The position numbers and the translations under genes are program-made. From assembly GCF_004766125.1 (NCBI RefSeq), contig NZ_SJSA01000001.1, positions 1,302,001 to 1,366,000 on the forward strand: a DNA stretch of 64,000 nucleotides, given 5' to 3'. How positions within the stretch are numbered: position 1 is the first letter of the stretch; every line of letters begins with the position of its first letter. Under the pieces are notes generated by a model. It ran no database searches. It worked only from the letters and a program-made list of their open reading frames with translations, and was not told the origin of the DNA. Below, one piece after another: positions 1 through 64,000 of this stretch. The stretch comes from Duncaniella freteri. GTDB lineage: Bacteria; Bacteroidota; Bacteroidia; Bacteroidales; Muribaculaceae.

Positions 1-231
1 TTTCGGAATGTAAAGTTAGTCAAAAGCCGTGGTTGTCATGCTTTTTGCATGTAACGTGATGTGGGCTTTTTTGTGTTCGGTTGTGCGATTTTGTCGCAAA
101 AAGATACAATAATGTATCATCCCGCATGTTTGATGGTGCCGGGAGGCGTTTAGGCATAAAAATGCGACACTGGCAGGCCCTGTTGTCGGGGCCGGTCGGT
201 GTCGCCTGGGCGGGGTGCTGTCAGATGTGTG
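1..231. other. Left-edge intergenic region
   Basis: No coding region can be supported here. It is the downstream side of recA, which is transcribed toward lower coordinates. The sequence TAACTTTA on the minus strand near positions 11-18 is close to the Bacteroidetes -7 box, so another leftward gene may begin beyond the window edge; this is a weak inference. Confidence 0.4.
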
Positions 232-1458
232 TCAGATGTCCTCCTCTATGGAGAAATCATCGGGCAGATCAAGATCGTCAGTGCCGGGGAGAGTGCCGTC
301 GGCTATATCGGCGATGTCGGCTATCTCCTCAGCCTCCTCAGCCTTGGATCCTTTTGCCGATGACTTCTTCTGGTCCTTTTCGGATGATGATTTCTTGGCG
401 GGCTTGCTGGTGGCGGCGTTGCGCAGAGCCTCGTTGATCTTCTCCTCAAGCTCGGAGGCGAGTTCGGGGTTGTCCATTATCATGCGTTTTGCCTGGTCCC
501 TGCCCTGGGCTATCTTGGAGCCGTTGTAGCTGAACCATGAACCGCTCTTCTGTATGATGCCGTACTCCACACCGAGGTCGATTATCTCGCCGCTGCGGGA
601 TATTCCCTCTCCGAACATGATGTCAAACTCGGCACGCTTGAAGGGGGGAGCCACCTTGTTCTTCACCACCTTTACCTTGGTGAGCTTTCCGAGGATGTCG
701 TCGCCGTCCTTGATGGATGTGGAGGGGCGGATGTCGATGCGCACGGATGCATAGAATTTCAGCGCGTTGCCACCTGTGGTGGTTTCCGAGGGTCCGAACA
801 TCACGCCTATCTTCTCGCGGAGCTGGTTGATGAAGATGCAGCAGGTGTTGGTGCGCGATATGGTGGCAGTGAGTTTGCGCATCGCCTGCGACATGAGGCG
901 AGCCTGCACTCCCACGTTCTTGTCGCCCATATCGCCGTCGATTTCGCTCTTGGGGGTGAGGGCGGCCACCGAGTCGACTACAAGGATGTCGATGGCTGAA
1001 GAGCGTATGAGCTGTTCGGCGATCTCAAGTGCCTGTTCGCCGTTGTCGGGCTGGGCCATGAGCAGGTTGTTGACGTCGACACCGAGTTTCTCGGCGTAGA
1101 AACGGTCGAAAGCGTGTTCCGCATCGATTATCGCCGCTATGCCTCCGGCTTTCTGAGCCTCGGCTATGGCGTGGATGGCGAGGGTGGTCTTTCCCGATGA
1201 CTCCGGGCCGTATATCTCGATGATTCTGCCGCGGGGGTAGCCTCCTACGCCGAGGGCGTAGTTGAGTCCTATCGAGCCTGAGGGTATCACTTCCACATCC
1301 TCGATCTGCTCGTCACCGAGTTTCATTATGGCACCGCGGCCAAAGTTCTTTTCGATGTTTCCCATCGCTTGGGCAAGGGCGTTGAGCTTTGCCTTTACAG
1401 GATCGGTCTCTTTCTCCTTGTCCTTTGCCCCTTTTACGGTGGTCTCTTTCTTTGCCAT
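232..1458 (-). CDS. recA: Recombinase RecA
   Basis: This 408-residue protein is the strand-exchange ATPase of homologous recombination and SOS induction. The Walker A motif GPESSGKT lies at residues 84-91 and the Walker B segment ILVVDS near 158-163. The L2 DNA-binding loop region ahead of [16 protein letters not shown] is also present. The protein is longer than the usual 350 residues because of a C-terminal tail rich in Lys/Ser and then Glu/Asp, which ends in [12 protein letters not shown] and contains a short repeated IAD unit. Acidic RecA tails are known to modulate DNA binding. The ATG start fits the family N-terminus. The gene appears monocistronic and has a Bacteroidetes-type -7 box 50 bases upstream. 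Confidence 0.98.
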
Positions 1459-1508
1459 TATATTTCGTGTTATTATGATTATGCTTCTTATGATATCTGA
1501 TTACAGTG

Positions 1509-1516
1509 CAAAGATA
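1509..1516 (-). promoter_or_regulatory. Probable -7 promoter box of recA
   Basis: On the minus strand the sequence reads TATCTTTG, a perfect match to the Bacteroidetes -7 consensus TAnnTTTG, 51 bases upstream of the recA ATG. A TTTG at 1534-1531 lies only 14 bases upstream, closer than the usual 19-21, so the -33 element is uncertain. The rest of the gap 1459-1770 shows no gene. Confidence 0.5.
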
Positions 1517-1770
1517 ATGCCGCAGGGCGGCAAAGAGATTGCACATCGGTGTTAAAAATGCTTAAGCCCGGATGGGGCTGAAAAATTTCGGAAAAATTTT
1601 CATATGCCGTGAACCATTCTTGCGGAGATGCGTTTTAACAGTACATAGCAAAATTACTTTTTCCATTGCAAGAAATGTGATAATGATTGGTTTATTATCT
1701 AAGCGGGAGGACGATGTGATATCATCTTCCCGTTTGGTCTATATATATACCGGGATTCTTGTCAGGACAT

Positions 1771-2535
1771 TTATTGTCCCCGTTCCCTTTTGAGCTTCTG
1801 GGCCGCGCGGTAAGCGAGATATTCGCTCACATACGATTCGCGTGCTATCTCCCTTCCGATTTTCCCTTCAAGGATGCCTCCGTGGTTGATGAATATGTCC
1901 CAGAATGCCTTTAGCCCATGAGCCACAGGCGACAGCAACGGTATCTCATCGGGGGCTGCGGCAAGCACTCTCGCTTTGATTCCGGCGTGGTTGCGCACTA
2001 CTTTCCTGTACTGTTCCGGCGTGTCGCAGCGGTAATGCAGTATGTCGCCGTCAAGCAGCTCGGGGCGCACGGAGTCGCGGAATATCACCTTTTCGGCTAC
2101 GTCGCGAAGGTTCCATGTGGCATAACGCTTGTCAAAGAGGCGTATCTGACAGTCGGGATACCATCCGCAGTGCTTCACAGGGTATCCGCAATAGAAGTTC
2201 AGGCGGGATATGCTGTATACCCTGTGCTCGAACCCTTTTTCCTTGAGAGCGAGTATGCTTTCGCGCAGGGCCGGCGACAGCACTTCGTCGGCATCAATCG
2301 AAAGGACATGCTGATGGGAGGTGAGCGATGTGGCGTACTGACGTTGTGCGCCGAATCCGTCAAACTGGCGCATGGTGACACGGCATCCGTATTGCCGGCA
2401 TATCTCGACCGTGCGGTCGGTCGAGCCTGAATCGACCACAATAATCTCCTCGGCGATGTCTCGCAATGATTCAAGGCACGCCGCTATGCGGTGCTCTTCG
2501 TTGAGGGCTAAGATTGTGGCGGATATTTTTTCCAT
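1771..2535 (-). CDS. Family 2 glycosyltransferase, LPS-core (WaaE/KdtX) type
   Basis: A 254-residue GT-A fold glycosyltransferase. It opens with the GT2 signature ISATILALNEEHRIAACLES, followed by IVVDSGSTDRT and the metal-binding D-x-D region in LSIDADEVLSP (near residues 78-88). The later residues NFYCGYPVKHCGWYPD and the C-terminal KAFWDIFINHGGILEGK resemble the WaaE/KdtX family, which adds a hexose to the LPS inner core in Proteobacteria. The acceptor in this organism is unknown. There is no membrane segment, so it is probably a cytoplasmic or peripheral enzyme. It stands alone behind its own promoter. Confidence 0.85.
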   Translation of the reverse strand: MEKISATILALNEEHRIAACLESLRDIAEEIIVVDSGSTDRTVEICRQYGCRVTMRQFDGFGAQRQYATSLTSHQHVLSIDADEVLSPALRESILALKEKGFEHRVYSISRLNFYCGYPVKHCGWYPDCQIRLFDKRYATWNLRDVAEKVIFRDSVRPELLDGDILHYRCDTPEQYRKVVRNHAGIKARVLAAAPDEIPLLSPVAHGLKAFWDIFINHGGILEGKIGREIARESYVSEYLAYRAAQKLKRERGQ

Positions 2536-2559
2536 TTTTAGGGGTTCTCTTGGAGGTTA

Positions 2560-2590
2560 CAAATATAGTGCTTTTTGTTTTCAGCGACAA
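2560..2590 (-). promoter_or_regulatory. Promoter of the glycosyltransferase gene
   Basis: Read on the minus strand, a -33 TTG (2590-2588) is followed after 20 bases by TATATTTG (2567-2560), matching the Bacteroidetes sigma-ABfr consensus in sequence and spacing. Transcription would start about 20 bases upstream of the ATG at 2535. Confidence 0.65.
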
Positions 2591-2765
2591 TTATTTGTTA
2601 AAGAAATTGGGGCGGTGAGCGGACGTTGTGATTGGCAAAAGTATGCTCAGATGGCTTGTGGAGGGTCTGAAATATGGATAAATGTGATGATTTTCGCTTT
2701 AATTAACAGATTTTAACTTAAACTCATGTGGCAGGGATACGATAAAATATCTACCTTTGTGCTAC

Positions 2766-2884
2766 AATTACATTAAGTACTTAAATTACCGTCAGTCGCA
2801 TATAGCTACTATCATTAAGTTTAAAGTCAACAAAAAGTTAGGTTAAAGCATGTGGGCAGCTGTGAAGCTCCCCACATTTTTTTT
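2766..2884 (+). ncRNA. Candidate small non-coding RNA, about 119 nt
   Basis: A plus-strand -7 box TACCTTTG lies at 2752-2759. A clean intrinsic terminator ends at 2884, consisting of 12-base arms at 2850-2861 and 2866-2877 with one mismatch, a GTGA tetraloop and eight T residues. No open reading frame of note lies between them and no plus-strand gene is nearby, so the terminator must end some other plus-strand transcript. The candidate carries a 12-base palindrome TTAAGTACTTAA at 2773-2784. The -33 element is poor. I do not recognise the RNA family; a regulatory sRNA is an inference. Confidence 0.45.
2850..2884 (+). terminator. Rho-independent terminator of the candidate sRNA
   Basis: The stem ATGTGGGCAGCT / AGCTCCCCACAT has one C-C mismatch and a GTGA loop, and T8 follows on the plus strand only. 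On the minus strand no T run follows, so it does not serve the M16 peptidase gene. Confidence 0.7.
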
Positions 2885-2943
2885 ATGCCCGTATTTCAGG
2901 CTTGAGATTGTATGGTAACCGGTATTTTATTATTCACTATGAA

Positions 2944-4173
2944 CTATTGAGGCAGATATATGAGTGTGCATGCGTGTGACGGATTGATTATTGATTCCGT
3001 GGCCGATGCCACATCGGCAGTAGTCACCGAGCGGTAGGCTGCCACGCGGCTGTTGATGTCCTCGCCGTGCATTTCCGATAGGGCAAGCTCCTGGGCGCGT
3101 GTGAGATATGACAGCATTGAGAACTGATGGTTGCTCTCGTAGCGGTTGACGGCGCGGGTGAGTTCGCGGTCGGTTATGCCGGTGCATTCCGAGGCTACCG
3201 TAGTGAGGATTGTGCGTGCTCGCTCCACCGACTTCTGTGACGCATCGGACAGGCGCGCACGCAGCATTAGGAACCCCGGTTCCTCGCTTCCGGCTATCGA
3301 GGCGTCCACCTCTGTGAACAGAGGGTCAGCCATAAGAAGCTGCCTGTAGTAGCGTGACGAGCGTCCCGAGGCAAGGATGTCGGTGAGGATATCGGCCTCG
3401 ATATAACCACGCTCGCCGTAGGCTGCCATAGGATAGGCTATCACTATCAATGGCTGTGGCACGGCACCTGTGACGGTGCACTCCCTCGGGCTGTCCGAAA
3501 TGGTTTCGGGCTGATAGAGGCGCGGTGATATGTCACGGCGCGGTATTGCTCCATACCATCGTTCCACAGCCTCGCGCGCCCGCTCCAATGTCACGTTGCC
3601 GCTTATGGCAAGCACAGCATTGTTGGGTGCGTAGTGGGTGTAGAAGAAGTGTTTCACATCCTCCATCGTCACACGTTCTATGTGGCTTATCTCTTTCCCT
3701 ATTGTGGGGTAGCGGTAAGGATGGGTGGTGTAGAGGAGTGAGCGCAGGCGGTGTGCCACATCGCCGTAGGGACGGTTCAGGTGGGTCTGCTTGAATTCTT
3801 CGATCACCACCGAGCGTTGCACCTCAAGTGAAGCGGGCGAGAAGGAGAGCCCGAGCATACGGTCGCTTTCAAGCCATAGAAGCGTCTCGAAGTTGGCAGC
3901 CGGGGCAACGTCGTAGAAATTGGTGAAATCGTTGGAGGTCCAGGCGTTGTTGGTGCCTCCGGCACGTTCGATTTCGGCATCGAAATCCGGTATGTTGACT
4001 GATCCGCCAAACATCAGGTGCTCGAAGAGGTGTGCGAGGCCTGTGAGTTCCGGAGATTCATCCCGAGAGCCGACATTGTATAGTGTATTGACTGCCACCA
4101 TGGCTGTTGACGGATCATAGTTGTGTATGACCCTCAGTCCGTTAGGCAGTGAGAATGTGGAGTATTCTATCAT
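2944..4173 (-). CDS. M16 family zinc metallopeptidase (pitrilysin/insulinase-like)
   Basis: A 409-residue protein with the inverted zinc motif HLFEH at residues 48-52, followed by the conserved LMFGG and, later, VIEEFKQTHLNRPYGD. This is a one-unit M16B-type processing peptidase or inactive-partner class. Because HxxEH is intact, catalysis is expected. The longer reading frame starts 30 residues upstream, but family members begin at MIEYSTFSLPNGLRV, so I choose the ATG at 4173. No clear signal peptide remains with this start, so the protein is probably cytoplasmic or periplasmic by an unrecognised route. It is divergently arranged with the histone-like gene. Confidence 0.9.
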   Translation of the reverse strand: MIEYSTFSLPNGLRVIHNYDPSTAMVAVNTLYNVGSRDESPELTGLAHLFEHLMFGGSVNIPDFDAEIERAGGTNNAWTSNDFTNFYDVAPAANFETLLWLESDRMLGLSFSPASLEVQRSVVIEEFKQTHLNRPYGDVAHRLRSLLYTTHPYRYPTIGKEISHIERVTMEDVKHFFYTHYAPNNAVLAISGNVTLERAREAVERWYGAIPRRDISPRLYQPETISDSPRECTVTGAVPQPLIVIAYPMAAYGERGYIEADILTDILASGRSSRYYRQLLMADPLFTEVDASIAGSEEPGFLMLRARLSDASQKSVERARTILTTVASECTGITDRELTRAVNRYESNHQFSMLSYLTRAQELALSEMHGEDINSRVAAYRSVTTADVASATESIINPSHACTLIYLPQ

Positions 4174-4193
4174 AAATCTGGCATTAGCAGGGT

Positions 4194-4201
4194 CAAAGTT
4201 A
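4194..4201 (-). promoter_or_regulatory. -7 box of the M16 peptidase gene
   Basis: The minus strand reads TAACTTTG, 20 bases upstream of the chosen ATG, matching TAnnTTTG. This position also argues for the shorter start, because the box lies inside the longer reading frame. No TTG was found at the usual -33 distance. Confidence 0.5.
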
Positions 4202-4262
4202 CGGTTTTTTGCCGAAAAATAATGTAAATAAGAGATTATGAGTACAAAAAAGGAGAAAAACA

Positions 4263-4294
4263 TTTGGAATGTGGGGCAAAAGTGTGTAAATTTG
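4263..4294 (+). promoter_or_regulatory. Promoter of the histone-like gene
   Basis: TTTG at 4263-4266 and TAAATTTG at 4287-4294 are separated by 20 bases, an almost ideal Bacteroidetes promoter. It predicts a short 5' leader of about 30 bases before the ATG at 4333. Confidence 0.75.
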
Positions 4295-4332
4295 CAAAAA
4301 TCATCACATTATATTTTAATCCTCACTTAGAC

Positions 4333-4506
4333 ATGAAAACTCTCGTAGAACAGATCAATGCCGGTTTCGAAGCGTTTGCCAAGGATGCAGCCGCTCAGGT
4401 AGAATCAGGTAACAAGGCAGCCGGAGCACGTGCACGCAAGGTGTCTCTGGAACTTGAGAAGCTCCTCAAGGAATTCCGCAAAAATTCTATTGCCGCTGCA
4501 AAATAA
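4333..4506 (+). CDS. Histone H1-like (Hc1-type) small basic protein
   Basis: A 57-residue protein starting MKTLVEQINAGFEAFAKDAA and ending in a Lys/Arg-rich helix (ARARKVSLELEKLLKEFRK). It closely resembles the small Hc1-like histone H1 proteins found throughout Bacteroidales. Those are thought to bind DNA or compact the nucleoid, although their role here is not proven. The reading frame extends 23 codons upstream, but that extension would overlap the promoter, so the internal ATG is the start. The gene is flanked by an ideal promoter and a very strong terminator, as expected for a highly expressed single gene. Confidence 0.9.
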   Translation: MKTLVEQINAGFEAFAKDAAAQVESGNKAAGARARKVSLELEKLLKEFRKNSIAAAK

Positions 4507-4549
4507 TTGCGACATCATAGGATTTGAGTGCTTCCCGGGAAGCCTCCAT

Positions 4550-4605
4550 CAACGAGAAACAATCAGAAAACTTTAGTGTTTTCCGGTTGTTTCTCGTTGT
4601 TTTTT
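4550..4605 (+). terminator. Strong intrinsic terminator after the histone-like gene
   Basis: Two 22-base arms (4550-4571 and 4578-4599) pair with two mismatches around a 6-base loop and are followed by six T residues. The site lies between convergent genes, so it may also limit readthrough into the terminase gene. Confidence 0.85.
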
Positions 4606-4624
4606 GTCATCAGGGCGGAGCCGT

Positions 4625-6466
4625 CTATTGGCTCATGAGGGCTATGAGGTCGGAATCGGAGAGGTCCGGACAGGCAGCGTGGGCTTCGGTGGCGTGTACC
4701 CAAAGGGCTATGGCGCGTGACATGAGGATATCGTCGTGACATCCCCGCCGGGCGGCATAACTGCCGTTGGAGAGAGCCTCGTATTGTAGCAGCTCGTCGC
4801 AGGCACCGTTGTCGTGTTCGATGTATCCCCCTTCCCTCACAAGGCGTATCAGGTGGGCTATCAGCGAGGCTTTGGTGCTTACGTTGGTATGGAATCCCGG
4901 AAGATTGTTGGCGCGGAAGTACATGTTGGGGTACTCGTCGGCAAGAGTGCGCAGTATGTATTGTCCGCTCCCTTCCGAGGAGGTCTCCCATGTGTTGCTC
5001 TCCACCACGAGCAGGGCTGTGTTGTACCATTTTGCCATGGCGGCTGCAATCCATGCCAGGAGATCGTGATCGATATGCCCCCTCCATTGGGCCGCCACCT
5101 CGGGCGGGGAGCCGCTGTCGGAGTGCCGGTCGAGAACTGTGATCACCGAATAGTCGGCATTGTGGGACCTGCCTCCTATATCGAGGCTGGCTATGTAGCT
5201 CGCGCCCTGTCGTGGCGGCACCCATATCGAGGCTTTGCCTTGTGGCGAGGGTGTGAAGTGCGGTTCGGAGATGTCGGATGGTATGCCTGTGCGCGAGCCT
5301 GCCACTTCGCCGGTCAGCGGGGTGAGCGAACAGCCTGTGTCGCGCAGGCGTTTCACATCGTCGGCTGAGAACACATTGGTCTCGGTGGATGTGAACGCCT
5401 CTTCGGCAGTCGACGGGAACTCCGCCATCATGGAGCGTCGGTCAAGATATTCCGACGCCTTTCTCCGGTACCATTTTATTGCCTCAAGGGTGCATCCGTG
5501 ATGCTCCCACAGCCCGCGTTCGTAGTCATTGAGCCCGGCATAGAACTTGTCAGGATCATCTACCGGCGAGGCGTACATGTCGATCTCATACCATGGCACG
5601 AAGAATGGAGCCTTGTCGCTCTTCCCCTCTGTGGCGCGCAGCCATTCGCGGTGGAAGAAGTTGCCCACTCCGTTGGCGGTGCTTTCGAGCACCACGCAGG
5701 TCATCGGCTTCATGGCTATACCGGACGACACCGAGCGTATCAGGTCGAGCGGATTGTGCTGGAGGGAGTCGCGCCAGAATGCCACCTCGCTCAGATGGGC
5801 CATCGAGCAGTCCATGCCGCGCGTCGACTCCTGGTTCTCGCTGGAACACACTGTGACACGGCATCCTCGCCCGGGGATATAGCGCGTGTTGCCCATGCGC
5901 TCGAACGGACGGAACTCAGGCTCGCACTCCTCCGTCCAGTATTCGGCAGGATAGTGCGACAGTATATGGCTGTACATGCCGCGTATGGTGCTTGATGTGT
6001 CCTTGACGTGGGCGCATATCAGCGAATGCCAGTTGCGCTGGTGTATGATCTGTATCCATGCGAAATACACCTGTATGAGCGTTGAGCCTCCCCATTGCCT
6101 GGCTTTTACCATGATGAGCCTTATGGGCATTCCGGCTGTGCGTTGCCCTTCGATGAGCGACAGCAGGCGTCGCTGCGGGCGGTTGAGTATGAACGGTATC
6201 GGGAGCTTGCTCTCCTTGTCGGTGATCTTTACGCATGTAGCCGCCCAGAATTCAAAATCGTGGCGGAAGCGCAGCATATTGAATTCGATTGTGGAGAGCG
6301 ATGGGGTGTAGGCGGGATCGCGGAGCATGCTTTCGGGGATATGGAGTGTGTGTATGCCGCGTGTCACCTGTTTCCGGCATGGGTCGTCGGGATTGCCTGT
6401 CAGTGGATCGTAACGCATTCTGCGTATGGTTTCGTGGCGTGAGCGGTTGATTGATTCTATTGTCAT
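4625..6466 (-). CDS. Orphan phage-type terminase large subunit
   Basis: A 613-residue protein starting MTIESINRSRHETIRRMRYD. The ATPase half has a terminase-style P-loop variant in VKARQWGGSTLIQVYFAW, where the usual GK is GG, and the segment MDCSMAHLSEVAFWRD, typical of the terminase Walker B/acidic region. The C-terminal half has an RNase H-like nuclease pattern: SLDIGGRSHNADYSVITVLD, then LLVVESNTWE, then GCHDDILMSRAIALW. The usual size of TerL is 450-650 residues, so it looks complete. The start overlaps the stop of the upstream gene by four bases (ATGA), so the two are co-transcribed. No portal, capsid or tail gene is nearby. A domesticated packaging motor or a prophage relic are both possible. 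Confidence 0.8.
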   Translation of the reverse strand: MTIESINRSRHETIRRMRYDPLTGNPDDPCRKQVTRGIHTLHIPESMLRDPAYTPSLSTIEFNMLRFRHDFEFWAATCVKITDKESKLPIPFILNRPQRRLLSLIEGQRTAGMPIRLIMVKARQWGGSTLIQVYFAWIQIIHQRNWHSLICAHVKDTSSTIRGMYSHILSHYPAEYWTEECEPEFRPFERMGNTRYIPGRGCRVTVCSSENQESTRGMDCSMAHLSEVAFWRDSLQHNPLDLIRSVSSGIAMKPMTCVVLESTANGVGNFFHREWLRATEGKSDKAPFFVPWYEIDMYASPVDDPDKFYAGLNDYERGLWEHHGCTLEAIKWYRRKASEYLDRRSMMAEFPSTAEEAFTSTETNVFSADDVKRLRDTGCSLTPLTGEVAGSRTGIPSDISEPHFTPSPQGKASIWVPPRQGASYIASLDIGGRSHNADYSVITVLDRHSDSGSPPEVAAQWRGHIDHDLLAWIAAAMAKWYNTALLVVESNTWETSSEGSGQYILRTLADEYPNMYFRANNLPGFHTNVSTKASLIAHLIRLVREGGYIEHDNGACDELLQYEALSNGSYAARRGCHDDILMSRAIALWVHATEAHAACPDLSDSDLIALMSQ

Positions 6467-8901
6467 GATGGCGTGTGTCTGATCCTTATGGTGTGAGGTG
6501 ATTCCGAGTTGATGTCGATGTCGAGGGTGAGATGATGGGAGTGCGGTATGCGGAGTGATCCGGTCAGCGGATGGCGCAGGGAGCCTCCGTTGATGGTGAG
6601 TGTCAGCAGGTGTGGCAAAGTGGCTGCTGACACTGGGGTGTCGGGCCTGTGATGGGATGCCGATAGCGATATGGTGCCCCGCATGCTTTCTCCGTATATG
6701 GGCAGATATAGCATTGCATGAGAGCCTGGGGCAAAGGTGTGCGGGAGGGTCACCGTGTATCTGGCGCGGCATACCGATGGCTCATCCTCCTTGGCAGTGT
6801 CAAGTAGCTCACCCTCGGAGGTGACGAGTATGAGCGACTGTAGTGAGGATAGCAGGGAGGACGCTCCTGATGATGAGCGTGTGTAGAGTGTTTTGCCGTC
6901 AAGGGTTGTGACAAGTGTCGGTTCATCTCCGTATGGCACTATCCATAGTTCTCCGCGGGAGTCGTCCCATCCGAGCATACCGGAGGGGCACTCTTCGAGT
7001 ATGGTCGAGGACTGGCGGGAGCCTGTTATGGCGATCAGCCTGTCGCCTGTTATCGCCGCTATGCCTCCGGGTATGGGTGTGGCGGCACGGTGATCGGTGA
7101 TCCCTCTGCTGTCGAGGAGGTTCATGTTGATGCGCGTGCGCCGGTCGGTGAGTGTCATGGATGATATGCCGCCGGTGCCGAGAGTGTAGAAGCGTGCTGC
7201 CGGCACTGTGAATGAGCTGCTGTGGCGCATCGATGGGAGCAGGCTGTGTATCACCGAGGCATCCCCCGCACTTACCGCAGTCGGTGTGAGAGGTGACGAT
7301 TCTGTGGTGATGGCTATCCCTGAGGGATAGCGACGGAGACTGGGCGAAGAGGGCGGACTGACGAATCCTTCGGTGTCGTCGGTGAATGTCACCGGGGCAA
7401 GTGTCGGCGAAAGGTAGTAGGCCCATCTGCCGCACGGCGATGGCGTTAGTGGCAGCGTCACGGAGCGTCTGCCGGCTATGAGGGTGATGAGGCGTGCGTC
7501 GGGGTTGGGATACACCAAGAGAGGTGAGAGTGATGTGACTGATTGCTTGTGTACTACCGTCTGGCTCACCACTGTGGAGCCGTCCTGCATGGTCACTTGC
7601 ACGGCAGTCGGTGTCGAGCTCTCCGAGGCGATGACTTTGGCCGACATTTCGGGGAGTGTGTAGCCGTCAAACGGTATTGCCGTGAGGTTGCCCCATGCGA
7701 TGAGGTCACCGCTGCGGGCTGTGCACCCGGCGGTGAATGTGTTGGGCGGACTGAGGCGTACCCTCATTATGCTGTCGGGGGTAGGTGGTGTCGAGGGAAT
7801 GGATATGATGGATTGCAGGCGCGCCATCTCTTCGGACGTGTCATCTTCCGCCGGAGAGCTGCGCAGGGTGGTGTCGGCATTGTCGATTATGGATGTGATG
7901 CAGCGGGTGAGCCTGCTCGACGAGGATCCTGGATCATCCAGGGGGTTGACCCCGGGCAGTGTATGGGTGAATGTGAGCTGTGTGGTGGAGCTTCCGGTAC
8001 GTGTGAATGTTCCTGGAAGTCCGGTGACAAGCGGATGCAGCTGGGGCGATACGAGCACCTCCACAGAACGTACCCTTGACAGCCATTCTGCATCGGGGGT
8101 GCGTGAATAGGTGATCCCCACTGTGTAGCCTGTGGCTGTGAGCCGTGCTCCTGACATTTGCCGGAATCCTTCGCCTGTGAGAAGTATGGAGGCGTGGGTG
8201 GCTTGCAGGCCGCTTTCGGGCGATATGAGCACAGGTGCGGAGGTGTATATCACATCTCCTCCGTCACCGATGAGACGGTAGCGTGCCACTACAGGTTGAA
8301 TGTAGCGGCGTTGCAGCCGGGCGAGGTCACAGAGCCTGAGATAAGCATCGCGCATACCCTTGTCGAGAGTGGTGCGGTCGGCATCGCAAAGGGTGCGGGA
8401 AGATGTGTCGTAGGAGCCTTTGAGCGTCACGGCAGGGATGTCGGCTGACACTGCGGTCATATCCTGCCTGGTGAGAGTGATGACGGTGCCGTTGAGGTGG
8501 CCTGCGGGAACGAGGGTGTCAAGAGGTATCAGCAATGGGGTGCCGCGGTGGCGCATCACTATGAGCGATCCGGCTGTGCGCGTCACTGTGGCTGGGGCTT
8601 CGTCAAGGCGGATAATGCTCTTTATCTCAGTGTCTGTGACAGCTTTGAGGTGACCATGATGATACATTATGATGCATCGTGTCCCGTCGTCGAGGGTGAT
8701 CAGTCCCCCTTTCACAGGTTCTGCTCCGGGCAGGGAGGATATGGTGGCGGGGCGGCTGACCCCCATGAGACCGCCTGTAGGGTCAGGGCGCAGATTGTGA
8801 CAGCGCAGCACCCGGCTGCGGTCATGCAGGGTGGATGAGAGTGGAAAAGGGATGACGGCACGGCTACCCTTTGGGCATGTGGGGTGACAGGAAGGAAACA
8901 T
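6463..8901 (-). CDS. Large unknown protein paired with the terminase
   Basis: An 812-residue protein if it begins at the ATG at 8901; a TTG 15 codons upstream is also open. I do not recognise a family. It is rich in Thr, Ser, Pro and Ile, has many short beta-type segments, and has no obvious transmembrane helix or catalytic motif. Segments such as RSVEVLVSPQLHPL, DGKTLYTRSSSG and SPLLVYPNPDARLITLIAGR suggest beta-propeller or stacked-beta modules, as in phage structural or host-interaction proteins. It is translationally coupled to the terminase by an ATGA overlap, which implies a shared function. A 15-base inverted repeat sits directly upstream of the ATG. Confidence 0.6.
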   Translation of the reverse strand: MFPSCHPTCPKGSRAVIPFPLSSTLHDRSRVLRCHNLRPDPTGGLMGVSRPATISSLPGAEPVKGGLITLDDGTRCIIMYHHGHLKAVTDTEIKSIIRLDEAPATVTRTAGSLIVMRHRGTPLLIPLDTLVPAGHLNGTVITLTRQDMTAVSADIPAVTLKGSYDTSSRTLCDADRTTLDKGMRDAYLRLCDLARLQRRYIQPVVARYRLIGDGGDVIYTSAPVLISPESGLQATHASILLTGEGFRQMSGARLTATGYTVGITYSRTPDAEWLSRVRSVEVLVSPQLHPLVTGLPGTFTRTGSSTTQLTFTHTLPGVNPLDDPGSSSSRLTRCITSIIDNADTTLRSSPAEDDTSEEMARLQSIISIPSTPPTPDSIMRVRLSPPNTFTAGCTARSGDLIAWGNLTAIPFDGYTLPEMSAKVIASESSTPTAVQVTMQDGSTVVSQTVVHKQSVTSLSPLLVYPNPDARLITLIAGRRSVTLPLTPSPCGRWAYYLSPTLAPVTFTDDTEGFVSPPSSPSLRRYPSGIAITTESSPLTPTAVSAGDASVIHSLLPSMRHSSSFTVPAARFYTLGTGGISSMTLTDRRTRINMNLLDSRGITDHRAATPIPGGIAAITGDRLIAITGSRQSSTILEECPSGMLGWDDSRGELWIVPYGDEPTLVTTLDGKTLYTRSSSGASSLLSSLQSLILVTSEGELLDTAKEDEPSVCRARYTVTLPHTFAPGSHAMLYLPIYGESMRGTISLSASHHRPDTPVSAATLPHLLTLTINGGSLRHPLTGSLRIPHSHHLTLDIDINSESPHTIRIRHTPS

Positions 8902-8903
8902 AA

Positions 8904-8940
8904 GGCTGCAATTTTGTGATGGAGCCACAAAATTACAGCC
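8904..8940 (-). promoter_or_regulatory. Inverted repeat next to the start codon of the terminase partner
   Basis: Arms of 15 bases at 8904-8918 and 8926-8940 match at 14 positions with a 7-base loop. In the minus-strand transcript this hairpin ends two bases before the ATG at 8901 and would cover the ribosome-binding region. It is not followed by a T run, so translational control or an operator is more likely than termination. Confidence 0.5.
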
Positions 8941-9003
8941 TCGCAACGCCCGGGATGGTGCGGTAATGTCGCTCCGGGTGTTCGGCGGGATATAATATGA
9001 GAA

Positions 9004-9034
9004 AAGGGTTAAAGACCTGGAGCCTTTAACCCTT
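9004..9034 (-). terminator. Terminator-like hairpin downstream of mdh
   Basis: Perfect 11-base arms AAGGGTTAAAG and CTTTAACCCTT flank a 9-base loop, 46 bases beyond the mdh stop codon. The run of T after the stem on the minus strand is short (TTCTC), so termination efficiency is uncertain. Confidence 0.6.
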
Positions 9035-9079
9035 GAATATGTTTATGCGATGTCGGTTATGACCTATGCATACCGGAGC

Positions 9080-10015
9080 TTAGCAGCATCCTTCGAGAGC
9101 CGCGTTGGTCTTGTGTACAGCCTCTGCGCTCTTGTGGAAGAGAGCCTTCTCCTCCTCGTTGAGTTCGAACTCGACGATTCTCTCGATACCGTTCTTGCCG
9201 ATGATGGCGGGAACACCGATGCAGAGGTCGCTTTCGCCGTACTCACCCTCAAGAAGAGCGGAGCATGAGATGAGCTTCTGCTCGTTGTGGAGCACAGCCT
9301 GTACCATTTGGGCTCCTGCCGCACCTGGAGCGTACCATGCAGAGGTGCCGAGAAGCTTGGTGAGGGTAGCACCGCCCACCATAGTGTCGGCAGCAACTTT
9401 CTCAAGTGTGGCAGCGTCAAGGTAGTTGGAGGCGGGCACGCCACGGTAAGCCGCATAGCGCACAAGAGGAATCATTGTGGTGTCGCCGTGACCGCCGATA
9501 ACGATACCCTCAACCTCGGTACGGTTAGCTCCGAGAGCGTTGGCGAGGAAATATTTGAAACGTGCGCTGTCGAGTGCGCCGCCCATGCCGATGATACGGT
9601 TCTTGGGGAGACCGCTGATCTTGTGGATCAGATAGGTCATAGTGTCCATAGGGTTGGAGATGCAGATGATCACTGCATTGGGAGAGTGCTTGAGCAGCTG
9701 CTCGGTCACGCTCTTCACGATGCCGGCATTAACACCGATAAGCTCCTCGCGGGTCATGCCGGGCTTGCGGGGGATGCCTGACGTGATGACTACGACATCG
9801 CTCCCTTCGGTGGCGGAGTAGTCGTTGGTCACGCCGGTGAGGCGGGTGTTGAGATTAAGGATGCTGGCGGTCTGCATGATATCCATGGCCTTGCCTTCGG
9901 ATACACCCTCCTTGATATCGAGGAGGACAACCTCGTCAGCGATGCCGCAAGTTACCAACACATTTGCACAAGTTGCGCCCACGTTGCCGGCGCCCACAAC
10001 TGTTACCTTTGACAT
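9080..10015 (-). CDS. mdh: Malate dehydrogenase
   Basis: A 311-residue NAD-dependent lactate/malate dehydrogenase fold enzyme that interconverts malate and oxaloacetate. It has the dinucleotide loop GAGNVGA (residues 8-14), the substrate loop IPRKPGMTR (81-89; the first Arg discriminates malate), and catalytic His176 in GGHGDTT. Length and motifs match the LDH-like MDH group of Bacteroidetes. In anaerobic gut members it works in the reductive branch from PEP/oxaloacetate to fumarate and succinate. The gene stands alone, with a -7 box upstream and a hairpin downstream. Confidence 0.97.
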   Translation of the reverse strand: MSKVTVVGAGNVGATCANVLVTCGIADEVVLLDIKEGVSEGKAMDIMQTASILNLNTRLTGVTNDYSATEGSDVVVITSGIPRKPGMTREELIGVNAGIVKSVTEQLLKHSPNAVIICISNPMDTMTYLIHKISGLPKNRIIGMGGALDSARFKYFLANALGANRTEVEGIVIGGHGDTTMIPLVRYAAYRGVPASNYLDAATLEKVAADTMVGGATLTKLLGTSAWYAPGAAGAQMVQAVLHNEQKLISCSALLEGEYGESDLCIGVPAIIGKNGIERIVEFELNEEEKALFHKSAEAVHKTNAALEGCC

Positions 10016-10070
10016 AGTATCTGTTTATTTTGAAACGTTGAGTGATTGGCTGATTTATTTTATCGTTCCG

Positions 10071-10078
10071 CAAAATTA
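10071..10078 (-). promoter_or_regulatory. -7 box of mdh
   Basis: The minus strand reads TAATTTTG, matching TAnnTTTG, 56 bases upstream of the mdh ATG. No TTG is present at the normal -33 position, so this is a partial match. Confidence 0.45.
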
Positions 10079-10150
10079 ATGAAAAATTTCCGTAATTAAG
10101 AATAAAAGGAGCAGTAAAAATGGTCATATATTCCGAATGGAGAAATTTTC

Positions 10151-10304
10151 AGACCAAAGGACCAGAGAGCTGTATAGGACAGGAGAACAGGAGAACTTTT
10201 TTATAGGACCAAAATATGAACCTGAATATATTAAAACTATAGTCCTTTGGTCCTCTGGTCTAAAAGTTCTCCTGTTCTCCTGTCTTAATATAGTTCTCTG
10301 GTCC
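10151..10304. repeat. Inverted intergenic repeat, family copy 1
   Basis: Left arm at 10159-10199 and right arm at 10263-10304 are imperfect inverted copies about 41 bases long. Each carries GACAGGAGAACAGGAGAACT (or a one-base variant) next to a GGACCAGAGAG motif. The 63-base interior holds further GGACCAAA / TTTGGTCC inverted segments. The copy fills the gap between mdh and the ABC permease gene. The same motifs recur in six other gaps of this window. Confidence 0.85.
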
Positions 10305-10307
10305 CGA

Positions 10308-11507
10308 TTACACTCGGAACCCCTTCCGGATATTGCGCGAGATAGCAATGATATTCCCCGCCGTGATGGCAAGAATTATTGCAGTGCCTGTCAGGACCGT
10401 AGGCACGCACGATGCACCGCGGGCACCGAGAGCCTCTATCTGTTCCTGCCACATTGACGACGCAGCAAGCATCCCGGCTACGGCCAGCAGCAGAACCGAC
10501 AGATTGACAGTGGCAACTATAGTCTGGTAATACCTTGCCACCTGTCCCGGGGTATATCCCAGGAGCATAAGGTCGTGTATCTTGGAGCGGTTCTTCTGTA
10601 GGAGCAGATATATGCTGAGAAGAAGTATAAAGAACGCAAGTATGCTGATTATGGCACCGATGGCGACCACTACAGTAGTGACCATCGACAGGAAATAAGC
10701 GGCTTTGCCACCTGCGGTCTTATCGCCGGCAATTTCGTAATCATGGCTCTCCATATATTTTGTCGCCTCAGGGTCGCCTGCGCGTTTCAGTTTCACTATC
10801 AGGCGTGACGGCTCGGTGTTGCGGCCTTCACCGTAAATCCCGTTCGCCCAGGAGAGAAAGTTCTCAGGCACAGCTATAGTGTTGAGCCTTGACGAGAATC
10901 CGGCTATGCGGGCGTCCACCCATTGCTGACGTCCGTTGCCGCTGAGGCTCAGACGTAATGGGAGCATACCTATAAGTTCCTCCGATATCTGAGGCATCCC
11001 GCGTGAGGCGGCAAACCCGAAATTATAGAGCGTAAGATAATCTTTGGATATGATTACCGGCACCGGGTCATTCGAGCCGGGGCGGTAGTCCCATCCTCGG
11101 GGAGATATGTCGAAAAACTTGTCAGGGATAGACTCAAGGAATAGAGCCGTCGACAGGTTGGCACCAGCCATATTCACCTGCGCGCTTATATTGAAATCCG
11201 CAGCGGTGAATTCACCCACCTCTTCCGCCCAGGGCTGTGACGAGATCTCTGAGCGTTCATCGGCAGTGAAGGTGGTAGCCGCCTGCCCGCCACCCATAAG
11301 TCCGTCAAGCCCCTCCACGCGTTTGGATATTATCATATAGTCGGCAGACACGAACGAATCCTCCGCATCGCTTACCGAAGTGATGTCACGATAGAATTGC
11401 AAGGCAGTGAGGACAATCACCAGTCCCGCCAGATTGGCGATAGCGTACCCCGCTATCTGCCCCCCGCTTATATTGCGGCGCAACAGCCGCCTGATCGGAT
11501 TAGACAT
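10308..11507 (-). CDS. ABC transporter permease, FtsX/MacB-like
   Basis: A 399-residue membrane protein. It has one N-terminal transmembrane helix (IAGYAIANLAGLVIVLTALQFY), a long extracytoplasmic domain of about 230 residues, and three C-terminal helices (AYFLSMVTTVVVAIGAIISI onward). This is the FtsX-like topology of type VII ABC systems, which move lipoproteins or signal rather than pump small solutes. The segment LMLLGYTPGQVARYY is the usual coupling region. The matching ATPase lies upstream at 12105-12770, but a decayed GxxExxY gene and repeats separate the two. The substrate is unknown. Confidence 0.75.
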   Translation of the reverse strand: MSNPIRRLLRRNISGGQIAGYAIANLAGLVIVLTALQFYRDITSVSDAEDSFVSADYMIISKRVEGLDGLMGGGQAATTFTADERSEISSQPWAEEVGEFTAADFNISAQVNMAGANLSTALFLESIPDKFFDISPRGWDYRPGSNDPVPVIISKDYLTLYNFGFAASRGMPQISEELIGMLPLRLSLSGNGRQQWVDARIAGFSSRLNTIAVPENFLSWANGIYGEGRNTEPSRLIVKLKRAGDPEATKYMESHDYEIAGDKTAGGKAAYFLSMVTTVVVAIGAIISILAFFILLLSIYLLLQKNRSKIHDLMLLGYTPGQVARYYQTIVATVNLSVLLLAVAGMLAASSMWQEQIEALGARGASCVPTVLTGTAIILAITAGNIIAISRNIRKGFRV

Positions 11508-11536
11508 AGATTAGATATTATTTGTTTTAATATATT

Positions 11537-12068
11537 AAAGACAGGAGAACAGTAGGACTTATTTTATTCTTGAACTTGGTTTTTGGAACGATATGACCTG
11601 TCAAAAAGACGAGTTTTATGTATTATACGATAATCCTCAGCCCCATAATTTATTAGAAATCCATCATCAATTCTTGTAGCTGTAAGATAGTTTACTAATT
11701 GGATATGATGAGATTTATTTAATTAAGATATGGCTTTTAGCTCTATTATCACTTTACCTTCTACTATTATGTCTGCTCTGAAGTCGCCTACATGAATGAT
11801 ATCCTTTGTAATTAACCCGAATAGGTGACTCTTCTTCAATATTAAGCCCATGGGATCGTAATTCGATCGCCAGAGCTTTTTTATATATCGATTCAAGGTA
11901 ACCTGGTGCAAGTTCTTTTCTTACCTCAAAGGCGCAATCTTTGATAATAGATAGAAGATCGGTGGTATTCATATATAAATGTGTATTTATGGTTTAAAAT
12001 ATGTTTGAAAATTTATGGTTTTGTAGTTACAGAAATAGTTCTCCTGTTCTCCTGTCTGTTCTCCTGTA
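11537..12068. repeat. Inverted repeat pair bracketing the GxxExxY relic, family copy 2
   Basis: A forward copy AAAGACAGGAGAACAG lies at 11537-11552. The inverted copy AGTTCTCCTGTTCTCCTGTC lies at 12037-12056, followed by one more half unit to 12068. Together they enclose the 409-base GxxExxY pseudogene at 11564-11972 with only short AT-rich margins. Termini of this kind suggest that a small cassette was inserted between the two ABC genes. No flanking target duplication was found by eye. Confidence 0.65.
11564..11972 (-). pseudogene. Decayed GxxExxY protein gene
   Basis: The frame starting at 11972 (MNTTDLLSIIKDCAFEVRKE, then LAPGYLESIYKKALAIELR) matches the N-terminus of GxxExxY proteins, including the GYLESIY form of the name motif. 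Around residue 53 the homology passes to another frame, which continues FRADIIVEGKVIIELKAIS and stops at TAA. After that stop the same frame still encodes IQLVNYLTATRIDDGFLINY and a tail ending at 11564. The gene therefore carries one frameshift and one in-frame stop. The family is PD-(D/E)XK nuclease-like and its role is unknown. Confidence 0.85.
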
Positions 12069-12104
12069 TTTTATTTAGTAATAATTTATTGATAAAGAAT
12101 CCAT

Positions 12105-12770
12105 CTAAAGGTGCAGTAGTCTGAACTCGTTGAGTGTGAGCTTGTTCCCTACCGAAGTGGCAATTACGGCAGCCGATCGTCTTTCAGCCTCCTCGACTAT
12201 TAATGCAGCCACCGACTCATTGTTTCTCGCATCGAGATGGCTCACAGGCTCGTCCACAAGCAGGAAATCAAACGGTTGGCACAGAGCCCTGATTATAGCC
12301 ACCCTCTGTTGCTGGCCCACACTGAGTAGTCCTGCGTTCCATTCCGCCTTATGCCGCAATTCCAGGCGGTCAAGCATCTGCAATATCTCCGCCTCACTGC
12401 GGTAGGAGGTAAGACGGTTCTTCACCATGATATTATCCATCACTGACAGCTCAGGAAACAGCCGCATCTCCTGCGGCAGATAAGCCAACGCCTCACGGCG
12501 CAGCCGGCACCATTTCTCAATGGAATACCCCTTGACAGGCTCCCCATCCATAAGTATCTCCCCGTCGTAATCAGTGCGTGCCCCATATATAAAAGAGCAG
12601 AGCGACGACTTTCCGGTCCCGCTCTCCGCCTCGATTATATAGTTGCCGGGGCGCGTGAACACCAACTCATCACGCATCCACACCTCACTATCGCACACAG
12701 GCGACTCCTTCTCGCTCCCGCGGAACACCTGCGGAAGCACCCTCCGCAGAGTAATGTTTTGTATCATCAT
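12105..12770 (-). CDS. ABC transporter ATP-binding protein
   Basis: A 221-residue nucleotide-binding domain starting MMIQNITLRRVLPQVFRGSE; the second ATG at 12767 is equally possible. The Walker A is slightly unusual, AESGTGKSS, with Ala in the first Gly position. The Q-loop is LAYLPQEM, the signature is LSVGQQQR in place of LSGGQ, and the Walker B is FDFLLVDEP. The downstream permease at 10308-11507 on the same strand is the likely partner. The longer reading frame runs through repeat sequence and is not a credible start. Confidence 0.85.
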   Translation of the reverse strand: MMIQNITLRRVLPQVFRGSEKESPVCDSEVWMRDELVFTRPGNYIIEAESGTGKSSLCSFIYGARTDYDGEILMDGEPVKGYSIEKWCRLRREALAYLPQEMRLFPELSVMDNIMVKNRLTSYRSEAEILQMLDRLELRHKAEWNAGLLSVGQQQRVAIIRALCQPFDFLLVDEPVSHLDARNNESVAALIVEEAERRSAAVIATSVGNKLTLNEFRLLHL

Positions 12771-12798
12771 TATATCATTTAAAGCCCCGAATAATTTC

Positions 12799-12875
12799 AG
12801 ACCACAGGACCATAGAGCCATAATCCTATAGCCCTCTGGTCCTTTGGTCAAAAAAACTTATAGCCCTCTGGTCCT
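12799..12875. repeat. Intergenic repeat, GGACCAGAGGGC module, family copy 3
   Basis: GACCACAGGACCATAGAGCC is inverted against ATAGCCCTCTGGTCCTTTGG around a short loop (12799-12849). A third half copy, ATAGCCCTCTGGTCCT, at 12860-12875 overlaps the stop codon of the DUF4836 gene. This copy has only the GGACC module and lacks the GACAGGAGAAC arms. Confidence 0.7.
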
Positions 12876-14286
12876 AATCCAGCATTATAGAAAGCAGATA
12901 GGTCAGTATCGGACCATTGCTTCCCGGAAGCGCGAATTTCGCCTGGCCCTTTCCGCCCGACATTTCGATAGCCAACTCCATGGCAACACCCTCGGGGGCA
13001 CCGTTAATGTAATCCGACAAAGGATCTGCAATGATATTAAGCGACATTTCCTTGTTGACAAACATCGGTGCAAGCGAATTATTTCGTGTATTGTCAAATC
13101 CTATTGTGGATATTCCCAGATAGCCGTCCACATTACCTATGGTTATCTCCTTGCCATACTGGGGTACGGCAATCAGCCCCTCACCCACAGCCTTGGGGGT
13201 GATGCCTGCGGTAGCCATCATTGAACTCACAGTAGCCGTGAGCTGATTTATTTTCCTCTGAGGCATATGGACAAGAAGTATGAAATCCCAGTCCGATGGG
13301 TCGCCGCTGTCAATCACATTGGGTGTTACCGGGCGTGCAGCTATGAGCAGAGTCCCGTCGATGGACTCAAGGTAAGGAGTTATCACATTCATGAAAGCCT
13401 CCGCCTGGAATCCACCGAACAATCTGGCAATAGTCTCGAACGGTGTCCAGTCGAAGTCAGGGGTCAGTCCTGCTCCGAATGTCAGGTTGAACCCTTCCGG
13501 CACATAGGCAAGCACCGCAGGATTGATATTCCGCATCCCCTTTGACTTCTCGATCTTTCCGTCCGAAGTCATCCTCTCCCAGTTGAGCACTATCGATTTT
13601 CCGTCCGTAGTAGTGTTGATGGCAGCGACATTCCACATTTTTTCCTGTATCGACTGATTGTCCGGTTTCTTGTCCGACTGCTCTAACCAGTTGATCATTG
13701 CGGTGTTTGCCAGATTATCGCGATTCAATGCCTGGGCAATACCGTCAAGCTTGCTTATGGGCATCTCCTTGGCGGCATTCAGCACATCTTTCACGCACTG
13801 TGTCGCCGTCTTGTTGTGTCTCGACAGTATCCATATCTGAGAGTCGTTTGCCACCAATGGATAGTTCCCGGCATATCCGGTGTGGAATCCGTCATTATCG
13901 GCATTCCAGGTTATGGCATCCTCCATCACAAGTTTGAACCGCTCGAAGTCCGAGATGGCAAATGTCATGAAGGCGGTATTGTTTTTGTCGAGCACGAGTG
14001 CTATGGTACTGAAGTCGGCAACCCCCTTGGCATCCATCTCAGCCAGATTATTTATCACATCCGGTATGGTAGGGGCTATGTTCTTCTCGATTTCCGGAGA
14101 TGCTTTTATGCCTTCCTCGGTGAATTTTATGCCCGAAGCCTCGCATAGCGACCGCAGATTCAATGTTGTTACTGTTGTCACATTGGCAGGGATCGTGTCA
14201 AGCAGCTCTGCCTTTTTTGAGCATGACGACATCACTCCGAGCATCACGGCAAGGAGTGCGAAGAGAGAAAAGTTTTGTATCTTCAT
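12874..14286 (-). CDS. DUF4836 family lipoprotein
   Basis: A 470-residue protein starting MKIQNFSLFALLAVMLG, with lipobox VMSSC, so it is predicted to be lipid-anchored. The mature part begins by describing LLDTIPANVTTVTTLNL and has the alternating domains of DUF4836 proteins, common and uncharacterised in Bacteroidales. An in-frame start 11 codons upstream would disrupt the signal peptide and is rejected. It lies upstream of the ABC ATPase and permease on the same strand and could be part of the same envelope system, though repeat DNA separates them. No catalytic motif is visible. Confidence 0.75.
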   Translation of the reverse strand: MKIQNFSLFALLAVMLGVMSSCSKKAELLDTIPANVTTVTTLNLRSLCEASGIKFTEEGIKASPEIEKNIAPTIPDVINNLAEMDAKGVADFSTIALVLDKNNTAFMTFAISDFERFKLVMEDAITWNADNDGFHTGYAGNYPLVANDSQIWILSRHNKTATQCVKDVLNAAKEMPISKLDGIAQALNRDNLANTAMINWLEQSDKKPDNQSIQEKMWNVAAINTTTDGKSIVLNWERMTSDGKIEKSKGMRNINPAVLAYVPEGFNLTFGAGLTPDFDWTPFETIARLFGGFQAEAFMNVITPYLESIDGTLLIAARPVTPNVIDSGDPSDWDFILLVHMPQRKINQLTATVSSMMATAGITPKAVGEGLIAVPQYGKEITIGNVDGYLGISTIGFDNTRNNSLAPMFVNKEMSLNIIADPLSDYINGAPEGVAMELAIEMSGGKGQAKFALPGSNGPILTYLLSIMLD

Positions 14287-14298
14287 GATTGTAAGTTG

Positions 14299-14347
14299 GA
14301 GGCTGTGCCGTGATGTCATGGATATATGAGATCAAGGGCACAGCCTC
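14299..14347 (-). terminator. Hairpin between ettA and the DUF4836 gene
   Basis: Perfect 11-base arms GAGGCTGTGCC (14299-14309) and GGCACAGCCTC (14337-14347) enclose 27 bases, beginning 20 bases after the ettA stop. There is no T run, so a processing site or weak terminator is possible. Confidence 0.45.
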
Positions 14348-14366
14348 ATCCGTTAGAGTGATATAT

Positions 14367-16052
14367 TTATTCCATAAGTTTCCTGTAGCGGCGTCTCACC
14401 GGCTCCTTGCCTCCGTTGTGGGCTTTCTTGTACTCTTCGTAATCCGAGTAGGAACCCTCGTAGAACACCACATTGCCGTCACCCTCAAACGAGAGTATAT
14501 GTGTGCATATCCTGTCGAGGAACCATCGGTCGTGGCTCACTACCACTGCACATCCGGCAAAGTCCTCAAGGCCTTCCTCCAGTGCGCGCAGAGTGTTCAC
14601 GTCGATATCGTTGGTGGGCTCGTCGAGCAGGAGCACATTACCCTCCTCCTTAAGAGCCATGGCAAGGTGCAGACGGTTGCGCTCGCCGCCCGAGAGCACT
14701 CCTATCTTCTTCTCCTGGTCGGCTCCTGTGAAATTGAACCTCGACAGATAGGCGCGGGCATTGATGTCCCTGCCGCCCATGCGGAAGCTCTCCACCCCCT
14801 GGGATATCACCTCATACACGCTGCGTTCGGGCAGAAGGTCATGGTGGGTCTGGTCGACATAAGCGATCTTCACGGTCTCGCCCACATCGAATGTGCCTGC
14901 ATCCGGTGTCTCCTGACCCATGATGAGGCGGAACAGAGTGGTCTTGCCTGCTCCGTTGGGACCTATCACACCCACAATGCCGCCCTGAGGGAGCGAGAAT
15001 GACAGATCCTTGAACAGCTGCTTTTTGCCGAAAGCTTTCGAGAACCCCTGCACATCGATCACCTTTGCTCCAAGGCGCGGACCGTTGGGGATGAATATCT
15101 CAAGGCGTTCCTCACGTTCCTTCTGGTCTTCGTTGAGGAGCCTGTCATAGCTGTTGAGTCGGGCCTTGCCCTTTGCCTGGCGGGCCTTCGGAGCCATGCG
15201 CACCCATTCAAGCTCTCTTTCGAGTGTCTTGCGGCGTTTGGATGCCTGCTTCTCCTCCTGTGCCATACGCTTGGTCTTCTGGTCGAGCCACGATGAATAG
15301 TTACCCTTCCATGGTATGCCCTCGCCGCGGTCAAGCTCAAGAATCCATCCCGCCACATGGTCAAGGAAGTAACGGTCGTGAGTGATGGCTATCACGGTGC
15401 CGGGATACTGCTGGAGATGCTGCTCAAGCCAGTCGATGCTCTCCGCGTCAAGGTGGTTGGTAGGCTCGTCGAGAAGAAGGATGTCGGGCTGCTGGAGCAG
15501 GAGGCGGCACAAAGCCACACGGCGGCGTTCGCCACCCGAGAGGGTTGATATCTTCTGGTCGTCAGGCGGGCACTGTAGGGCATCCATCGCACGTTCGAGC
15601 TTCGAGTCGATGTTCCATGCGTCAGCGGCATCGAGCTTGTCCTGAAGCTCGGCCTGGCGGGCAAGCAGTGCATCCATCTTGTCGGGGTCCTCAAGCACAT
15701 CCGGGTCTCCGAACGACTCGTTCACCTTGTCAAACTCCGCAATCAGGTCCATGATGGGCTGCACACCCTCGCGCACCACCTCTATCACAGTCTTGTCGGG
15801 GTCCAGCTGCGGGTCCTGTTCAAGATACCCCACGGAGTAGCCCGGAGAGAACACTACTTCTCCCTGATAGCTCTTGTCGATACCGGCAATGATCTTGAGC
15901 AGAGAGGATTTACCCGAGCCGTTAAGACCGATTATACCTATTTTTGCCCCATAAAAGAATGACAGATAGATATTTTTTAGCACTTGTTTTTGCGGGGGAT
16001 ATATCTTCGACACCCCCACCATAGAAAAAATTACTTTCTTATCGTCAGCCAT
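14367..16052 (-). CDS. ettA: Energy-dependent translational throttle protein EttA (ABC-F)
   Basis: A 561-residue soluble ABC-F ATPase with two nucleotide-binding domains and no membrane segment. Domain one has GLNGSGKSS near residue 43 and LSGGERRRVALCRLL; domain two has GPNGAGKTT and LSGGERNRLHLA. The linker with the P-site tRNA-interaction motif and the Arg/Lys-rich arm (KRMAQEEKQASKRRKTLERE) lie between them. Full length and the YPPQKQVLKNIYLSFF start match EttA rather than antibiotic-resistance ABC-F proteins. It binds the ribosomal E site and tunes elongation to the ATP/ADP ratio. A -7 box lies upstream. Confidence 0.95.
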   Translation of the reverse strand: MADDKKVIFSMVGVSKIYPPQKQVLKNIYLSFFYGAKIGIIGLNGSGKSSLLKIIAGIDKSYQGEVVFSPGYSVGYLEQDPQLDPDKTVIEVVREGVQPIMDLIAEFDKVNESFGDPDVLEDPDKMDALLARQAELQDKLDAADAWNIDSKLERAMDALQCPPDDQKISTLSGGERRRVALCRLLLQQPDILLLDEPTNHLDAESIDWLEQHLQQYPGTVIAITHDRYFLDHVAGWILELDRGEGIPWKGNYSSWLDQKTKRMAQEEKQASKRRKTLERELEWVRMAPKARQAKGKARLNSYDRLLNEDQKEREERLEIFIPNGPRLGAKVIDVQGFSKAFGKKQLFKDLSFSLPQGGIVGVIGPNGAGKTTLFRLIMGQETPDAGTFDVGETVKIAYVDQTHHDLLPERSVYEVISQGVESFRMGGRDINARAYLSRFNFTGADQEKKIGVLSGGERNRLHLAMALKEEGNVLLLDEPTNDIDVNTLRALEEGLEDFAGCAVVVSHDRWFLDRICTHILSFEGDGNVVFYEGSYSDYEEYKKAHNGGKEPVRRRYRKLME

Positions 16053-16138
16053 ATTCCGAACTGATGTTTATTTTAAGGTTGATTTATTATTTAAGTCTTT
16101 ATCTTGATTCCTGATAAAAATATTTTTTCGCTCTGCTG

Positions 16139-16146
16139 CAAAGATA
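16139..16146 (-). promoter_or_regulatory. -7 box of ettA
   Basis: The minus strand reads TATCTTTG, a perfect TAnnTTTG match 87 bases upstream of the ettA start, within an AT-rich leader. The -33 element is not clear. Confidence 0.5.
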
Positions 16147-16168
16147 GACAAAATTTATCGAATCACTT

Positions 16169-17290
16169 TCACTTCCTGTCCATTGACCTCCATGCATACG
16201 CTATGTAGGCGAGGACAAAGGGGATGATGAGCGACACCCAGCTCATGGCGGTGAGGGTGAACATCGATGACGAACTGTTGTGTACGGTCAGCGACGACGA
16301 TGGGTCAATGAGCGATGGGTAATAGGGGGTACCGTTGTATCCCGCAACCCAGAACAGGCTCAGCACCACAAGCACTGTACCGATTCCGCTCCACCATATC
16401 CCGCTTGTGAAATGGCTCGCCAATGCCGAGCGCACAACACCGAACAGCACCATCACTGTCCCTGCGAGGAATGCCACAAGTGCAAGAGGCATGTCAAGAT
16501 AATTATGGAGATACTTGAACTCGACTGTCTCAAACACCGACCTTCCGCCGTCAAGACCGCCGTCCTTCACCGTCTGGAGTGAGTCGGCGGTGAGCAGAAG
16601 CCCTACGAACAGCAGGAAGAGTACCACAAAGATAACTCCGTTCACAAGCACCCTGCGGCGGTTGGCATCAAAGAACGCATCCTTTCGCGGATGATTGTTG
16701 AGCAGATACATGGCCGCCTGAGTGCGTGCAAGGAACAGCACGGCAAACCCGAGCACAAGATTCTTCCAGCTAAATATAGCCTCGAACCCATGAGTCGGAG
16801 CCCAGCGGGATATCACTGGCGACCCTGTGTCAAGGATGCTCCCCTTGCTCACTGTGAACTCTGCCCCGAAGAACATCATAGCCACAGCTACCCCAAGAAG
16901 CACACACCCCGCCGAGCCGTTGATGAACAGGAACACATCGTAGGTCCTGGTTCCGAATATATTGCCCGGCTTGCTGCGGAACTCGTAGCTTACGGCCTGA
17001 AGCACAAAGCTCAGCAGTATGAGCATCCACAGCCAGTAGGCACCGCCGAAACTTGTGGAATAGAACAGTGGGAATGAAGCGAAGAACGCGCCGCCAAACA
17101 CTACCAGCGTCGTGAACGTGAGCTCCCATTTATGTCCCAGCGACGAGATCATTTTACTTTGGTCGGCGGCTCCGTTGCCGGGACACAGTAGGAATGTCTG
17201 TCCTCCCTGCACAAAAAGCATGAACACAAGTATCGCGCCGAGCACCGAGATGAGCATCCACCAATAATCCTGAAGCATAGTGAGTGTCAT
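16169..17290 (-). CDS. cydB: Cytochrome bd oxidase subunit II
   Basis: A 373-residue integral membrane protein with about eight or nine helices, starting MTLTMLQDYWWMLISVLGAI. It is the structural partner of CydA in the quinol:O2 oxidoreductase. The segment GHKWELTFTTLVVFGGAFFASFPLFYSTSF is typical of CydB (given here only as a landmark near residues 48-78). It follows cydA with a three-base gap, so the two are translated from one message. In Bacteroides-type anaerobes the bd oxidase lets cells respire and survive nanomolar oxygen. Confidence 0.96.
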   Translation of the reverse strand: MTLTMLQDYWWMLISVLGAILVFMLFVQGGQTFLLCPGNGAADQSKMISSLGHKWELTFTTLVVFGGAFFASFPLFYSTSFGGAYWLWMLILLSFVLQAVSYEFRSKPGNIFGTRTYDVFLFINGSAGCVLLGVAVAMMFFGAEFTVSKGSILDTGSPVISRWAPTHGFEAIFSWKNLVLGFAVLFLARTQAAMYLLNNHPRKDAFFDANRRRVLVNGVIFVVLFLLFVGLLLTADSLQTVKDGGLDGGRSVFETVEFKYLHNYLDMPLALVAFLAGTVMVLFGVVRSALASHFTSGIWWSGIGTVLVVLSLFWVAGYNGTPYYPSLIDPSSSLTVHNSSSSMFTLTAMSWVSLIIPFVLAYIAYAWRSMDRK

Positions 17291-17293
17291 AGC

Positions 17294-18838
17294 TTATTCC
17301 TCCTCTTTGTTAATCTGTTTGACCATAATTACGGCTTCGGCGGCAAGCAACGCTGTGAACACTGCCGCGAAGAGCACAAAAGTGATTATCACCGTTCCCG
17401 AAGGTATTGCCGAGATCGCTGCGCGTGCCGGCATGAGATCCTGTATGATCCAGGGCTGGCGTCCCACTTCCGCGGTGACCCATCCTGCCTCGGAGCATAT
17501 CCACACCACTGCCACCGACAGCATCGCCACCCACTGCCACCAGCGGGTTTCCCACAGTCGGCGTCTCTTGTACGCGCTCCACAGGGCTATCGCGATAAAC
17601 AGCGTGAGATAGCCTCCCGCAAGCACCATGATGTGGAACGAGTAGAATGTGATCCCTACCGGCGGCACTGCCTCCTCGGCACTGTCAAGATATCCGTAGC
17701 CGAAGAAGGGATAGTTCTCCTTTATCTCAGCCCTTGCAGCGTCCATTGCCGCGGTGTCACCTTCGGTGAGGGCGCGGTCAAACTGCCTCAATGCCTCATG
17801 CGACTTCTTTCCCATCGCCATGCGCTCGGCATAGCTCACAGTGTCGATCGAGTCCCCTTCGGCGTTCATGCTGCGTCCAGCTATGATGTCGTTTATGCCG
17901 GGCACAAATGAATTCATGTCATGGTTGGCGAGTATCGACAGCCCGTAGGGAATCGCTATTTTCATTATGAAAGGGTCCTTGCCGTCATCGAGGGTCTTTG
18001 ACGGATCGAGTATGCCGAATGCCACTATCTCCTCGCCTCTGCCTCCGTCGTACAGTCCCTCCATGGCAGCGAGCTTCATGGGCTGCACGCGGGCAACGTC
18101 GACTGCCGAACTGTCACCGCTCCACAGGGTGAGCACCATTCCGGCAGCTCCTACCCATCCTGCCACCTTCACCGAGCGCATTGCCATCTCCCTGCGCTTG
18201 CCGCGCATTATCAGATAGGCGCTCACTCCCATCACGAATACCGCCGCGAGCACCCAGCCGTCAAACACTGCGTGTAGAAACTTGTGCACAGCCACCGGCG
18301 AGAATGCCACAGCCCAGAAGTCGTCCATCACATTGCGCATCTGTGCCGGGTCGAATTCCATACCCACCGGATACTGCATCCAGGCATTGGCTACGAGTAT
18401 CCATAAGGCTGATATGGATGCGCCCGCTGTGGTGAGCCACGTCGATGCCAGATGGAACCCAGGGCTTACCTTGTTCCAGCCGAAGAACATGATGGCGATG
18501 AATGTTGCCTCCATGAAGAAGGCGAGCAGGCCTTCGATGGCAAGAGGTGCTCCGAAGATGTCCCCCACAAACCATGAATAGTTGCTCCAGTTGGTCCCGA
18601 ACTCAAACTCCAGGATTATGCCTGTGGCGACACCCATCGCGAAGTTTATGCCGAAGAGCGTCATCCAGAATTTGGTCGCTTTGAGCCATTCCTGGCTCCG
18701 GCTGCGGTAATAGAGCGTCTCCATTACACCTACAATTACGCTGAGTCCGAGCGTCAGAGGCACGAAGAGCCAATGGTACATGGCGGTGAGGGCAAACAGG
18801 CCTCTCGACCAGTCGACTACTGTCATTAGGTCAGTCAT
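17294..18838 (-). CDS. cydA: Cytochrome bd oxidase subunit I
   Basis: A 514-residue membrane protein that carries haems b558, b595 and d and the quinol site. Landmarks include the N-terminal SRGLFALTAMYHWLFVPLTL with its haem-ligand His near residue 22, the NAWMQYPVGMEFDP segment, and EVGRQPWIIQDLMPARAAIS near the C-terminus. The Q-loop region contains KIAIPYGLSILANHD and NDIIAGRSMNAEGD. The gene lies between DUF4492 and cydB on the same strand. The product acts in the cytoplasmic membrane, reducing O2 to water and generating proton motive force. Confidence 0.97.
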   Translation of the reverse strand: MTDLMTVVDWSRGLFALTAMYHWLFVPLTLGLSVIVGVMETLYYRSRSQEWLKATKFWMTLFGINFAMGVATGIILEFEFGTNWSNYSWFVGDIFGAPLAIEGLLAFFMEATFIAIMFFGWNKVSPGFHLASTWLTTAGASISALWILVANAWMQYPVGMEFDPAQMRNVMDDFWAVAFSPVAVHKFLHAVFDGWVLAAVFVMGVSAYLIMRGKRREMAMRSVKVAGWVGAAGMVLTLWSGDSSAVDVARVQPMKLAAMEGLYDGGRGEEIVAFGILDPSKTLDDGKDPFIMKIAIPYGLSILANHDMNSFVPGINDIIAGRSMNAEGDSIDTVSYAERMAMGKKSHEALRQFDRALTEGDTAAMDAARAEIKENYPFFGYGYLDSAEEAVPPVGITFYSFHIMVLAGGYLTLFIAIALWSAYKRRRLWETRWWQWVAMLSVAVVWICSEAGWVTAEVGRQPWIIQDLMPARAAISAIPSGTVIITFVLFAAVFTALLAAEAVIMVKQINKEEE

Positions 18839-18895
18839 ATCTAATTGGAATTAATGGTTGTTGTCTGAGGCAAATAAATAGTTCTTGATGGTGAG

Positions 18896-19123
18896 TCACA
18901 GCGACCTGTCGATCAGTTCTTCCCTCACAGCTCCGGCTCTCTCTTCATCCGTGGCGTAGTCCCGCTTGAGAATATCGGGAAAGAAAAACAGTTTCATCAC
19001 AAGAAATATGAATATGAGCTTGATGATGATTATGGCCCAGAGTTTTCTGCCCACTGTCATGGACCGGAAACCTTCTATATAGAATCGAGCGATTCTCATG
19101 AATATGTTCTGCCGTATTTCCAT
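18896..19123 (-). CDS. DUF4492 small membrane protein, cyd-linked
   Basis: A 75-residue protein with one transmembrane helix (AIIIIKLIFIFLVMKLFFF, about residues 29-47), preceded by a basic amphipathic segment (FYIEGFRSMTVGRKLW) and followed by an acidic tail. DUF4492 proteins are regularly encoded directly before cydAB in Bacteroidetes, as here with a 57-base gap. By position and topology it could be a small accessory or assembly subunit of the bd oxidase, like CydX/CydH elsewhere, but it is larger and unrelated in sequence. That role is an inference. Confidence 0.85.
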   Translation of the reverse strand: MEIRQNIFMRIARFYIEGFRSMTVGRKLWAIIIIKLIFIFLVMKLFFFPDILKRDYATDEERAGAVREELIDRSL

Positions 19124-19169
19124 ACCGTTCGGGTCTTGAAGCTCTTCTGATTATAACCTCTCGCTGTGC

Positions 19170-20189
19170 TTAATTGTTGAGCAGTTCCATGGCTTTTTCA
19201 AGTATGGTGTCCTTGCCGTTGAGGGCGTCCTGCGGGTCCATATCCACGGCACATCCCTCTGTCGGGGTCACTCCCCCCTCTGTCGACACTCCGTTGGCGT
19301 CAAGCATGGAGCACGCCGAGAACCTCACGCTCCATCCGCATGGTATCTCCGAGGAGTAAGGCATGCCCGATCCTCCTCCTGTGGTGGCTCCCGCTATCCT
19401 CACGCCAGGCAGCAGCTTCATCACCGAGGCGAAATTGTTGGCGGCTGAGAATGTCGAGCGGTTGGTGAGAACTACCACCGGCTTTGCCCAGCGCACACGC
19501 CCGGGTCCGGCAGGATTATAGGTGATGGCATAAGGCTCGGAGAAATCATCGTGACCCGGACCTGTCTTGTGCGATATGTAGCCTACGAGGGTGGGGCGGT
19601 CTATGAACCGGGCCACGAGGGTCTCCACATTGGTCAGCGAGCCGCCGCCGTTGTCGCGTATGTCTATTATGAGCCCGCGAGCCGCCGCGAGGAAGTTGAG
19701 TGCGTAGTCGAGGTTCCCCTCACCGACGGTAGCCGAGAAGTTTTCGTAGTAGATATACCCGATATTGTTTTCAAGAAGTCCGTATATCATCCCCGACGAC
19801 TGCCGGTAGTTGAAATTGAAATAGCTCTCCTCTATGAGACGCTTGTTGAAATTCTGAGGATAGTCGCTCCACCATTTGCGGTAGTACGATGTGTTGAACG
19901 GTGCCGACAGGTTCACATGTCCGTCGCGCAGCTCGTCAAGCATGTCGGCACACACTATGAACAGCTCCTCTCGGGTCATCTCGCTCCCTATTCGACATGC
20001 ATATTTATCATGCACCTGGTCCCAGTCCACCCCCTTTTCTTTGAAGAAGCAGTAGTGCTCGTCAAGGATGCTCCACAAGGCTTCGAAATTGCCTCGCGGA
20101 TCATCGGCACGCTCCTCTATCTTATGGCAGGAGGTCAGCCCCATAAATATGGCTGATATCAGGGATGTTATGAAAAATATGTTTCGCAT
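19170..20189 (-). CDS. S41 family (C-terminal processing-like) peptidase, lipoprotein
   Basis: A 339-residue protein with a lipoprotein signal (MRNIFFITSLISAIFMG then LTSC). The peptidase core shows LIIDIRDNGGG (about residues 155-165) and the nucleophile segment VVVLTNRSTFSAANNF, where the Ser of STFS is the expected catalytic residue. There is no evident PDZ domain, as in many Bacteroidales S41 lipoproteins. It is predicted to sit at the outer membrane or periplasmic face and cleave unknown proteins. It lies in the parC-to-cydB run with gaps of 36 and 46 bases on its two sides. Confidence 0.87.
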   Translation of the reverse strand: MRNIFFITSLISAIFMGLTSCHKIEERADDPRGNFEALWSILDEHYCFFKEKGVDWDQVHDKYACRIGSEMTREELFIVCADMLDELRDGHVNLSAPFNTSYYRKWWSDYPQNFNKRLIEESYFNFNYRQSSGMIYGLLENNIGYIYYENFSATVGEGNLDYALNFLAAARGLIIDIRDNGGGSLTNVETLVARFIDRPTLVGYISHKTGPGHDDFSEPYAITYNPAGPGRVRWAKPVVVLTNRSTFSAANNFASVMKLLPGVRIAGATTGGGSGMPYSSEIPCGWSVRFSACSMLDANGVSTEGGVTPTEGCAVDMDPQDALNGKDTILEKAMELLNN

Positions 20190-20225
20190 CTTAAGGGCTT
20201 CATGAAGTTAAAAGTCGATATACTC

Positions 20226-21143
20226 TTAAAATATCGGTGAAATGCTTCTCGCTTTCCGCGAATGTGGCTTTCTCGGGTTGAACGACAGCCACTCGCCGCT
20301 TATTCCTATCACGAACGAATGGTTATATATGTGGGTCACAGTATCGTTCACTTTCGATGAGAAGATATTGGCGCGGTAGCCGAGCCTGAGATTGGTCGAG
20401 CCAAGGTGCAGGTCGGCTGTAAGCAGATTGTCAAGTGAGAAATAGTTGCCCCACCAGGCTCCGTGCACCAGACCCTTGTCGTTGCCCAGATAGATTTCAT
20501 AGTACAGTTCACCATAGTCGGGCGCGAAGAACACCCCTGTCACCGGTAGGGTGGGGCGGTACATGAGGGTCACCGGGAGCTTGCCTATGCGCAGCTGATA
20601 TGCCGCGTAGCCGGTGAGGTTGATGGTCCATGCCCCCTTGGCGGATGCCGGATTGTTGCCGTTGCGGTCATTGTAGAGGCATCCTGCGGTGAGTCCGGTG
20701 GAGCCGCCGGCGGCGAGGGTAAGGCTTTGCGCCGGACGGAACTTCCTCATCATGCCCCAGTCGGCGTTGAGCATGAGGCTCCACATCGAGGCGTTCCCGG
20801 CAGGGTTCTCGCAGCGGTCTATACCTATTCCGGCGTGCAGGCTCATGGTCCAGTTCTCCGGGTCGAATCCCATTGCCTGATAGCGCGTGTAGTCCACACC
20901 TGTGTGCCATCCTCGATACTTTAGAGGCGTGAGATAGGTGTCCGCAAGGCGTGCCGATCCTGCCTCGATAGTGTATGAGGCATGCACCGGCCGCAGCGGT
21001 TTGCTCTCCTCATGCTGTTGAGTCGTCGTGCCTTCGTAGTACATGATCTGCCTTTCGGCAAGCGTGGCTGAGCCATAGTCCTGGGCATCGGCGGCAGCCG
21101 CCCCGAGGCAGAGGGCAGATATGATCGCGATAATATGTTTCAT
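20226..21143 (-). CDS. DUF3316-like outer-envelope protein
   Basis: A 305-residue protein with a cleavable signal peptide (MKHIIAIISALCLGAAAADA). The mature part has alternating amphipathic strands such as LTLAAGGSTGLTAGCLY and YAAYQLRIGKLPVTLMYRPT. These fit a small beta-barrel or barrel-like protein and resemble the Bacteroidales DUF3316 family; that assignment is from memory of its style. It is encoded 12 bases after parC on the same strand. The function is unknown. Confidence 0.6.
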   Translation of the reverse strand: MKHIIAIISALCLGAAAADAQDYGSATLAERQIMYYEGTTTQQHEESKPLRPVHASYTIEAGSARLADTYLTPLKYRGWHTGVDYTRYQAMGFDPENWTMSLHAGIGIDRCENPAGNASMWSLMLNADWGMMRKFRPAQSLTLAAGGSTGLTAGCLYNDRNGNNPASAKGAWTINLTGYAAYQLRIGKLPVTLMYRPTLPVTGVFFAPDYGELYYEIYLGNDKGLVHGAWWGNYFSLDNLLTADLHLGSTNLRLGYRANIFSSKVNDTVTHIYNHSFVIGISGEWLSFNPRKPHSRKARSISPIF

Positions 21144-21155
21144 AAGGATGGGATG

Positions 21156-23789
21156 CTATTCGAACAATCGTGTCTGACCTGTCAGCTCGTCCCTTATCTC
21201 GTCATCGCTTTTCTCGATGAACTCCTCGGTGGCGTTCTCCCTGGTCGTGTTCTCGTCGGATTCTTCTTCAAATTCTTCTCCGATTTCAGGATCCTCCAGC
21301 GGTTCGAGCTCGGTCACACTGTCAATTGCATAGGTGGTGAGGCGTTTCCCCTTTGCCTTGTATGACTTCACGGCCACAAACTCCCGGGCTACTACCTCGA
21401 GCGGCGGTCTCACCGAGTCGGCTCCCGCGTAAGTCACTTCCACTCTCAGCCCTGCTGCGTCCGATAGGAGTATGAGTGTCGAATTCTCATTCTCGCCAAG
21501 ATAGCGTTGCGGTTTGGTAGTGGGCTCGAATGTGAATCGTTTCAGGTAGGGATACCCCTGGTCGGCATCGTTGAGTATGGCGGTCCAAGCCTTGTGGGAA
21601 TTGTATTTCTCTATGCGCAGTATATTCTCGGGATAATGGTTTGACGCGTCGAATGTCGAGGTGTAGTACTCTCCGCTCTTCATTATCACCAGCACAAGGT
21701 CCCCGCTGTTGAACTCTCCCAGGTAATTGCCCCTGCCGTCATAATTGAGGCGGTTTACATCCGGGTCGAACCACACATCCCTGCCTCCGAGCGTCGACAC
21801 TCCGTCGCTCTTCTTAGTGAACGAATGCACCTCGTTGCGTGTCACTATGTTGCCTAAGGCTCCGCGCCCCTTGATGGCGAGCTCCGAGAAGTCTATGTCG
21901 AATTGCAGTGTCTTCAGGCGCAGTTTAGGTTTCAGTGTCACCTTCACCACCTCTGCCTCGCCGTTGGGGTTGGCTGTGAAATACTTCACCTTGGTGCCGG
22001 GTTTCCCCGGTGTGAGGTTATACTCCTTGTCGCGGGTCACTCCGGTCACGCGGAATCGTTTCATGTAGTAGGTTCCGCCCTTGCCGTCCTGGTATATCAC
22101 ATTGTAGATGGTCCTCTCGTCGTTGCGTTTGAACACATCCACGTGTATCACACCTTTGCCCACCGACAGTTTCTCCTGCACTTTCACCACCTTGTACCGT
22201 CCGTCCTTATAGAAGATTATCACATCGTCGATGCTTGAGCAGTTGCACAGGAACTCATCCTTTTTGAGCGAAGTGCCTATGAACCCCTCCTCGCGGTTGA
22301 TGTACAGTTTCTCGTTTGCCTCAGCCACCGTGGCGGCCTGTATATTGTCGAAGCTGCGTATCTGTGTCAGGCGCGGATAGGATGCTCCGTATTTGGATTT
22401 AAGCCTCTTGTACCAGTCTATGGTATATTCGGTCAGGTGCGCCAGGTGTCCGTTCAGCTCTTCGATTCTTTCAAGATAGGCGGCTATCTGCTCCTCGCTC
22501 TTGCGCGAGTTGAACTTTAGGATGCGTCCCATCTTTATTTCGAACAGGCGTATGATGTCATCGTCCGTCACAGGGCGTATCAGTTTGGGAGCCCACGGCT
22601 CCAGGCGGCGGTGTATGTGGGCTATTGCCTGTTCGCGGTTCTCGCTCTCCTCGTATTCCTTGTCCTTGTATATGCGCTCTTCGATGAATATCCGTTCGAG
22701 CGATGCGAAGTGGAGCTGTTCTCTCACCTCTCCGAGCTGTATCTCAAGCTCCTTCCCGAGAATCGAGCGGGTGTGCTCCACATTGTGGCGCAGCACATCG
22801 CTCACCCCTATGAAGTGGGGTTTCTTCTCCGATATGACGCAGCAGTTGGGCGACACCGACACCTCGCAGTCCGTGAACGCGTACAGGGCGTCGATGGTGC
22901 GGTCGCTTGATGTTCCCGGGAGCAGATGCACCAGTATGTTGGCAGTCTCCGCTGTATTGTCGTCCACCTTGCGTATCTTTATCTTTCCGCTCTCGAAAGC
23001 CTTGAGTATCGACTCGATGAGCGTTGCGGTGGTCTTGCCGTAGGGGATTTCAGTGATGGCGAGTGTCTTGTTGTCGACCTTCTCGATCTTGGCGCGTATC
23101 CTCACCGAGCCTCCGCGCTCTCCGTCGTTGTAGCGCGACACATCTATGGAGCCTCCTGTGGGGAAGTCAGGGTACAGCGTGAACTCCTCACCCTTGAGGT
23201 GGGCTATCGCCGCATCGATTATCTCGTTGAAATTATGGGGAAGAATCTTTGACGAAAGCCCCACGGCTATGCCCTCGACACCCTGCGACAGAAGCAGGGG
23301 GAACTTCATCGGGAAAGTCACCGGCTCCTTCTTGCGTCCGTCGTAACTTAGAGTCCATTCTGTCACCTTAGGGTTGAACACCACATCCATGGCAAAATGC
23401 GACAGGCGTGCCTCGATGTATCGGCCCGCGGCGGCTCCCGCGCCGGTAAGTATATTTCCCCAGTTTCCCTGTGTCTCCACCAGCAGGTCCTTCTGCCCTA
23501 ACTGCACCAGAGCCTCATAGATCGACGCGTCGCCGTGAGGGTGGAACTGCATGGTGTTGCCCACGATGTTGGCCACCTTGTTGAAACGTCCGTCGTCCAG
23601 CAGCTTCATCGAGTGTAGGATGCGTCGCTGCACAGGCTTAAGCCCGTCATCGATATGCGGCACGGCACGTTCCAGGATCACATAGCTGGCATAGTCGAGA
23701 AACCAGCTCTGGTACATTCCTCTCAATTCGTGCTTCACCACATCGTCAGTCGTGTCTACAAGTATCTTCGGGTCTTTATCGTCGCTCAT
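21156..23789 (-). CDS. parC: DNA topoisomerase IV subunit A
   Basis: An 877-residue type IIA topoisomerase breakage-reunion subunit. The catalytic Tyr124 is in AAGRYIEARLS, and upstream are the helix-turn-helix residues DGLKPVQRRILHSM and HPHGDASIYEALV. The C-terminal part (about residues 520-830) is a degenerate beta-pinwheel, and the GyrA-type GQRGGKG box is absent, which favours ParC over GyrA. The protein decatenates daughter chromosomes together with ParE, which is not in the window. The acidic tail (EEFEEESDENTTRENATEEF) is common in Bacteroidetes ParC. It heads a possible transcript through to cydB. Confidence 0.92.
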   Translation of the reverse strand: MSDDKDPKILVDTTDDVVKHELRGMYQSWFLDYASYVILERAVPHIDDGLKPVQRRILHSMKLLDDGRFNKVANIVGNTMQFHPHGDASIYEALVQLGQKDLLVETQGNWGNILTGAGAAAGRYIEARLSHFAMDVVFNPKVTEWTLSYDGRKKEPVTFPMKFPLLLSQGVEGIAVGLSSKILPHNFNEIIDAAIAHLKGEEFTLYPDFPTGGSIDVSRYNDGERGGSVRIRAKIEKVDNKTLAITEIPYGKTTATLIESILKAFESGKIKIRKVDDNTAETANILVHLLPGTSSDRTIDALYAFTDCEVSVSPNCCVISEKKPHFIGVSDVLRHNVEHTRSILGKELEIQLGEVREQLHFASLERIFIEERIYKDKEYEESENREQAIAHIHRRLEPWAPKLIRPVTDDDIIRLFEIKMGRILKFNSRKSEEQIAAYLERIEELNGHLAHLTEYTIDWYKRLKSKYGASYPRLTQIRSFDNIQAATVAEANEKLYINREEGFIGTSLKKDEFLCNCSSIDDVIIFYKDGRYKVVKVQEKLSVGKGVIHVDVFKRNDERTIYNVIYQDGKGGTYYMKRFRVTGVTRDKEYNLTPGKPGTKVKYFTANPNGEAEVVKVTLKPKLRLKTLQFDIDFSELAIKGRGALGNIVTRNEVHSFTKKSDGVSTLGGRDVWFDPDVNRLNYDGRGNYLGEFNSGDLVLVIMKSGEYYTSTFDASNHYPENILRIEKYNSHKAWTAILNDADQGYPYLKRFTFEPTTKPQRYLGENENSTLILLSDAAGLRVEVTYAGADSVRPPLEVVAREFVAVKSYKAKGKRLTTYAIDSVTELEPLEDPEIGEEFEEESDENTTRENATEEFIEKSDDEIRDELTGQTRLFE

Positions 23790-23815
23790 GGGTAGGGGAT
23801 TCTTTTATCTTCTCG

Positions 23816-23846
23816 CAAAGATAGCAAAAAAAACATTTATTCACAA
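23816..23846 (-). promoter_or_regulatory. Promoter of parC
   Basis: On the minus strand TTG (23846-23844) and TATCTTTG (23823-23816) are 20 bases apart, an ideal Bacteroidetes promoter, and the start codon follows 27 bases later. The downstream genes to cydB have small gaps and no equally good internal box was noticed. Confidence 0.7.
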
Positions 23847-23892
23847 CCTGCTGCCGATGCTTTACCAGCCTTGTTTTTTCTGGCGCGGCCTG

Positions 23893-25236
23893 TCAGTTCC
23901 CTCCCCTCACTGTCCGGAAGAAGAAATACGCGAAGCATCCTCCGGCAAAGAACAGCGACGCTGAGAAGCTCAGGATGATCCCTGTCACACCCATCCCTGC
24001 CGGTATGGCAAGCAGATATGTGGCAGGCGCGCCTATTATCACATAGCTCACGAATGCTATCCACAGCATCGGCATCACATTCGATGTGCCTCTCAGTGCA
24101 TTGGCGAAACTTATCTGTGTGGCGTCGCCCAACTGGTAGAGCACAAGCGGAATAATGAGGGTCATTGTCATGGCGAGAACGGCAGGGTCAGTGGTGAATG
24201 CCGAAATCAGAAACCTCCCTCCGAATATGAACGCAAGCGACGACACTGTCCCGATGGCGATGGTCACATGATATCCTCCGAAAGCGATCCTGCGCATCTC
24301 TCGGGTGTCGTTAAGCCCGCAGGCATTCGCTACGAGCACACTTGTGGCTGAGCCCACGCTGTAGTAGAGGCAGAAACCAAGCATGCCCACTATGACTATT
24401 ATCTGGAACGACGCCAGCTCTATCGTGCCGAGCCATCCCGCCACAATCGCGGCGAATGTGAACGACCCCGACTCAAGCCCCATCTGCACAGCCACAGGCC
24501 ATGATGTACGGTTGAGTTTGCGTGCCATGCCTCGCACCGGAACCCCTCTCATGAACGCCTTGGCATAGGAGGCATACCTCTTTCTGCCGAAGAACGCTCC
24601 CATCATCAGTCCGGCACTCAGGAGGCGCGCTGTCAGGGTGCTCACTCCGGCACCTGTCAGCCCCATTTCAGGCATTCCACAGTTGCCGTATATGAGCATA
24701 TAGTTGCCGATGATATTCAGCGCATTGGCTCCAAGTATTATCCACATCGGCATCCTTGTGTTGTTTACGGCGTACGACCACTGCGCAAACACATTGAACA
24801 GCGACACCGGCACCACTCCTGCAAGGTATATCATGAAGTAAGGCTTGATTATGGGTATGAGCTCCTCGGGCTGACCCATACGCTCCACATTCAGGAAGAA
24901 TATTGTCATTATCAACGTCACGGCAAGCGAGAACGCCACATTGAGTTTCACTGCCGATCTCATGGTGGAGCCGATCTCGTTGTCCATCTTCCTGCTGAAT
25001 AGCGATGCCACGATAGGGGTTATGCCATAGGTGAATCCCAGGCAGGCAAAGAGCCCGCAGTTGAACAGATTGTTCACAAACGATGCCGAGGCAAGTGCCT
25101 CGGTCGAATAGTGGCCCACCATTATGTTGTCCGCAAACCCCACTACGATTGTACCCAACTGACCTATGAGTATCGGAAGCCCGAGCCGTAGGATGTTCTT
25201 GTAGGTTTTTATATACGTGTTCGGTTGTGATTTCAT
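23893..25236 (-). CDS. MATE family multidrug/Na+ exporter
   Basis: A 447-residue polytopic protein with 12 predicted helices in two similar halves, starting MKSQPNTYIKTYKNILRLGL. Landmarks are LPILIGQLGTIVVGFADNIM in helix one and the second-half counterpart SWPVAVQMGLESGSFTFAAI. MATE proteins export cationic compounds, coupled to Na+ or H+ entry. The longer reading frame adds 39 residues lacking family similarity and overlaps the -7 box, so the ATG at 25236 is preferred. The substrate cannot be read from sequence. Confidence 0.93.
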   Translation of the reverse strand: MKSQPNTYIKTYKNILRLGLPILIGQLGTIVVGFADNIMVGHYSTEALASASFVNNLFNCGLFACLGFTYGITPIVASLFSRKMDNEIGSTMRSAVKLNVAFSLAVTLIMTIFFLNVERMGQPEELIPIIKPYFMIYLAGVVPVSLFNVFAQWSYAVNNTRMPMWIILGANALNIIGNYMLIYGNCGMPEMGLTGAGVSTLTARLLSAGLMMGAFFGRKRYASYAKAFMRGVPVRGMARKLNRTSWPVAVQMGLESGSFTFAAIVAGWLGTIELASFQIIVIVGMLGFCLYYSVGSATSVLVANACGLNDTREMRRIAFGGYHVTIAIGTVSSLAFIFGGRFLISAFTTDPAVLAMTMTLIIPLVLYQLGDATQISFANALRGTSNVMPMLWIAFVSYVIIGAPATYLLAIPAGMGVTGIILSFSASLFFAGGCFAYFFFRTVRGGN

Positions 25237-25601
25237 GATCCTCTGTTTTTTAGAAAGTGCAAATTTACGCAAAAATCCGCGTTCTTTTTGTACGGATCTC
25301 TTCGATTGCTGTGTATAATGCACCCCTTCGCAGTGTTCCGCACATTGTTTCAATAATGTCGTTATAGGCTCCGAAAAGTAGCAAAAATCTACAATTAAAG
25401 CCTAAAAAGTATCGATTGTGTGAAATGTTGTTAATGCTCATGTCATTTCTTCAAGAAATATTTTGTCACATCAGCCAAACGTCTTAACTTTGCACCGTGT
25501 TTTTCATGGTATTAGATTTAAGGTTAACTAAGATTGGTTGTCGAGATGACAATCAATTTCTTTTTTTGTACCTTTGCTGACGTTCATCCCATCTGTCTAT
25601 C
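25237..25601. other. Divergent promoter region between the MATE and LtaS-like genes
   Basis: This 365-base AT-rich gap contains a minus-strand -7 box TAAATTTG (25267-25260) for the MATE gene and two plus-strand boxes for the LtaS-like gene. No gene or repeat was seen. Confidence 0.6.
25462..25492 (+). promoter_or_regulatory. Promoter of the LtaS-like operon
   Basis: TTTG (25462-25465) and TAACTTTG (25485-25492) are 19 bases apart. A second -7 box, TACCTTTG at 25569-25576, lies nearer the ATG at 25602 but has no -33 partner, so transcription may start at two sites. Confidence 0.65.
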
Positions 25602-27359
25602 ATGAAACTCTTAATTTCCAGCCAATCTTTTAAGGACACTTTCATAGATTATTCTGCATCCGCAATGGCATTGTGGAGCATTCTGTGTGTGTTCACTTTG
25701 AGTATCGGTGATAGTCTCAGGCTGTTCTACAATGTATTGTACTTTATAGGCGACTCGGCATTGCTGCTTGCCCCTGTATGGCTCCTTCCGCGTCGGTTGA
25801 GATGGCTGTCGGTCGTGCCTGTGTGGCTTACGTCGGTGTATCTTACCGCAAGCTCCATGTACTTTCGCTACTGGGGTGACCTGTTGCCGTTGTCGTCGGT
25901 CTTTGAGCCGGACAACTGGAACTCTTTTGTGTTCGGAAGCATTTCCCATCTGTTGGCTTGGAGCGATGTGGTCATGTGCATCCTCCCTTTAGGGCTGCTT
26001 GTGTTCCTGCTGTGGCGTCGGCGTAAGTATGCCCCTGCAAATCTTTCCTGGAAATGGAGATCGGCAGGCTTTGCAGCATCAGTGTTCATATGGGTAATGG
26101 CTGAGATATGTTCATTCTATCATATGAGTGGATATCTGGCAAGCATTGAGAAGGACAATTCTGTTGGCGAAATATTTAATTACAGATTTGGTGATGAATA
26201 TGCTTATAGCAGGATGCACGACCTATCACTTTCATGGAAGTCAGGCTATGTCTATTTCATGGTCAATAATATAAAATCATTAGGTGATATTCAGGAGCGA
26301 TTGGTGCTTGATGAAAATTACAAGGAATCCTTGAGTCGGGCTCTCCGGTCCTTGGGTGGAGTTGATAATTCCGGTCGGTATGTTTCCAACAGGGACAAAA
26401 ACCTGATATTGATAATCGTTGAATCACTTAATTCCGGAGTCCTTACGGATTATGGTCAGCGTCTTGCCCCTGAGCTCTGTTCCTTAATGGAAAAGCCGGG
26501 GACAATTTCATGCCTTAGGATTTATGATCAGGTCAAGTCCGGATGTTCGAGTGATGGGCAGCTCATATATAATACAGGTCTTCTGCCATTGGAGTCAGGA
26601 TGTTTGGCTCAGCAGTTTGCCGGCAACTCTTTCCCCTCTCTGGCAAAAAGCCTCCGTCCGCGTCCATCTATAGAATGTATCGTGGAGGATGGGCGTGTAT
26701 GGAACCATAAGGAGACCACTCTGGCATACGGTTACGACGCATTGTACGATGCCGGAGAGATAAGACGCCTTGGCATGGACCCTCTCGAAGTCGGAGGTGA
26801 CAGGGCTGTATTCGAGATGGCTCTTCAGAAGATCGGCTCGCTCCCCGAGCCCTTCTTTGCCCAGGTCGTCACCCTGTCGATGCACTTTCCGTTTCAGGAC
26901 CCCGGCATAGACAGGCTCGCATGGATTGACCGCATCACCGGCATCTCCCCATCCGAGCGCAACTATCTGCAATCTGTGGCATATTTCGACCGTCAGCTCG
27001 GGTGGTTTCTCGGCATGTTGAAGGCTAAAGGGATCTACGACCGTTCCGTGATAGTGATAGCCTCTGATCATGACCGTCCTTATAAGTCCGTCGACGGAAT
27101 CATCGACAGCACCGAGAGCCTCCCTATAGCTTTCATCGCGCTCAACACCGGAGGCGCGACACGCCTCATCGATAAGGATGCCTGGCAGATGGATGTCTAT
27201 CCCACCATTCTTGACATAATGGGAGTCACAGGCACGGATTACCGCGGGCTCGGCACCTCACTTGTCACCCCCGACGACTCCCTCCCGGGCACCGGAATAC
27301 CTGTGGAGGAGATTGCCGGCATCTCTGAAAAGATAATACGTTCCGATTTTTTCCGATAA
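25602..27359 (+). CDS. LtaS/OpgB-like sulfatase-fold phosphotransferase
   Basis: A 585-residue membrane enzyme. The N-terminal 190 residues hold about five helices. The extracytoplasmic domain starts near residue 260 with KNLILIIVESLNSGVL, the family's first metal-ligand motif, and ends with the metal-binding IASDHDRPY. The nucleophile region reads QVKSGCSSDGQLIYNTG, in which Ser stands where LtaS has Thr. LtaS/OpgB/EptA relatives transfer phosphoglycerol or phosphoethanolamine from lipids to envelope glycans, so a similar reaction is likely but the substrate is unknown. The middle (26.1-26.6 kb) is more AT-rich than the ends. It is followed 30 bases later by an acyltransferase. Confidence 0.8.
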   Translation: MKLLISSQSFKDTFIDYSASAMALWSILCVFTLSIGDSLRLFYNVLYFIGDSALLLAPVWLLPRRLRWLSVVPVWLTSVYLTASSMYFRYWGDLLPLSSVFEPDNWNSFVFGSISHLLAWSDVVMCILPLGLLVFLLWRRRKYAPANLSWKWRSAGFAASVFIWVMAEICSFYHMSGYLASIEKDNSVGEIFNYRFGDEYAYSRMHDLSLSWKSGYVYFMVNNIKSLGDIQERLVLDENYKESLSRALRSLGGVDNSGRYVSNRDKNLILIIVESLNSGVLTDYGQRLAPELCSLMEKPGTISCLRIYDQVKSGCSSDGQLIYNTGLLPLESGCLAQQFAGNSFPSLAKSLRPRPSIECIVEDGRVWNHKETTLAYGYDALYDAGEIRRLGMDPLEVGGDRAVFEMALQKIGSLPEPFFAQVVTLSMHFPFQDPGIDRLAWIDRITGISPSERNYLQSVAYFDRQLGWFLGMLKAKGIYDRSVIVIASDHDRPYKSVDGIIDSTESLPIAFIALNTGGATRLIDKDAWQMDVYPTILDIMGVTGTDYRGLGTSLVTPDDSLPGTGIPVEEIAGISEKIIRSDFFR

Positions 27360-27389
27360 TATCAACCCATCAGCCGTAACAGTCGTCAT

Positions 27390-28052
27390 ATGAGTATTCT
27401 GAGCATTCTTCGCAACTATTTCTATTACCGCATAGCCTGCCGCAGGCAGGTAAGGCTCTCCCCCCTTGCCATAGTGGCTGGAGGCAGCACGTTCGAGGGG
27501 ATGAACCGTATCCTTTCGCGCACACAGTTCCGCGGCTCCATGGGGCGTGGCAGCTACATAAGCCACTCATCCAACCTTGATGCCAGCATAGGCCGCTTCT
27601 CCTCCATCGGTGCGCGCGTCAGAGTCATCCAGGGGGCACATCCCTACAAGGCTCCTTATGTGTCCACCTCCCCATACTTCTTCTCCGATGCGGGGCAGTG
27701 CGGCGTCTCCGTTCTCGATAAGCCGGTCTATGACGAGCATCGTTATGCCGATCCCGGCCGGCGGCACGCCGTGGTCATAGGTTCCGACGTCTGGATAGGC
27801 ACCGATGCGCGCCTCATAGCCGGAGTGACAGTCGCGGATGGGGCTGTTGTCCTTGCCGGGGCTATGGTCACCAAGGATGTCCCCCCCTATGCCATTGTGG
27901 GAGGAGTCCCCGCACGCATCCTCGGATACCGCTACGACGAGTCGGCTATAGCCCGCCTGCTCGATATCCGTTGGTGGGACCGTGACATGTCCTGGATCAA
28001 TGCCCGCCACCATCTGTTCACCTCCCTTCCCTCTTTCCTATCCTCCATCTGA
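27390..28052 (+). CDS. Hexapeptide-repeat (left-handed beta-helix) acyltransferase
   Basis: A 220-residue protein of the Xat/NodL/CatB type. It has hexapeptide repeats (SHSSNLDASIGRFSSIGARV), a central loop, and the second coil HAVVIGSDVWIGTDARLIAG ending GAMVTKDVPPYAIVGGVPAR, a strong family signature. Such enzymes move acetyl or related groups from acyl-CoA to sugar hydroxyl or amino groups, or to antibiotics. Its place between the LtaS-like enzyme (30-base gap) and a pectate lyase (12-base gap) suggests O-acetylation of a surface or dietary glycan, which is an inference. Confidence 0.88.
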   Translation: MSILSILRNYFYYRIACRRQVRLSPLAIVAGGSTFEGMNRILSRTQFRGSMGRGSYISHSSNLDASIGRFSSIGARVRVIQGAHPYKAPYVSTSPYFFSDAGQCGVSVLDKPVYDEHRYADPGRRHAVVIGSDVWIGTDARLIAGVTVADGAVVLAGAMVTKDVPPYAIVGGVPARILGYRYDESAIARLLDIRWWDRDMSWINARHHLFTSLPSFLSSI

Positions 28053-28064
28053 AATCTGTATCCC

Positions 28065-29570
28065 ATGAAAATCATCCCTGCACTCACCTCCCTCCTCCTC
28101 TCCGGCACTGTTCTTGCCGGCAACCCGCTCATAGCGTTTCCCGGAGCCGAAGGCTTCGGGCGTAATGCCTCCGGAGGCCGTGGCGGCAAAGTCTACCATG
28201 TCACCACGCTTGAGGACGGCGACCATCCCGGCACATTGCGTCATGCCGTGATGCAGAAAGGCCCCCGCACAGTGGTGTTCGATGTCGCAGGGACCATCTT
28301 TCTCGACTCCCCCCTGCGCATCACCTCGGGCGACCTCACTCTTGCCGGACAGACAGCCCCCGGAGAGGGGATATGCATAGCCCGACACCAGGTGTCGCTG
28401 CGCGCCGACAACACCATAGTCCGCTACCTCCGTTTCCGTGTAGGCAACGAAGGAGGAGGGGAGCCCGACGGGCTCGGGTGCAATGAGGCTCGTGACGTTA
28501 TCATCGACCACTGCTCCATCAGCTGGTCGGTCGATGAGACCTGTGCCGTATACGGATGTGAGAATGTCACCGTGCAATGGTGCATATCATCCGAGAGCCT
28601 TCGCAACGCAGGCCATCACAAGGGACCTCACGGCTATGGGGCGATATGGGGAGGCGACCACGCATCCTTCCATCACAACCTCCTTGCCCATCACGAGAGC
28701 CGGGCCCCGCGCCTCGGTCCGCATGTCAGCACCCAGGAGCGGGAGCATGTGGATATGCGCAACAATGTCATCTACAACTGGGCAGGCTCAGGATGTTACG
28801 GCGGAGAAGGCATGAATGTCAACATCGTCAACAACTATTACAAGCCCGGTCCCGCCACCCCGCGTGGCTCCAAGGTCGGGCACCGCATCACAGCCATAGG
28901 GGTGCGCACCACAGGCTACACTCATCATGACTCCCATAAGCCTAACGCCTGGGACCCTATGTGGCACCGCTGGGGCCGATTCTTCATCGACGGCAACGTC
29001 ATGGAAGGGCATCCCGACATCACAGCCGACAACTGGACCCTTGGAGTGATCCGTCAGGCTGAGACAGGCGATTATGACGGCATGTACTCCCCGGAGCTTT
29101 TCAGTGAGATACGTCTTTCCGCTCCTATCGAATTCGGTCATGTCACCACCCACACCCCTCGGCAGGCCTACGAACTCGTCCTTGCGGGAGCCGGATGCTC
29201 CCTGCGGCGCGACTCGCTTGACCGGCGCATAGTCGAGGAGACACGTATGGGCACAGCCTCGCGCTATGGTTCCGTGTCGGAGGATGCGCGGCAGAAGCCC
29301 GGGCTAATCGACCTCCCTTCCGACGCAATGGAGCCTGATTGGCAGTCGCCGTGGGTTCATCTGAGCGACGACGGTGTGGCAGACTATCTGCGCACACACG
29401 GCACACTCCCCGAGCATATCCGCGACACCGACGGCGACGGCATACCCGACCTCTGGGAGATAACCCGCGCGCTCGATCCACTCGACCCCGCCGACGGCAA
29501 TGCCGTCACCCTCTCCCCCTCGGGCTACACCAACCTCGAAGTCTACCTCAACTCCTTGGTCTCTGAATGA
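28065..29570 (+). CDS. Pectate lyase-like right-handed beta-helix protein (PL1 type)
   Basis: A 501-residue secreted protein with signal peptide MKIIPALTSLLLSGTVLAG. The beta-helix begins FPGAEGFGRNASGGRGGKVY. Expected Ca-binding acids occur in ARDVIIDHCSISWSVDE (about residues 142-158) and the catalytic-Arg segment is HHNLLAHHESRAPRLG (about 205-220), as in pectate lyase family 1. The C-terminal DTDGDGIPDLWE is a thrombospondin-3-like Ca site, often a spacer. It would cleave polygalacturonan by beta-elimination outside the cytoplasm. No SusC/D pair adjoins it, unusual for a pectin-utilising gene set. Confidence 0.88.
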   Translation: MKIIPALTSLLLSGTVLAGNPLIAFPGAEGFGRNASGGRGGKVYHVTTLEDGDHPGTLRHAVMQKGPRTVVFDVAGTIFLDSPLRITSGDLTLAGQTAPGEGICIARHQVSLRADNTIVRYLRFRVGNEGGGEPDGLGCNEARDVIIDHCSISWSVDETCAVYGCENVTVQWCISSESLRNAGHHKGPHGYGAIWGGDHASFHHNLLAHHESRAPRLGPHVSTQEREHVDMRNNVIYNWAGSGCYGGEGMNVNIVNNYYKPGPATPRGSKVGHRITAIGVRTTGYTHHDSHKPNAWDPMWHRWGRFFIDGNVMEGHPDITADNWTLGVIRQAETGDYDGMYSPELFSEIRLSAPIEFGHVTTHTPRQAYELVLAGAGCSLRRDSLDRRIVEETRMGTASRYGSVSEDARQKPGLIDLPSDAMEPDWQSPWVHLSDDGVADYLRTHGTLPEHIRDTDGDGIPDLWEITRALDPLDPADGNAVTLSPSGYTNLEVYLNSLVSE

Positions 29571-29590
29571 ATTATGTTTGTCAGAGCATT

Positions 29591-31239
29591 TTAATATATG
29601 ATCTTTTGGGCAAGAAGATCAGAGTATTCTTTTGCTATTCTGAGAGATTGAGAAAATTTTGATATTTTTTGTGCATTTAATTCAGATAAAGGATTCAGTA
29701 CTGATAGAAAAATATCAATTCGTGATAATAAATCATAATGTATCCCACAGATAAATATATCAGAGTTCTCTATATCAGTAGCATCAAATAGTAGTGTGAA
29801 ATTAATACTATTTAGATTATTGTTATCAGATCCATTTATCATATATCCGTCAACTCGCCATAGATAGCGTGGCAGATTAAGTGTCAGGATATCTATCTTA
29901 TGCATTTCGGAATTGAAATAAACCTTATCCCTGAGGCTTATTTCTTTTTTGAAATCATTTACTGTGGTCAGATAGATATCCCATACAATTCTACATCCTC
30001 GATCATACCAGCTTTTCATGTATAGTGAATTGAATTCACGTATGATTGAAAAGACCGTGTTGAAACTGATTCTGATTTTATGGGGCTTAGGGAGCAATAT
30101 GTCCTTCACAGTGGCATTGATTTCTTCCACTGTATTACGATACATATACCATCTTGTCTTTATATGTTGCCAATATTCATTTAGGAATTCCATTTTTGCA
30201 AATGGACCTATCTCATCATCGTGAACATATATTTTGTCGATGGCAGATGATTTTAAGTATATATCCCTTTGATATGTTTTATTAAGGATTGTAGGTATGT
30301 CATCGGTTTTGAAGGAAGGTATGGGAAGAGTCGTGGAAATGTGGTACCCGGTTACAGCGACAGCATGATTCCCTATGGGCACAGCTTTTGATATCCCGTT
30401 TTCAAGAAATCCTGACTCGTCAGCATAATGCAAGCTCATTCCTAATACGGGAGTGACTCCGACCGAAAGATAGGCTCTCATCAAAGCCTTGAGATAACTG
30501 GTATTTATGAAGTTACATAGCAGAGGATCAAGACCGTCTTCTCTCACAGAACTTGCCATTTGAGCAGGTGTCAGACCTCGGTGTGGATGATTGAGCTGAT
30601 ATTGTGGTATTATCTTTTTTGCATTTTCTGTAATTCGGGATGGTGCAGATACTTTATCGACATCAAGTAGTGAAGAGCCGTGGAATGATGACCATAGAGC
30701 TGATGTCGCGCATGCCGATAATGCTCTGTCCTGTTCCTGAAATGCCAATGATTTTATGGTTGCTCTTGTCCTAATAAATGAACTCTATATGTCTTTAGGG
30801 TTGGGAAATAACGGTTCTTTTCATTAGTCTGTGGATACGTTGAGATGCACACTTTGGCTAATGGTGCATTTGGCAATGGTCTGAGCACTATAAAACCAAG
30901 ATAATTATTGCATAATAAATCTGGAGTTGAGCCATCTATTTTCTCTAAGATATAATTTTTTAAATCTGACAGACTAAATTCAGAAGAGAAAAGATGAATC
31001 CTTGCGCACTTTTTTTGGATATCCTGAAAACAACGTGAATAGTATTCTGAATAATCATCCAAGAAATTCTTGTCAACATATTTGGTCTCAATAATGATAG
31101 TCTTACACCCTATTTGTTTTAGATAGTCGTTAAGATAAAGAAAACGGTCGTTGTTGGTCTCACAGGCATTTCTGGTGGATTCAGGAAGGACAGATATGAG
31201 ATCTGTGAATGAATTATATGGGACTACAGTTAAGTTCAT
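29591..31239 (-). pseudogene. Papain/C39-like cysteine peptidase gene split by a frameshift
   Basis: Two frames form one protein of about 549 residues. The first (31239-30754) starts MNLTVVPYNSFTDLISVLPE and ends RVHLLGQEQP. The second has no ATG at its head but reads TIKSLAFQEQDRALSACATS directly across the junction near 30757. Restoring one base there joins them. The second part shows a papain-like triad: a Gln before SACATSALW (Cys nucleophile), NHAVAVTGYH (His) and IYVHDDEIGPFA (Asp). The remaining C-terminus is helical and unknown. The gene is AT-rich and ends the three-gene module at 29591-32229, 20 bases from the convergent pectate lyase gene. Read error or true inactivation cannot be told apart here. 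Confidence 0.7.
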
Positions 31240-31251
31240 TCTTGTCCGCTG

Positions 31252-31509
31252 CTATATTGTGAATGGTGTCCAAAGTTCAGTTTCGCTTAGTTCCATACGG
31301 TTGTCTATATCCTGTCTCGAAAATTCTATGATATTCTTCATGCTTTTTACATAGTCAAGCCATTTTGATGAACTGTAAAATTCTTTCTGTGAATGATAGA
31401 ACTTTAAAGAGTCCTCTATCCTTTTTTTCTCAGTATTTGATATGTCGCGATCTTTGAGCTGCTCCAATATCATATCAATGGTTAGCTCATAAGTTTCATC
31501 CGTTTGCAT
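31252..31509 (-). CDS. Small helical unknown protein of the AT-rich module
   Basis: An 85-residue acidic, probably all-helical protein (MQTDETYELTIDMILEQLKD at the start) with no membrane segment or known motif. It sits 21 bases after the 232-residue gene and 12 bases before the peptidase gene, so the three are almost certainly one operon. Size and charge would suit an adaptor, inhibitor or immunity-type protein for the peptidase, but nothing in the sequence proves this. Base composition is AT-rich like its neighbours in the module. Confidence 0.6.
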   Translation of the reverse strand: MQTDETYELTIDMILEQLKDRDISNTEKKRIEDSLKFYHSQKEFYSSSKWLDYVKSMKNIIEFSRQDIDNRMELSETELWTPFTI

Positions 31510-31530
31510 GTATGGTTATTAGATTGGTAA

Positions 31531-32229
31531 TCAGTATGTGGATTGTTCTGACGCTATTTCAAAATTAAAGGCTTCTCCTTGATATCCGGGGTTGTATGTT
31601 TTCTTAAATAATCCGGTGCGATCAAACCCTACGAATTTGGCTCCGGCAAATTGCTCGACGCCATTGAATTGGATACAATTTATGGATGCCTTCTCATATT
31701 TAAAATTTAAGTTGAAATCTGCTTTGGCAAGATTCAGCTCATCTTCGATGTTTCCGTGCAGTCTGACTTTGCTTCCTTTTGAGGAGGATTGAAATGATAA
31801 CAGGTTGTCGGCATAGTTTATCTCTACTGCAATCCAATATTTAGAATCCCATATACCCTGTTCCAAATATTTTTTCATGAAACTGAACACCTCATTCTGA
31901 ATAGATGAAAAACGCTCTATCTTTGTTATGTGAGCCTTGTAATGAATGCTGCCATTAGCATTGAAACTCAATTCTGTCCCAGTGGTAGCATTATCGGATG
32001 TCCCATCTATGGAAGTTCCCGATGATATTGTCACTCCGCAGTCACAACTTTCTATGGTATCCGTTTCTTCAATGGTTTTGTTGAAAAAAATGAGACCGAA
32101 GTCATTGTTTATGTTTCCAAGGCGGCACCATTCTTTCCCTTTCCATACCCCATAGTCACCTAATTGTACACGGAATCCAGGTGTGGCTGGATATAATCCG
32201 TAATCTGTCTTAATGGGGGCATTACTCAT
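31531..32229 (-). CDS. Unknown beta-rich protein, first gene of the AT-rich module
   Basis: A 232-residue protein starting MSNAPIKTDYGLYPATPGFR, without signal peptide or long hydrophobic segment. It is strand-rich with alternating polar and apolar residues and has one helical stretch (SSIQNEVFSFMKKYLEQGIW, about residues 109-128). Two Cys occur in ESCDCGVTISSG. I do not recognise the family. Cytoplasmic beta-rich proteins beside a protease gene are sometimes its substrate, for example pore-forming effectors, but no specific similarity to gasdermins was seen. A good promoter lies 33 bases upstream, and the ISAs1 element ends 94 bases before the start codon. Confidence 0.65.
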   Translation of the reverse strand: MSNAPIKTDYGLYPATPGFRVQLGDYGVWKGKEWCRLGNINNDFGLIFFNKTIEETDTIESCDCGVTISSGTSIDGTSDNATTGTELSFNANGSIHYKAHITKIERFSSIQNEVFSFMKKYLEQGIWDSKYWIAVEINYADNLLSFQSSSKGSKVRLHGNIEDELNLAKADFNLNFKYEKASINCIQFNGVEQFAGAKFVGFDRTGLFKKTYNPGYQGEAFNFEIASEQSTY

Positions 32230-32261
32230 ATTTTGGTGAGATTAAGTTATACTTTATCTTG

Positions 32262-32294
32262 CAAAGATACGATACTTTTGTGTCAAGATACAAA
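32262..32294 (-). promoter_or_regulatory. Promoter of the AT-rich peptidase module
   Basis: On the minus strand TTTG (32294-32291) precedes TATCTTTG (32269-32262) by 21 bases. The ISAs1 element begins 38 bases upstream of the -33 box, so the promoter itself appears intact. Confidence 0.6.
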
Positions 32295-32331
32295 TTTTTT
32301 AGCTTTAATGTGATTTATCCTAAATAAAAAC

Positions 32332-33560
32332 CAGGGCTGGCGCATGAGATTTAACTCAAATTCAGTCAAAAATTCACCTGATTATGTGAAATAAACTTTC
32401 AGATATTGCATATATTGCTGAAAATGGATATATTAGAGGTATGCAAATAGAAATTTTCAGCAAAGTAAAAGACCCGCGCGACTTGGGCAAGGTTAAACAT
32501 GAGCTCGAGGATGTGCTCCGAATGGCACTCATCGGCGTGTTGTGTGATTGTGAGGACTGTGACGACATATCGGATATGGTTACAGACCGAGAGGAAGAAT
32601 TCAAGGCTGCCGGATTGCTGAAGCTTAGCAACGGTGTCCCGTGTGGTGACACGATACTTCGTGTTGTAGAGTCTGTCAATCCCGCTCAGCTCCGGGCAAG
32701 TCTTGATTGCTGCCGAGGCCACATAATCGAATCCCTGTGCGGCAATCAGGTCATCATTGACGGTAAGAAACTGCGGGGTGAAAATCCCAGGAGTCCCGGA
32801 TGCCACGGACTGTATATCCTCAATGCGTGGGTATCTGAAACAGAAATCTGCGTTGCCGAAAAGCCGGTGGATGGCAAGACCAACGAACTTACGGTTCTGC
32901 CGTCCGTATTGTCCTCTTTATGGCTTACAGGGGCATTGGTTTCAGTCGACGCAATGGGGACCCACCGTAATATCGCAGAACAGATCATGCTCCAGGGCGG
33001 CGACTATCTGATGGCGCTTAAAGACAATCAGCCGATACTCAAGGACTTGACGGAAAGTATCTTTAGTAGCACTACTCCAATATCGGTATACACAACCGAG
33101 GAAAAGGGGCACGGAAGAGTTGAGAAGAGAACCTGTTCAATTATGGATACGACACTTTTGGAACAGGAGGGAATGTACGAGAAGTGGCCCGGTCTTAAAC
33201 GTATCATAAAGATGGAGCGTGAGCGTACTGAGAACGGCGCCCGCTCGCGTGAAACAATCTACTATCTCAGCAGCGTGGAGAAAGATGAGGCTTCTTACTA
33301 TGCGATGCGTATTCGTGCGCACTGGGGTATCGAGAACAAACTGCACTGGCATCTCGACGTGACGTTTCGGGAAGATATGTGCCGCGTACGCGCCAAGAAT
33401 GGCGCTGTCAATTTTTCAGCGATGCGCAAGTATGCATTGGAAATGCTTAAAAAGCAGAACGATAAACTCAGCCTTAAACGAAGACGCAAAAAATGTATGT
33501 GGAGCACTGAATATCTGTACAAAGTCTTTAAGGATAGTTAAATCTCATGCGTCAGCCCTG
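32332..33560 (+). mobile_element. ISAs1-family insertion sequence, intact, with 9-bp target duplication
   Basis: The 1229-bp element has 22-bp terminal inverted repeats: left CAGGGCTGGCGCATGAGATT and onward at 32332-32353, right at 33539-33560, with one mismatch. It is flanked by the direct repeat AATAAAAAC at 32323-32331 and 33561-33569. The target duplication falls in the T tract of the neighbouring terminator. The perfect duplication and full-length transposase indicate a recent, probably active insertion. Confidence 0.95.
32441..33541 (+). CDS. ISAs1-family transposase
   Basis: A 366-residue DDE transposase. The N-terminus has the family's DPRDLGKVKHELEDVL segment. The DDE residues are expected in VIIDGKKLRG, in LVSVDAMGTHRNIAEQI, and in the C-terminal IRAHWGIENKLHWHLDVTF, which contains the Glu. 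The C-terminal KYALEMLKKQ helix matches the H-repeat/ISAs1 group. The stop codon overlaps the right inverted repeat, normal for compact insertion sequences. The frame is intact. Confidence 0.95.
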   Translation: MQIEIFSKVKDPRDLGKVKHELEDVLRMALIGVLCDCEDCDDISDMVTDREEEFKAAGLLKLSNGVPCGDTILRVVESVNPAQLRASLDCCRGHIIESLCGNQVIIDGKKLRGENPRSPGCHGLYILNAWVSETEICVAEKPVDGKTNELTVLPSVLSSLWLTGALVSVDAMGTHRNIAEQIMLQGGDYLMALKDNQPILKDLTESIFSSTTPISVYTTEEKGHGRVEKRTCSIMDTTLLEQEGMYEKWPGLKRIIKMERERTENGARSRETIYYLSSVEKDEASYYAMRIRAHWGIENKLHWHLDVTFREDMCRVRAKNGAVNFSAMRKYALEMLKKQNDKLSLKRRRKKCMWSTEYLYKVFKDS

Positions 33561-33599
33561 AATAAAAACAGTCGCATCTTCTCAAAAAGATGCGACTGT
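33561..33599 (-). terminator. Terminator of the inositol-phosphate synthase gene, interrupted in its T tract
   Basis: Perfect 13-base arms ACAGTCGCATCTT and AAGATGCGACTGT (33568-33580 and 33587-33599) have a 6-base loop, followed on the minus strand by GTTTTTATT. The ISAs1 element is inserted directly after this tract, whose sequence forms the 9-bp target duplication. Confidence 0.85.
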
Positions 33600-33635
33600 A
33601 ACTATTGTTTTAACCGTTATTGCAGTGGCAGGGGA

Positions 33636-34979
33636 TTAGTCGATCTCCTCGTCTGCCTCATAGCCACCCATCTCGCGGATAGCGTTCTTGAGCATGGTGT
33701 ACTGCTTGAAGAGGTGGTTGACGGGAACCTCGTTCTTGGTGTAGTCGTGCATCGGGCTCTTGAGGAAGAAGCTCAGGAAACGCTGGATGCCGTGACGGCC
33801 TGCGCGTGCTGCGAGGTCGCTCAGGAGCACGAGGTCAAGACATAGGGGAGCTGCGAGGATAGAGTCGCGGCAGAGGAAGTTGATCTTGATCTGCATGGGA
33901 TAGCCCATCCAGCCGAAGATGTCGATGTTGTCCCATCCCTCCTTGCTGTCGTTGCGCGGGGGATAGTAGTTGATGCGTACCTTGTGGTAGTAGCCCTGGT
34001 GGCCGCCCTTTTCTGCTCCGCCGCAGTTTGCGCCGTACAGGTCGGGCTGCTCCTCTGCAACGAGGATTGACTCAAGTGTGGAGAGCTTGCTGACCTCCTT
34101 GGTGCGGAAGTTGGCGGGCTCGTCAAGCACAAGACCGTCGCGGTTGCCGAGGATGTTGGTTGAGAACCAGCCGTTCAGACCGAGGCAGCGGGTGCCGATG
34201 ATGGGGGCGAAGCCGCTCTTCACGAGGGTCTGACCTGTCTTGAAGTCCTTGCCGGAGATAGGCATATGGGTCTTTTCGCTGAGCTCCCACATTGCAGGGA
34301 TGTCGACTGTGGTGTTGGGTGCGCCCATGATGAAAGGTGCGCCCTCTGAGAGTGCTGCGTAAGCATAGCACATGGAGGGTGCCACGTGCTCCTTGTCGTC
34401 AGCCTTCATGGCGGCCTCAAGGTCGGCGAGTGTGCCGTGATACTTCATGTCGATGGGCACATACACCTCTGTTGATGCTGCCCAGAGTACTACCACGCGC
34501 TCTACACCCTTCTCCTTCTTGAAGTTGCGGATGTCCTCGCGGATCTGCTCTGTCATCTCCCAGCGGCTCTTGTTCTCCATTACGTTGCTGCCGTCAAGAC
34601 GCTTTGCGTAGTCCTTGTCGAAAGCAGCCTTCATGGGCACGATCTGTTCGAGCTCATCCTTTACGGGATTGATGTCCTTCTCCTGAAGAACCTCTGCATA
34701 GATCGCGCTCTGATATGCGTTTGCGGGATATACGTCCCATGCGCCGAACACGATGTCGTTGAGGTCGGCCATAGGTACGATTTCACTGTATTTCAGATAT
34801 TTCTTGTCAGCACCGCGGCCCACACGGATCTTGTCGTACTGGGTCATTGCGCCTACAGGCTTTGAAAGGCCTTTGCGGGCCATCAGGACGCCGGTCATGA
34901 ATGTTGAAGTGACCGCGCCGAGTCCTACTACGAGTACACCAAGCTTGCCGCTGGCGGGTTTTACAGTAGAGTTACTCAT
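33636..34979 (-). CDS. ino1: myo-Inositol-1-phosphate synthase
   Basis: A 447-residue NAD-dependent isomerase that turns glucose-6-phosphate into inositol-3-phosphate. The Rossmann motif VLVVGLGAVTSTFM is at residues 14-27, and the family landmarks APFIMGAPNTTVDIPAMWEL, SGKDFKTGQTLVKS and LGLNGWFSTNILGNRDG occur in order. In Bacteroides this enzyme starts inositol phospholipid and inositol-sphingolipid synthesis. The partner transferase and phosphatase genes are not in this window. The gene has an ISAs1 element downstream and an IS5-family element 113 bases upstream. Confidence 0.95.
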   Translation of the reverse strand: MSNSTVKPASGKLGVLVVGLGAVTSTFMTGVLMARKGLSKPVGAMTQYDKIRVGRGADKKYLKYSEIVPMADLNDIVFGAWDVYPANAYQSAIYAEVLQEKDINPVKDELEQIVPMKAAFDKDYAKRLDGSNVMENKSRWEMTEQIREDIRNFKKEKGVERVVVLWAASTEVYVPIDMKYHGTLADLEAAMKADDKEHVAPSMCYAYAALSEGAPFIMGAPNTTVDIPAMWELSEKTHMPISGKDFKTGQTLVKSGFAPIIGTRCLGLNGWFSTNILGNRDGLVLDEPANFRTKEVSKLSTLESILVAEEQPDLYGANCGGAEKGGHQGYYHKVRINYYPPRNDSKEGWDNIDIFGWMGYPMQIKINFLCRDSILAAPLCLDLVLLSDLAARAGRHGIQRFLSFFLKSPMHDYTKNEVPVNHLFKQYTMLKNAIREMGGYEADEEID

Positions 34980-35092
34980 GATTTAAGTTTACTTTGTGTG
35001 ATTTAACTGATTAATTTCTTTTTCCTTATGTGCCCGATGAGTGCTATTGTTCCGATGGCTCGGAGGAGAGTGTATTGTACATTTCACCCTAA

Positions 35093-35961
35093 GAAACTGT
35101 TTAAATTTGATTCAATAAAATTTTTATGGCAGCCAAATCAATCATTTCTTCAGCGACCTCGGTTGATTCTTCATAATTGCGTGAAAGGCGACGGAACCAG
35201 TCAAGCCATGAGAAAGTTCTCTCGACCACCCATCTGAGAGGTTTCGGTATGAATCCCTTAGTCCCGTTTGGAGTATTGGAAACCTCAAGGCTGATTGCAA
35301 AATCTTTTTCAATATCTTTAGCAATCTCCCCTCGGTAACCCCGGTCAACAAGAACCTTTTCAAGCCGTTCCCACTCTCTGTCTGCTGCATTACACAATGG
35401 GTGAGCCTGATGGGAATCATGAACCGATGCACTGCATACTGTCCGGGCAAGAATAAAGCCATTGCGGTCAACCACTATGTTACGTTTGATGCCCTTGACT
35501 TTCTTGTTTGCGTCAAATCCATTGTCACTCTTACGGTTGCCCCATTTAACGCTTTGTGCGTCCAATGCTCCTACAGAGGGACTTTCTGATTGATTTCGTT
35601 TCTTCCTCACCTTTCGTACAAGTTTGTTGAGCAAATGTTCGATTCTACCTTCTTTGGACCACTTTCGGAAGTAATAGTACACCAGTTGCCACTTGGGATA
35701 ATCGTGCGGAAGCATCCTCCACTGACATCCTGTGACCAGTAGGTATAATACCGCTTCGAATAGGCTCCGTAGTGAATTTTTACGTTTGCGACAATCATTT
35801 TCGAAGAATACTTTGTTTATATAAGACCATTGACCCTCGGTCAAAAGTGTCTGATAGAGATTGATTCTATGCATGTGAACAATGTTTTTCTCCTTCAACA
35901 CTTTGGCTGAGGGTTTGTTATGCCCTATAACATTTTTTCAATTCTAATTTTAAACAGTTTC
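35093..35961 (-). mobile_element. IS5-family (IS427-like) insertion sequence
   Basis: An 869-bp element with terminal repeats that begin GAAACTGTTTAAA at 35093 and end in the inverse TTTAAACAGTTTC at 35961. It is flanked by TAA at 35090-35092 and 35962-35964, a 3-bp target duplication typical of the group. The single transposase gene is intact and in the same direction as ino1, which it precedes. Confidence 0.88.
35101..35874 (-). CDS. IS5-family transposase
   Basis: A 257-residue DDE transposase starting at MHRINLYQTLLTEGQWSYIN; a GTG nine codons upstream is also open. The N-terminal DUF4096-like region has LFEAVLYLLVTGCQWRMLPH. Catalytic residues are in VGALDAQSVKWGN (D), KVLVDRGYRGEIAKD (D) and RWVVERTFSWLDWFRRLSRN (E, in the YREK-like signature). 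It fits the IS427 subgroup, and it is full-length without a frameshift, so it may be active. Confidence 0.93.
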   Translation of the reverse strand: MHRINLYQTLLTEGQWSYINKVFFENDCRKRKNSLRSLFEAVLYLLVTGCQWRMLPHDYPKWQLVYYYFRKWSKEGRIEHLLNKLVRKVRKKRNQSESPSVGALDAQSVKWGNRKSDNGFDANKKVKGIKRNIVVDRNGFILARTVCSASVHDSHQAHPLCNAADREWERLEKVLVDRGYRGEIAKDIEKDFAISLEVSNTPNGTKGFIPKPLRWVVERTFSWLDWFRRLSRNYEESTEVAEEMIDLAAIKILLNQI

Positions 35962-35972
35962 TAAGAGCGTGC

Positions 35973-35980
35973 CAAAAGTA
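35973..35980 (-). promoter_or_regulatory. Possible original ino1 -7 box, now separated by the IS5 element
   Basis: The minus strand reads TACTTTTG, matching TAnnTTTG, 11 bases beyond the right end of the IS5-family element. No such box was seen between the element and the ino1 start. The insertion may therefore lie at the ino1 transcription start. No TTG is at the -33 position, so the call is weak. The gap 35965-36131 holds no gene. Confidence 0.35.
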
Positions 35981-36131
35981 GTTGATTTTTTTGAAATGTG
36001 AAATAAATATTACTTAAAAATTACCTATATCTTGTAAAATATTGTGAATTTTACGTATGATTAGTAAATTTAAGTTAAATCACCCCTATTTATCTATGAT
36101 ATTTGTTAAATTGTGTTTGGTGAGGTTTTGC

Positions 36132-37421
36132 CTATCTCCCCTTCTCCTCCGAAGCGGTCTCGACCCTCACAAGGTCCAGCCTTGTGGCTGAACGTTCCTT
36201 TATTATAAAGGTGATGCCGTCTATCTCCACCTTTTCATCTTTCGCCGGCAGGGTGCCTGTCTCATGTATGATGTATCCTGCCAGGGTCTGATACTCGTCA
36301 TCCTCCGGTATGTCCAGGCGGAACTCGTCGCGCAGGCTCCTCACCTCTATGCGCCCGGAGAATTCGTACACTCCCGGCTCTATCTCTGTGGCTGTGATGC
36401 CGTTCTTGTCATGCTCGTCCTGTATGTCGCCGAATATCTCTTCCACAAGGTCCTCAAGGGTCACAAGTCCGGCGGTGCCGCCAAACTCGTCAACCACCAC
36501 CGCCATCGAGCGTTTTTCGCTGAGGAGCCTGCGCATCATGGTGTTGGCGAGGAGCGTCTCAGGGGCATACAGCACCTCTTTTATCTGTTTCTTCCAGTCG
36601 GTCGACGGATCGAAGAGCTCCGACACGTGCACATATCCCACCACATTGTCTATGTCGTCGCGGTACACCAGTATCTTGCTGCGTCCCGAAGTCGTGAACA
36701 GTTCCGACAGCTCCTCGCGCGAGGTCTCGTCGATGTTCACGGCTACAAGCTCGTTGCGCGGTGCCATGCAGTCGCGCAGCTGGGTCGACGAGAAGTCAAG
36801 GGCATTGTGGAATATCTTCACCTCATTCTCCACCTCGGCTTCCGCCGGGTTGTCGAGGTCGTCGATCTTTGTTTCGAGATAGTCGTTTATGTCATCTATC
36901 GACAGCACCCCAAGGCGTGTGTCCTCGGCCTTGAGTCCGGCAAGGCGCATAAGCACCTTGGACAGCCACGACGTGAATGCGGCTATGGGATAGAGCACTA
37001 TATAGAAGAAATACACCGGAATGGCCGACAGCTTCAGCGATGTGTTGGGGTTGATGCGGAACACCGACTTGGGGATGAACTCTCCGGTGAAAAGTATCAC
37101 CAGGGTCGAGATGACTGTCTGCAACAGGAGTATGACCGCCTGATTGTCCGATACATGCGCCTCTATCCACGGCTCAAGAAGGGCGGCGGCACCCATGCCG
37201 TACACCACCAGCATTATGTTGTTACCCACCAGTATCGTTGAGATGAAGAACTCCTGATGGGCGTAGTAGCGTGCTATGATGCGGTTTATGAACCCTCCGC
37301 GGCTTGAGTCAAGCCCCACGCGCACGCGGTCGGATGTGATGAAGGCAATCTCCACCCCTGAGAAGAATCCCGAGAGCATGAGTGATATGAGAGTAAGTAA
37401 TATCCAGAATGTCAGATCCAT
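36132..37421 (-). CDS. CNNM/CorC family membrane protein with CBS pair (GldE-like)
   Basis: A 429-residue protein starting MDLTFWILLTLISLMLSGFF. It consists of an N-terminal DUF21/CNNM membrane domain with three or four helices (to about residue 150), two CBS domains (about 190-310, including DCMAPRNELVAVNIDE and VVVDEFGGTAGLVTLEDLVE), and a C-terminal CorC_HlyC transporter-associated domain. The family includes Mg/Co transport proteins and, in Bacteroidetes, GldE; no gliding genes adjoin it here. Nineteen bases separate it from lptC. The longer frame overlaps lptC and is rejected. Confidence 0.9.
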   Translation of the reverse strand: MDLTFWILLTLISLMLSGFFSGVEIAFITSDRVRVGLDSSRGGFINRIIARYYAHQEFFISTILVGNNIMLVVYGMGAAALLEPWIEAHVSDNQAVILLLQTVISTLVILFTGEFIPKSVFRINPNTSLKLSAIPVYFFYIVLYPIAAFTSWLSKVLMRLAGLKAEDTRLGVLSIDDINDYLETKIDDLDNPAEAEVENEVKIFHNALDFSSTQLRDCMAPRNELVAVNIDETSREELSELFTTSGRSKILVYRDDIDNVVGYVHVSELFDPSTDWKKQIKEVLYAPETLLANTMMRRLLSEKRSMAVVVDEFGGTAGLVTLEDLVEEIFGDIQDEHDKNGITATEIEPGVYEFSGRIEVRSLRDEFRLDIPEDDEYQTLAGYIIHETGTLPAKDEKVEIDGITFIIKERSATRLDLVRVETASEEKGR

Positions 37422-37440
37422 TTGTGATGCTCTATGCTGT

Positions 37441-38103
37441 CTATTGTGTGATGGCGGTGGAGTCCTGCACGGATGCACCCTCCGCCTCCCCTATGCTGTC
37501 GGTGTCGGCGCGCTGCCCTTTACCCCTGAATTCCGATGCGGGGAATATGCCCGACACCCTCTTTATGGTGTAGCGGGTCATCTGTTCGTTCGACTCGAAC
37601 CCATACCCTTCGAGCACCCTGTCGGTGCGCTCTATGTGTATGAACGAGTCGGAGTAGAGCTTGCGGCTCCTCTGGTCCCAGAACAGCTGCTGGGTGAGGA
37701 ATTTCTCATTCATCACATTGCTGATGTTCACGTTCCCGTCCAGTCGCCACACCTGCTTGTTCTTGAAATATGTGGCAGAGTCGGCATCCACCGTAGCCTC
37801 GGCGCGGAAGAAGTTGTCGAACTTCACAAGGTTAAGCCCGTCCGGAAACTTCCAGTAAGGCTCCTTCACCTCGTCATACATATACCATAGCGGGGTGTTG
37901 ATGCGGTAGCGCGTGACCCCCGAGTCCGATATCAGGGTCTCCACGTTGCGTGTCATCATGGTAGGGACATCCCCTGCGCTCACCTCGGCGGTGTCGATTT
38001 TGGCATCCTCCTTGCACGATGTTGTCACGCCCGCGGTCAGCAGGGCCGCCACGCCTGCGGCAGCCAGGGGCAGCAGGCGCATATCTCCTCCCCTGCGCGA
38101 CAT
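37441..38103 (-). CDS. lptC: LPS transport periplasmic protein LptC
   Basis: A 220-residue protein with an N-terminal hydrophobic segment (LLPLAAAGVAALLTAGV) ending in TTSC, so it is lipoprotein-like as in many Bacteroidetes. The OstA/LptC-like beta-jellyroll follows: DSGVTRYRINTPLWYMYDEV, WKFPDGLNLVKFD and FFRAEATVDADSATYFKNK are characteristic. It would link the LptBFG transporter to the LptA bridge for LPS export. The start codon overlaps the stop of the upstream outer-membrane protein gene (TAATG), indicating coupled translation. Confidence 0.88.
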   Translation of the reverse strand: MSRRGGDMRLLPLAAAGVAALLTAGVTTSCKEDAKIDTAEVSAGDVPTMMTRNVETLISDSGVTRYRINTPLWYMYDEVKEPYWKFPDGLNLVKFDNFFRAEATVDADSATYFKNKQVWRLDGNVNISNVMNEKFLTQQLFWDQRSRKLYSDSFIHIERTDRVLEGYGFESNEQMTRYTIKRVSGIFPASEFRGKGQRADTDSIGEAEGASVQDSTAITQ

Positions 38104-39356
38104 TATTTAAGCTTGTTGCGGTAGAACCACGTGCCGTTGAAGTTCACCCCGAGCGTGAGGTTGAAATAATTCTCCTTTAGCAGCGGATTCGGGGTGGCCT
38201 GACGCTGCTTGTACTCGAATCCGAGGTTTATTATGGTCTTGGAGCTGTGGGCGGGGAAGCCTACGCCGCACGATATGCCGTAGTCCCTCACGTGGTTGTC
38301 GCCTACCATTATGTAGTCGCGGTTGTAGAACGCTCCGGCACGGTAGCTCATCCTCTTGAAGTAGCTTCCGCGCGGATCGGGCTGATAGCTTGCGCCCACG
38401 GCCACCTTCCAGCGGTCGTCGATGCGTGTGGCGGAGAAGTTCTCTATCTGTGCGTACTTGGCTTTCTTCCAGGGCTGATAGGTGAAGTCAAGCTCGGCAT
38501 GCAGGCGGTTGTTGAAATCGTAGGCAACGCCGAATCCCCATGACGACGGAAGTGAGAAATTGTTCTTGAGGCTCACCACCCCCGGAGCTATAGTGTCGGG
38601 CGTGGCCGAGCTGTTTTGCAGATACTTCACCACATATGTGTCACCGAGCAGGCTCTTCCCCGGCTCGAAGGTCACGCCGGCAGTCACCGAATGCTTGTGC
38701 GATATGTTGCAGGTGTACTGCGCGCCGAATCTCAGATGGTAGTCCTGGATCTCCATCATCTGCTCGAACACGGCACTGATGCCGTTCGACGAGGTTGCCA
38801 GCACATCGTTGCATATGTTGCCGAACAGATAGCTGATGTTTACGCCGAGCCTCAACCCCTTGACAGGTGTGATGCCCGCGCCGAGATAAAGCTGGTTGAT
38901 GCCGCCCGAGCCCTGGTGCGACGAATATCCGTTCTCTATGGTCGACCCGAACGCATAGCCCACCGATGTGAAAGGCACCAGGCCCGCGCTCACGCCTATG
39001 GTCTTGCTCACCGGGAACAGCATGGTCACATAGTCGATGCCGCCTCCCCAGTCCGTCTGGCTTCCGGTCGCGTCCTTGCGTGTGTAGCGGGTCACGTCAA
39101 CGCCTATGTCGAATAGGAATGTCAGCGAGTCCACCGACGCGTACGATGCCGGGTTCATGGCGTTGATCTGCCTCCCCGAATGCATGGCATAGCCGGTGCC
39201 GCCCATCTGACGCTGGGTCGACGTGGCGTTGTCGCCGAGCGATCCGTAGCCGAATTTTGAATATGGGCTTGTCTCCTGCGCCTTAGCGGCTGGAGACAAG
39301 CATATCAGCGCGCCAAGGGCGCATAGAAATGTGATTGTGGTTCTAATTAGTTTCAT
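38103..39356 (-). CDS. Outer-membrane beta-barrel protein of the coaX-lptC operon
   Basis: A 417-residue protein with a signal peptide (ALGALICLSPAAKA then QETSPYSKFGYGSLGD). The mature chain has repeated amphipathic strands ending GVNFNGTWFYRNKLK, consistent with a barrel of about 14 strands. The SPYSKFG opening is frequent in an uncharacterised Bacteroidetes outer-membrane family encoded beside coaX and lptC. It overlaps coaX by 14 bases and lptC by one, so all three are translated together. Its function, perhaps in the outer-membrane lipid pathway, is an inference from position. Confidence 0.75.
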   Translation of the reverse strand: MKLIRTTITFLCALGALICLSPAAKAQETSPYSKFGYGSLGDNATSTQRQMGGTGYAMHSGRQINAMNPASYASVDSLTFLFDIGVDVTRYTRKDATGSQTDWGGGIDYVTMLFPVSKTIGVSAGLVPFTSVGYAFGSTIENGYSSHQGSGGINQLYLGAGITPVKGLRLGVNISYLFGNICNDVLATSSNGISAVFEQMMEIQDYHLRFGAQYTCNISHKHSVTAGVTFEPGKSLLGDTYVVKYLQNSSATPDTIAPGVVSLKNNFSLPSSWGFGVAYDFNNRLHAELDFTYQPWKKAKYAQIENFSATRIDDRWKVAVGASYQPDPRGSYFKRMSYRAGAFYNRDYIMVGDNHVRDYGISCGVGFPAHSSKTIINLGFEYKQRQATPNPLLKENYFNLTLGVNFNGTWFYRNKLK

Positions 39357-40122
39357 TGTAAAGCAATATACGGTTTAGCCCTTTGCTCACCAGGTGTTCG
39401 TCTACCCGGGTCTCAAAGTCGCAGACTGAAGCGAGATGATGTCCGCATCCGCCGCCGAGCACCACCACTGTGTCCTTCGGCAGCCTGCTGCGGTAATAAT
39501 ATATCGAAGCCACAACCGAGTTGACGGCTCCAAGTGCGATTGCCTCGCGGGTGTCACGCCCGAACAGCTCCCGGCACAGCGAGGGCATCTCCTCGGGGAA
39601 AGGCACAAGCGGGAGCCTTGCAGTGAATTCGTGCAGGGCCCTGAGCTCCATGGATATCCCGGGGGCGATGTTGCCTCCGTGATACACCCCCTCGGCGTCA
39701 ACATAGTCATATGTCACGGCTGTCCCTGCGTCCACCACGAGTATGGGACGGCCGGCATAGTCAGCCCACGCTCCCACCGCGGCGGCTACCCTGTCGGCTC
39801 CTAAGGTGGTGGGGGTGCGGTAGTCCACGCGTATGGGCACCGGCGTGTCGGGGGTGAGCCTCATGGCTCGGGGGCATATGTGGCACAGACGCCTTATCAC
39901 ATCCACGTCCTCCCTCGCCACGGAGCAGTATATGCCCCCGGCAAGCGTCCTCTTACCTACGAAATCACTCACTCTCTGAGGGTTCAGTGCCGGCTCCATG
40001 CGGAAGTCCTCAAGCTCCGAATCGTCCCAAAGTGCGATCTTTGCCTCCGAGTTGCCTTGGTCAATGGTGAGATAGTGGGCCACGATACATGTGTTTAATG
40101 ATGCCTTCTTATTGTGCGCCAT
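39343..40122 (-). CDS. coaX: Type III pantothenate kinase
   Basis: A 259-residue ASKHA-fold kinase that phosphorylates pantothenate in the first step of CoA synthesis. Motifs are LTIDQGNSEAKIALWD (phosphate loop), TLGADRVAAAVGA and LVVDAGTAVTYDYVD (the catalytic Asp and nucleotide site). VVVLGGGCGHHLAS is also conserved. An ATG at 40122 gives about 18 residues before the fold, and a GTG just before AHYLTID is an alternative start. It heads the coaX - outer-membrane protein - lptC - GldE-like group. Confidence 0.92.
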   Translation of the reverse strand: MAHNKKASLNTCIVAHYLTIDQGNSEAKIALWDDSELEDFRMEPALNPQRVSDFVGKRTLAGGIYCSVAREDVDVIRRLCHICPRAMRLTPDTPVPIRVDYRTPTTLGADRVAAAVGAWADYAGRPILVVDAGTAVTYDYVDAEGVYHGGNIAPGISMELRALHEFTARLPLVPFPEEMPSLCRELFGRDTREAIALGAVNSVVASIYYYRSRLPKDTVVVLGGGCGHHLASVCDFETRVDEHLVSKGLNRILLYNETN

Positions 40123-40150
40123 CAGCCTGGTAGGCTGCGCTTACGGCTTG

Positions 40151-40158
40151 CAAAAGTA
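40151..40158 (-). promoter_or_regulatory. -7 box upstream of coaX
   Basis: The minus strand reads TACTTTTG, 29 bases upstream of the ATG. A TTG lies 22 bases further up (40183-40181), slightly beyond the usual spacing. Confidence 0.45.
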
Positions 40159-40186
40159 GTAATAACTTGTGAATTTTCAGCAAATT

Positions 40187-40573
40187 TCACCTTTTTTTAC
40201 CTTTTTGCCTTTCACTTACACCTTTCGAGCCTTTCATGATGGATGTGTACACTGTCAGCACTCCTCCGGCGAGGGTGAACGCTATCCAGTCGTTGCCACC
40301 GGCTTGGGGAAGGAACAGGAACACGGCTCCCGCAACGAATATCAGTGCGGTCCACACCTCCATTCTCACCAGTCGGCGCAGCCTCACCGACGCTCCCGCA
40401 GGGGTAGGGGAGAGTAGGCGTCCGGCAAGCAGGGCGGCAGCCCCGGCTGAGTAGGAGTATGCCACAGTCTCGCGTGCCACATGTGCGAACGGCAGCCCGG
40501 CTGCCACTAATACTATTATGAGTCCGGCGATGCTCAGCACCCCGGCTAAATCGGCTTTTGAAAAATTTGTCAT
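40187..40573 (-). CDS. Four-helix membrane protein of unknown function
   Basis: A 128-residue protein with about four transmembrane segments (LSIAGLIIVLVAAGLPFAHV, AYSYSAGAAALLAGRLL, VWTALIFVAGAVFLFLP, WIAFTLAGGVLTVYTSIM) and a basic C-terminus. Similar small proteins accompany coaX and ftsB-like genes in Bacteroidales. No catalytic residues are evident. It lies 56 bases after the FtsB-like gene and 64 bases before coaX on the same strand. Confidence 0.7.
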   Translation of the reverse strand: MTNFSKADLAGVLSIAGLIIVLVAAGLPFAHVARETVAYSYSAGAAALLAGRLLSPTPAGASVRLRRLVRMEVWTALIFVAGAVFLFLPQAGGNDWIAFTLAGGVLTVYTSIMKGSKGVSERQKGKKR

Positions 40574-40629
40574 AGCATCGGTCGATATGTTGTTGTAAGA
40601 AGGCTTCCCGGCGTCATTCCTCCGTCTCG

Positions 40630-40920
40630 TTAGCGGAATATGTACACATCCTCGTCGGGATGCTGCATATGGTGCTGCTCGCGCACTATGCGCTCCATGG
40701 TCTCCCGGTCGTGACGCAGGGAGTTGTTGAGATCGCGGTAATACTCAAGCGTGTCCGTCGCGTCCTCTATCTGAGCCTTAAGCTCGCTTATCCTCTGTTC
40801 CTGGTCGATGGTATGCACCAGGGAGTTCTCGTTGAAAAACAGCACCACCGCAAGCACCACCAGCGCAGCCAGCAGCGTGAACGAGAGATAGCGGCGACAC
40901 CAAGCCTTTAAGTTATCCAT
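40630..40920 (-). CDS. FtsB/DivIC-like septum formation initiator
   Basis: A 96-residue bitopic protein with a short basic N-terminus, one transmembrane helix (SFTLLAALVVLAVVLFF, about residues 13-29), then a leucine-zipper-like coiled coil (IDQEQRISELKAQIEDATDT and onward) and a short end (EDVYIFR). Topology and length fit FtsB/DivIC, which forms a complex with FtsL and FtsQ to license septal peptidoglycan synthesis. A good promoter precedes it. Confidence 0.85.
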   Translation of the reverse strand: MDNLKAWCRRYLSFTLLAALVVLAVVLFFNENSLVHTIDQEQRISELKAQIEDATDTLEYYRDLNNSLRHDRETMERIVREQHHMQHPDEDVYIFR

Positions 40921-40924
40921 ATCG

Positions 40925-40955
40925 CAAAATTAATCAAAATATCTCCCTCCGCCAA
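40925..40955 (-). promoter_or_regulatory. Promoter of the FtsB-like gene
   Basis: On the minus strand TTG (40955-40953) and TAATTTTG (40932-40925) are 20 bases apart. The ATG follows only four bases after the -7 box, so the transcript may be nearly leaderless or a later start may be used. Confidence 0.5.
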
Positions 40956-41368
40956 ATAAAATCCTGCCAGCCCCGCTCCCTTGTCCGTGATGCTGTGTCA
41001 TGGCGCATTGCTCCGCCCTTTATCATGCATGTGGGGGGCAAGCCTCGGCTGGGATGGCTTTGGCATGGCTGTGGTTGCGTGCCGTAGTCTATGTCGGATT
41101 TCGGATGTGTTAACTATGGTTAAATAAAGTTAATGTGGGGGGGGGTGATTTTTAATGCTTAAATCTCTTCAAATCAAACAAATGTAAATTACTTATTGTA
41201 ATAAAAAACAAATGTTAAAAACCGTCTCGCTCCCCACTCCCTTGCAAGTGGTGGATTATTTATATATTTTTGGTGTCCGGAATTAATTCATAACGTGTGG
41301 TTTTTTGAGTGCAAAAGTAACATACTGACACAATATCAATCATTATTTATACATTTTAACACAGCGCA
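40956..41368. other. Intergenic region upstream of the first SusC gene
   Basis: This stretch of about 410 bases holds no recognisable gene. It includes G-rich and AT-rich parts and, near its right end, the susC promoter. No anti-sigma, sigma or hybrid two-component regulator gene of the usual PUL type is present. Confidence 0.5.
41242..41272 (+). promoter_or_regulatory. Promoter of the first SusC/SusD operon
   Basis: TTG (41242-41244) and TATTTTTG (41265-41272) are separated by 20 bases. The predicted leader is about 90 bases. No riboswitch fold was recognised in it. Confidence 0.6.
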
Positions 41369-44300
41369 ATGAAATCATTTAGAAACTATCTGCCAGATCT
41401 CCTCCGGTTGGTAAGCCTCGTTGCCGTATGCACAGTGGTCCTGCTCACATCGGCAGGCAACGCATATGCCCAGGACACCAATAGCGGTGGAAATGTCCAT
41501 GGTGTTGTCGTCGATGAGGCGGAACACCTCCCTATGCCTGGCGTGACTGTCGCCGTAATGAAAGGCAGCAAGATGATCACCGGTGCCGCCACCAACCTTG
41601 ATGGCGAGTTCTCAGTCAAAGTCCCCGACGGAGCCGTGCTGCGGTTCTCATACATCGGATATGCCCCCCAGGAGCTCGCTCCGGTGCATGGCAGGTCCAT
41701 GGAAGTTGTGATGAAGGAGAGTGCCGAAAAGATGCAGGAAGTGGTGGTCAACGGCTACTTCACGCGCCATCGCAACACCTACACCGGTGCTGCCAAGTCA
41801 CTCTCGGGCGACGAGCTCCTGAGCGTGTCGGCTACCAACATCCTGTCGGCCCTCAGCACCCTCGACGCAGGTCTCAACATCACGCAGAACAATGCTATGG
41901 GCTCCAACCCTAACACTATCCCTGACCTCGTGATCCGCAGCACCACATCGCTCGCCACAGGCAATGAAGTGGGGCTCAACTCACCACTCATCGTGATCGA
42001 TGGCGTGGAGAGCAATCTTCAGGCTCTCTACGACATGAACATCCAGGACATCGAGCGTGTCGACATCCTGAAGGACGCTTCCGCTACCGCCCTCTATGGC
42101 GAGAACGCCGCCAACGGTGTCATCATCATCGAGCGCAAGCGTGTGTCGCAGGCACCTGTGCGCGTGCGTTACACATTCACCCCCAAGATGAGCTTTGCCG
42201 ACCTCTCCAGCTATGACCTCTGCGACGCTTCCCAGAAGCTTGAGCTTGAGCGCATGGCAGGTCTCTACGACAGCGAGTCTGGTTCGCTCGACCAGAGCTA
42301 TTATGATAAGCTCGCCCTCATAAGCGGCGGACGCGACATCGACTGGATATCCAAGCCGGTACGCAACAGCTTCTCCCACACCCACTCCCTCTCTGTGTCA
42401 GGTCGCGGATCAAGCCTCGACTACAATTTCACCGCCGATTACTCCGACGTCAACGGCGTCATGAAGGATGACGGACGCGACCGTTACGGTCTTAACATGT
42501 ACCTCAGCTATCGTGTGCGCGACAAGCTTATTGTTACCCTCCGTGCCGACCACACATCCCTCACCACCAACAACTCCAAGTACGGGTCGTTCTCCGACTA
42601 TATAGCCGCCAACCCCTACGACTCCCCCTATGATGATCATGGCAATTTCAGCAAGAGCCTGTCATACAATAAGAACAACCCTCTCTACGAGGCTTCGCTC
42701 AGCAGCTTCAGCAAGACCAACACCCGCACACAGAATGTATCGCTCGACGTGCGTTACAACTTCAAGCCCAACCTCTACGTCACCGCCCAGGGCACATATT
42801 CTACATCCAAGGGCACAAGCGACGCCTTCAAGTCTCCTGACTCCAATGCGTTCACCGCTGACGCACCCCTCACCTCCAGGGGCTCATATACCCTCGGCAA
42901 CCTCGGCACTGACAATTGGAGCGCCAAGGTTGTGGGCAACTGGATACACAACTTCGACAAGGACGGCACCATGTTCACCCTCAACCTCGGCTGGGAGCTG
43001 AAGCGTCAGAAGTCAACAAGCAGCTACCTCACCGGTAGCGGGTTCCTCTCCGACGAGCTTGCCGACATATCCTATGCCTCTACCTACTCCACATCCCAGC
43101 TCCCCTACGGTGGCGAGGATCTTGCAACAAGTGTCGGAGGCTTCGCTGCCGCCAACTTCATTTGGAAGAACCGCTACGTGGTCGACGGTAGCTACCGTCT
43201 GTCAGGCTCCTCCAAGTTCGGTGCCGATAAGCGCACTGCCCCCTTCTGGTCAGTGGGCGCAGGCTACAACCTCCACAACGAGAACTTTATCAGGGACCTC
43301 GGATTTGTCGACATGCTGCGTCTGCGTGGCAGCTACGGCTACACCGGCAGCGTCAAGTTCGACTCCTACCAGGCGATATCCACCTACTTCTACTCCATCA
43401 ATTATCTCCACTATGCGGGAGTCGGCTCCGTGCCTATGGGTATGGCTAACCCCGACCTCACATGGCAGACCACCAAGAAGTTCAACGTAGGTCTCACTTC
43501 ATCATTCTTCGGCGACCGTTTCAACCTCAACTTTGACTACTACACCGAGAAGACCGACGACATGCTCATCGACGTCTCCCTCCCGCCCTCATCGGGTGCC
43601 ACATCCGTGAAGAACAATTTCGGAAGCCAGGACAGCAAGGGTCTGGAGTTCTCCCTCTGGGGAAAGATCATCCAGAACCGCGACTGGATGTGGAGCGTAT
43701 CCCTCAACGGTCTCCACTCCAAGACCACCATCAAGGAGATATCCGACGCCCTAAAGCGCAAGAACGAGCTTAACGGCCAGTTCCAGGATGAGGTGGCACC
43801 GCGCCTCCAATTCCGTGAGAACGAGTCCCCCACAGCCATCTACGCTGTGCGCTCTGCCGGCATCGACCCCGCTTCCGGCAAGGAGATATTCATAAAGAAG
43901 GACGGCACATACACCTACGAGTATGACCCCGCCGACCAGATGGCATGCGGCGACACCAACCCCAAGCTCCAGGGCACCTTGTCATCGCTTCTACAGTACC
44001 GCAACCTCTCGCTCAACCTCAACTTCTCCTACCGTTTCGGTGGCGACATGTACAACTCCACCCGTATGGCGAAGGTCGAGAATATCAACCCCCAGAACAA
44101 TGTCGATGTACGCGCCTTCACCGAACGTTGGAAGCACCCGGGCGACGTGGTGCCCTACCTCGCCATCTCTGCCAACGGCGGCAAGGAGTTCCAGTACTCC
44201 GACCGTTTCGTCGAGAAGGACAACGAGCTCTGGCTCTCTGCCGTGACCCTTCAGTACAATGTCCCCGAGACATTCATCAAGCCTATCGGATTGCAGCGTA

Positions 44301-44416
44301 TGTATGTCAGCGCAGGTGCCGAGGACCTGTTCCGCATCACCTCCGCCAAGTATGAGCGCGGCACCGACTACCCCTTCAGCCGCAGTGTCAACCTCTCGCT
44401 CAGCCTGACATTCTAA
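41369..44416 (+). CDS. SusC/RagA TonB-dependent transporter, first operon
   Basis: A 1015-residue outer-membrane transporter. It has a signal peptide ending GNAYA, then a carboxypeptidase-D-like domain (VHGVVVDEAEHLPMPGVTVA, about residues 42-120). The plug carries the SusC signature (SPLIVIDGVESNLQ and DIERVDILKDASATALYGEN), and the 22-strand barrel ends in the aromatic SLSLTF. It imports a ligand captured by its SusD lid, powered by TonB/ExbBD. SusD, DUF4843 and PKD-like lipoprotein genes follow closely. No glycoside hydrolase is encoded nearby, so a peptide, cofactor or other substrate is as likely as a glycan. Confidence 0.95.
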   Translation: MKSFRNYLPDLLRLVSLVAVCTVVLLTSAGNAYAQDTNSGGNVHGVVVDEAEHLPMPGVTVAVMKGSKMITGAATNLDGEFSVKVPDGAVLRFSYIGYAPQELAPVHGRSMEVVMKESAEKMQEVVVNGYFTRHRNTYTGAAKSLSGDELLSVSATNILSALSTLDAGLNITQNNAMGSNPNTIPDLVIRSTTSLATGNEVGLNSPLIVIDGVESNLQALYDMNIQDIERVDILKDASATALYGENAANGVIIIERKRVSQAPVRVRYTFTPKMSFADLSSYDLCDASQKLELERMAGLYDSESGSLDQSYYDKLALISGGRDIDWISKPVRNSFSHTHSLSVSGRGSSLDYNFTADYSDVNGVMKDDGRDRYGLNMYLSYRVRDKLIVTLRADHTSLTTNNSKYGSFSDYIAANPYDSPYDDHGNFSKSLSYNKNNPLYEASLSSFSKTNTRTQNVSLDVRYNFKPNLYVTAQGTYSTSKGTSDAFKSPDSNAFTADAPLTSRGSYTLGNLGTDNWSAKVVGNWIHNFDKDGTMFTLNLGWELKRQKSTSSYLTGSGFLSDELADISYASTYSTSQLPYGGEDLATSVGGFAAANFIWKNRYVVDGSYRLSGSSKFGADKRTAPFWSVGAGYNLHNENFIRDLGFVDMLRLRGSYGYTGSVKFDSYQAISTYFYSINYLHYAGVGSVPMGMANPDLTWQTTKKFNVGLTSSFFGDRFNLNFDYYTEKTDDMLIDVSLPPSSGATSVKNNFGSQDSKGLEFSLWGKIIQNRDWMWSVSLNGLHSKTTIKEISDALKRKNELNGQFQDEVAPRLQFRENESPTAIYAVRSAGIDPASGKEIFIKKDGTYTYEYDPADQMACGDTNPKLQGTLSSLLQYRNLSLNLNFSYRFGGDMYNSTRMAKVENINPQNNVDVRAFTERWKHPGDVVPYLAISANGGKEFQYSDRFVEKDNELWLSAVTLQYNVPETFIKPIGLQRMYVSAGAEDLFRITSAKYERGTDYPFSRSVNLSLSLTF

Positions 44417-44447
44417 ATCTCTCATCAACATTTTGATTAATATACAA

Positions 44448-45908
44448 ATGAAAAAGATATATTTGACACTCCTTTCCCTCCTCGCCCTTGCCACAACGGC
44501 GTGCAACGACTTCCTCGATGTGCGGCCCAAAGGCGAGAAGGTGGAGAACGATCAGTTCGAGACTGCCAAAGGCTTCGAAGATGCCATATACGGTGTCTAC
44601 GGATCAATGACCGACAAGGCTCTCTATGGCATGGATATGGTGTGGGGCATCCCGGAGATCCTCGGTCAGAACCTCCGTTGCGACGCCACCGACACGCACA
44701 ATCTCGCACGCTACAAGTACACCGACAACAAGGACCTCAAGGCACGCTTCTCCAAAATGTGGTCCAAAGGCTACGAGACCATCGGATATGCCAACAACGT
44801 CCTTCAGAACCTTGACAAGAAGGACCCCGCCGAGTTCCCGCTCTATAAGGCTTACCGCGCCGAGATGCTCGGAGTGCGCGCCATGATGCACTTCGACCTC
44901 CTCCGTCTCTTCGCTCCGGTCGACCGGTCCAAGCGCGGCATCCCCTATGTCAAGACCTTCAACTTCTCTGTCAAGCCGTTCTCTACCGTAGGGGAGTGCC
45001 TCGACTTCATAATCGGCGATCTCACCGAGGCCGAAGGGCTCCTCAAGGACATGGAGACAATGGCATACCCCCGCGACAACGGACAGTACGAGCGTTTCTG
45101 CCGCTGGCGCGAGTCCCATATCAATTACTACGCCGTCCAGGCTCTCCTCGCACGCGTATACTGGTACATGGGCAACAACGCCAAGGCAGCCGAATACGCC
45201 GAGAAGGTCATAAACAGCAACCTCTTCCCGCTCGTCGATGTCACCGAGGTCCAGAACCGTATAGCCGGTGTCCTCTCACCCAAGGAGACAATCTTCGGCC
45301 TGTACTCCCAGCAGTACCTTGAATGGTCCTCCACCTACCTCTACACATGGCAGTCCTACGTCTCTTATATCGCCTACGACAACAGCGGCGGCACCAACTA
45401 CCTCATGCCCTGGAGCGCGCTCTACGCCCTCGATCTCGCAGGCACCGAGCAGGATTTCCGCAAGAACCATTTCCGTGTCGAGTCTTCACTCGCAAAATGC
45501 CTCAAGATGGTCGACTATCCCACCATCGAGAACAACAATGTCTCCACCCGCCCCGAGCTCATTTCAGGCATAAGCCTCATCAACGTTTCAGAGCTCTATC
45601 TCATAGCGGCTGACGCATTGCTATCCACCAACTACGACATGGCGTTGAAATACTTCAACGACGAGATCCGCTCGCGCGGCCTGTCTCCGCTGATCGCCGG
45701 ACAGACACTCACCTCTGAACGTATATTCAACGAATACCGCAAAGAGACATTCTGCGAAGGACTCCACTGGTTCAACATGAAGCGTCTCAACCGCGACATC
45801 CTCTCCAATGCCGAGAGCCGCACCATCCCGGCTAATGATGACATATACGTCCTCCCCATTCCCGAGGAAGAGATGGAGTACCGTCCCGAGGCAAACAACA
45901 ATCAATAA
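44448..45908 (+). CDS. RagB/SusD-family lipoprotein, first operon
   Basis: A 486-residue surface lipoprotein starting MKKIYLTLLSLLALATTACN, with lipobox TTAC. The N-terminal NDFLDVRPKGEKVENDQFET and the TPR-like helices (KAYRAEMLGVRAMMHFDLLR) are hallmarks of the SusD family. The C-terminal SusD domain ends RTIPANDDIYVLPIPEEEME. It caps the SusC barrel encoded 31 bases upstream and binds the nutrient. A start five codons upstream also exists, but the chosen ATG gives the standard signal peptide. Confidence 0.94.
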   Translation: MKKIYLTLLSLLALATTACNDFLDVRPKGEKVENDQFETAKGFEDAIYGVYGSMTDKALYGMDMVWGIPEILGQNLRCDATDTHNLARYKYTDNKDLKARFSKMWSKGYETIGYANNVLQNLDKKDPAEFPLYKAYRAEMLGVRAMMHFDLLRLFAPVDRSKRGIPYVKTFNFSVKPFSTVGECLDFIIGDLTEAEGLLKDMETMAYPRDNGQYERFCRWRESHINYYAVQALLARVYWYMGNNAKAAEYAEKVINSNLFPLVDVTEVQNRIAGVLSPKETIFGLYSQQYLEWSSTYLYTWQSYVSYIAYDNSGGTNYLMPWSALYALDLAGTEQDFRKNHFRVESSLAKCLKMVDYPTIENNNVSTRPELISGISLINVSELYLIAADALLSTNYDMALKYFNDEIRSRGLSPLIAGQTLTSERIFNEYRKETFCEGLHWFNMKRLNRDILSNAESRTIPANDDIYVLPIPEEEMEYRPEANNNQ

Positions 45909-45922
45909 TCCCCCCGTGAAGT

Positions 45923-46687
45923 ATGAAACTTATTACCATTAAGAATATAGCCCTGTGTGCCCCTCTGGCTCTCGCTTTCATGGGATGCACCGAGGACGAC
46001 TACAAGCTCTACGACACCACTCAGAAGGACTCCGTTTTCTTCGAGTATCGCAATGCCAATGACGAGCTTGTCGACGAAGTGTCCTATAATTTCGGATATG
46101 ACATCGCCACAGTCTACACCGTGGATATCCCTGTCACTCTTATGGGCGTGCCAAAGGACCACGACCGCACCATTAACGTTGTCCCGGTAGCCGAGGGTAC
46201 CACGATGACCGAAGGTGTCAACTACACCATCACCGGCAACACCATCCCTGCCAACGCCGTAAGCGGAACTGTGCATGTCAACCTCCTCCGCGACAAGGAC
46301 CCCGGGATACGCCAGGAAGAGAAGACTCTTGTGCTCACCATCGCCGAGAACGACGACCTCAAGTCGGTTGGCGAGAATTCAATGACCATCACCTATTCCG
46401 ACTTCCGTGTCGAGGTAAGGCCCGACTGGTGGACCACCTACAGCTGCCTCCCTGTCTACTCCTTCGAGAACGCACAGCTGTTCTTCCATTATTTCTATGA
46501 CAAAGCACCCAAGGCGGATATAAGCATATTCAATGAAATGATCGAGAAATACGGCGAATATTTCGTCAAGGCGAGCAACATGCAGGGACCCATGGCTATG
46601 TACGAGCCTTTCCTCAGGAACTATGTGCTTATACCTATGTATAATGAGAATCCTGATATCTCATGGCAGAAATCCCCTCTTTTCTAA
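45923..46687 (+). CDS. DUF4843 surface lipoprotein
   Basis: A 254-residue lipoprotein (ALAFMGC lipobox). The N-terminal half is a beta-sandwich typical of DUF4843 (KDSVFFEYRNANDELVDEVS and YTVDIPVTLMGVPKDHDRT), with the PV.L.G pattern common to Calx-like domains. The C-terminal part is helical, with aromatic pairs. These proteins accompany SusCD with PKD-like lipoproteins and are thought to be exposed accessory binding proteins; the ligand is unknown. The gene lies 14 bases after susD and 24 before the next gene. Confidence 0.85.
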   Translation: MKLITIKNIALCAPLALAFMGCTEDDYKLYDTTQKDSVFFEYRNANDELVDEVSYNFGYDIATVYTVDIPVTLMGVPKDHDRTINVVPVAEGTTMTEGVNYTITGNTIPANAVSGTVHVNLLRDKDPGIRQEEKTLVLTIAENDDLKSVGENSMTITYSDFRVEVRPDWWTTYSCLPVYSFENAQLFFHYFYDKAPKADISIFNEMIEKYGEYFVKASNMQGPMAMYEPFLRNYVLIPMYNENPDISWQKSPLF

Positions 46688-46711
46688 TCACTAATGTGTG
46701 AAACTTAAAAG

Positions 46712-48310
46712 ATGACCAAAATGAAAACTCAATCAATATTCCCGGCCTTCTGTGTCGCCATGCTTTCTATGGGGCTCGTCTCATGCATCGACGATGACTC
46801 CACCTATGGAGGCTCCCCGCTCCCAGCTCTATCTGTCGAGGTCCCTGGCGATGCCGAGATGCCGGTCTACAACTTCAGCTATGGCGCGGAGTGTGAGCTC
46901 ACGCCCGACATAAAGTACAATGGCTCCGGAGAGCTCTCCTACGAGTGGAGCCTGGGGTCATACGACAATGGCGTGAAAGGCCCCATGGAGTTTGTGTCCA
47001 ATGAAAAGACCTTCCGTTACCAGTTCCCTGCAGGCGGGCGTTATTATGCCCACCTCGTCGTGTCCGACGGTGTGGTAGGTCTTGTGCAGGACTACGAGCT
47101 GAGCATCAACCGCACCTTTGAGCAAGGCTTCATGGTGCTCTCCAACAAGGATGGTGTCGGCAATCTCGTGTTCATAAAGGACCCCACTCGTGAGGAGATC
47201 GAGGAAGGTATCCCGGTGACCGTGATGGAGAACTGTCTCCAGCGCGTCAACGACAACGTCGGCTCTGAGCCTCTGGTTGGAGCGCAGATGATAACATGGC
47301 ACGACTGGAACGGCTCTACCACCGTGGAGGTCAACCGTCTCATGATATGCACCGAAAGCCGCGGACTTTTCCTGAACCCCAACACATTTGTCGTGGTCTC
47401 AACAATTGATTTTGATGATGTCACCCCCGGATTCAAGGCCGACAGGCTTATCCTTGACGGCACAAGCCCGGTGGCTTGGAGCTCCTCGGCTAAGAAGCAT
47501 GTCATGATGGACAGCAAATACATGTTTGGCAAAGAGGACAGCAACTGGAAGACCTACGACTTCGACTTCATATCGAGCAACACATATATGGCAGGTTTAA
47601 ACCAGACAACCGACAACTATTTCATTAAGCGCGAGCCCCTGTCTCTGCATTCCAAGGCTCTCGACATGGCTACATGGGAATCATTCTGGGTAAGCTCTGC
47701 CGACCTGCGCGACAAGAACAACCTCCCTGTATTGCAGAACGAGGAGATGATCGTGGCATTCCGCGGCGAAGGCATCCCAGGTCCGTATACCAATACCTAT
47801 CCCTGCTACATCATCAGCCGCAACAAGTCCGACGGCAGGCTCTTCGCCACCGGTATATCCGGCTTTGGTGCCTACTCCGTAGGTCAGGTCCTGGAGTGCC
47901 ACGGAGAGATCCCGAGCGATGCTTCCACAGCCATCCCCGCCGCCGACTCCTATGTGGTGCCCTCCGATATGTACCACCGCACATATTACTATAACGGCAA
48001 CTGCGTGTATGTAATGCTCAAGAACGGCGAGTCGTTCACCTTCCCCTCGGTCAATGAGAGCTGTCTGCGCTTCTCTTCCGATGAGGAGGTCACCTATATG
48101 GGCATAAGCCAGACACGTCAGGGCAGCCAGGTGACAGCCGAGGACCTTCTGGTTGCGACAGTCAACAAGTCCTCCGGACGTGGCAGCGTATACATCTACA
48201 ACATGGCTGATGTGCGCACCGACAACCCCAACCCCGCGCCCAAGGCTCAACACCTCAACTGCGCCGACCGCATCACCAACATAATGTACAAGCCGCGTAT
48301 CGCCAACTGA
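46712..48310 (+). CDS. PKD-like family surface lipoprotein
   Basis: A 532-residue lipoprotein (MLSMGLVSC lipobox). A second ATG nine bases downstream would give an equally good signal. The first domain is PKD-like (GELSYEWSLGSYDNG and FPAGGRYYAHLVVSDGV, about residues 70-130), and the rest has repeated beta segments that could form a propeller. These proteins are regularly the fourth member of SusC-SusD-DUF4843 operons and probably bind the same substrate. A structured hairpin follows 60 bases after the stop. Confidence 0.85.
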   Translation: MTKMKTQSIFPAFCVAMLSMGLVSCIDDDSTYGGSPLPALSVEVPGDAEMPVYNFSYGAECELTPDIKYNGSGELSYEWSLGSYDNGVKGPMEFVSNEKTFRYQFPAGGRYYAHLVVSDGVVGLVQDYELSINRTFEQGFMVLSNKDGVGNLVFIKDPTREEIEEGIPVTVMENCLQRVNDNVGSEPLVGAQMITWHDWNGSTTVEVNRLMICTESRGLFLNPNTFVVVSTIDFDDVTPGFKADRLILDGTSPVAWSSSAKKHVMMDSKYMFGKEDSNWKTYDFDFISSNTYMAGLNQTTDNYFIKREPLSLHSKALDMATWESFWVSSADLRDKNNLPVLQNEEMIVAFRGEGIPGPYTNTYPCYIISRNKSDGRLFATGISGFGAYSVGQVLECHGEIPSDASTAIPAADSYVVPSDMYHRTYYYNGNCVYVMLKNGESFTFPSVNESCLRFSSDEEVTYMGISQTRQGSQVTAEDLLVATVNKSSGRGSVYIYNMADVRTDNPNPAPKAQHLNCADRITNIMYKPRIAN

Positions 48311-48370
48311 TCCCCCTCTCTATCCCCTGCGGCACCGCGTCGCAGAGGCATCTGAAAAAAATACTCTATT

Positions 48371-48440
48371 GGAGAGCCGTCTCTCTCGGTCCTGACTGCC
48401 GTTTGGCGTTGTCAGGGCTGAGCGAGGCGGCTCTCCGGTC
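48371..48440 (+). terminator. Branched terminator hairpin after the first SusCD operon
   Basis: Outer arms GGAGAGCCG (48371-48379) and CGGCTCTCC (48428-48436) enclose a second stem built on CCTGAC / GTCAGG, and a short GTTTT follows. It closes the first operon. The rest of the 418-base gap 48311-48728 has no gene but includes the promoter of the second operon. Confidence 0.65.
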
Positions 48441-48595
48441 GTTTTGATCCCCCGCGACGCAGATTGCCGCACATCTTTTTAGCCTCCTTCTGTCCCGCCT
48501 GTAACTTATTGATAATTTACGGCATCCGCAACCACTCCACATCTTAAATATAATTAAATAGGTGTCAATAAAGTGAATTATGCCGGTCCCCGATA

Positions 48596-48625
48596 TTGTG
48601 GGTAACCAAAAAAATTGTACCTTTG
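48596..48625 (+). promoter_or_regulatory. Promoter of the second SusC/SusD operon
   Basis: TTG (48596-48598) and TACCTTTG (48618-48625) are 19 bases apart, about 100 bases upstream of the second susC. The terminator before it and this promoter make the second SusC/SusD pair an independent transcription unit. Confidence 0.7.
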
Positions 48626-48728
48626 TATAGTGCAAAAAAGTATACAATAAAGAGTGTGATCTGTCATCCGGCGATTTTCCGGAGGCTGATTATAGTATCC
48701 ATCCACAATAGTAACCTACATTTTAAGT

Positions 48729-51700
48729 ATGCAAAATTCCAGACAATTCAATGGCATTCAGGCTCATAATGTCAGCCGTTTGCTATGCCTCGCATTTTTG
48801 CTTGTCTCCTTTGCTTTCATGCCGCAGACAGCTTTGGCTGTTGATGGCGTGACTGTTCACGGAATCGTTACCGACGCTGACGAAGAGCCGCTTATCGGCG
48901 TAAGCGTCCTTCAGGAAGGCACCAAGAACGGTGTCGCCACTAATATCGATGGCGAATACTCCATCACCGTTCCGGTAGGGAGTGTCCTGCAATTCTCCTA
49001 CATCGGCAAGAAACCTCACAAAGTCACGGTAAAGGATTGGGGGGCAGCTGGTTATAATGTCGTGCTCGACAACGATAACAACATGCTCGATGAGGTGATG
49101 GTCACAGGCTACGCCACCATATCCAAGGCTCAGTCCACAGGAGCGTTCCAGAAGATCTCCGCTGACGCCCTTGAGCTGCGCCGCATGGACAATCTTGAGT
49201 CCATGCTCGAAGGCAGCATCGTGGGTTTCGTTGACGGAAAGATACGTGGTGTCACCACCATGAACGCAATCTCCAATCCCCTCGTTGTGATTGACGGATT
49301 CCCAGTGGAGAACACATCCATCGACCGCATAGGGCGCACCACCGAAGCCATGCCCGACCTCAACCCCGAGGACATCGAGTCGGTGACCGTCCTTAAGGAT
49401 GCCGCCGCAGCCTCAATCTATGGTGCGCGTGCAGCCAATGGCGTGATCGTGATCACCACCAAGAAAGCCGCCGAGGGCAAGCCCGAGGTAAGCTTCTCAT
49501 CCACATTCACCGCCCGGAAGTATTCCCGCTACAACGACAATCTCACCAACTCTGCCGATGTCATAGCCATTGAGCGCGCATGGGCGGCGCAGTACCCCGA
49601 GCTTCTTGCCGGAGGCGAGAGTGCGGCTAAGGTCGGCGACGACCTCCGTCTCAACAGCCATCCAAGCCTCGGTGTGAGCACGCTGATCGACATGTACTCC
49701 GGAGCTATATCCATGAGCGAGGGCAATGCGCGCCTTGACGCTCTCTCGGCTCTCGGATACCGCTACTACGACCAGGCGAAGGAGTACGGCAAGCGCAACC
49801 CCTTCCATCAGCAGTACAACCTCCGTGTCGCACAGTCGTCGGAGCGCAACAGTTTCAGCGCGTCAGCGACATTCTGGAAACACAACAATGAGGACATCAA
49901 CGACGGCGACCACTCCCTCGGCATAAACATCACCGACCAGATGAAGGTCACCAAATGGCTCACAGCCGATGTCGGTGCCTACATCAATTACGGCCGTCAG
50001 GACTTTCAGAACTATGACCTCTTTAACCCCGGCTACTCGTTCCTCCCTTACGACGGACTTGTGGCTGCCGACGGATCATACATCAGCGCACCCCTCCAGA
50101 AAGATCAGGCCAGACGCGAGGTCATCGAGCAGAACGGCATGGTCCGTGAGGACCTCGTGCCCATGAGCGAGCTTGCCTACGGACGTTCCAAGGGCAAGAC
50201 CCTCGACACCCGCGCTTTTGCCAAGCTCCGCATCGATTTCACCTCCTGGCTCAACTACTCTGTCCAGTTCCAGTACGAGACCTCCAGCAACGACACCGAA
50301 TACCTCCAGGACCGAAACAGCTACAATGTCGTTTCACTCCTCAACAATTTCGTGACCAAGGACCCCTACGGCAACTTGAAGTACAACCTTCCCGAAGGCG
50401 ACATAATGTACAAGACATCCATGAAGAAGCGTGGCTACAACTTCCGTCAGCAGCTCAACTTCAATCGCCGTTTCGCCGACCGTCACAACCTCCTCGTCTT
50501 CGTAGGCCAGGAGCTCCGTGACAGCCGTATCACATATTCCGACAACACCTACTTCGGATACGACCCCGAACTGCTCTCCTGGCAGCCCTACGACCAGCAG
50601 ACCCTGGGCTACTACTTCTCCTCTCTGCTCGGCATGCAGAACTTCTCGCTGAAGAACTACGAGTCCTTGCGCGAGATATCCAACCGCTTCGTATCCTTCT
50701 ACGGTAACGCCTCCTATTCGCTTGACGACAAGTACAACGTCACCGGAAGCCTCCGTTGGGACCGCTCCAACCTTTGGGGCACAAGCTCCAAATTCCAGAA
50801 CAAGCCTATCTGGTCGGTAGGTGCGAGCTGGAACATGAACCGCGAGAACTTCCTCCGTGAAGTCAACTGGATCAACAACCTCCAGCTCCGTGCATCCTAC
50901 GGTATCGGCGGTAACATCGGGCGCAACACTGCTCCCTACATGACTGCGCAGTACTATCCCGGCAACCTCGGCAACACCGGTGCCGTCCTCGCTCCGCCAA
51001 ACAAGGATATACGATGGGAAAAGACACGCACCATAAATGTCGGTGTCGACTTCGACCTGCTGCGCAACCGCCTGTGGGGTTCTCTTGAGTACTACCACAA
51101 GAAGAGTACCGACCTTCTCGCGATTATCAACGGCTCCCCCACACAGGGATTCGGCTATGCCACACTCACCACCAACAACGGTGCCATCGACAACAGCGGT
51201 CTGGAGCTCAACCTCTCCGGACAGATCATCCGCAAGGCTGATCTCGTGTGGACATCAACCCTCCTCTACGCCTACAACCGCAACCGCGTCAAGCATATCA
51301 GCCTTGAGCCGTCAGCCTACGATTCCCGCCTCACCCTCCCCCTCTCGTATCCCACTGTAGGCAACCCCTACAACGCTCTCTACGCTTACCGCTACGCAGG
51401 GCTTAGCCCCGAGGGAGAGCCGCAGATCTACGATGCCGACGGCAATATCACCACCGGTCAGGTACAGGACGCCGATGCAATCGTGTACGCAGGCACCACA
51501 GTGCCGGTCCACAGCGGATCATTCAACAATGTGGTGCGGTGGAAGGACTTTGAGTTCTCCGCGCTCATCACTTTCGATTTCGGACACAAGGTTCGCGACA
51601 ATGTCACTCCGGCGATATCCATGACCTCAGGGCGCATCACATCCACCCACAAGGACATCATGAACGCCTGGAAGCAGCCCGGCGACGAGGCTTACACCGA

Positions 51701-51992
51701 TGTGCCGCGCCTGCTCTTCTCCAACGACACCGGCAGTTACAACACATACCGTGCCTTCAACTACCGTAACTCCGACCTCTTCATATACGATGCCTCCAAC
51801 ATCCGCATCCGCAACATCGGAGCCTCCTACATGCTCCCCTCGGCAATATGCCGCAAGGCTCAGCTCAAGCAGGTGAAGTTCCGCTTCGCTGTCGAGAACC
51901 TTGCCACCATAGCCATGGACAGCAAAGCCCACTATCTGCTTGACGGTAAGCAGAACCCCAACTTCGTGTGGGGACTCAATCTCGGTTTCTAA
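48729..51992 (+). CDS. SusC/RagA TonB-dependent transporter, second operon
   Basis: A 1087-residue transporter. The signal segment is LLCLAFLLVSFAFMPQTALA, followed by the CarboxypepD_reg-like domain (VTVHGIVTDADEEPLIGVSV), plug motifs (NPLVVIDGFPVENTS and DIESVTVLKDAAAASIYGAR) and a barrel ending NFVWGLNLGF. It is clearly distinct in sequence from the first SusC, so the two are not a recent duplication. It works with the SusD encoded 26 bases downstream. The substrate cannot be deduced, and no hydrolase gene accompanies it. Confidence 0.95.
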   Translation: MQNSRQFNGIQAHNVSRLLCLAFLLVSFAFMPQTALAVDGVTVHGIVTDADEEPLIGVSVLQEGTKNGVATNIDGEYSITVPVGSVLQFSYIGKKPHKVTVKDWGAAGYNVVLDNDNNMLDEVMVTGYATISKAQSTGAFQKISADALELRRMDNLESMLEGSIVGFVDGKIRGVTTMNAISNPLVVIDGFPVENTSIDRIGRTTEAMPDLNPEDIESVTVLKDAAAASIYGARAANGVIVITTKKAAEGKPEVSFSSTFTARKYSRYNDNLTNSADVIAIERAWAAQYPELLAGGESAAKVGDDLRLNSHPSLGVSTLIDMYSGAISMSEGNARLDALSALGYRYYDQAKEYGKRNPFHQQYNLRVAQSSERNSFSASATFWKHNNEDINDGDHSLGINITDQMKVTKWLTADVGAYINYGRQDFQNYDLFNPGYSFLPYDGLVAADGSYISAPLQKDQARREVIEQNGMVREDLVPMSELAYGRSKGKTLDTRAFAKLRIDFTSWLNYSVQFQYETSSNDTEYLQDRNSYNVVSLLNNFVTKDPYGNLKYNLPEGDIMYKTSMKKRGYNFRQQLNFNRRFADRHNLLVFVGQELRDSRITYSDNTYFGYDPELLSWQPYDQQTLGYYFSSLLGMQNFSLKNYESLREISNRFVSFYGNASYSLDDKYNVTGSLRWDRSNLWGTSSKFQNKPIWSVGASWNMNRENFLREVNWINNLQLRASYGIGGNIGRNTAPYMTAQYYPGNLGNTGAVLAPPNKDIRWEKTRTINVGVDFDLLRNRLWGSLEYYHKKSTDLLAIINGSPTQGFGYATLTTNNGAIDNSGLELNLSGQIIRKADLVWTSTLLYAYNRNRVKHISLEPSAYDSRLTLPLSYPTVGNPYNALYAYRYAGLSPEGEPQIYDADGNITTGQVQDADAIVYAGTTVPVHSGSFNNVVRWKDFEFSALITFDFGHKVRDNVTPAISMTSGRITSTHKDIMNAWKQPGDEAYTDVPRLLFSNDTGSYNTYRAFNYRNSDLFIYDASNIRIRNIGASYMLPSAICRKAQLKQVKFRFAVENLATIAMDSKAHYLLDGKQNPNFVWGLNLGF

Positions 51993-52018
51993 TCTGATAT
52001 ATCCAATCGACTTTGACA

Positions 52019-53443
52019 ATGAAACATATATATAAGAAATTCATAAATGCCGCCCTGGTGGTGTCAGGACTCTTCGCTACATCATGTAACGACTTCCTTA
52101 ACGAGATACCTAAAGGGGAGAAGATCCCTCAGACATGGGAGGATTACAACGCCTTTATGCGCAATAAGAACCTCTCCTATTTCGAGAACGAGCAGATACT
52201 CTTCCTTATGGGCGATTATTTCCGCTCCCCGAGCGCGCTCAACAGCAGCGAGCTCACAAGAGCGAACTACCTCTTCCTCGAAGATGTGGACCGCACAGCC
52301 ATCAACACCGGCGACTACATGGCTTTCTACAGTGCCTACGAGATGATGTTCTACTGGAACCTTATCATCGAGGAGGGCATGAATGCCACCCAGGCCACCG
52401 ACCAGCAACGCCGCATGCTCGTGGCTCAGGCTCGTGTGCTCCGTGCCATGACCTACCATTATATCGCCAACTATCATGCCGACCAGTATTGCGAGGCGAC
52501 CCTCAACACCCTCTCAGTCCCCCTTGTTACATCCGCTTCCGTCGAGGCTCCTTCCCCCCAGGCGACCCTACAGCAGCTCTACGACTTCATGGTCTCCGAC
52601 CTCCTCGCTGCCATTCCTGATCTTCCCGACCGTGGCGAGACCATCGTGCACCCCACCAAGGCGGCTGGCTACGGAATGCTCGCACGCGTCTATCTGTCGA
52701 TGGGCAGATATGCCGATGCCGGCAAGGCAGCTTCCGACGCTATCAAGGAGAACGGCAATCTCTATGACTGGGTGAAGTTCTACAATGATGATAAGGAACG
52801 CATCGAGGACACCTCTACGTTCAATGTCGCCACATCTGTCAATCCCGAGATCGACAACCCTGAGAACTATGTGTATCACGCTTCAAGCTCCGGATATTGG
52901 GCAGGCATAAGCAGCGGTTCACTCACCCTCTCACTCGAACGCGCCGCACGCTTTGAGCCGGGCGACATTCGCCTCATCGGCAAGTGGCGTTATTACAAGA
53001 CAGCCGCAGGCATAGAATACTACCGCGGTCTGTATGCCAACGAACCCAACTACGGTGGCATACGTGCTGCCGAGATGTACTACATCCTTGCCGAATGCCA
53101 GGCTCGCGACGGTAAGATCAGCGAGGCTATGGAATCCGTCAACAAGGTGCGCCGCACTCGTTTCCTCCCGGAATACTATACCCCTCTCCAGGCAGCCGAC
53201 AAGACTGAGGCGATCAACAAGATCATCGACGACAAGGCTAACGAGTTTATACAGACCCAGATCCCCTTCTGCGACTATCGCCGTCTCAACAAGGAGGGCA
53301 TCTACACCCGCACCCTCACCAAGACCATCGATGGGGTGACTTATACCCTCCGTCCCGAATCGCATATGTGGATCTTCCCGTATCCTGCAAAAGTCCTGCA
53401 GAATCCTGGTAACAATCCCATTGTTCAGACCGTGAACAAGTAA
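52019..53443 (+). CDS. RagB/SusD-family lipoprotein, second operon
   Basis: A 474-residue lipoprotein starting MKHIYKKFINAALVVSGLFA with lipobox ATSC, then NDFLNEIPKGEKIPQTWEDY. The SusD helical core (RMLVAQARVLRAMTYHYIAN) and C-terminal region (EYYRGLYANEPNYGGIRAAE, ending MWIFPYPAKVLQNPGNNP) are present. The TTG two codons earlier is unlikely. An intrinsic terminator follows within 60 bases, so the thioredoxin-like gene beyond it is probably separate. Confidence 0.94.
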   Translation: MKHIYKKFINAALVVSGLFATSCNDFLNEIPKGEKIPQTWEDYNAFMRNKNLSYFENEQILFLMGDYFRSPSALNSSELTRANYLFLEDVDRTAINTGDYMAFYSAYEMMFYWNLIIEEGMNATQATDQQRRMLVAQARVLRAMTYHYIANYHADQYCEATLNTLSVPLVTSASVEAPSPQATLQQLYDFMVSDLLAAIPDLPDRGETIVHPTKAAGYGMLARVYLSMGRYADAGKAASDAIKENGNLYDWVKFYNDDKERIEDTSTFNVATSVNPEIDNPENYVYHASSSGYWAGISSGSLTLSLERAARFEPGDIRLIGKWRYYKTAAGIEYYRGLYANEPNYGGIRAAEMYYILAECQARDGKISEAMESVNKVRRTRFLPEYYTPLQAADKTEAINKIIDDKANEFIQTQIPFCDYRRLNKEGIYTRTLTKTIDGVTYTLRPESHMWIFPYPAKVLQNPGNNPIVQTVNK

Positions 53444-53500
53444 TCCGGGAGGAGATGTCCACCGTATAGCAATATTTGATGTTGCTTTATTGATGAACAG

Positions 53501-53550
53501 GAGATGAGGATGTGTCAAGATATGTTGTGCATCCTCATCTCTGCATTTTT
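53501..53550 (+). terminator. Intrinsic terminator after the second SusD gene
   Basis: Perfect 12-base arms GAGATGAGGATG (53501-53512) and CATCCTCATCTC (53530-53541) enclose 17 bases and are followed by a T-rich tail (TGCATTTTT). Confidence 0.75.
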
Positions 53551-53610
53551 CCTTCTCTTTTCCGGCAATGACCAGTTATTCAAATCCATTTTTCACATAA
53601 TTCAAGTAAT

Positions 53611-54957
53611 ATGAAATCGATCCTCCCTCTTATTCTGCTCCTCTTGTCAGGCATATCCTCTACAGCCGGCAACCTGTCAGTGACATTCGATCTTTCCGGC
53701 AATCCCGGAAGTGAAGACATCAACATCACCCTGCGACCCGCAGAGGACTACAACCCCGCCTCATCGGTCACGCTCGCCCGCTCAGGCACTCAGCGCACCG
53801 GTGAGATACCCGCATCCCCCTCAGGGCTCTACTATCTCTATTGCTACACCCCCCAATATCAGACATCCATTCCTGTGAGCCTCGATGCCTCAAGCTTCAC
53901 GGCTCCTGTCAAGGTCAATGTCGATGCCGGCGACTTTGTTGTGTCCACCTCCCTCGCCGGGCCTGTCAATTCGGCTCTTGCTGATGCCAACAGCCGTTTC
54001 GTCAGCCGTTCACGCCTCATTGGCAATAAATCCGTCGAAATGACCGGCGACGAGCTCCGCGACAATCTCCGGGGCTTCTCCGCCGATGCCGATGCCGTCA
54101 TTTCCGCAGCCAAGCTCCCTGCACCCGCTCAGGAGTTCATACGCCTGTGGGCATACACCCTCGCATCCGACTCCTATAGCATGGCTCTCTACATGCGCTC
54201 ACGCGCCGACAAGCAGGTCACCTTCTCCGTATCCGACATCCTTCCCCCTCCGGCTGCAATCCTTGACACCCCTATGGCGGCAGGATTCCCCTCAGCCATG
54301 GGAGCCGTAGTGTCGACACTCCCAGGAAAAAGCCTCGAAGAACGCCTTGAGTCACTCCATTCAGGCTACCGCACCCAGGCTATAAAGGACAACGTCACCC
54401 CAATGCTCATAGAATCATTCCTGAGCTCCTTCGACTATAAGAACGACTTCGAGTCAGGCGAGGCACGCCTGGCTGCTCTCACCGACAGATACTCTCTCCC
54501 CGCCAAATATCTCGCCGGCTTCCGTGCGCGTCGCGCCACCGTCCCCGGACTCCCCTTCCCATCGGGAATAACACTCCTTGACCGGGACGGCAACACAGTC
54601 GACTTCTCATCCTTCCGTGGCAAATACGTTTACGTCGACCTTTGGGCATCATGGTGCGGTCCATGCTGCAAGGAAGTCCCCTTCCTTCAGAAACTCGAAA
54701 AAGAGCTCAGCGACTCCAATGTCATCTTCGTATCCATCTCCTGTGACTCATCCACGGCTCCATGGCTCAAAAAGATGCAGCAGCTCTCGATGCACGGCAA
54801 CCAGCTCATCGACACAACCGGCGACCTCAACCGCAAGCTCAATATCCGCGGCATCCCCCACTTCCTCATCTACGATCCCCAGGGCAACCTCCACACCTAC
54901 AACGCCCCGCGTCCCTCCTCATCCCAGATCCTCCCCCTCCTCCGCTCCCTCAAATAA
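53611..54957 (+). CDS. TlpA-like thioredoxin-fold protein with N-terminal DUF
   Basis: A 448-residue exported protein with signal peptide ILPLILLLLSGISSTAG. An N-terminal beta-rich domain and a helical middle region (about residues 110-300) precede a C-terminal thioredoxin fold. The redox motif WCGPC lies in YVDLWASWCGPCCKEVPFLQ near residues 347-353, with an extra Cys just after it, and the cis-Pro is in IRGIPHFLIYD. It would reduce or isomerise disulfides in the periplasm. TlpA-like proteins often accompany SusCD/DUF4843/PKD operons, so it may serve the same uptake system despite its separate transcript. Confidence 0.85.
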   Translation: MKSILPLILLLLSGISSTAGNLSVTFDLSGNPGSEDINITLRPAEDYNPASSVTLARSGTQRTGEIPASPSGLYYLYCYTPQYQTSIPVSLDASSFTAPVKVNVDAGDFVVSTSLAGPVNSALADANSRFVSRSRLIGNKSVEMTGDELRDNLRGFSADADAVISAAKLPAPAQEFIRLWAYTLASDSYSMALYMRSRADKQVTFSVSDILPPPAAILDTPMAAGFPSAMGAVVSTLPGKSLEERLESLHSGYRTQAIKDNVTPMLIESFLSSFDYKNDFESGEARLAALTDRYSLPAKYLAGFRARRATVPGLPFPSGITLLDRDGNTVDFSSFRGKYVYVDLWASWCGPCCKEVPFLQKLEKELSDSNVIFVSISCDSSTAPWLKKMQQLSMHGNQLIDTTGDLNRKLNIRGIPHFLIYDPQGNLHTYNAPRPSSSQILPLLRSLK

Positions 54958-54973
54958 CCCACAGCCCGATTCA

Positions 54974-55163
54974 TAGACCATAGGACCATAATTTAGACCA
55001 TAGGACCAGAGGCCAAAAGGTCCCAAAGTCAAATAATCAAAGAAGTAGATATAATCAAAGACAAAGACAGGAGAACAGGAGAACTATCATGGAATCGTAG
55101 GGTGGGGGCGTGCCCCCACCGCCAGCGACGATACCGAAAAAATCCCTCCTGTTCTCCTGTCTT
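54974..55163. repeat. Composite intergenic repeat with G-rich core, family copy 4
   Basis: Left to right: AGACCATAGGACCA-type units (54974-55025), GACAGGAGAACAGGAGAACT (55066-55085), the palindromic core GGTGGGGGCGTGCCCCCACC (55101-55120), and the inverted CTCCTGTTCTCCTGTC (55146-55161). The inverted arms enclose the core. The copy fills the gap between the thioredoxin-like and LEA-like genes. Confidence 0.85.
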
Positions 55164-55175
55164 TATTTACTGGTC

Positions 55176-55646
55176 TTACTTAAGCTTCTCGGCCAATTTC
55201 TCAGCCACATCAGCAAGAGACCCCAGCGCATTAGCCGCAGCACCTTTAGCCTTATCGATAAACGGCTGAGCCTTCTCCTTAGCCTCCTTAGCTGAAGCCG
55301 ACAGCGACTCCTTAGCATCAGCCACAGTCGATGCCACAGTGCTCTGCACATCGGCAAGCTTCTCTGCAGCAGCCTCTTTAGCCTCCGCCACCTTCTCCGC
55401 AGCCGCCTCCTTGGCTTCAGCCACCTTCTCAGCCGCAGCCTCCTTGGCATGAACCATTGAATCCTTAGCGTCGGCAAGCTTCTCTGCAGCCGCCTCCTTA
55501 GCCTCAGCAACTTTCTCCGCGGCAGCCTCCTTATTAGCCTTGATTTCAGCCTTGGCAGCGACCTCAGCCGCCTTCGCGCTCACCTGTGCCGCCTTAGCCG
55601 ACACCTCTCCCGCACATTTTGCTATCTTTTCATTCTTCAAATCCAT
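55176..55646 (-). CDS. LEA-like protein with 11-residue Ala/Lys/Glu repeats
   Basis: A 156-residue hydrophilic protein with no hydrophobic core. Five near-perfect 11-mers of the type AAAEKVAEAKE occupy about residues 41-101, interrupted once by SMVHAKE, and shorter VSAKAAQ-type heptads precede them. Such 11-mers form amphipathic helices in group 3 LEA and apolipoprotein-like proteins, which protect membranes or proteins in stress; an envelope or DNA-binding role is also possible. The 33-bp DNA repeats could allow copy-number change. Only one Cys is present and there is no signal peptide, so it is probably cytoplasmic. Confidence 0.75.
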   Translation of the reverse strand: MDLKNEKIAKCAGEVSAKAAQVSAKAAEVAAKAEIKANKEAAAEKVAEAKEAAAEKLADAKDSMVHAKEAAAEKVAEAKEAAAEKVAEAKEAAAEKLADVQSTVASTVADAKESLSASAKEAKEKAQPFIDKAKGAAANALGSLADVAEKLAEKLK

Positions 55647-55797
55647 AATAGTTGAGTATTAATTTGTTAGTATTGCATAATGGACACACCTCAAGTGCAT
55701 CTCGCACAACCGATGTCCGTTTGAAAAAACAACGTCAGCATCGCCCGACAGGTTGAAAGAAACTTCGCCAAATTTTATTAAAAAAGCTTATCCGCAC

Positions 55798-55828
55798 TTG
55801 CAATCAGCCCGCATTAATACTATCTTTG
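55798..55828 (+). promoter_or_regulatory. Promoter of the reverse rubrerythrin gene
   Basis: TTG (55798-55800) and TATCTTTG (55821-55828) are 20 bases apart, giving a leader of about 60 bases. No operator palindrome was recognised. Confidence 0.7.
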
Positions 55829-55897
55829 CATATGAAAAAGTTGCAACAGATATAGTCAACTTGATAACTCAATAACTCAATATAACAAGAAAACACT

Positions 55898-56449
55898 ATG
55901 AAAAAGAAATTCATTTGCACTGTTTGTGGCTACATACATGAAGGAGATGCAGCACCCGAAAAATGCCTCCTCTGCGGCGTTCCCGCATCCAAATTTGAAG
56001 AGCTCAAAGAAAACGAAGCACTCAGCTTCGTGACCGAGCACGTGATCGGCGTAGCCAAGGACACCGACGACGAAATGAAGAAGGACCTCAATGCCCACTT
56101 CGCAGGCGAATGCACCGAAGTAGGCATGTACCTCGCAATGTCACGTCAGGCCGACCGTGAAGGCTATCCCGAAATCGCCGAAGCATTCCGCCGCTACGCA
56201 CTTGAGGAAGCCGACCACGCATCACGTTTCGCCGAACTCCTCGGCGACGTTGTATGGGACACCAAGACCAACCTTGAAAAGCGCATGAACGCCGAGTCTG
56301 GAGCATGTGCCGACAAGATGCGCATTGCAGCCCGCGCAAAACAGCTCAACCTCGACGCCATCCACGACACCGTACACGAAATGGCAAAGGACGAAGCACG
56401 TCACGGACGCGGCTTTGAAGGACTCTTCAACCGTTACTTCCGCAAATAA
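55898..56449 (+). CDS. Reverse rubrerythrin (NADH peroxidase-type)
   Basis: A 183-residue protein whose N-terminal rubredoxin-like domain binds iron through Cys7, Cys10, Cys23 and Cys26 ([10 protein letters not shown] and CLLCG). A ferritin-like diiron domain follows, with Glu/His ligands in [22 protein letters not shown] and [10 protein letters not shown]. The order, rubredoxin first, is that of reverse rubrerythrins, which reduce hydrogen peroxide in anaerobes. It stands alone with a good promoter and a perfect palindrome downstream. Together with cydAB it forms the visible oxygen defence of the window. Confidence 0.93.
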
Positions 56450-56526
56450 ACCATACTGCGTCCATATGCTCCTATAGCCCCTCAGGCACTATAGGACCAT
56501 CTCAAAAGACAGAACAACACAACACA

Positions 56527-56564
56527 TTCGCCCTATAACCATCACCTGATGGTTATAGGGCGAA
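56527..56564. terminator. Perfect 36-base palindrome, probable terminator
   Basis: Arms of 18 bases (56527-56544 and 56547-56564) match perfectly around two bases. It lies 77 bases after the rubrerythrin stop and is followed by ATATTT. A bidirectional terminator or part of the adjoining repeat are both possible. Confidence 0.6.
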
Positions 56565-56577
56565 ATATTTAATTCAG

Positions 56578-56766
56578 ACCAAAGTCCCGGAGGGACAAAG
56601 AAAGACAGGAGGAATTATAATCTAAAGACAGGAAAACAGTACAGCAGTACAGCAGGCTCAACCATCATCGGTAGGGCGGAGGCGTGCCCCCGCCGCCTGC
56701 GACAAATACCATAAAGTCCTCCAGTTCTCCTGTCTCGACACACAAACACTCTGTTCCTTTGGTCTA
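56578..56766. repeat. Composite intergenic repeat with G-rich core, family copy 5
   Basis: It contains ACCAAAGTCCCGGAGGGAC, two degenerate GACAGGA units (56604 and 56627), the core GTAGGGCGGAGGCGTGCCCC and onward at 56671-56697, and the inverted unit CCTCCAGTTCTCCTGTCTC at 56718-56736, ending TTCCTTTGGTCT. It is more diverged than copy 4. It occupies the 324-base gap between the rubrerythrin and HIT genes. Confidence 0.75.
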
Positions 56767-56773
56767 AAAATTC

Positions 56774-57199
56774 TCAGAGCACCTCTCTGATAGCATTAAT
56801 CATCTCCTCATACTCACACTCCGAGAGAAACACCTCACCCGGATTCATTCTGAACGTCCCGCCATAATCCGGGCCATCCACATACTTCGGCGCAAGATGG
56901 AAATGCAAATGCGACAACTTATCGCTGTAGGCACCATAATTAATCTTCTCAGGATTGAACACCCTCTGCATAGCGCGGGTCACCCGGGCGACATCAGCCA
57001 TAAAAGCATTACGCTGATCATCGTCAAGCTCATTAAGATCATTTACATGACCGTTATAAGCCACCAGGCAACGGCCGCGGTAAGTCTGCTCCTTAAAAAG
57101 GAAAGCGCGTGACACACTCAGATCCGCAATATGGATCATCAGATTATGAAGAGTCTCATTGTCAGTACAATAAAGACACTCCTTAGGATCGCTGTACAT
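56774..57199 (-). CDS. HIT family nucleotide-binding hydrolase
   Basis: A 141-residue protein with the histidine triad HLHFH at residues 97-101 and a family-like front end (CLYCTDNETLHNLMIHIADL). HIT proteins hydrolyse or transfer nucleoside phosphates from dinucleotides or aminoacyl adenylates. This one is close in style to Fhit/HinT-like bacterial proteins, with a Cys pair (CLYC) at residues 8-11 that could bind metal. It is preceded by its own promoter. The physiological substrate is unknown. Confidence 0.88.
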   Translation of the reverse strand: MYSDPKECLYCTDNETLHNLMIHIADLSVSRAFLFKEQTYRGRCLVAYNGHVNDLNELDDDQRNAFMADVARVTRAMQRVFNPEKINYGAYSDKLSHLHFHLAPKYVDGPDYGGTFRMNPGEVFLSECEYEEMINAIREVL

Positions 57200-57251
57200 A
57201 AAAAACGATTTAAGGATTAAAAAATAAAGATAAAAAATAAACTTCCGACCA

Positions 57252-57281
57252 CAAAATTAGCAAAAATCCCCCACCTCACAA
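57252..57281 (-). promoter_or_regulatory. Promoter of the HIT gene
   Basis: On the minus strand TTG (57281-57279) and TAATTTTG (57259-57252) are 19 bases apart, about 53 bases before the ATG. Confidence 0.6.
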
Positions 57282-57363
57282 TCCCAAATCCCACTTCACC
57301 CATTCCAACCCCACATACACAATCCCACTCCCAACCTCAACCCCTCCCCCTCATCCTTCCGAT

Positions 57364-57515
57364 AACCGTAGGGCGGGGGCGTGCCCCCGCCGCTACCGTC
57401 AAACCTTATTTATAGCCACTCCTCATGACTATAAAAAACTTCACGTCTCTGGTCCTCTGGTCCAAAAAGTTCTCCAGTTCTCCAGTCTTTTCTTCACAAA
57501 CCCTCTATTCCTCCT
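57364..57515. repeat. Composite intergenic repeat with G-rich core, family copy 6
   Basis: The core GTAGGGCGGGGGCGTGCCCC and onward (57368-57392) is followed by CTCTGGTCCTCTGGTCC and the half unit AGTTCTCCAGTTCTCCAGTC (57468-57487), then a further TCCTCCTGTCTC. The forward GACAGGAG arm is missing on the left, so this copy is one-sided. The rest of the 490-base gap before the FadL-like gene is C-rich and shows no gene. Confidence 0.75.
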
Positions 57516-57591
57516 GTCTCGAATTCTCAGTGAAATTGACCAATTTTCAAGACATATTGACGGAAAATTGCGTTAAAAAAACTTTAATAGC

Positions 57592-57622
57592 TTGTTTGCC
57601 ACACATTATACCCTTACCTTTG
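57592..57622 (+). promoter_or_regulatory. Promoter of the FadL-like gene
   Basis: TTG (57592-57594) and TACCTTTG (57615-57622) are 20 bases apart, with the ATG 68 bases downstream. Confidence 0.7.
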
Positions 57623-57689
57623 CCACGTTTTTTAACAAAAGGTAAGCCTCTGAGACAGAGCGCGCACCACCATCATTATTCAACCTTAT

Positions 57690-59114
57690 ATGAAAAAAAT
57701 CCTCTTATCCGCCGTCGCCACCATCCTCATGGCAGGCACAGCAATGGCAGAAGGCTATCAGATCAACTCCCTCTCAACCAAGCAGATCGGAATGGGACAC
57801 ACAGGAGTAGCCCTAAAGCTCGGAGCCGAGAACATGTACTTCAACCCCGCCGGAATGGCATATATGGACAAGACTCTCGATCTCACAGGCTCATTCACAG
57901 GCATAATGCCCACAGCCACAGCCACAGTCGACGGCAAAGAATATGAGACCGACAACGGCGTCTCCACCCCCATCAGCGTCAACGCAGCCTTCAGCATATA
58001 CCCCAACCTCAAAGGAGGCATAGCATTCTACACCCCCTACGGTTCATCAATCAACTGGACCGACAACTGGCCCGGCTCAGTGCTCAATCAGAACGTATCG
58101 CTCAAGGCATTCACCATACAGCCCACACTCGCATGGGCAATCAACGATAAATTCTCCATCGGACTCGGAGCAATGGTGACATGGGCAACCGTCGACCTCA
58201 ACAAAGGACTCGTCTCAGCCTCCACCGCCGACAACGTGATAAACGCCATGAAGACACTCGGGCAGCTCCCCGCATCAGTAGGAAGCTTCGGAAGCACCAC
58301 CCCCGCATCCGTCAATCTCAACGGCAAGACCCGGATAGCCGTAGGCTTCAACATCGGAGCAATGTACAACGTCAACGACCGCCTCACCTTCGGAGCATCC
58401 TTCCGCTCAAAGATGGATATGAAAGTCAAGGCAGGCGAAGCACACGTATCCTATGCCAACGAACTCGCCCAGACACTCACAGGCGAGACCATCGACCTCA
58501 TCAACAACGCCAACTTCAAGGCACAGATGCCATGCCCCTGGGTGCTCTCGCTCGGCGCATCCTACAAGCCCGTCGACCGTCTCACACTCGCCTTCGACGC
58601 ACGTCTCACAGGCTGGCATGCCTACAAGAGCCTCGATGTCGAATTTCTTGACGAACAGCTCGTCCAGAAAGGGCTCAACCAGTACATCCCCAAGCACTAT
58701 AAGAACTCATGGTGCTTCTCACTCGGAGCGCAGTACGCCCTCACCGAACGCTTCGACCTCCGTGCCGGACTCATGGTCGACACATCACCGGTCGACAAAA
58801 ACTACTACAACCCCGAGACCCCCGGCATGACCAAGATCGAACCCACACTCGGACTCTCATTCCGTCCCGTCCCGCAGCTCTCCATCGACTTAGGTTTCAT
58901 GTACGTGGCAGGCACAGGCATCAAGGGCGCATCATGCGAATCACCCGACCTCATGGGAAAAGCATTCCTCGGAAAACTCATGGCTGCCGGCATGACACCT
59001 GAGCAGGTGGCAGGGATAGCAACAAAATTCAACATCCCCACCACCAACAAATTCACAGCCGACTACAAGCTCCACGCCTTCATCCCATCCATCGGCGTAA
59101 GCTACAGCTTCTAA
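57690..59114 (+). CDS. FadL/OmpP1/TodX-type outer-membrane transport protein
   Basis: A 474-residue barrel protein with signal peptide ILLSAVATILMAGTAMA. The N-terminal hatch region YQINSLSTKQIGMGHTGVAL, followed by NMYFNPAGMAYM, is the FadL-family signature, and the barrel ends LHAFIPSIGVSYSF. FadL proteins admit hydrophobic compounds such as long-chain fatty acids by lateral diffusion. In a gut Bacteroidales the likely cargo is host or dietary lipid, which is an inference. It is monocistronic, with repeats on both sides. Confidence 0.92.
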   Translation: MKKILLSAVATILMAGTAMAEGYQINSLSTKQIGMGHTGVALKLGAENMYFNPAGMAYMDKTLDLTGSFTGIMPTATATVDGKEYETDNGVSTPISVNAAFSIYPNLKGGIAFYTPYGSSINWTDNWPGSVLNQNVSLKAFTIQPTLAWAINDKFSIGLGAMVTWATVDLNKGLVSASTADNVINAMKTLGQLPASVGSFGSTTPASVNLNGKTRIAVGFNIGAMYNVNDRLTFGASFRSKMDMKVKAGEAHVSYANELAQTLTGETIDLINNANFKAQMPCPWVLSLGASYKPVDRLTLAFDARLTGWHAYKSLDVEFLDEQLVQKGLNQYIPKHYKNSWCFSLGAQYALTERFDLRAGLMVDTSPVDKNYYNPETPGMTKIEPTLGLSFRPVPQLSIDLGFMYVAGTGIKGASCESPDLMGKAFLGKLMAAGMTPEQVAGIATKFNIPTTNKFTADYKLHAFIPSIGVSYSF

Positions 59115-59166
59115 GACTTTTAGAACATATAACCATAGATATATATAGTTCATACAGATTAAGGCA

Positions 59167-59354
59167 ATAGGACTTCGGACCACAGCTCCGTAGAGCTATA
59201 TTAAAGACAGGAGAACAGGAGAACTTTCTTACGATACTTGTCGCAATCGGCGGGGGCACGCCCCCGCCCTACGGCATCGAAGAAAGTTCTCCTGTTCTCC
59301 AGTCTTGTTTTTGGAAGTCACTATAGCCCTTTGGACATCTGGTCTAAAGGACCA
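59167..59354. repeat. Composite intergenic repeat with G-rich core, family copy 7
   Basis: GACAGGAGAACAGGAGAACT (59206-59225) is inverted against AGTTCTCCTGTTCTCCAGTC (59285-59304), with arms extended to about 27 bases. The core palindrome, here in reverse orientation (GGCGGGGGCACGCCCCCGCC and CTAC, 59249-59272), lies between them. GGACCACAGCTCC and CTTTGGACATCTGGTC units flank the whole. This is the most symmetrical copy. Confidence 0.88.
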
Positions 59355-59355
59355 A

Positions 59356-59733
59356 TTATCGGATGTCCTCCCATTTGGCATCCGACACCTGGGGCTCGCG
59401 GGGAGTGTGGCGGCGGGAGGAGGATGAGTAGTCCGAAGTGGCAGAGGTCTCCGACGAAGATGTGGCGCGCACTTCCTCAAACTCTACATATTCCCCTTCG
59501 TCGCGGGAGAATATCTTGCTTTTGCGCTGCCTGTATCTGCCGTGGGCATCCTGCCGGCGGCTGGCCTCGTTGTCGTGAGTGGAATCGCTTTGCCCCGGAG
59601 CCTGCCCGAACATCTGCCCGAACATATCGTTAACCTTCTGCTGGAACTTGCGCTGCATGTAGCGTGCAAGCATAGGTTTCACAACGAGCCAAAGGAAATA
59701 TACTATTATTATTGTACCGAAAAAAGTCAGCAT
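59356..59733 (-). CDS. DUF4834 membrane-anchored protein
   Basis: A 125-residue protein starting MLTFFGTIIIVYFLWLVVKP, which is a single transmembrane anchor. A basic segment (MLARYMQRKFQQKVNDMFGQ) and a polar, disordered tail with the conserved end VSDAKWEDIR follow. This is the DUF4834 pattern of Bacteroidales, function unknown. It follows pssA by 52 bases and ends the psd-pssA transcript, so a role near phospholipid synthesis is possible. The longer frame overlapping pssA is rejected. Confidence 0.8.
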   Translation of the reverse strand: MLTFFGTIIIVYFLWLVVKPMLARYMQRKFQQKVNDMFGQMFGQAPGQSDSTHDNEASRRQDAHGRYRQRKSKIFSRDEGEYVEFEEVRATSSSETSATSDYSSSSRRHTPREPQVSDAKWEDIR

Positions 59734-59785
59734 TTTATAGGGAAAAGAGGGTGGGGGTGAAAGGATGAAGAGAGGGGCGTGTGTG

Positions 59786-60514
59786 CTATGCCTGCAATTC
59801 GTCCTCAAAGTTGTCAGGGTCGGTGCGTTTGCCCAGAAGGGATATCAGGATGTAGAGGATTATGGTCCATGCGAACCCTGCTACACCGTCGGTGGCTATG
59901 AAGAACACACATGCGGCAAGCACCATGTAGCGGCGCACGTTGCCTTTGAACGCCATATCCTTGAATTTCAGCGAGAACATTTTCAGCTCGCTCACCATAA
60001 GCAGAGAGAATCCGATTATAAGGACCGCCATCACTATGTCGCCCGGATAGCCGTGCTCGGAAATCCATCCCATGGTGCCGATCCAGAAGAGGGCGTTGGC
60101 AGGGATGGGGAGCCCTATGAATGATGTGGCCTGGCGGGTGTCGACATTGAATTTAGCAAGCCTTAGCGCGCCCATCAGTGCGATGAAAAGCGCGATGAAG
60201 GATACCCCTGATGGCGCACCTGCATCGATCATGGCATTCATAACCAGGAATGCGGGTGCGAGTCCGAAGCTCACGAGGTCGCTCAGCGAGTCGAGCTCCT
60301 TGCCCATGGGTGAATAGGCCCCGAGCAGGCGTGCCGAGAGCCCGTCGCAGAAGTCAAACACTGCGGCGGCCCCGATGAATATCCACGCCCATTCGAATGC
60401 ATGGAGCCCCATGACCTGAGTCCCTGAGTGGAACGCCAGGAACACGGCGACACATCCGCACAGGAGGTTGAGGCAGGTGATGGTGTTGGGGATATATGTC
60501 TTTATATTCTTCAC
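59786..60514 (-). CDS. pssA: CDP-diacylglycerol-serine O-phosphatidyltransferase
   Basis: A 242-residue integral membrane enzyme with about seven helices that makes phosphatidylserine from CDP-diacylglycerol and serine. The CDP-alcohol phosphotransferase motif D-G-x2-A-R-x8-G-x3-D-x3-D reads DGLSARLLGAYSPMGKELDS and next D (about residues 56-77) with all acidic residues kept. The start codon is GTG at 60514. The psd gene lies 53 bases upstream on the same strand, so the two steps to phosphatidylethanolamine are co-expressed. Confidence 0.94.
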   Translation of the reverse strand: MKNIKTYIPNTITCLNLLCGCVAVFLAFHSGTQVMGLHAFEWAWIFIGAAAVFDFCDGLSARLLGAYSPMGKELDSLSDLVSFGLAPAFLVMNAMIDAGAPSGVSFIALFIALMGALRLAKFNVDTRQATSFIGLPIPANALFWIGTMGWISEHGYPGDIVMAVLIIGFSLLMVSELKMFSLKFKDMAFKGNVRRYMVLAACVFFIATDGVAGFAWTIILYILISLLGKRTDPDNFEDELQA

Positions 60515-60567
60515 GTTCGATGTGTATGATGATGGTGGTCAGCCGAGTATGTCTCGGCGGCCATGAG

Positions 60568-61242
60568 TCAGCTTTTGGTTGCGAGGTGTGCCACTTCGGT
60601 GATGCCTCCTACGGTCTTGTCGCCGATCTTCACCTTTATCTCGGCATCGAGGGGGAGGTAGATGTCGACGCGTGAGCCGAACTTTATGAATCCCATGTGG
60701 TCCTCGATGTTGGAGCGTTCACCCGGCTCGGCGTAGGTGACGATGCGGCGCGCCACGGCTCCGGCTATCTGGCGCACAAGGAGCTCCTGTCCGTTGTTGG
60801 CGCGTATGAGCACTGTCGACCGCTCGTTCTCGATGCTTGCCTTGGGGAGATATGCACTCAGGAAGCGGCCTTTGTGATGGCGCACAAGGAGCACTTCTCC
60901 GTCTACCGGAAACCAGTTGGCGTGGACGTTGAGCACTGTCATGAACACTGACAGCATCCTCACCTTGCGGCGCAGGACCTCGGGCTCGAACACCTCTTCG
61001 AGAGCCACCACTGTTCCGTCGACCGACGATACCACCACATTCTCCCTGTCGCCCCGGAAAGTGCGCCGTGGGGAGCGGAAGAAGTTGACCACGAAGAGAT
61101 AGAACACACCGCACACCGCTGAGAACACGATGGGAATCACCGCAGGCCGTATGAACATCCATGCCGACAGGTTGATCACAACCAGTATCAGCAGGAGTAT
61201 CAGAAGTATGTTGGTGCCTTCAGTATGTATTTTTACCCTCAT
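60568..61242 (-). CDS. psd: Phosphatidylserine decarboxylase
   Basis: A 224-residue PSD of the short, archaeal/Bacteroidetes type. Two N-terminal transmembrane helices (NILLILLLILVVINLSAWMF and the next segment) precede the catalytic part. Landmarks are VSSVDGTVVALEEV, VFMTVLNVHANWFPVDG with the catalytic His, and the self-cleavage motif FGSRVD (GS in the LGST position), whose Ser becomes the pyruvoyl group. It converts phosphatidylserine to phosphatidylethanolamine. It leads the psd-pssA-DUF4834 operon. Confidence 0.94.
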   Translation of the reverse strand: MRVKIHTEGTNILLILLLILVVINLSAWMFIRPAVIPIVFSAVCGVFYLFVVNFFRSPRRTFRGDRENVVVSSVDGTVVALEEVFEPEVLRRKVRMLSVFMTVLNVHANWFPVDGEVLLVRHHKGRFLSAYLPKASIENERSTVLIRANNGQELLVRQIAGAVARRIVTYAEPGERSNIEDHMGFIKFGSRVDIYLPLDAEIKVKIGDKTVGGITEVAHLATKS

Positions 61243-61295
61243 TTCAGTGGTTCTGTGTTAAGGCTTTTCGGTTATATAGGTAGTTTATTAATGTG

Positions 61296-61326
61296 CAAAG
61301 ATAATCTATTTTCATCATTTGGCAAA
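61296..61326 (-). promoter_or_regulatory. Promoter of the psd-pssA operon
   Basis: On the minus strand TTTG (61326-61323) and TATCTTTG (61303-61296) are 19 bases apart, about 54 bases upstream of the psd ATG. Confidence 0.7.
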
Positions 61327-61365
61327 GCATAAAGGCATGGAATGATGAAATTTAATGAATATTCG

Positions 61366-61839
61366 CTAAAATTCCGAGAATGCCAGCGGGAGGGTGGAGC
61401 GCACCGACGGAAGGATGTACACCTTGTCGCGGGCTGTGAGTATCACTTTGACGTCCCTGCCGGCGAGGGTCTCGTATTCGAGGAGTGCCTGGCGGCACGC
61501 GCCGCAGGGTGCTATGGGCTGTGCGAGCTCCTCTCCGTCGGTGCCGCGTGCCGCGATGGCTATCGCAGTGAAGCGGGAGTCGGGATGGCGGGAGTGGGCG
61601 TAGTAGCATGCGGTGCGTTCGGCACAGGTGCCTGAGGGGAAGGCGGCGTTCTCCTGGTTGGAGCCTGTGACGGTTTCTCCGTTGTCGAGGAGTATTGCCG
61701 CGCCTACATGGAAGTGGCTGTAGGGGGCGTAGGAGCGGGATGTGGCTTCGCGCGCGGCTTCAACGAGGCTGCGCTCTGAGGGGGAGAGCTCTTCGATGGA
61801 GGCCTCTGTTATGTGGGTGGTGAGTGTCAGCTGTTTCAT
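61366..61839 (-). CDS. cdd: Cytidine deaminase
   Basis: A 157-residue zinc enzyme that deaminates cytidine and deoxycytidine in pyrimidine salvage. The metal site is formed by [10 protein letters not shown] (Cys and proton-shuttle Glu) and [10 protein letters not shown] (two Cys), the homotetrameric CDA pattern. [20 protein letters not shown] is the family front. Its ATG overlaps the TGA of the upstream phosphatase gene (ATGA), so it is translationally coupled to it. The frameshift in that gene may therefore affect cdd expression. Confidence 0.94.
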
Positions 61840-62310
61840 GATTGTGTCAGTGAGTGGTAGAGGTTGCGGCAGGCATCGTCGAGAAGGTCGAGCACGAGCT
61901 CGAATCCTTCCGCGCCTTCGTAATATGGGTCGGGCACGTGGTCGTGACGTGCCGAGGGGGAGAAGTACTCCGACATTGCGTGGATCTTACTTTCGGCTTC
62001 GGGGGGGGGCTATTGCGCGTAGGTTGGAGATGTTGGCTGAGTCCATCCCTATGATGAGGTCGAAGTCGTCGAAGTCGCTTTCGGTGACCTGACGGCACCT
62101 GTGGGTGAGTTCGATTCCGCGGCGGCGTGCGTGGAGCCTCATACGGTGGTCGGGAAGATCGCCTATGTGATAGCGGCTTGTCCCTGCCGAGTCGATGATC
62201 CAGCTGCCGGTGACTCCCGGCTCGCTTACGATATGGCGCATTATGCCCTCGGCGGCCGGAGATCGGCATATGTTGCCGAGACACACGAATAGGATGCTGT
62301 GCTTTTTCAT
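61836..62310 (-). pseudogene. Low-molecular-weight tyrosine phosphatase, frameshifted at a G9 tract
   Basis: The frame from 62310 starts MKKHSILFVCLGNICRSPAA, with the P-loop CLGNICRS at residues 10-17 intact. It continues to NLRAIAPP and then runs into a premature stop. With eight instead of nine C residues at the tract (G9 on the plus strand, 62001-62009) the frame continues as [20 protein letters not shown], then the acid loop [12 protein letters not shown], and ends at 61836, overlapping cdd by ATGA. The unshifted product thus loses the catalytic Asp. Slipped-strand phase variation or a read error can explain this. Confidence 0.88.
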
Positions 62311-62330
62311 TGTTGTTATTGTGGGCTAAA

Positions 62331-62368
62331 AGGCTGTGTCATAATTCATGAAGTATATGACACAGCCT
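62331..62368 (-). terminator. Terminator after lpxA
   Basis: Perfect 13-base arms AGGCTGTGTCATA (62331-62343) and TATGACACAGCCT (62356-62368) have a 12-base loop, and TTTT follows on the minus strand. It lies between the lpxA stop and the phosphatase start. Confidence 0.75.
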
Positions 62369-62417
62369 CTCGGGTTATTGTTAGCTTATCTTGCAGCAGG
62401 GATGAGTGTGTGGGTCC

Positions 62418-63209
62418 CTACTGTTCGAGGTCCTTGGGTATGGCTACGATCCTGAGGTTGCAGCCGTTGATGAAGTCGATGATGCTCTGACGCTCCGGCG
62501 AGGGGTCCACGTCGGCTTCGATGCGCTTGAGGGCATTGAACACCGATGTCCCTGTCTGATACAGGTGGCGGTAGCATTTTGCGATATCGTCGATGCGCTG
62601 TTCGCTCATGTTGCCGTTCTTTTTCAGCAGATAGGCATTCACCCCGAAGTAGGAAGTGGGGTTGTGAGCCATGATGCAGAAGGGAGGCACATTGCCGGTG
62701 ATGCGGCATCCGCCCTTTATGAGCACCCAGTCGCCTATCTTTGAGTTCTCGTGTACCACGACGCTCGATGAGAGTATCACGCATTCGCCGATCTCCACGT
62801 CGCCTGCTATGGACACGTTGTTGCCGATCACAGTGCTGCCCTTGAGATGGGAGTCGTGCCCCACGTGGGAATTTGCCATAAGGAAAGAGCCGCTCCCTAT
62901 CCTTGTGCCCCCTTCGGTCTTTATGCCGCGGTTGATGATCACATTCTCGCGTATCACCACGTCGTCACCGATGTAGCAGTAGGTGAACCCTCCCTTCCAA
63001 CGGAAGTCCTGCGGGTCGGCACCTACAATGGCACCCTGGAACACCTTGCAGTTCTTGCCCATGCGTGTTCCGCGGATGATGCTTGCGAAGGGCATTATCA
63101 CGCAGTTGTCGCCTATTTCCACATCCTTGTCGATGAATGCGAACGGATGGATGGTGACGTTCTCGCCTATCTTTGCCGATGGGTCGATGTGAGCTTTGTC
63201 GCTAATCAT
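62418..63209 (-). CDS. lpxA: UDP-N-acetylglucosamine acyltransferase
   Basis: A 263-residue left-handed beta-helix enzyme that adds the first hydroxy-acyl chain in lipid A synthesis. Hexapeptide repeats run from IDPSAKIGENVTIHPFAFID to about residue 180, the catalytic His118 is in NSHVGHDSHL, and NVPPFCIMAHNPTSYFGVN marks the end of the helix. The helical C-terminus is standard for LpxA. Thirty-one bases separate it from the TolC-like gene upstream, so they may be co-transcribed. Other lpx genes are not in the window. Confidence 0.93.
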   Translation of the reverse strand: MISDKAHIDPSAKIGENVTIHPFAFIDKDVEIGDNCVIMPFASIIRGTRMGKNCKVFQGAIVGADPQDFRWKGGFTYCYIGDDVVIRENVIINRGIKTEGGTRIGSGSFLMANSHVGHDSHLKGSTVIGNNVSIAGDVEIGECVILSSSVVVHENSKIGDWVLIKGGCRITGNVPPFCIMAHNPTSYFGVNAYLLKKNGNMSEQRIDDIAKCYRHLYQTGTSVFNALKRIEADVDPSPERQSIIDFINGCNLRIVAIPKDLEQ

Positions 63210-63240
63210 AATATTATTGATTTAGAGGAAGATGGACTGA

Positions 63241-64000
63241 TTACCTGCCGCCACCGAGATTCTGGTAGAGGTTGATGAGGGCGCGTGTGGCAGCGAGATT
63301 GGTAGTGATCTGGGCTGTCTGTGCGCCGAGGAGGTTCTGCTGGGCGGTGAGCACCTCAAGATAGGTTGTGGAGCCGTCGAAGAGGAGGAGCTCGTTGGTG
63401 ATGTCGACAGCCTTTGACATGTTGTCGACCTGAAGAGCGAGCCACGACTGTTTCTTGATGCTCTTCTCATAGGTGGTGAGGGCGTCGCTCACGTCGGCAG
63501 CCGCGCTCATGATCGAGTACTCGAAGTTGTTGAGTGCCTGCTTCTGCTGAGCTTTCGCGGCCTCAAGGCGCGCTATGTTCTGACCGCGTGAGAAGAGGGG
63601 TGCGGTGAGGCTTGCCCCGAGCTGGACGAACCACTGCGCCGGGTTGGATATCATTGTGCCCAGGGTGTTGGAGAATCCGCCGTTGGCAGTGATGTTGAGT
63701 GTGGGATAGAAGGCTGCGCGAGCTGAATTGGTGGCATAGAAAGCCGATGCGAGAGCCATTTCGGATGCGCGCACGTCAGGGCGGGCGGCGAGCTCAGCCA
63801 TAGGCACGGATGTGCGGGCTATTGCGGGCTGAGAAAGGTTTGCGCTTGCGGGGATGCTCCACTTCTGCGGCATGGTGTTGAGCAGGAGCGACAGGGTGTT
63901 GTTAGCCTCGTGCAGCGACATCTCGATATCGTTGATCGACGATTCGATGCTGTAGTACTGCGCTTCGCTCTGCACCACGGCGTTCTCTCTGAGGCGTCCT
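63241..64000 (-). CDS. TolC/NodT-family outer-membrane efflux protein, N-terminus beyond the window
   Basis: At least 253 residues of the C-terminal part are present; the frame stays open to the right edge, so the gene is partial. The long alpha-helices and short strands of TolC proteins are visible, with landmarks ARPDVRASEMALASAFYATN, AAFYPTLNITANGGFSNTLG and TYLEVLTAQQNLLGAQTAQI, and the end NLYQNLGGGR. It would form the outer duct of an RND-type tripartite exporter, whose inner components should lie to the right. Confidence 0.92.
   Translation of the reverse strand, partial: GRLRENAVVQSEAQYYSIESSINDIEMSLHEANNTLSLLLNTMPQKWSIPASANLSQPAIARTSVPMAELAARPDVRASEMALASAFYATNSARAAFYPTLNITANGGFSNTLGTMISNPAQWFVQLGASLTAPLFSRGQNIARLEAAKAQQKQALNNFEYSIMSAAADVSDALTTYEKSIKKQSWLALQVDNMSKAVDITNELLLFDGSTTYLEVLTAQQNLLGAQTAQITTNLAATRALINLYQNLGGGR

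Follow-up and report, generated by a model that had tools for sequence, protein, structure and literature searches.

Within the window, the whole 64,000-nt stretch of Duncaniella freteri DNA that was analysed, seven gaps carry elements assembled from arms, GACC units and a G-rich palindrome (Table 1). The original prediction had these parts in the right places, but its statement that all seven gaps contain inverted arms stood for only five, those starting at 10151, 11537, 54974, 56578 (where the left arm is degenerate) and 59167. As the gap at 57364-57515 has a single arm and that at 12799-12875 none, the arms are not, as had been claimed for all seven gaps, always outermost or next to outermost. 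The arms of the window do avoid genes as predicted, the sole "inside" case being a GACC hairpin (12800-12849) that falls in the over-extended TTG start of an ABC gene. Element 2 is flanked by genes for an ABC ATPase and an FtsX-like permease (the FtsX match is just under the Pfam cut-off) and brackets a broken gene for a GxxExxY protein. Elements 1, 7 and 3 fold as RNA with z-scores of -10.2, -9.7 and -4.7, respectively, and element 1 has a partner with a similar interior at C1:1045304. The window also contains an insertion sequence (DDE_Tnp_1, 32332-33560), whose TIRs are unrelated to the arms.

Table 1. Elements of the window and their parts (strand in brackets after each part).
Feature	Position	Strand	Parts and remarks
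Element 1, nested palindrome without a gene, on the 3' side of the FtsX-like permease gene	10148..10305		GACC box 10152-10168(+), arm 10178-10197(+), inner GACC box 10244-10260(-); right side: arm 10265-10284(-), outer word 10293-10305(-)
Element 2, arms bracketing broken GxxExxY gene	11540..12056		arms 11540-11559(+) and 12037-12056(-)
Broken GxxExxY gene (TIGR04256 / PF13366 PDDEXK_3)	11621..11954	-	two fragments in two frames, one internal TAA stop
Element 3, GACC-word hairpin without GACAGG arm	12799..12875		12800-12815(+), 12833-12849(-), extra CCTCTGGTCC unit
Element 4, convergent gap	54974..55163		GACC box 54994-55012(+), arm 55066-55085(+); right part: GTAG palindrome 55097-55120(+), arm 55142-55161(-)
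Terminator-like hairpin 3' of rubrerythrin gene, beside and outside element 5	56527..56564		17 pairs, loop of 4
Element 5	56577..56766		GACC word 56577-56592(+), degenerate arm 56627-56646(+); right part: GTAG palindrome 56671-56694(+), arm 56715-56734(-), GACC word 56748-56765(-)
Element 6, partial, divergent gap	57364..57515		GTAG palindrome 57368-57391(+), GACC box 57446-57463(-), single arm 57468-57487(-)
Element 7, convergent gap	59167..59354		arm 59206-59225(+), GTAG palindrome 59249-59272(-); right part: arm 59285-59304(-), outer GACC word 59326-59345(-)

The repeat family is genuine. The 20-mer arm has 10 matches in the window at up to 3 mismatches, all within the seven predicted gaps, versus 0.01 expected (100 shuffles, largest count 1). 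The whole-genome search that had been proposed returned 44 matches to the 18-mer arm core (up to 2 mismatches) at 23 places, compared to 1 for the reversed control, and the GACC box GACCAAAGGACCAGAGG gave 26 matches at the same threshold (control 1). Read inward, the arm consists of two 8-nt words, GACAGGAG-AACAGGAG, and can be written as a tandem, ACAGGAGA ACAGGAGA AC; the GACC units are further tandem 8-nt words, GACCAAAG GACCAGAG. Inward AG dinucleotides recur at this 8-nt spacing (99 pairs in 12 hand-picked elements of the D. freteri genome, against a maximum of 29 in 200 letter shuffles), and around GxxExxY genes the AG spacing is 8-10 nt, with a flat profile for the OmpP1 control; orthologous loci were kept in this analysis. 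Moreover, the two arms within one element are more alike (0.753) than arms taken from separate elements (0.676; 0 of 10,000 permutations), as judged from the 15 D. freteri elements with an assignable inverted pair, single, direct and very degenerate copies being excluded. In keeping with the view that no named family has this make-up, Rfam gave no match in the element gaps, its only match in the window being an FopS sRNA elsewhere, and a literature text search for the arm and GACC words found no match in printed text.

By contrast with the arms, the G-rich palindrome starts with GTAG, the tag expected at an end of the 20-40 bp palindromes of GTAG REPs, and it is a separate thing of the GTAG REP type. 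Genome-wide there are nine such palindromes (up to 3 mismatches; control 0), of which four lie in window elements, one lies about 115 bp from an element and four have no arm or box match near them; a palindrome is found in or near only 5 of the 23 arm places.

The broken gene of element 2 is a dead copy, recognised by two fragments with E-values of 2.2e-15 and 1.0e-12 (also 9.9e-17 and 2.9e-13). On another Muribaculaceae contig an intact GxxExxY gene lies between GACAGGAGAACAGGAG-type arms, as in the window. GxxExxY is above the cut-off in 4 of 27 genomes of the genus, that of D. freteri included (one of the other copies has an internal stop), and inverted arms beat 200 of 200 shuffles at all four loci tested, one per genome. 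The intact GxxExxY gene of D. freteri is bracketed by arm words different from those of the window family; for these words no gene-less relatives were found in 280 kb of the genome, only scattered weak matches, of which the three inspected were not element-like. Across the phylum, GxxExxY is present in 149 of 296 genomes, and residues D66, E76, K78, Q90 and Y94 are invariant among 53 of the proteins. No relative of solved structure was found (best E 0.42), and a defence-system identity was discarded because the Cas4b match of one of two proteins was not significant (E 0.031). GxxExxY genes sit between co-directional genes, such as fabD/fabG or scpB and an AstE/AspA-family gene (the gene upstream of one congeneric element matches AstE_AspA in Pfam). 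We also rejected a flip of the gene between its arms at two loci (L266 and L270), as these loci are not reoriented.

Bracketing by inverted arms extends well beyond the genus. In the phylum of D. freteri, inverted arms scored above every one of 200 shuffles at 45 of 67 GxxExxY loci, which correspond to 31 of 49 independent sites; the other 18 sites did not beat all shuffles. The loci were sampled non-randomly (30 top-scoring and 40 hand-picked), and 67 of these 70 were used after dropping one cut by a contig end and two with tandem genes. Among the controls, bracketing arms were seen at none of 18 OmpP1 loci (7 sites; four of 22 loci dropped for short flanks) and none of 35 small genes of the same size. 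A mismatched-pair control had placed 0 of 30 GxxExxY loci above its 99% level; it failed because orthologous loci and shared words contaminate the mismatched pairs, and the comparison was made instead with shuffles, with control genes of the same size and with sites freed of duplicates. Similarly, PF05635 genes outside rRNA are often bracketed by word arms (17 of 30 loci, all of which were used, and 8 of 20 independent sites, the remaining 12 not beating all shuffles), with no rRNA at the 20 of 30 loci searched with Rfam. The arm words do not always end in AG (CACGAAA at L142, CAGATT at L253), and only 3 of 8 plasmid loci beat all shuffles. The exact 18-mer was found at 80 loci, with a GxxExxY match at only two and a PF05635 match at one within the stretches examined. 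In a second phylum, a plasmid of Gemmatirosa (Gemmatimonadota) carries GxxExxY between two hairpins, and four such hairpins of the same words, gene-less copies without a GxxExxY match, lie in 150 kb of the same replicon.

Occupancy of orthologous sites differs between species. Contrary to the possibility that the motif occurs at the same sites in all relatives, the arm is absent from 25 of 26 other congeneric genomes (the one match, with 2 mismatches, is no more than the reversed control gave), and the gaps orthologous to four window gaps have the same neighbours in sister species and no arms. One sister genome, G006, has the same gene pairs without arms and a rubrerythrin/HIT gap of 125 bp. 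A GxxExxY site followed across eight congeneric genomes is occupied in four, decayed in one and empty in three. The decayed copy retains the outer arm words and about 78 bp of the gene, and therefore reflects decay rather than a new gene-less copy. As the empty sites are between-species comparisons, old gain or loss would fit them too, and since several GxxExxY sites are common to species of one genus, the copies there are not very mobile. No TSD was evident by eye at one empty/occupied GxxExxY site, for which the relatives compared were too distant. Within D. freteri, however, an arm-bounded unit of 102-103 bp is present at three sites with 95-98 of 102-103 positions identical, versus 35-43 of 60 in the 60-bp flanks. 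This dispersed unit, together with a broken nuclease gene as one of the interiors, supports the proposal of a non-autonomous, MITE-like element that accepts varied interiors.

On these grounds we favour, at a probability of about 0.5, the reading that the gap repeats are gene-less, MITE-like derivatives of a nuclease-coding word-arm element. At each end it would have an arm, inverted relative to the other and made up of short words that are read inward, are 7-11 nt long and mostly contain AG; in D. freteri these words are GACAGGAG/AACAGGAG and GACCAGAG. In its coding form, the loop enclosed by the arms would carry the gene for the GxxExxY protein, a member of a PD-(D/E)XK nuclease family. This arrangement was observed directly in one of the seven window gaps and extends to the others by way of shared arms or words. 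As to how the element moves, we infer that the arms could fold back as DNA or RNA hairpins and that its own protein, or a relative acting in trans, may recognise the word arms and cut there. A copy would then settle at the 3' ends of genes or between operon genes, where hairpins might be least harmful, and changes shared by both arms may be kept through selection for pairing or through palindrome correction.

Several other accounts compete with this reading. One, to which we give a minor share of credence, is that the elements are RNA-level parasites akin to the intervening sequences (IVSs) of 23S rRNA, with a stem that RNase III excises or that mRNA tolerates, an ORF in the loop (PF05635 or GxxExxY) and copying via RNA by reverse transcription instead of a DNA nuclease. 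PF05635, which is often bracketed by word arms outside rRNA, is the IVS protein family, and the Coxiella IVS, as published, has a 28-bp terminal inverted-repeat stem with an S23 ORF in its loop and is excised by RNase III. Strong RNA folding was obtained for three complete elements (z -9.7 to -11.6), and the location of GxxExxY genes between co-directional genes fits. Yet the protein is not PF05635 but a nuclease family with invariant D, E and K residues, and the D. freteri genome has no PF05635 match at E <= 1e-10. It is similarly improbable, though worth weighing, that no mobile machinery is involved and that palindromes arise in neutral 3' gaps when words slip, templates switch and copies undergo gene conversion with one another, with GxxExxY as a passenger. 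In favour of this, D. freteri has direct arm arrays (period about 90 at C1:1388858 and 52 at C1:893815), the same word forms octamer arrays that run head to tail in Candidatus Viridilinea and Alicyclobacillus, and heptamer arrays elsewhere are missing from relatives at the same neighbourhood, according to PMC4679880. Slippage is at odds, however, with two protein families being bracketed by arms on both sides and with the dispersal of the arm-bounded unit.

That the elements serve as transcription terminators or 3'-end protecting hairpins of neighbouring genes is very unlikely, despite their placement: of 26 elements in the genome, 23 (counted by hand) are no more than 60 bp away from the 3' end of a gene and 16 are in convergent gaps, as determined with a crude ORF caller on stretches picked for elements, with two places on contig C2 left out. 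Next to element 5, the rubrerythrin gap keeps a separate terminator-like hairpin. A short hairpin but no element is found in at least one other convergent gap of the window (33542-33635), arms are lacking between the same gene pairs in G006, and terminators leave arms on both sides of a gene unexplained. Least credible of all is that RAYT (Y1 tyrosine) transposase moves the repeats as REP/BIME elements. In its favour, the repeats sit in convergent and co-directional gaps, as REPs do. The G-rich palindrome, palindromic and beginning with GTAG, also resembles the GTAG REP superfamily as characterised in PMC3733652. The arms, however, lack GTAG, the palindrome accompanies few arm places, and Y1_Tnp (PF01797) has no match in the D. 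freteri genome at E <= 0.001, although the same search was positive in 5 of 14 control genomes. We therefore rejected RAYT-driven REPs, and of the REP-like membership originally suggested only the G-rich palindrome is left.

If the gene-less-derivative reading is true, linking word repeats with both a small nuclease gene and the protein family of the IVSs, with occupied, decayed and empty sites within one genus, would make them a testable element class and would give the little-studied GxxExxY its first suggested role. Intergenic repeats of 7-11-nt words occur in many bacteria, and we know of no accepted cause; gap hairpins as gene-less relatives of GxxExxY elements offer a testable lead on their origin. 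A broader idea, which we hold only tentatively and with the odds against it, is that mobile elements of a kind absent from the literature searched, present in several phyla, combine inverted word arms (7-11 nt, mostly AG-bearing, inward) with an exchangeable loop gene (the GxxExxY PD-(D/E)XK nuclease or the PF05635 four-helix bundle). Such a class might spread gene-less hairpins and be a main source of intergenic word repeats, and the nuclease might mobilise the hairpins of its own arms by acting on them.

Compared with known systems, the elements share with the 23S rRNA IVS (S23/PF05635 ORF) a terminal inverted-repeat stem, a small loop ORF and sporadic presence, and PF05635 genes outside rRNA often have arms of the word type. 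Unlike the IVS, the window elements lie outside rRNA (Rfam, no rRNA match in the window), the ORF belongs to the PD-(D/E)XK family, a single genome holds many gene-less copies and the arms are tandem words. With GTAG REP/BIME/REPIN and RAYT they have in common that they are intergenic, palindromic and dispersed, some copies holding a GTAG palindrome, but their arms are 8-nt words without the GTAG tag, and a RAYT-type gene was not found in the genome. Like MITEs, they are short, non-coding and dispersed, with terminal inverted repeats, and their arms also flank one coding relative, which is broken; in contrast to MITEs, their arms are degenerate word arrays and not one fixed TIR, and neither a TSD nor a known transposase was found. 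Finally, the heptamer repeats (STRR, TAACTGA arrays) are also 7-8-nt words in gaps, and relatives lack them at the corresponding gaps (PMC4679880), whereas the repeats described here are imperfect 8-nt words that are inverted and paired and have a link to a nuclease gene.

Searching the Duncaniella freteri genome with the 18-mer core of the GACAGG-type arm (≤2 mismatches) recovered 44 matches, 22 per strand, compared to 1 for a reversed-word control, which upholds the original prediction of a repeat family and extends it genome-wide. In the window, the 20-mer arm matched 10 times at ≤3 mismatches versus 0.01 expected. The genome searched comprises 3.55 Mb in five contigs, with the window at C1:1302001-1366000. 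The core matches fall into 23 places separated by over 600 bp, all on contig C1 except for 1 on C2 (22 and 1), and the family lies mostly at C1 0.6-1.43 Mb and near 1.89 Mb; it is clustered, since seven 20-kb stretches of this genome picked independently of the repeat held no arm (≤3 mismatches). The other parts of the elements, the GACC box and the G-rich palindrome, gave 26 genome matches (control 1) and 9 copies (control 0), respectively. The window's malate dehydrogenase shares 97% identity with a protein of an uncultured Duncaniella sp., and Duncaniella or Muribaculaceae make up the majority of its named hits, in agreement with a Muribaculaceae source.

Each arm consists of two 8-nt words, GACAGGAG AACAGGAG, with AACT and in most cases a further T after them, and the GACC boxes are likewise made of 8-nt words (GACCAAAG GACCAGAG GGCTATAG). 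Nested palindromes, running from an outer GACC box through the GACAGG arm and an inner GACC box to a loop and back, are frequent among the elements, and some elements are direct arm arrays. Read inward, 12 hand-picked elements of this genome contain 310 AG versus 93 CT, and inward AG pairs at 8-nt spacing number 99 against a maximum of 29 in letter shuffles (5.65-fold enrichment over this null). Left arms resemble the right arm of their own element (0.753) more than other right arms (0.676; 15 elements, 38 nt, 0/10000 permutations), and RNA folding of three whole elements yielded z-scores of -10.2, -9.7 and -11.6.

Coordinates of features in the window and elsewhere on contig C1
Feature	Position	Remarks
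Permease gene	10308-11507	gene-less element 1 at its 3' end
Gap with element 2	11537-12068	flanked by ABC ATPase gene and FtsX-like permease gene (FtsX match just below cut-off)
Folded stretch	12796-12878	RNA folding z -4.7
FopS sRNA	25497-25566 (+)	Rfam RF04319, 79.2 bits; Bacteroidetes paralogous sRNA family
Insertion sequence, complete-looking	32332-33560	25-bp inverted repeats (96%); 366-aa DDE_Tnp_1 transposase ORF inside
Folded stretch without right arm	54990-55139	RNA folding z -2.1
Terminator-like hairpin, rubrerythrin gap	56527-56564	17 pairs; separate from the element
Direct arm array	C1:893815	period 52 bp
Intact GxxExxY gene	C1:1272622-1272957	bracketed by inverted repeat of other words, GATRCAAAAGTTTCAGAAGCACAAAAGAAACA
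Direct arm array	C1:1388858	period ~90 bp
102-103-bp unit, three copies	C1:1886795, 1891127, 1901649	starts AAGACAGGAGAACAGGAGAAC, ends in inverse arm

Between both arms of element 2 we found a broken GxxExxY gene (TIGR04256; PF13366, PD-(D/E)XK superfamily), now split over two frames into two pieces, with a single stop. This genome holds one intact GxxExxY gene. Because the family's nuclease copy is broken, the arm family of this genome is probably orphaned; the words around the intact copy are different ones. By eye, a relative of the permease gene that adjoins element 1 carries at its 3' end, in the congener G007 (L235), a GxxExxY element with CGCAGAG words. The intact GxxExxY locus (L232) and a locus of the congener G012 (L238) differ in their arm words, yet both adjoin a homologous region of ~810 bp (68.9% identity, recQ-like by eye).

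GxxExxY is present at E ≤ 1e-10 in 149 of 296 genomes of the phylum and over the cut-off in 4/27 genomes of the genus (this one included; the G012 copy has an internal stop), with a match below the cut-off in one further congener. To score flanks, the upstream/downstream inverted repeat was compared with 200 shuffles per locus. With one locus tested in each of the four genomes of the genus over the cut-off, the inverted word arms were matched by 0/200 shuffles. A wider set of 70 GxxExxY loci, not random because it joined 30 high-scoring with 40 hand-picked ones, left 67 usable; two loci with two tandem genes each (L307 in G224, L296 in G118) were left out. The flanking repeat exceeded all 200 dinucleotide shuffles at 45/67 GxxExxY loci and at 17/30 loci of PF05635, the 23S rRNA IVS protein family, and at 0/18 loci of the control gene OmpP1. 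Since many loci are one site in related species, we also counted independent sites: 31/49 for GxxExxY and 8/20 for PF05635, with 0/7 for OmpP1 and 0/35 for same-size genes of the D. freteri genome. At a looser limit (≤10/200 shuffles) the counts were 41/49, 12/20, 1/7 and 4/35, respectively. With repeat sites included, GxxExxY flanks showed an AG-spacing peak at 8-10 nt and PF05635 flanks showed peaks at 7 and 14 nt; OmpP1 flanks were flat. Words without an AG ending exist (CAGATT in L253, CACGAAA in L142).

Eight plasmid GxxExxY loci from five phyla gave a mixed outcome: those of Gemmatirosa, Bernardetia and B. finegoldii exceeded all shuffles, and the score was reached by 3 of 200 shuffles for Fusobacteria, 13 for Prevotella, 17 for Sphingomonas (gene between fabD and fabG), 21 for Treponema and 112 for Persicobacter. 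In Gemmatirosa, at the one examined of the three GxxExxY places in its record, and in L142 (Neorhodopirellula), each single arm is a complete hairpin. Three 50-kb stretches of the Gemmatirosa plasmid held 4 hairpins of its words (reversed-word control 0) and no GxxExxY match.

Scanning GTDB genomes with the exact 18-mer returned at least 120 stretches, of which 80 loci were listed; among these, the word occurs in other Bacteroidales and several other phyla, partly as plain tandem arrays. For 77 of the 80, the stretch examined around the word contained no GxxExxY or PF05635 match. In another Muribaculaceae (L162), an intact GxxExxY gene has arms at distances of 24 and 110 bp. The word lies 432 bp away from a GxxExxY match in L142, and 53 bp away from a PF05635-like match in L156, which is titled Nanoarchaeota. 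Head-to-tail arrays of the exact octamer ACAGGAGA, on one strand throughout the stretch read, were seen in L106, L136 (Candidatus Viridilinea) and L151 (Alicyclobacillus). Three Prevotellaceae MAGs (L155, L182, L183) carry long GACAGGAGnACAnGAGnAC arrays with T-rich spacers, in L155 as a direct run of units, then an inverted one.

On C1, taking arm or GACC clusters as elements and merging the halves of element 2, we placed 26 elements with a simple ORF caller: 16/26 lie in convergent gaps and 1/26 in a divergent gap, and a gene 3' end lies within 60 bp of 23/26 (hand count). Gaps ≥60 bp in the stretches, themselves chosen by element, were 36 co-directional, 19 convergent and 15 divergent. At least once, in the rubrerythrin gap, the element is additional to a separate terminator-like hairpin.

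Occupied and empty sites were both found. In eight genomes of another genus, a ~450-bp GxxExxY element fills the gap from the stop codon of an AstE/AspA-family gene to the scpB start in four (one with an altered right arm), is decayed to outer arm words and ~78 bp of gene in G064, and is absent in three, with flanks 26-28 bp apart. The congener G006 keeps the window's gene order (55176 gene, rubrerythrin, HIT, OmpP1, DUF4834), and its gaps of 125, 242 and 117 bp contain no arms; the window's gaps that hold elements 5, 6 and 7 measure 324, 490 and 241 bp. The G002 gap that corresponds to element 5 measures 166 bp and has no arm at ≤4 mismatches; it contains other hairpins, one starting with GACAGGAG. 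In G011 the two genes that flank element 4 are likewise neighbours, around a 251-bp gap without an arm. In comparisons all made between species, four window-element gaps are arm-free in congeners, as the predicted mobility would have it; the origin of the window's own copies is not thereby given. In G012, the gap beside the OmpP1 orthologue (L082) holds a long palindrome of other words, CTTCTTGT. The three copies of the 102-103-bp unit are identical at 95-98 of 102-103 positions, and their 60-bp flanks align, gaps allowed, with 35-43/60 matches, which word repeats make a low bar.

Residues D66, E76, K78, Q90 and Y94 are invariant in 53 GxxExxY relatives, made up of the L162 protein plus 52 further sequences, and the resulting D...ExK and QxxxY we take to be a RecB/Cas4-type nuclease pattern. 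PADLOC returned only Cas4b, at E 0.031, and a solved-structure search found no relative. Alongside the observed arms, word grammar, gene association, gene-less copies and empty sites, we envisage that the arms could form hairpins in DNA or RNA, that the element's protein would recognise the word arms, that cutting would follow, and that the cut copy may resettle in 3' gaps.

No description of the word-arm element class turned up in searches of CC-licensed PMC papers, and it may be in print elsewhere. Among these papers, GxxExxY receives a passing mention in PMC8934634 and the term also occurs in PMC12085832. Known systems with related parts are GTAG REPs with RAYTs (PMC3733652), heptamer arrays (PMC4679880), the Coxiella IVS (PMC4990558) and Avd/PF05635 (PMC10053308).
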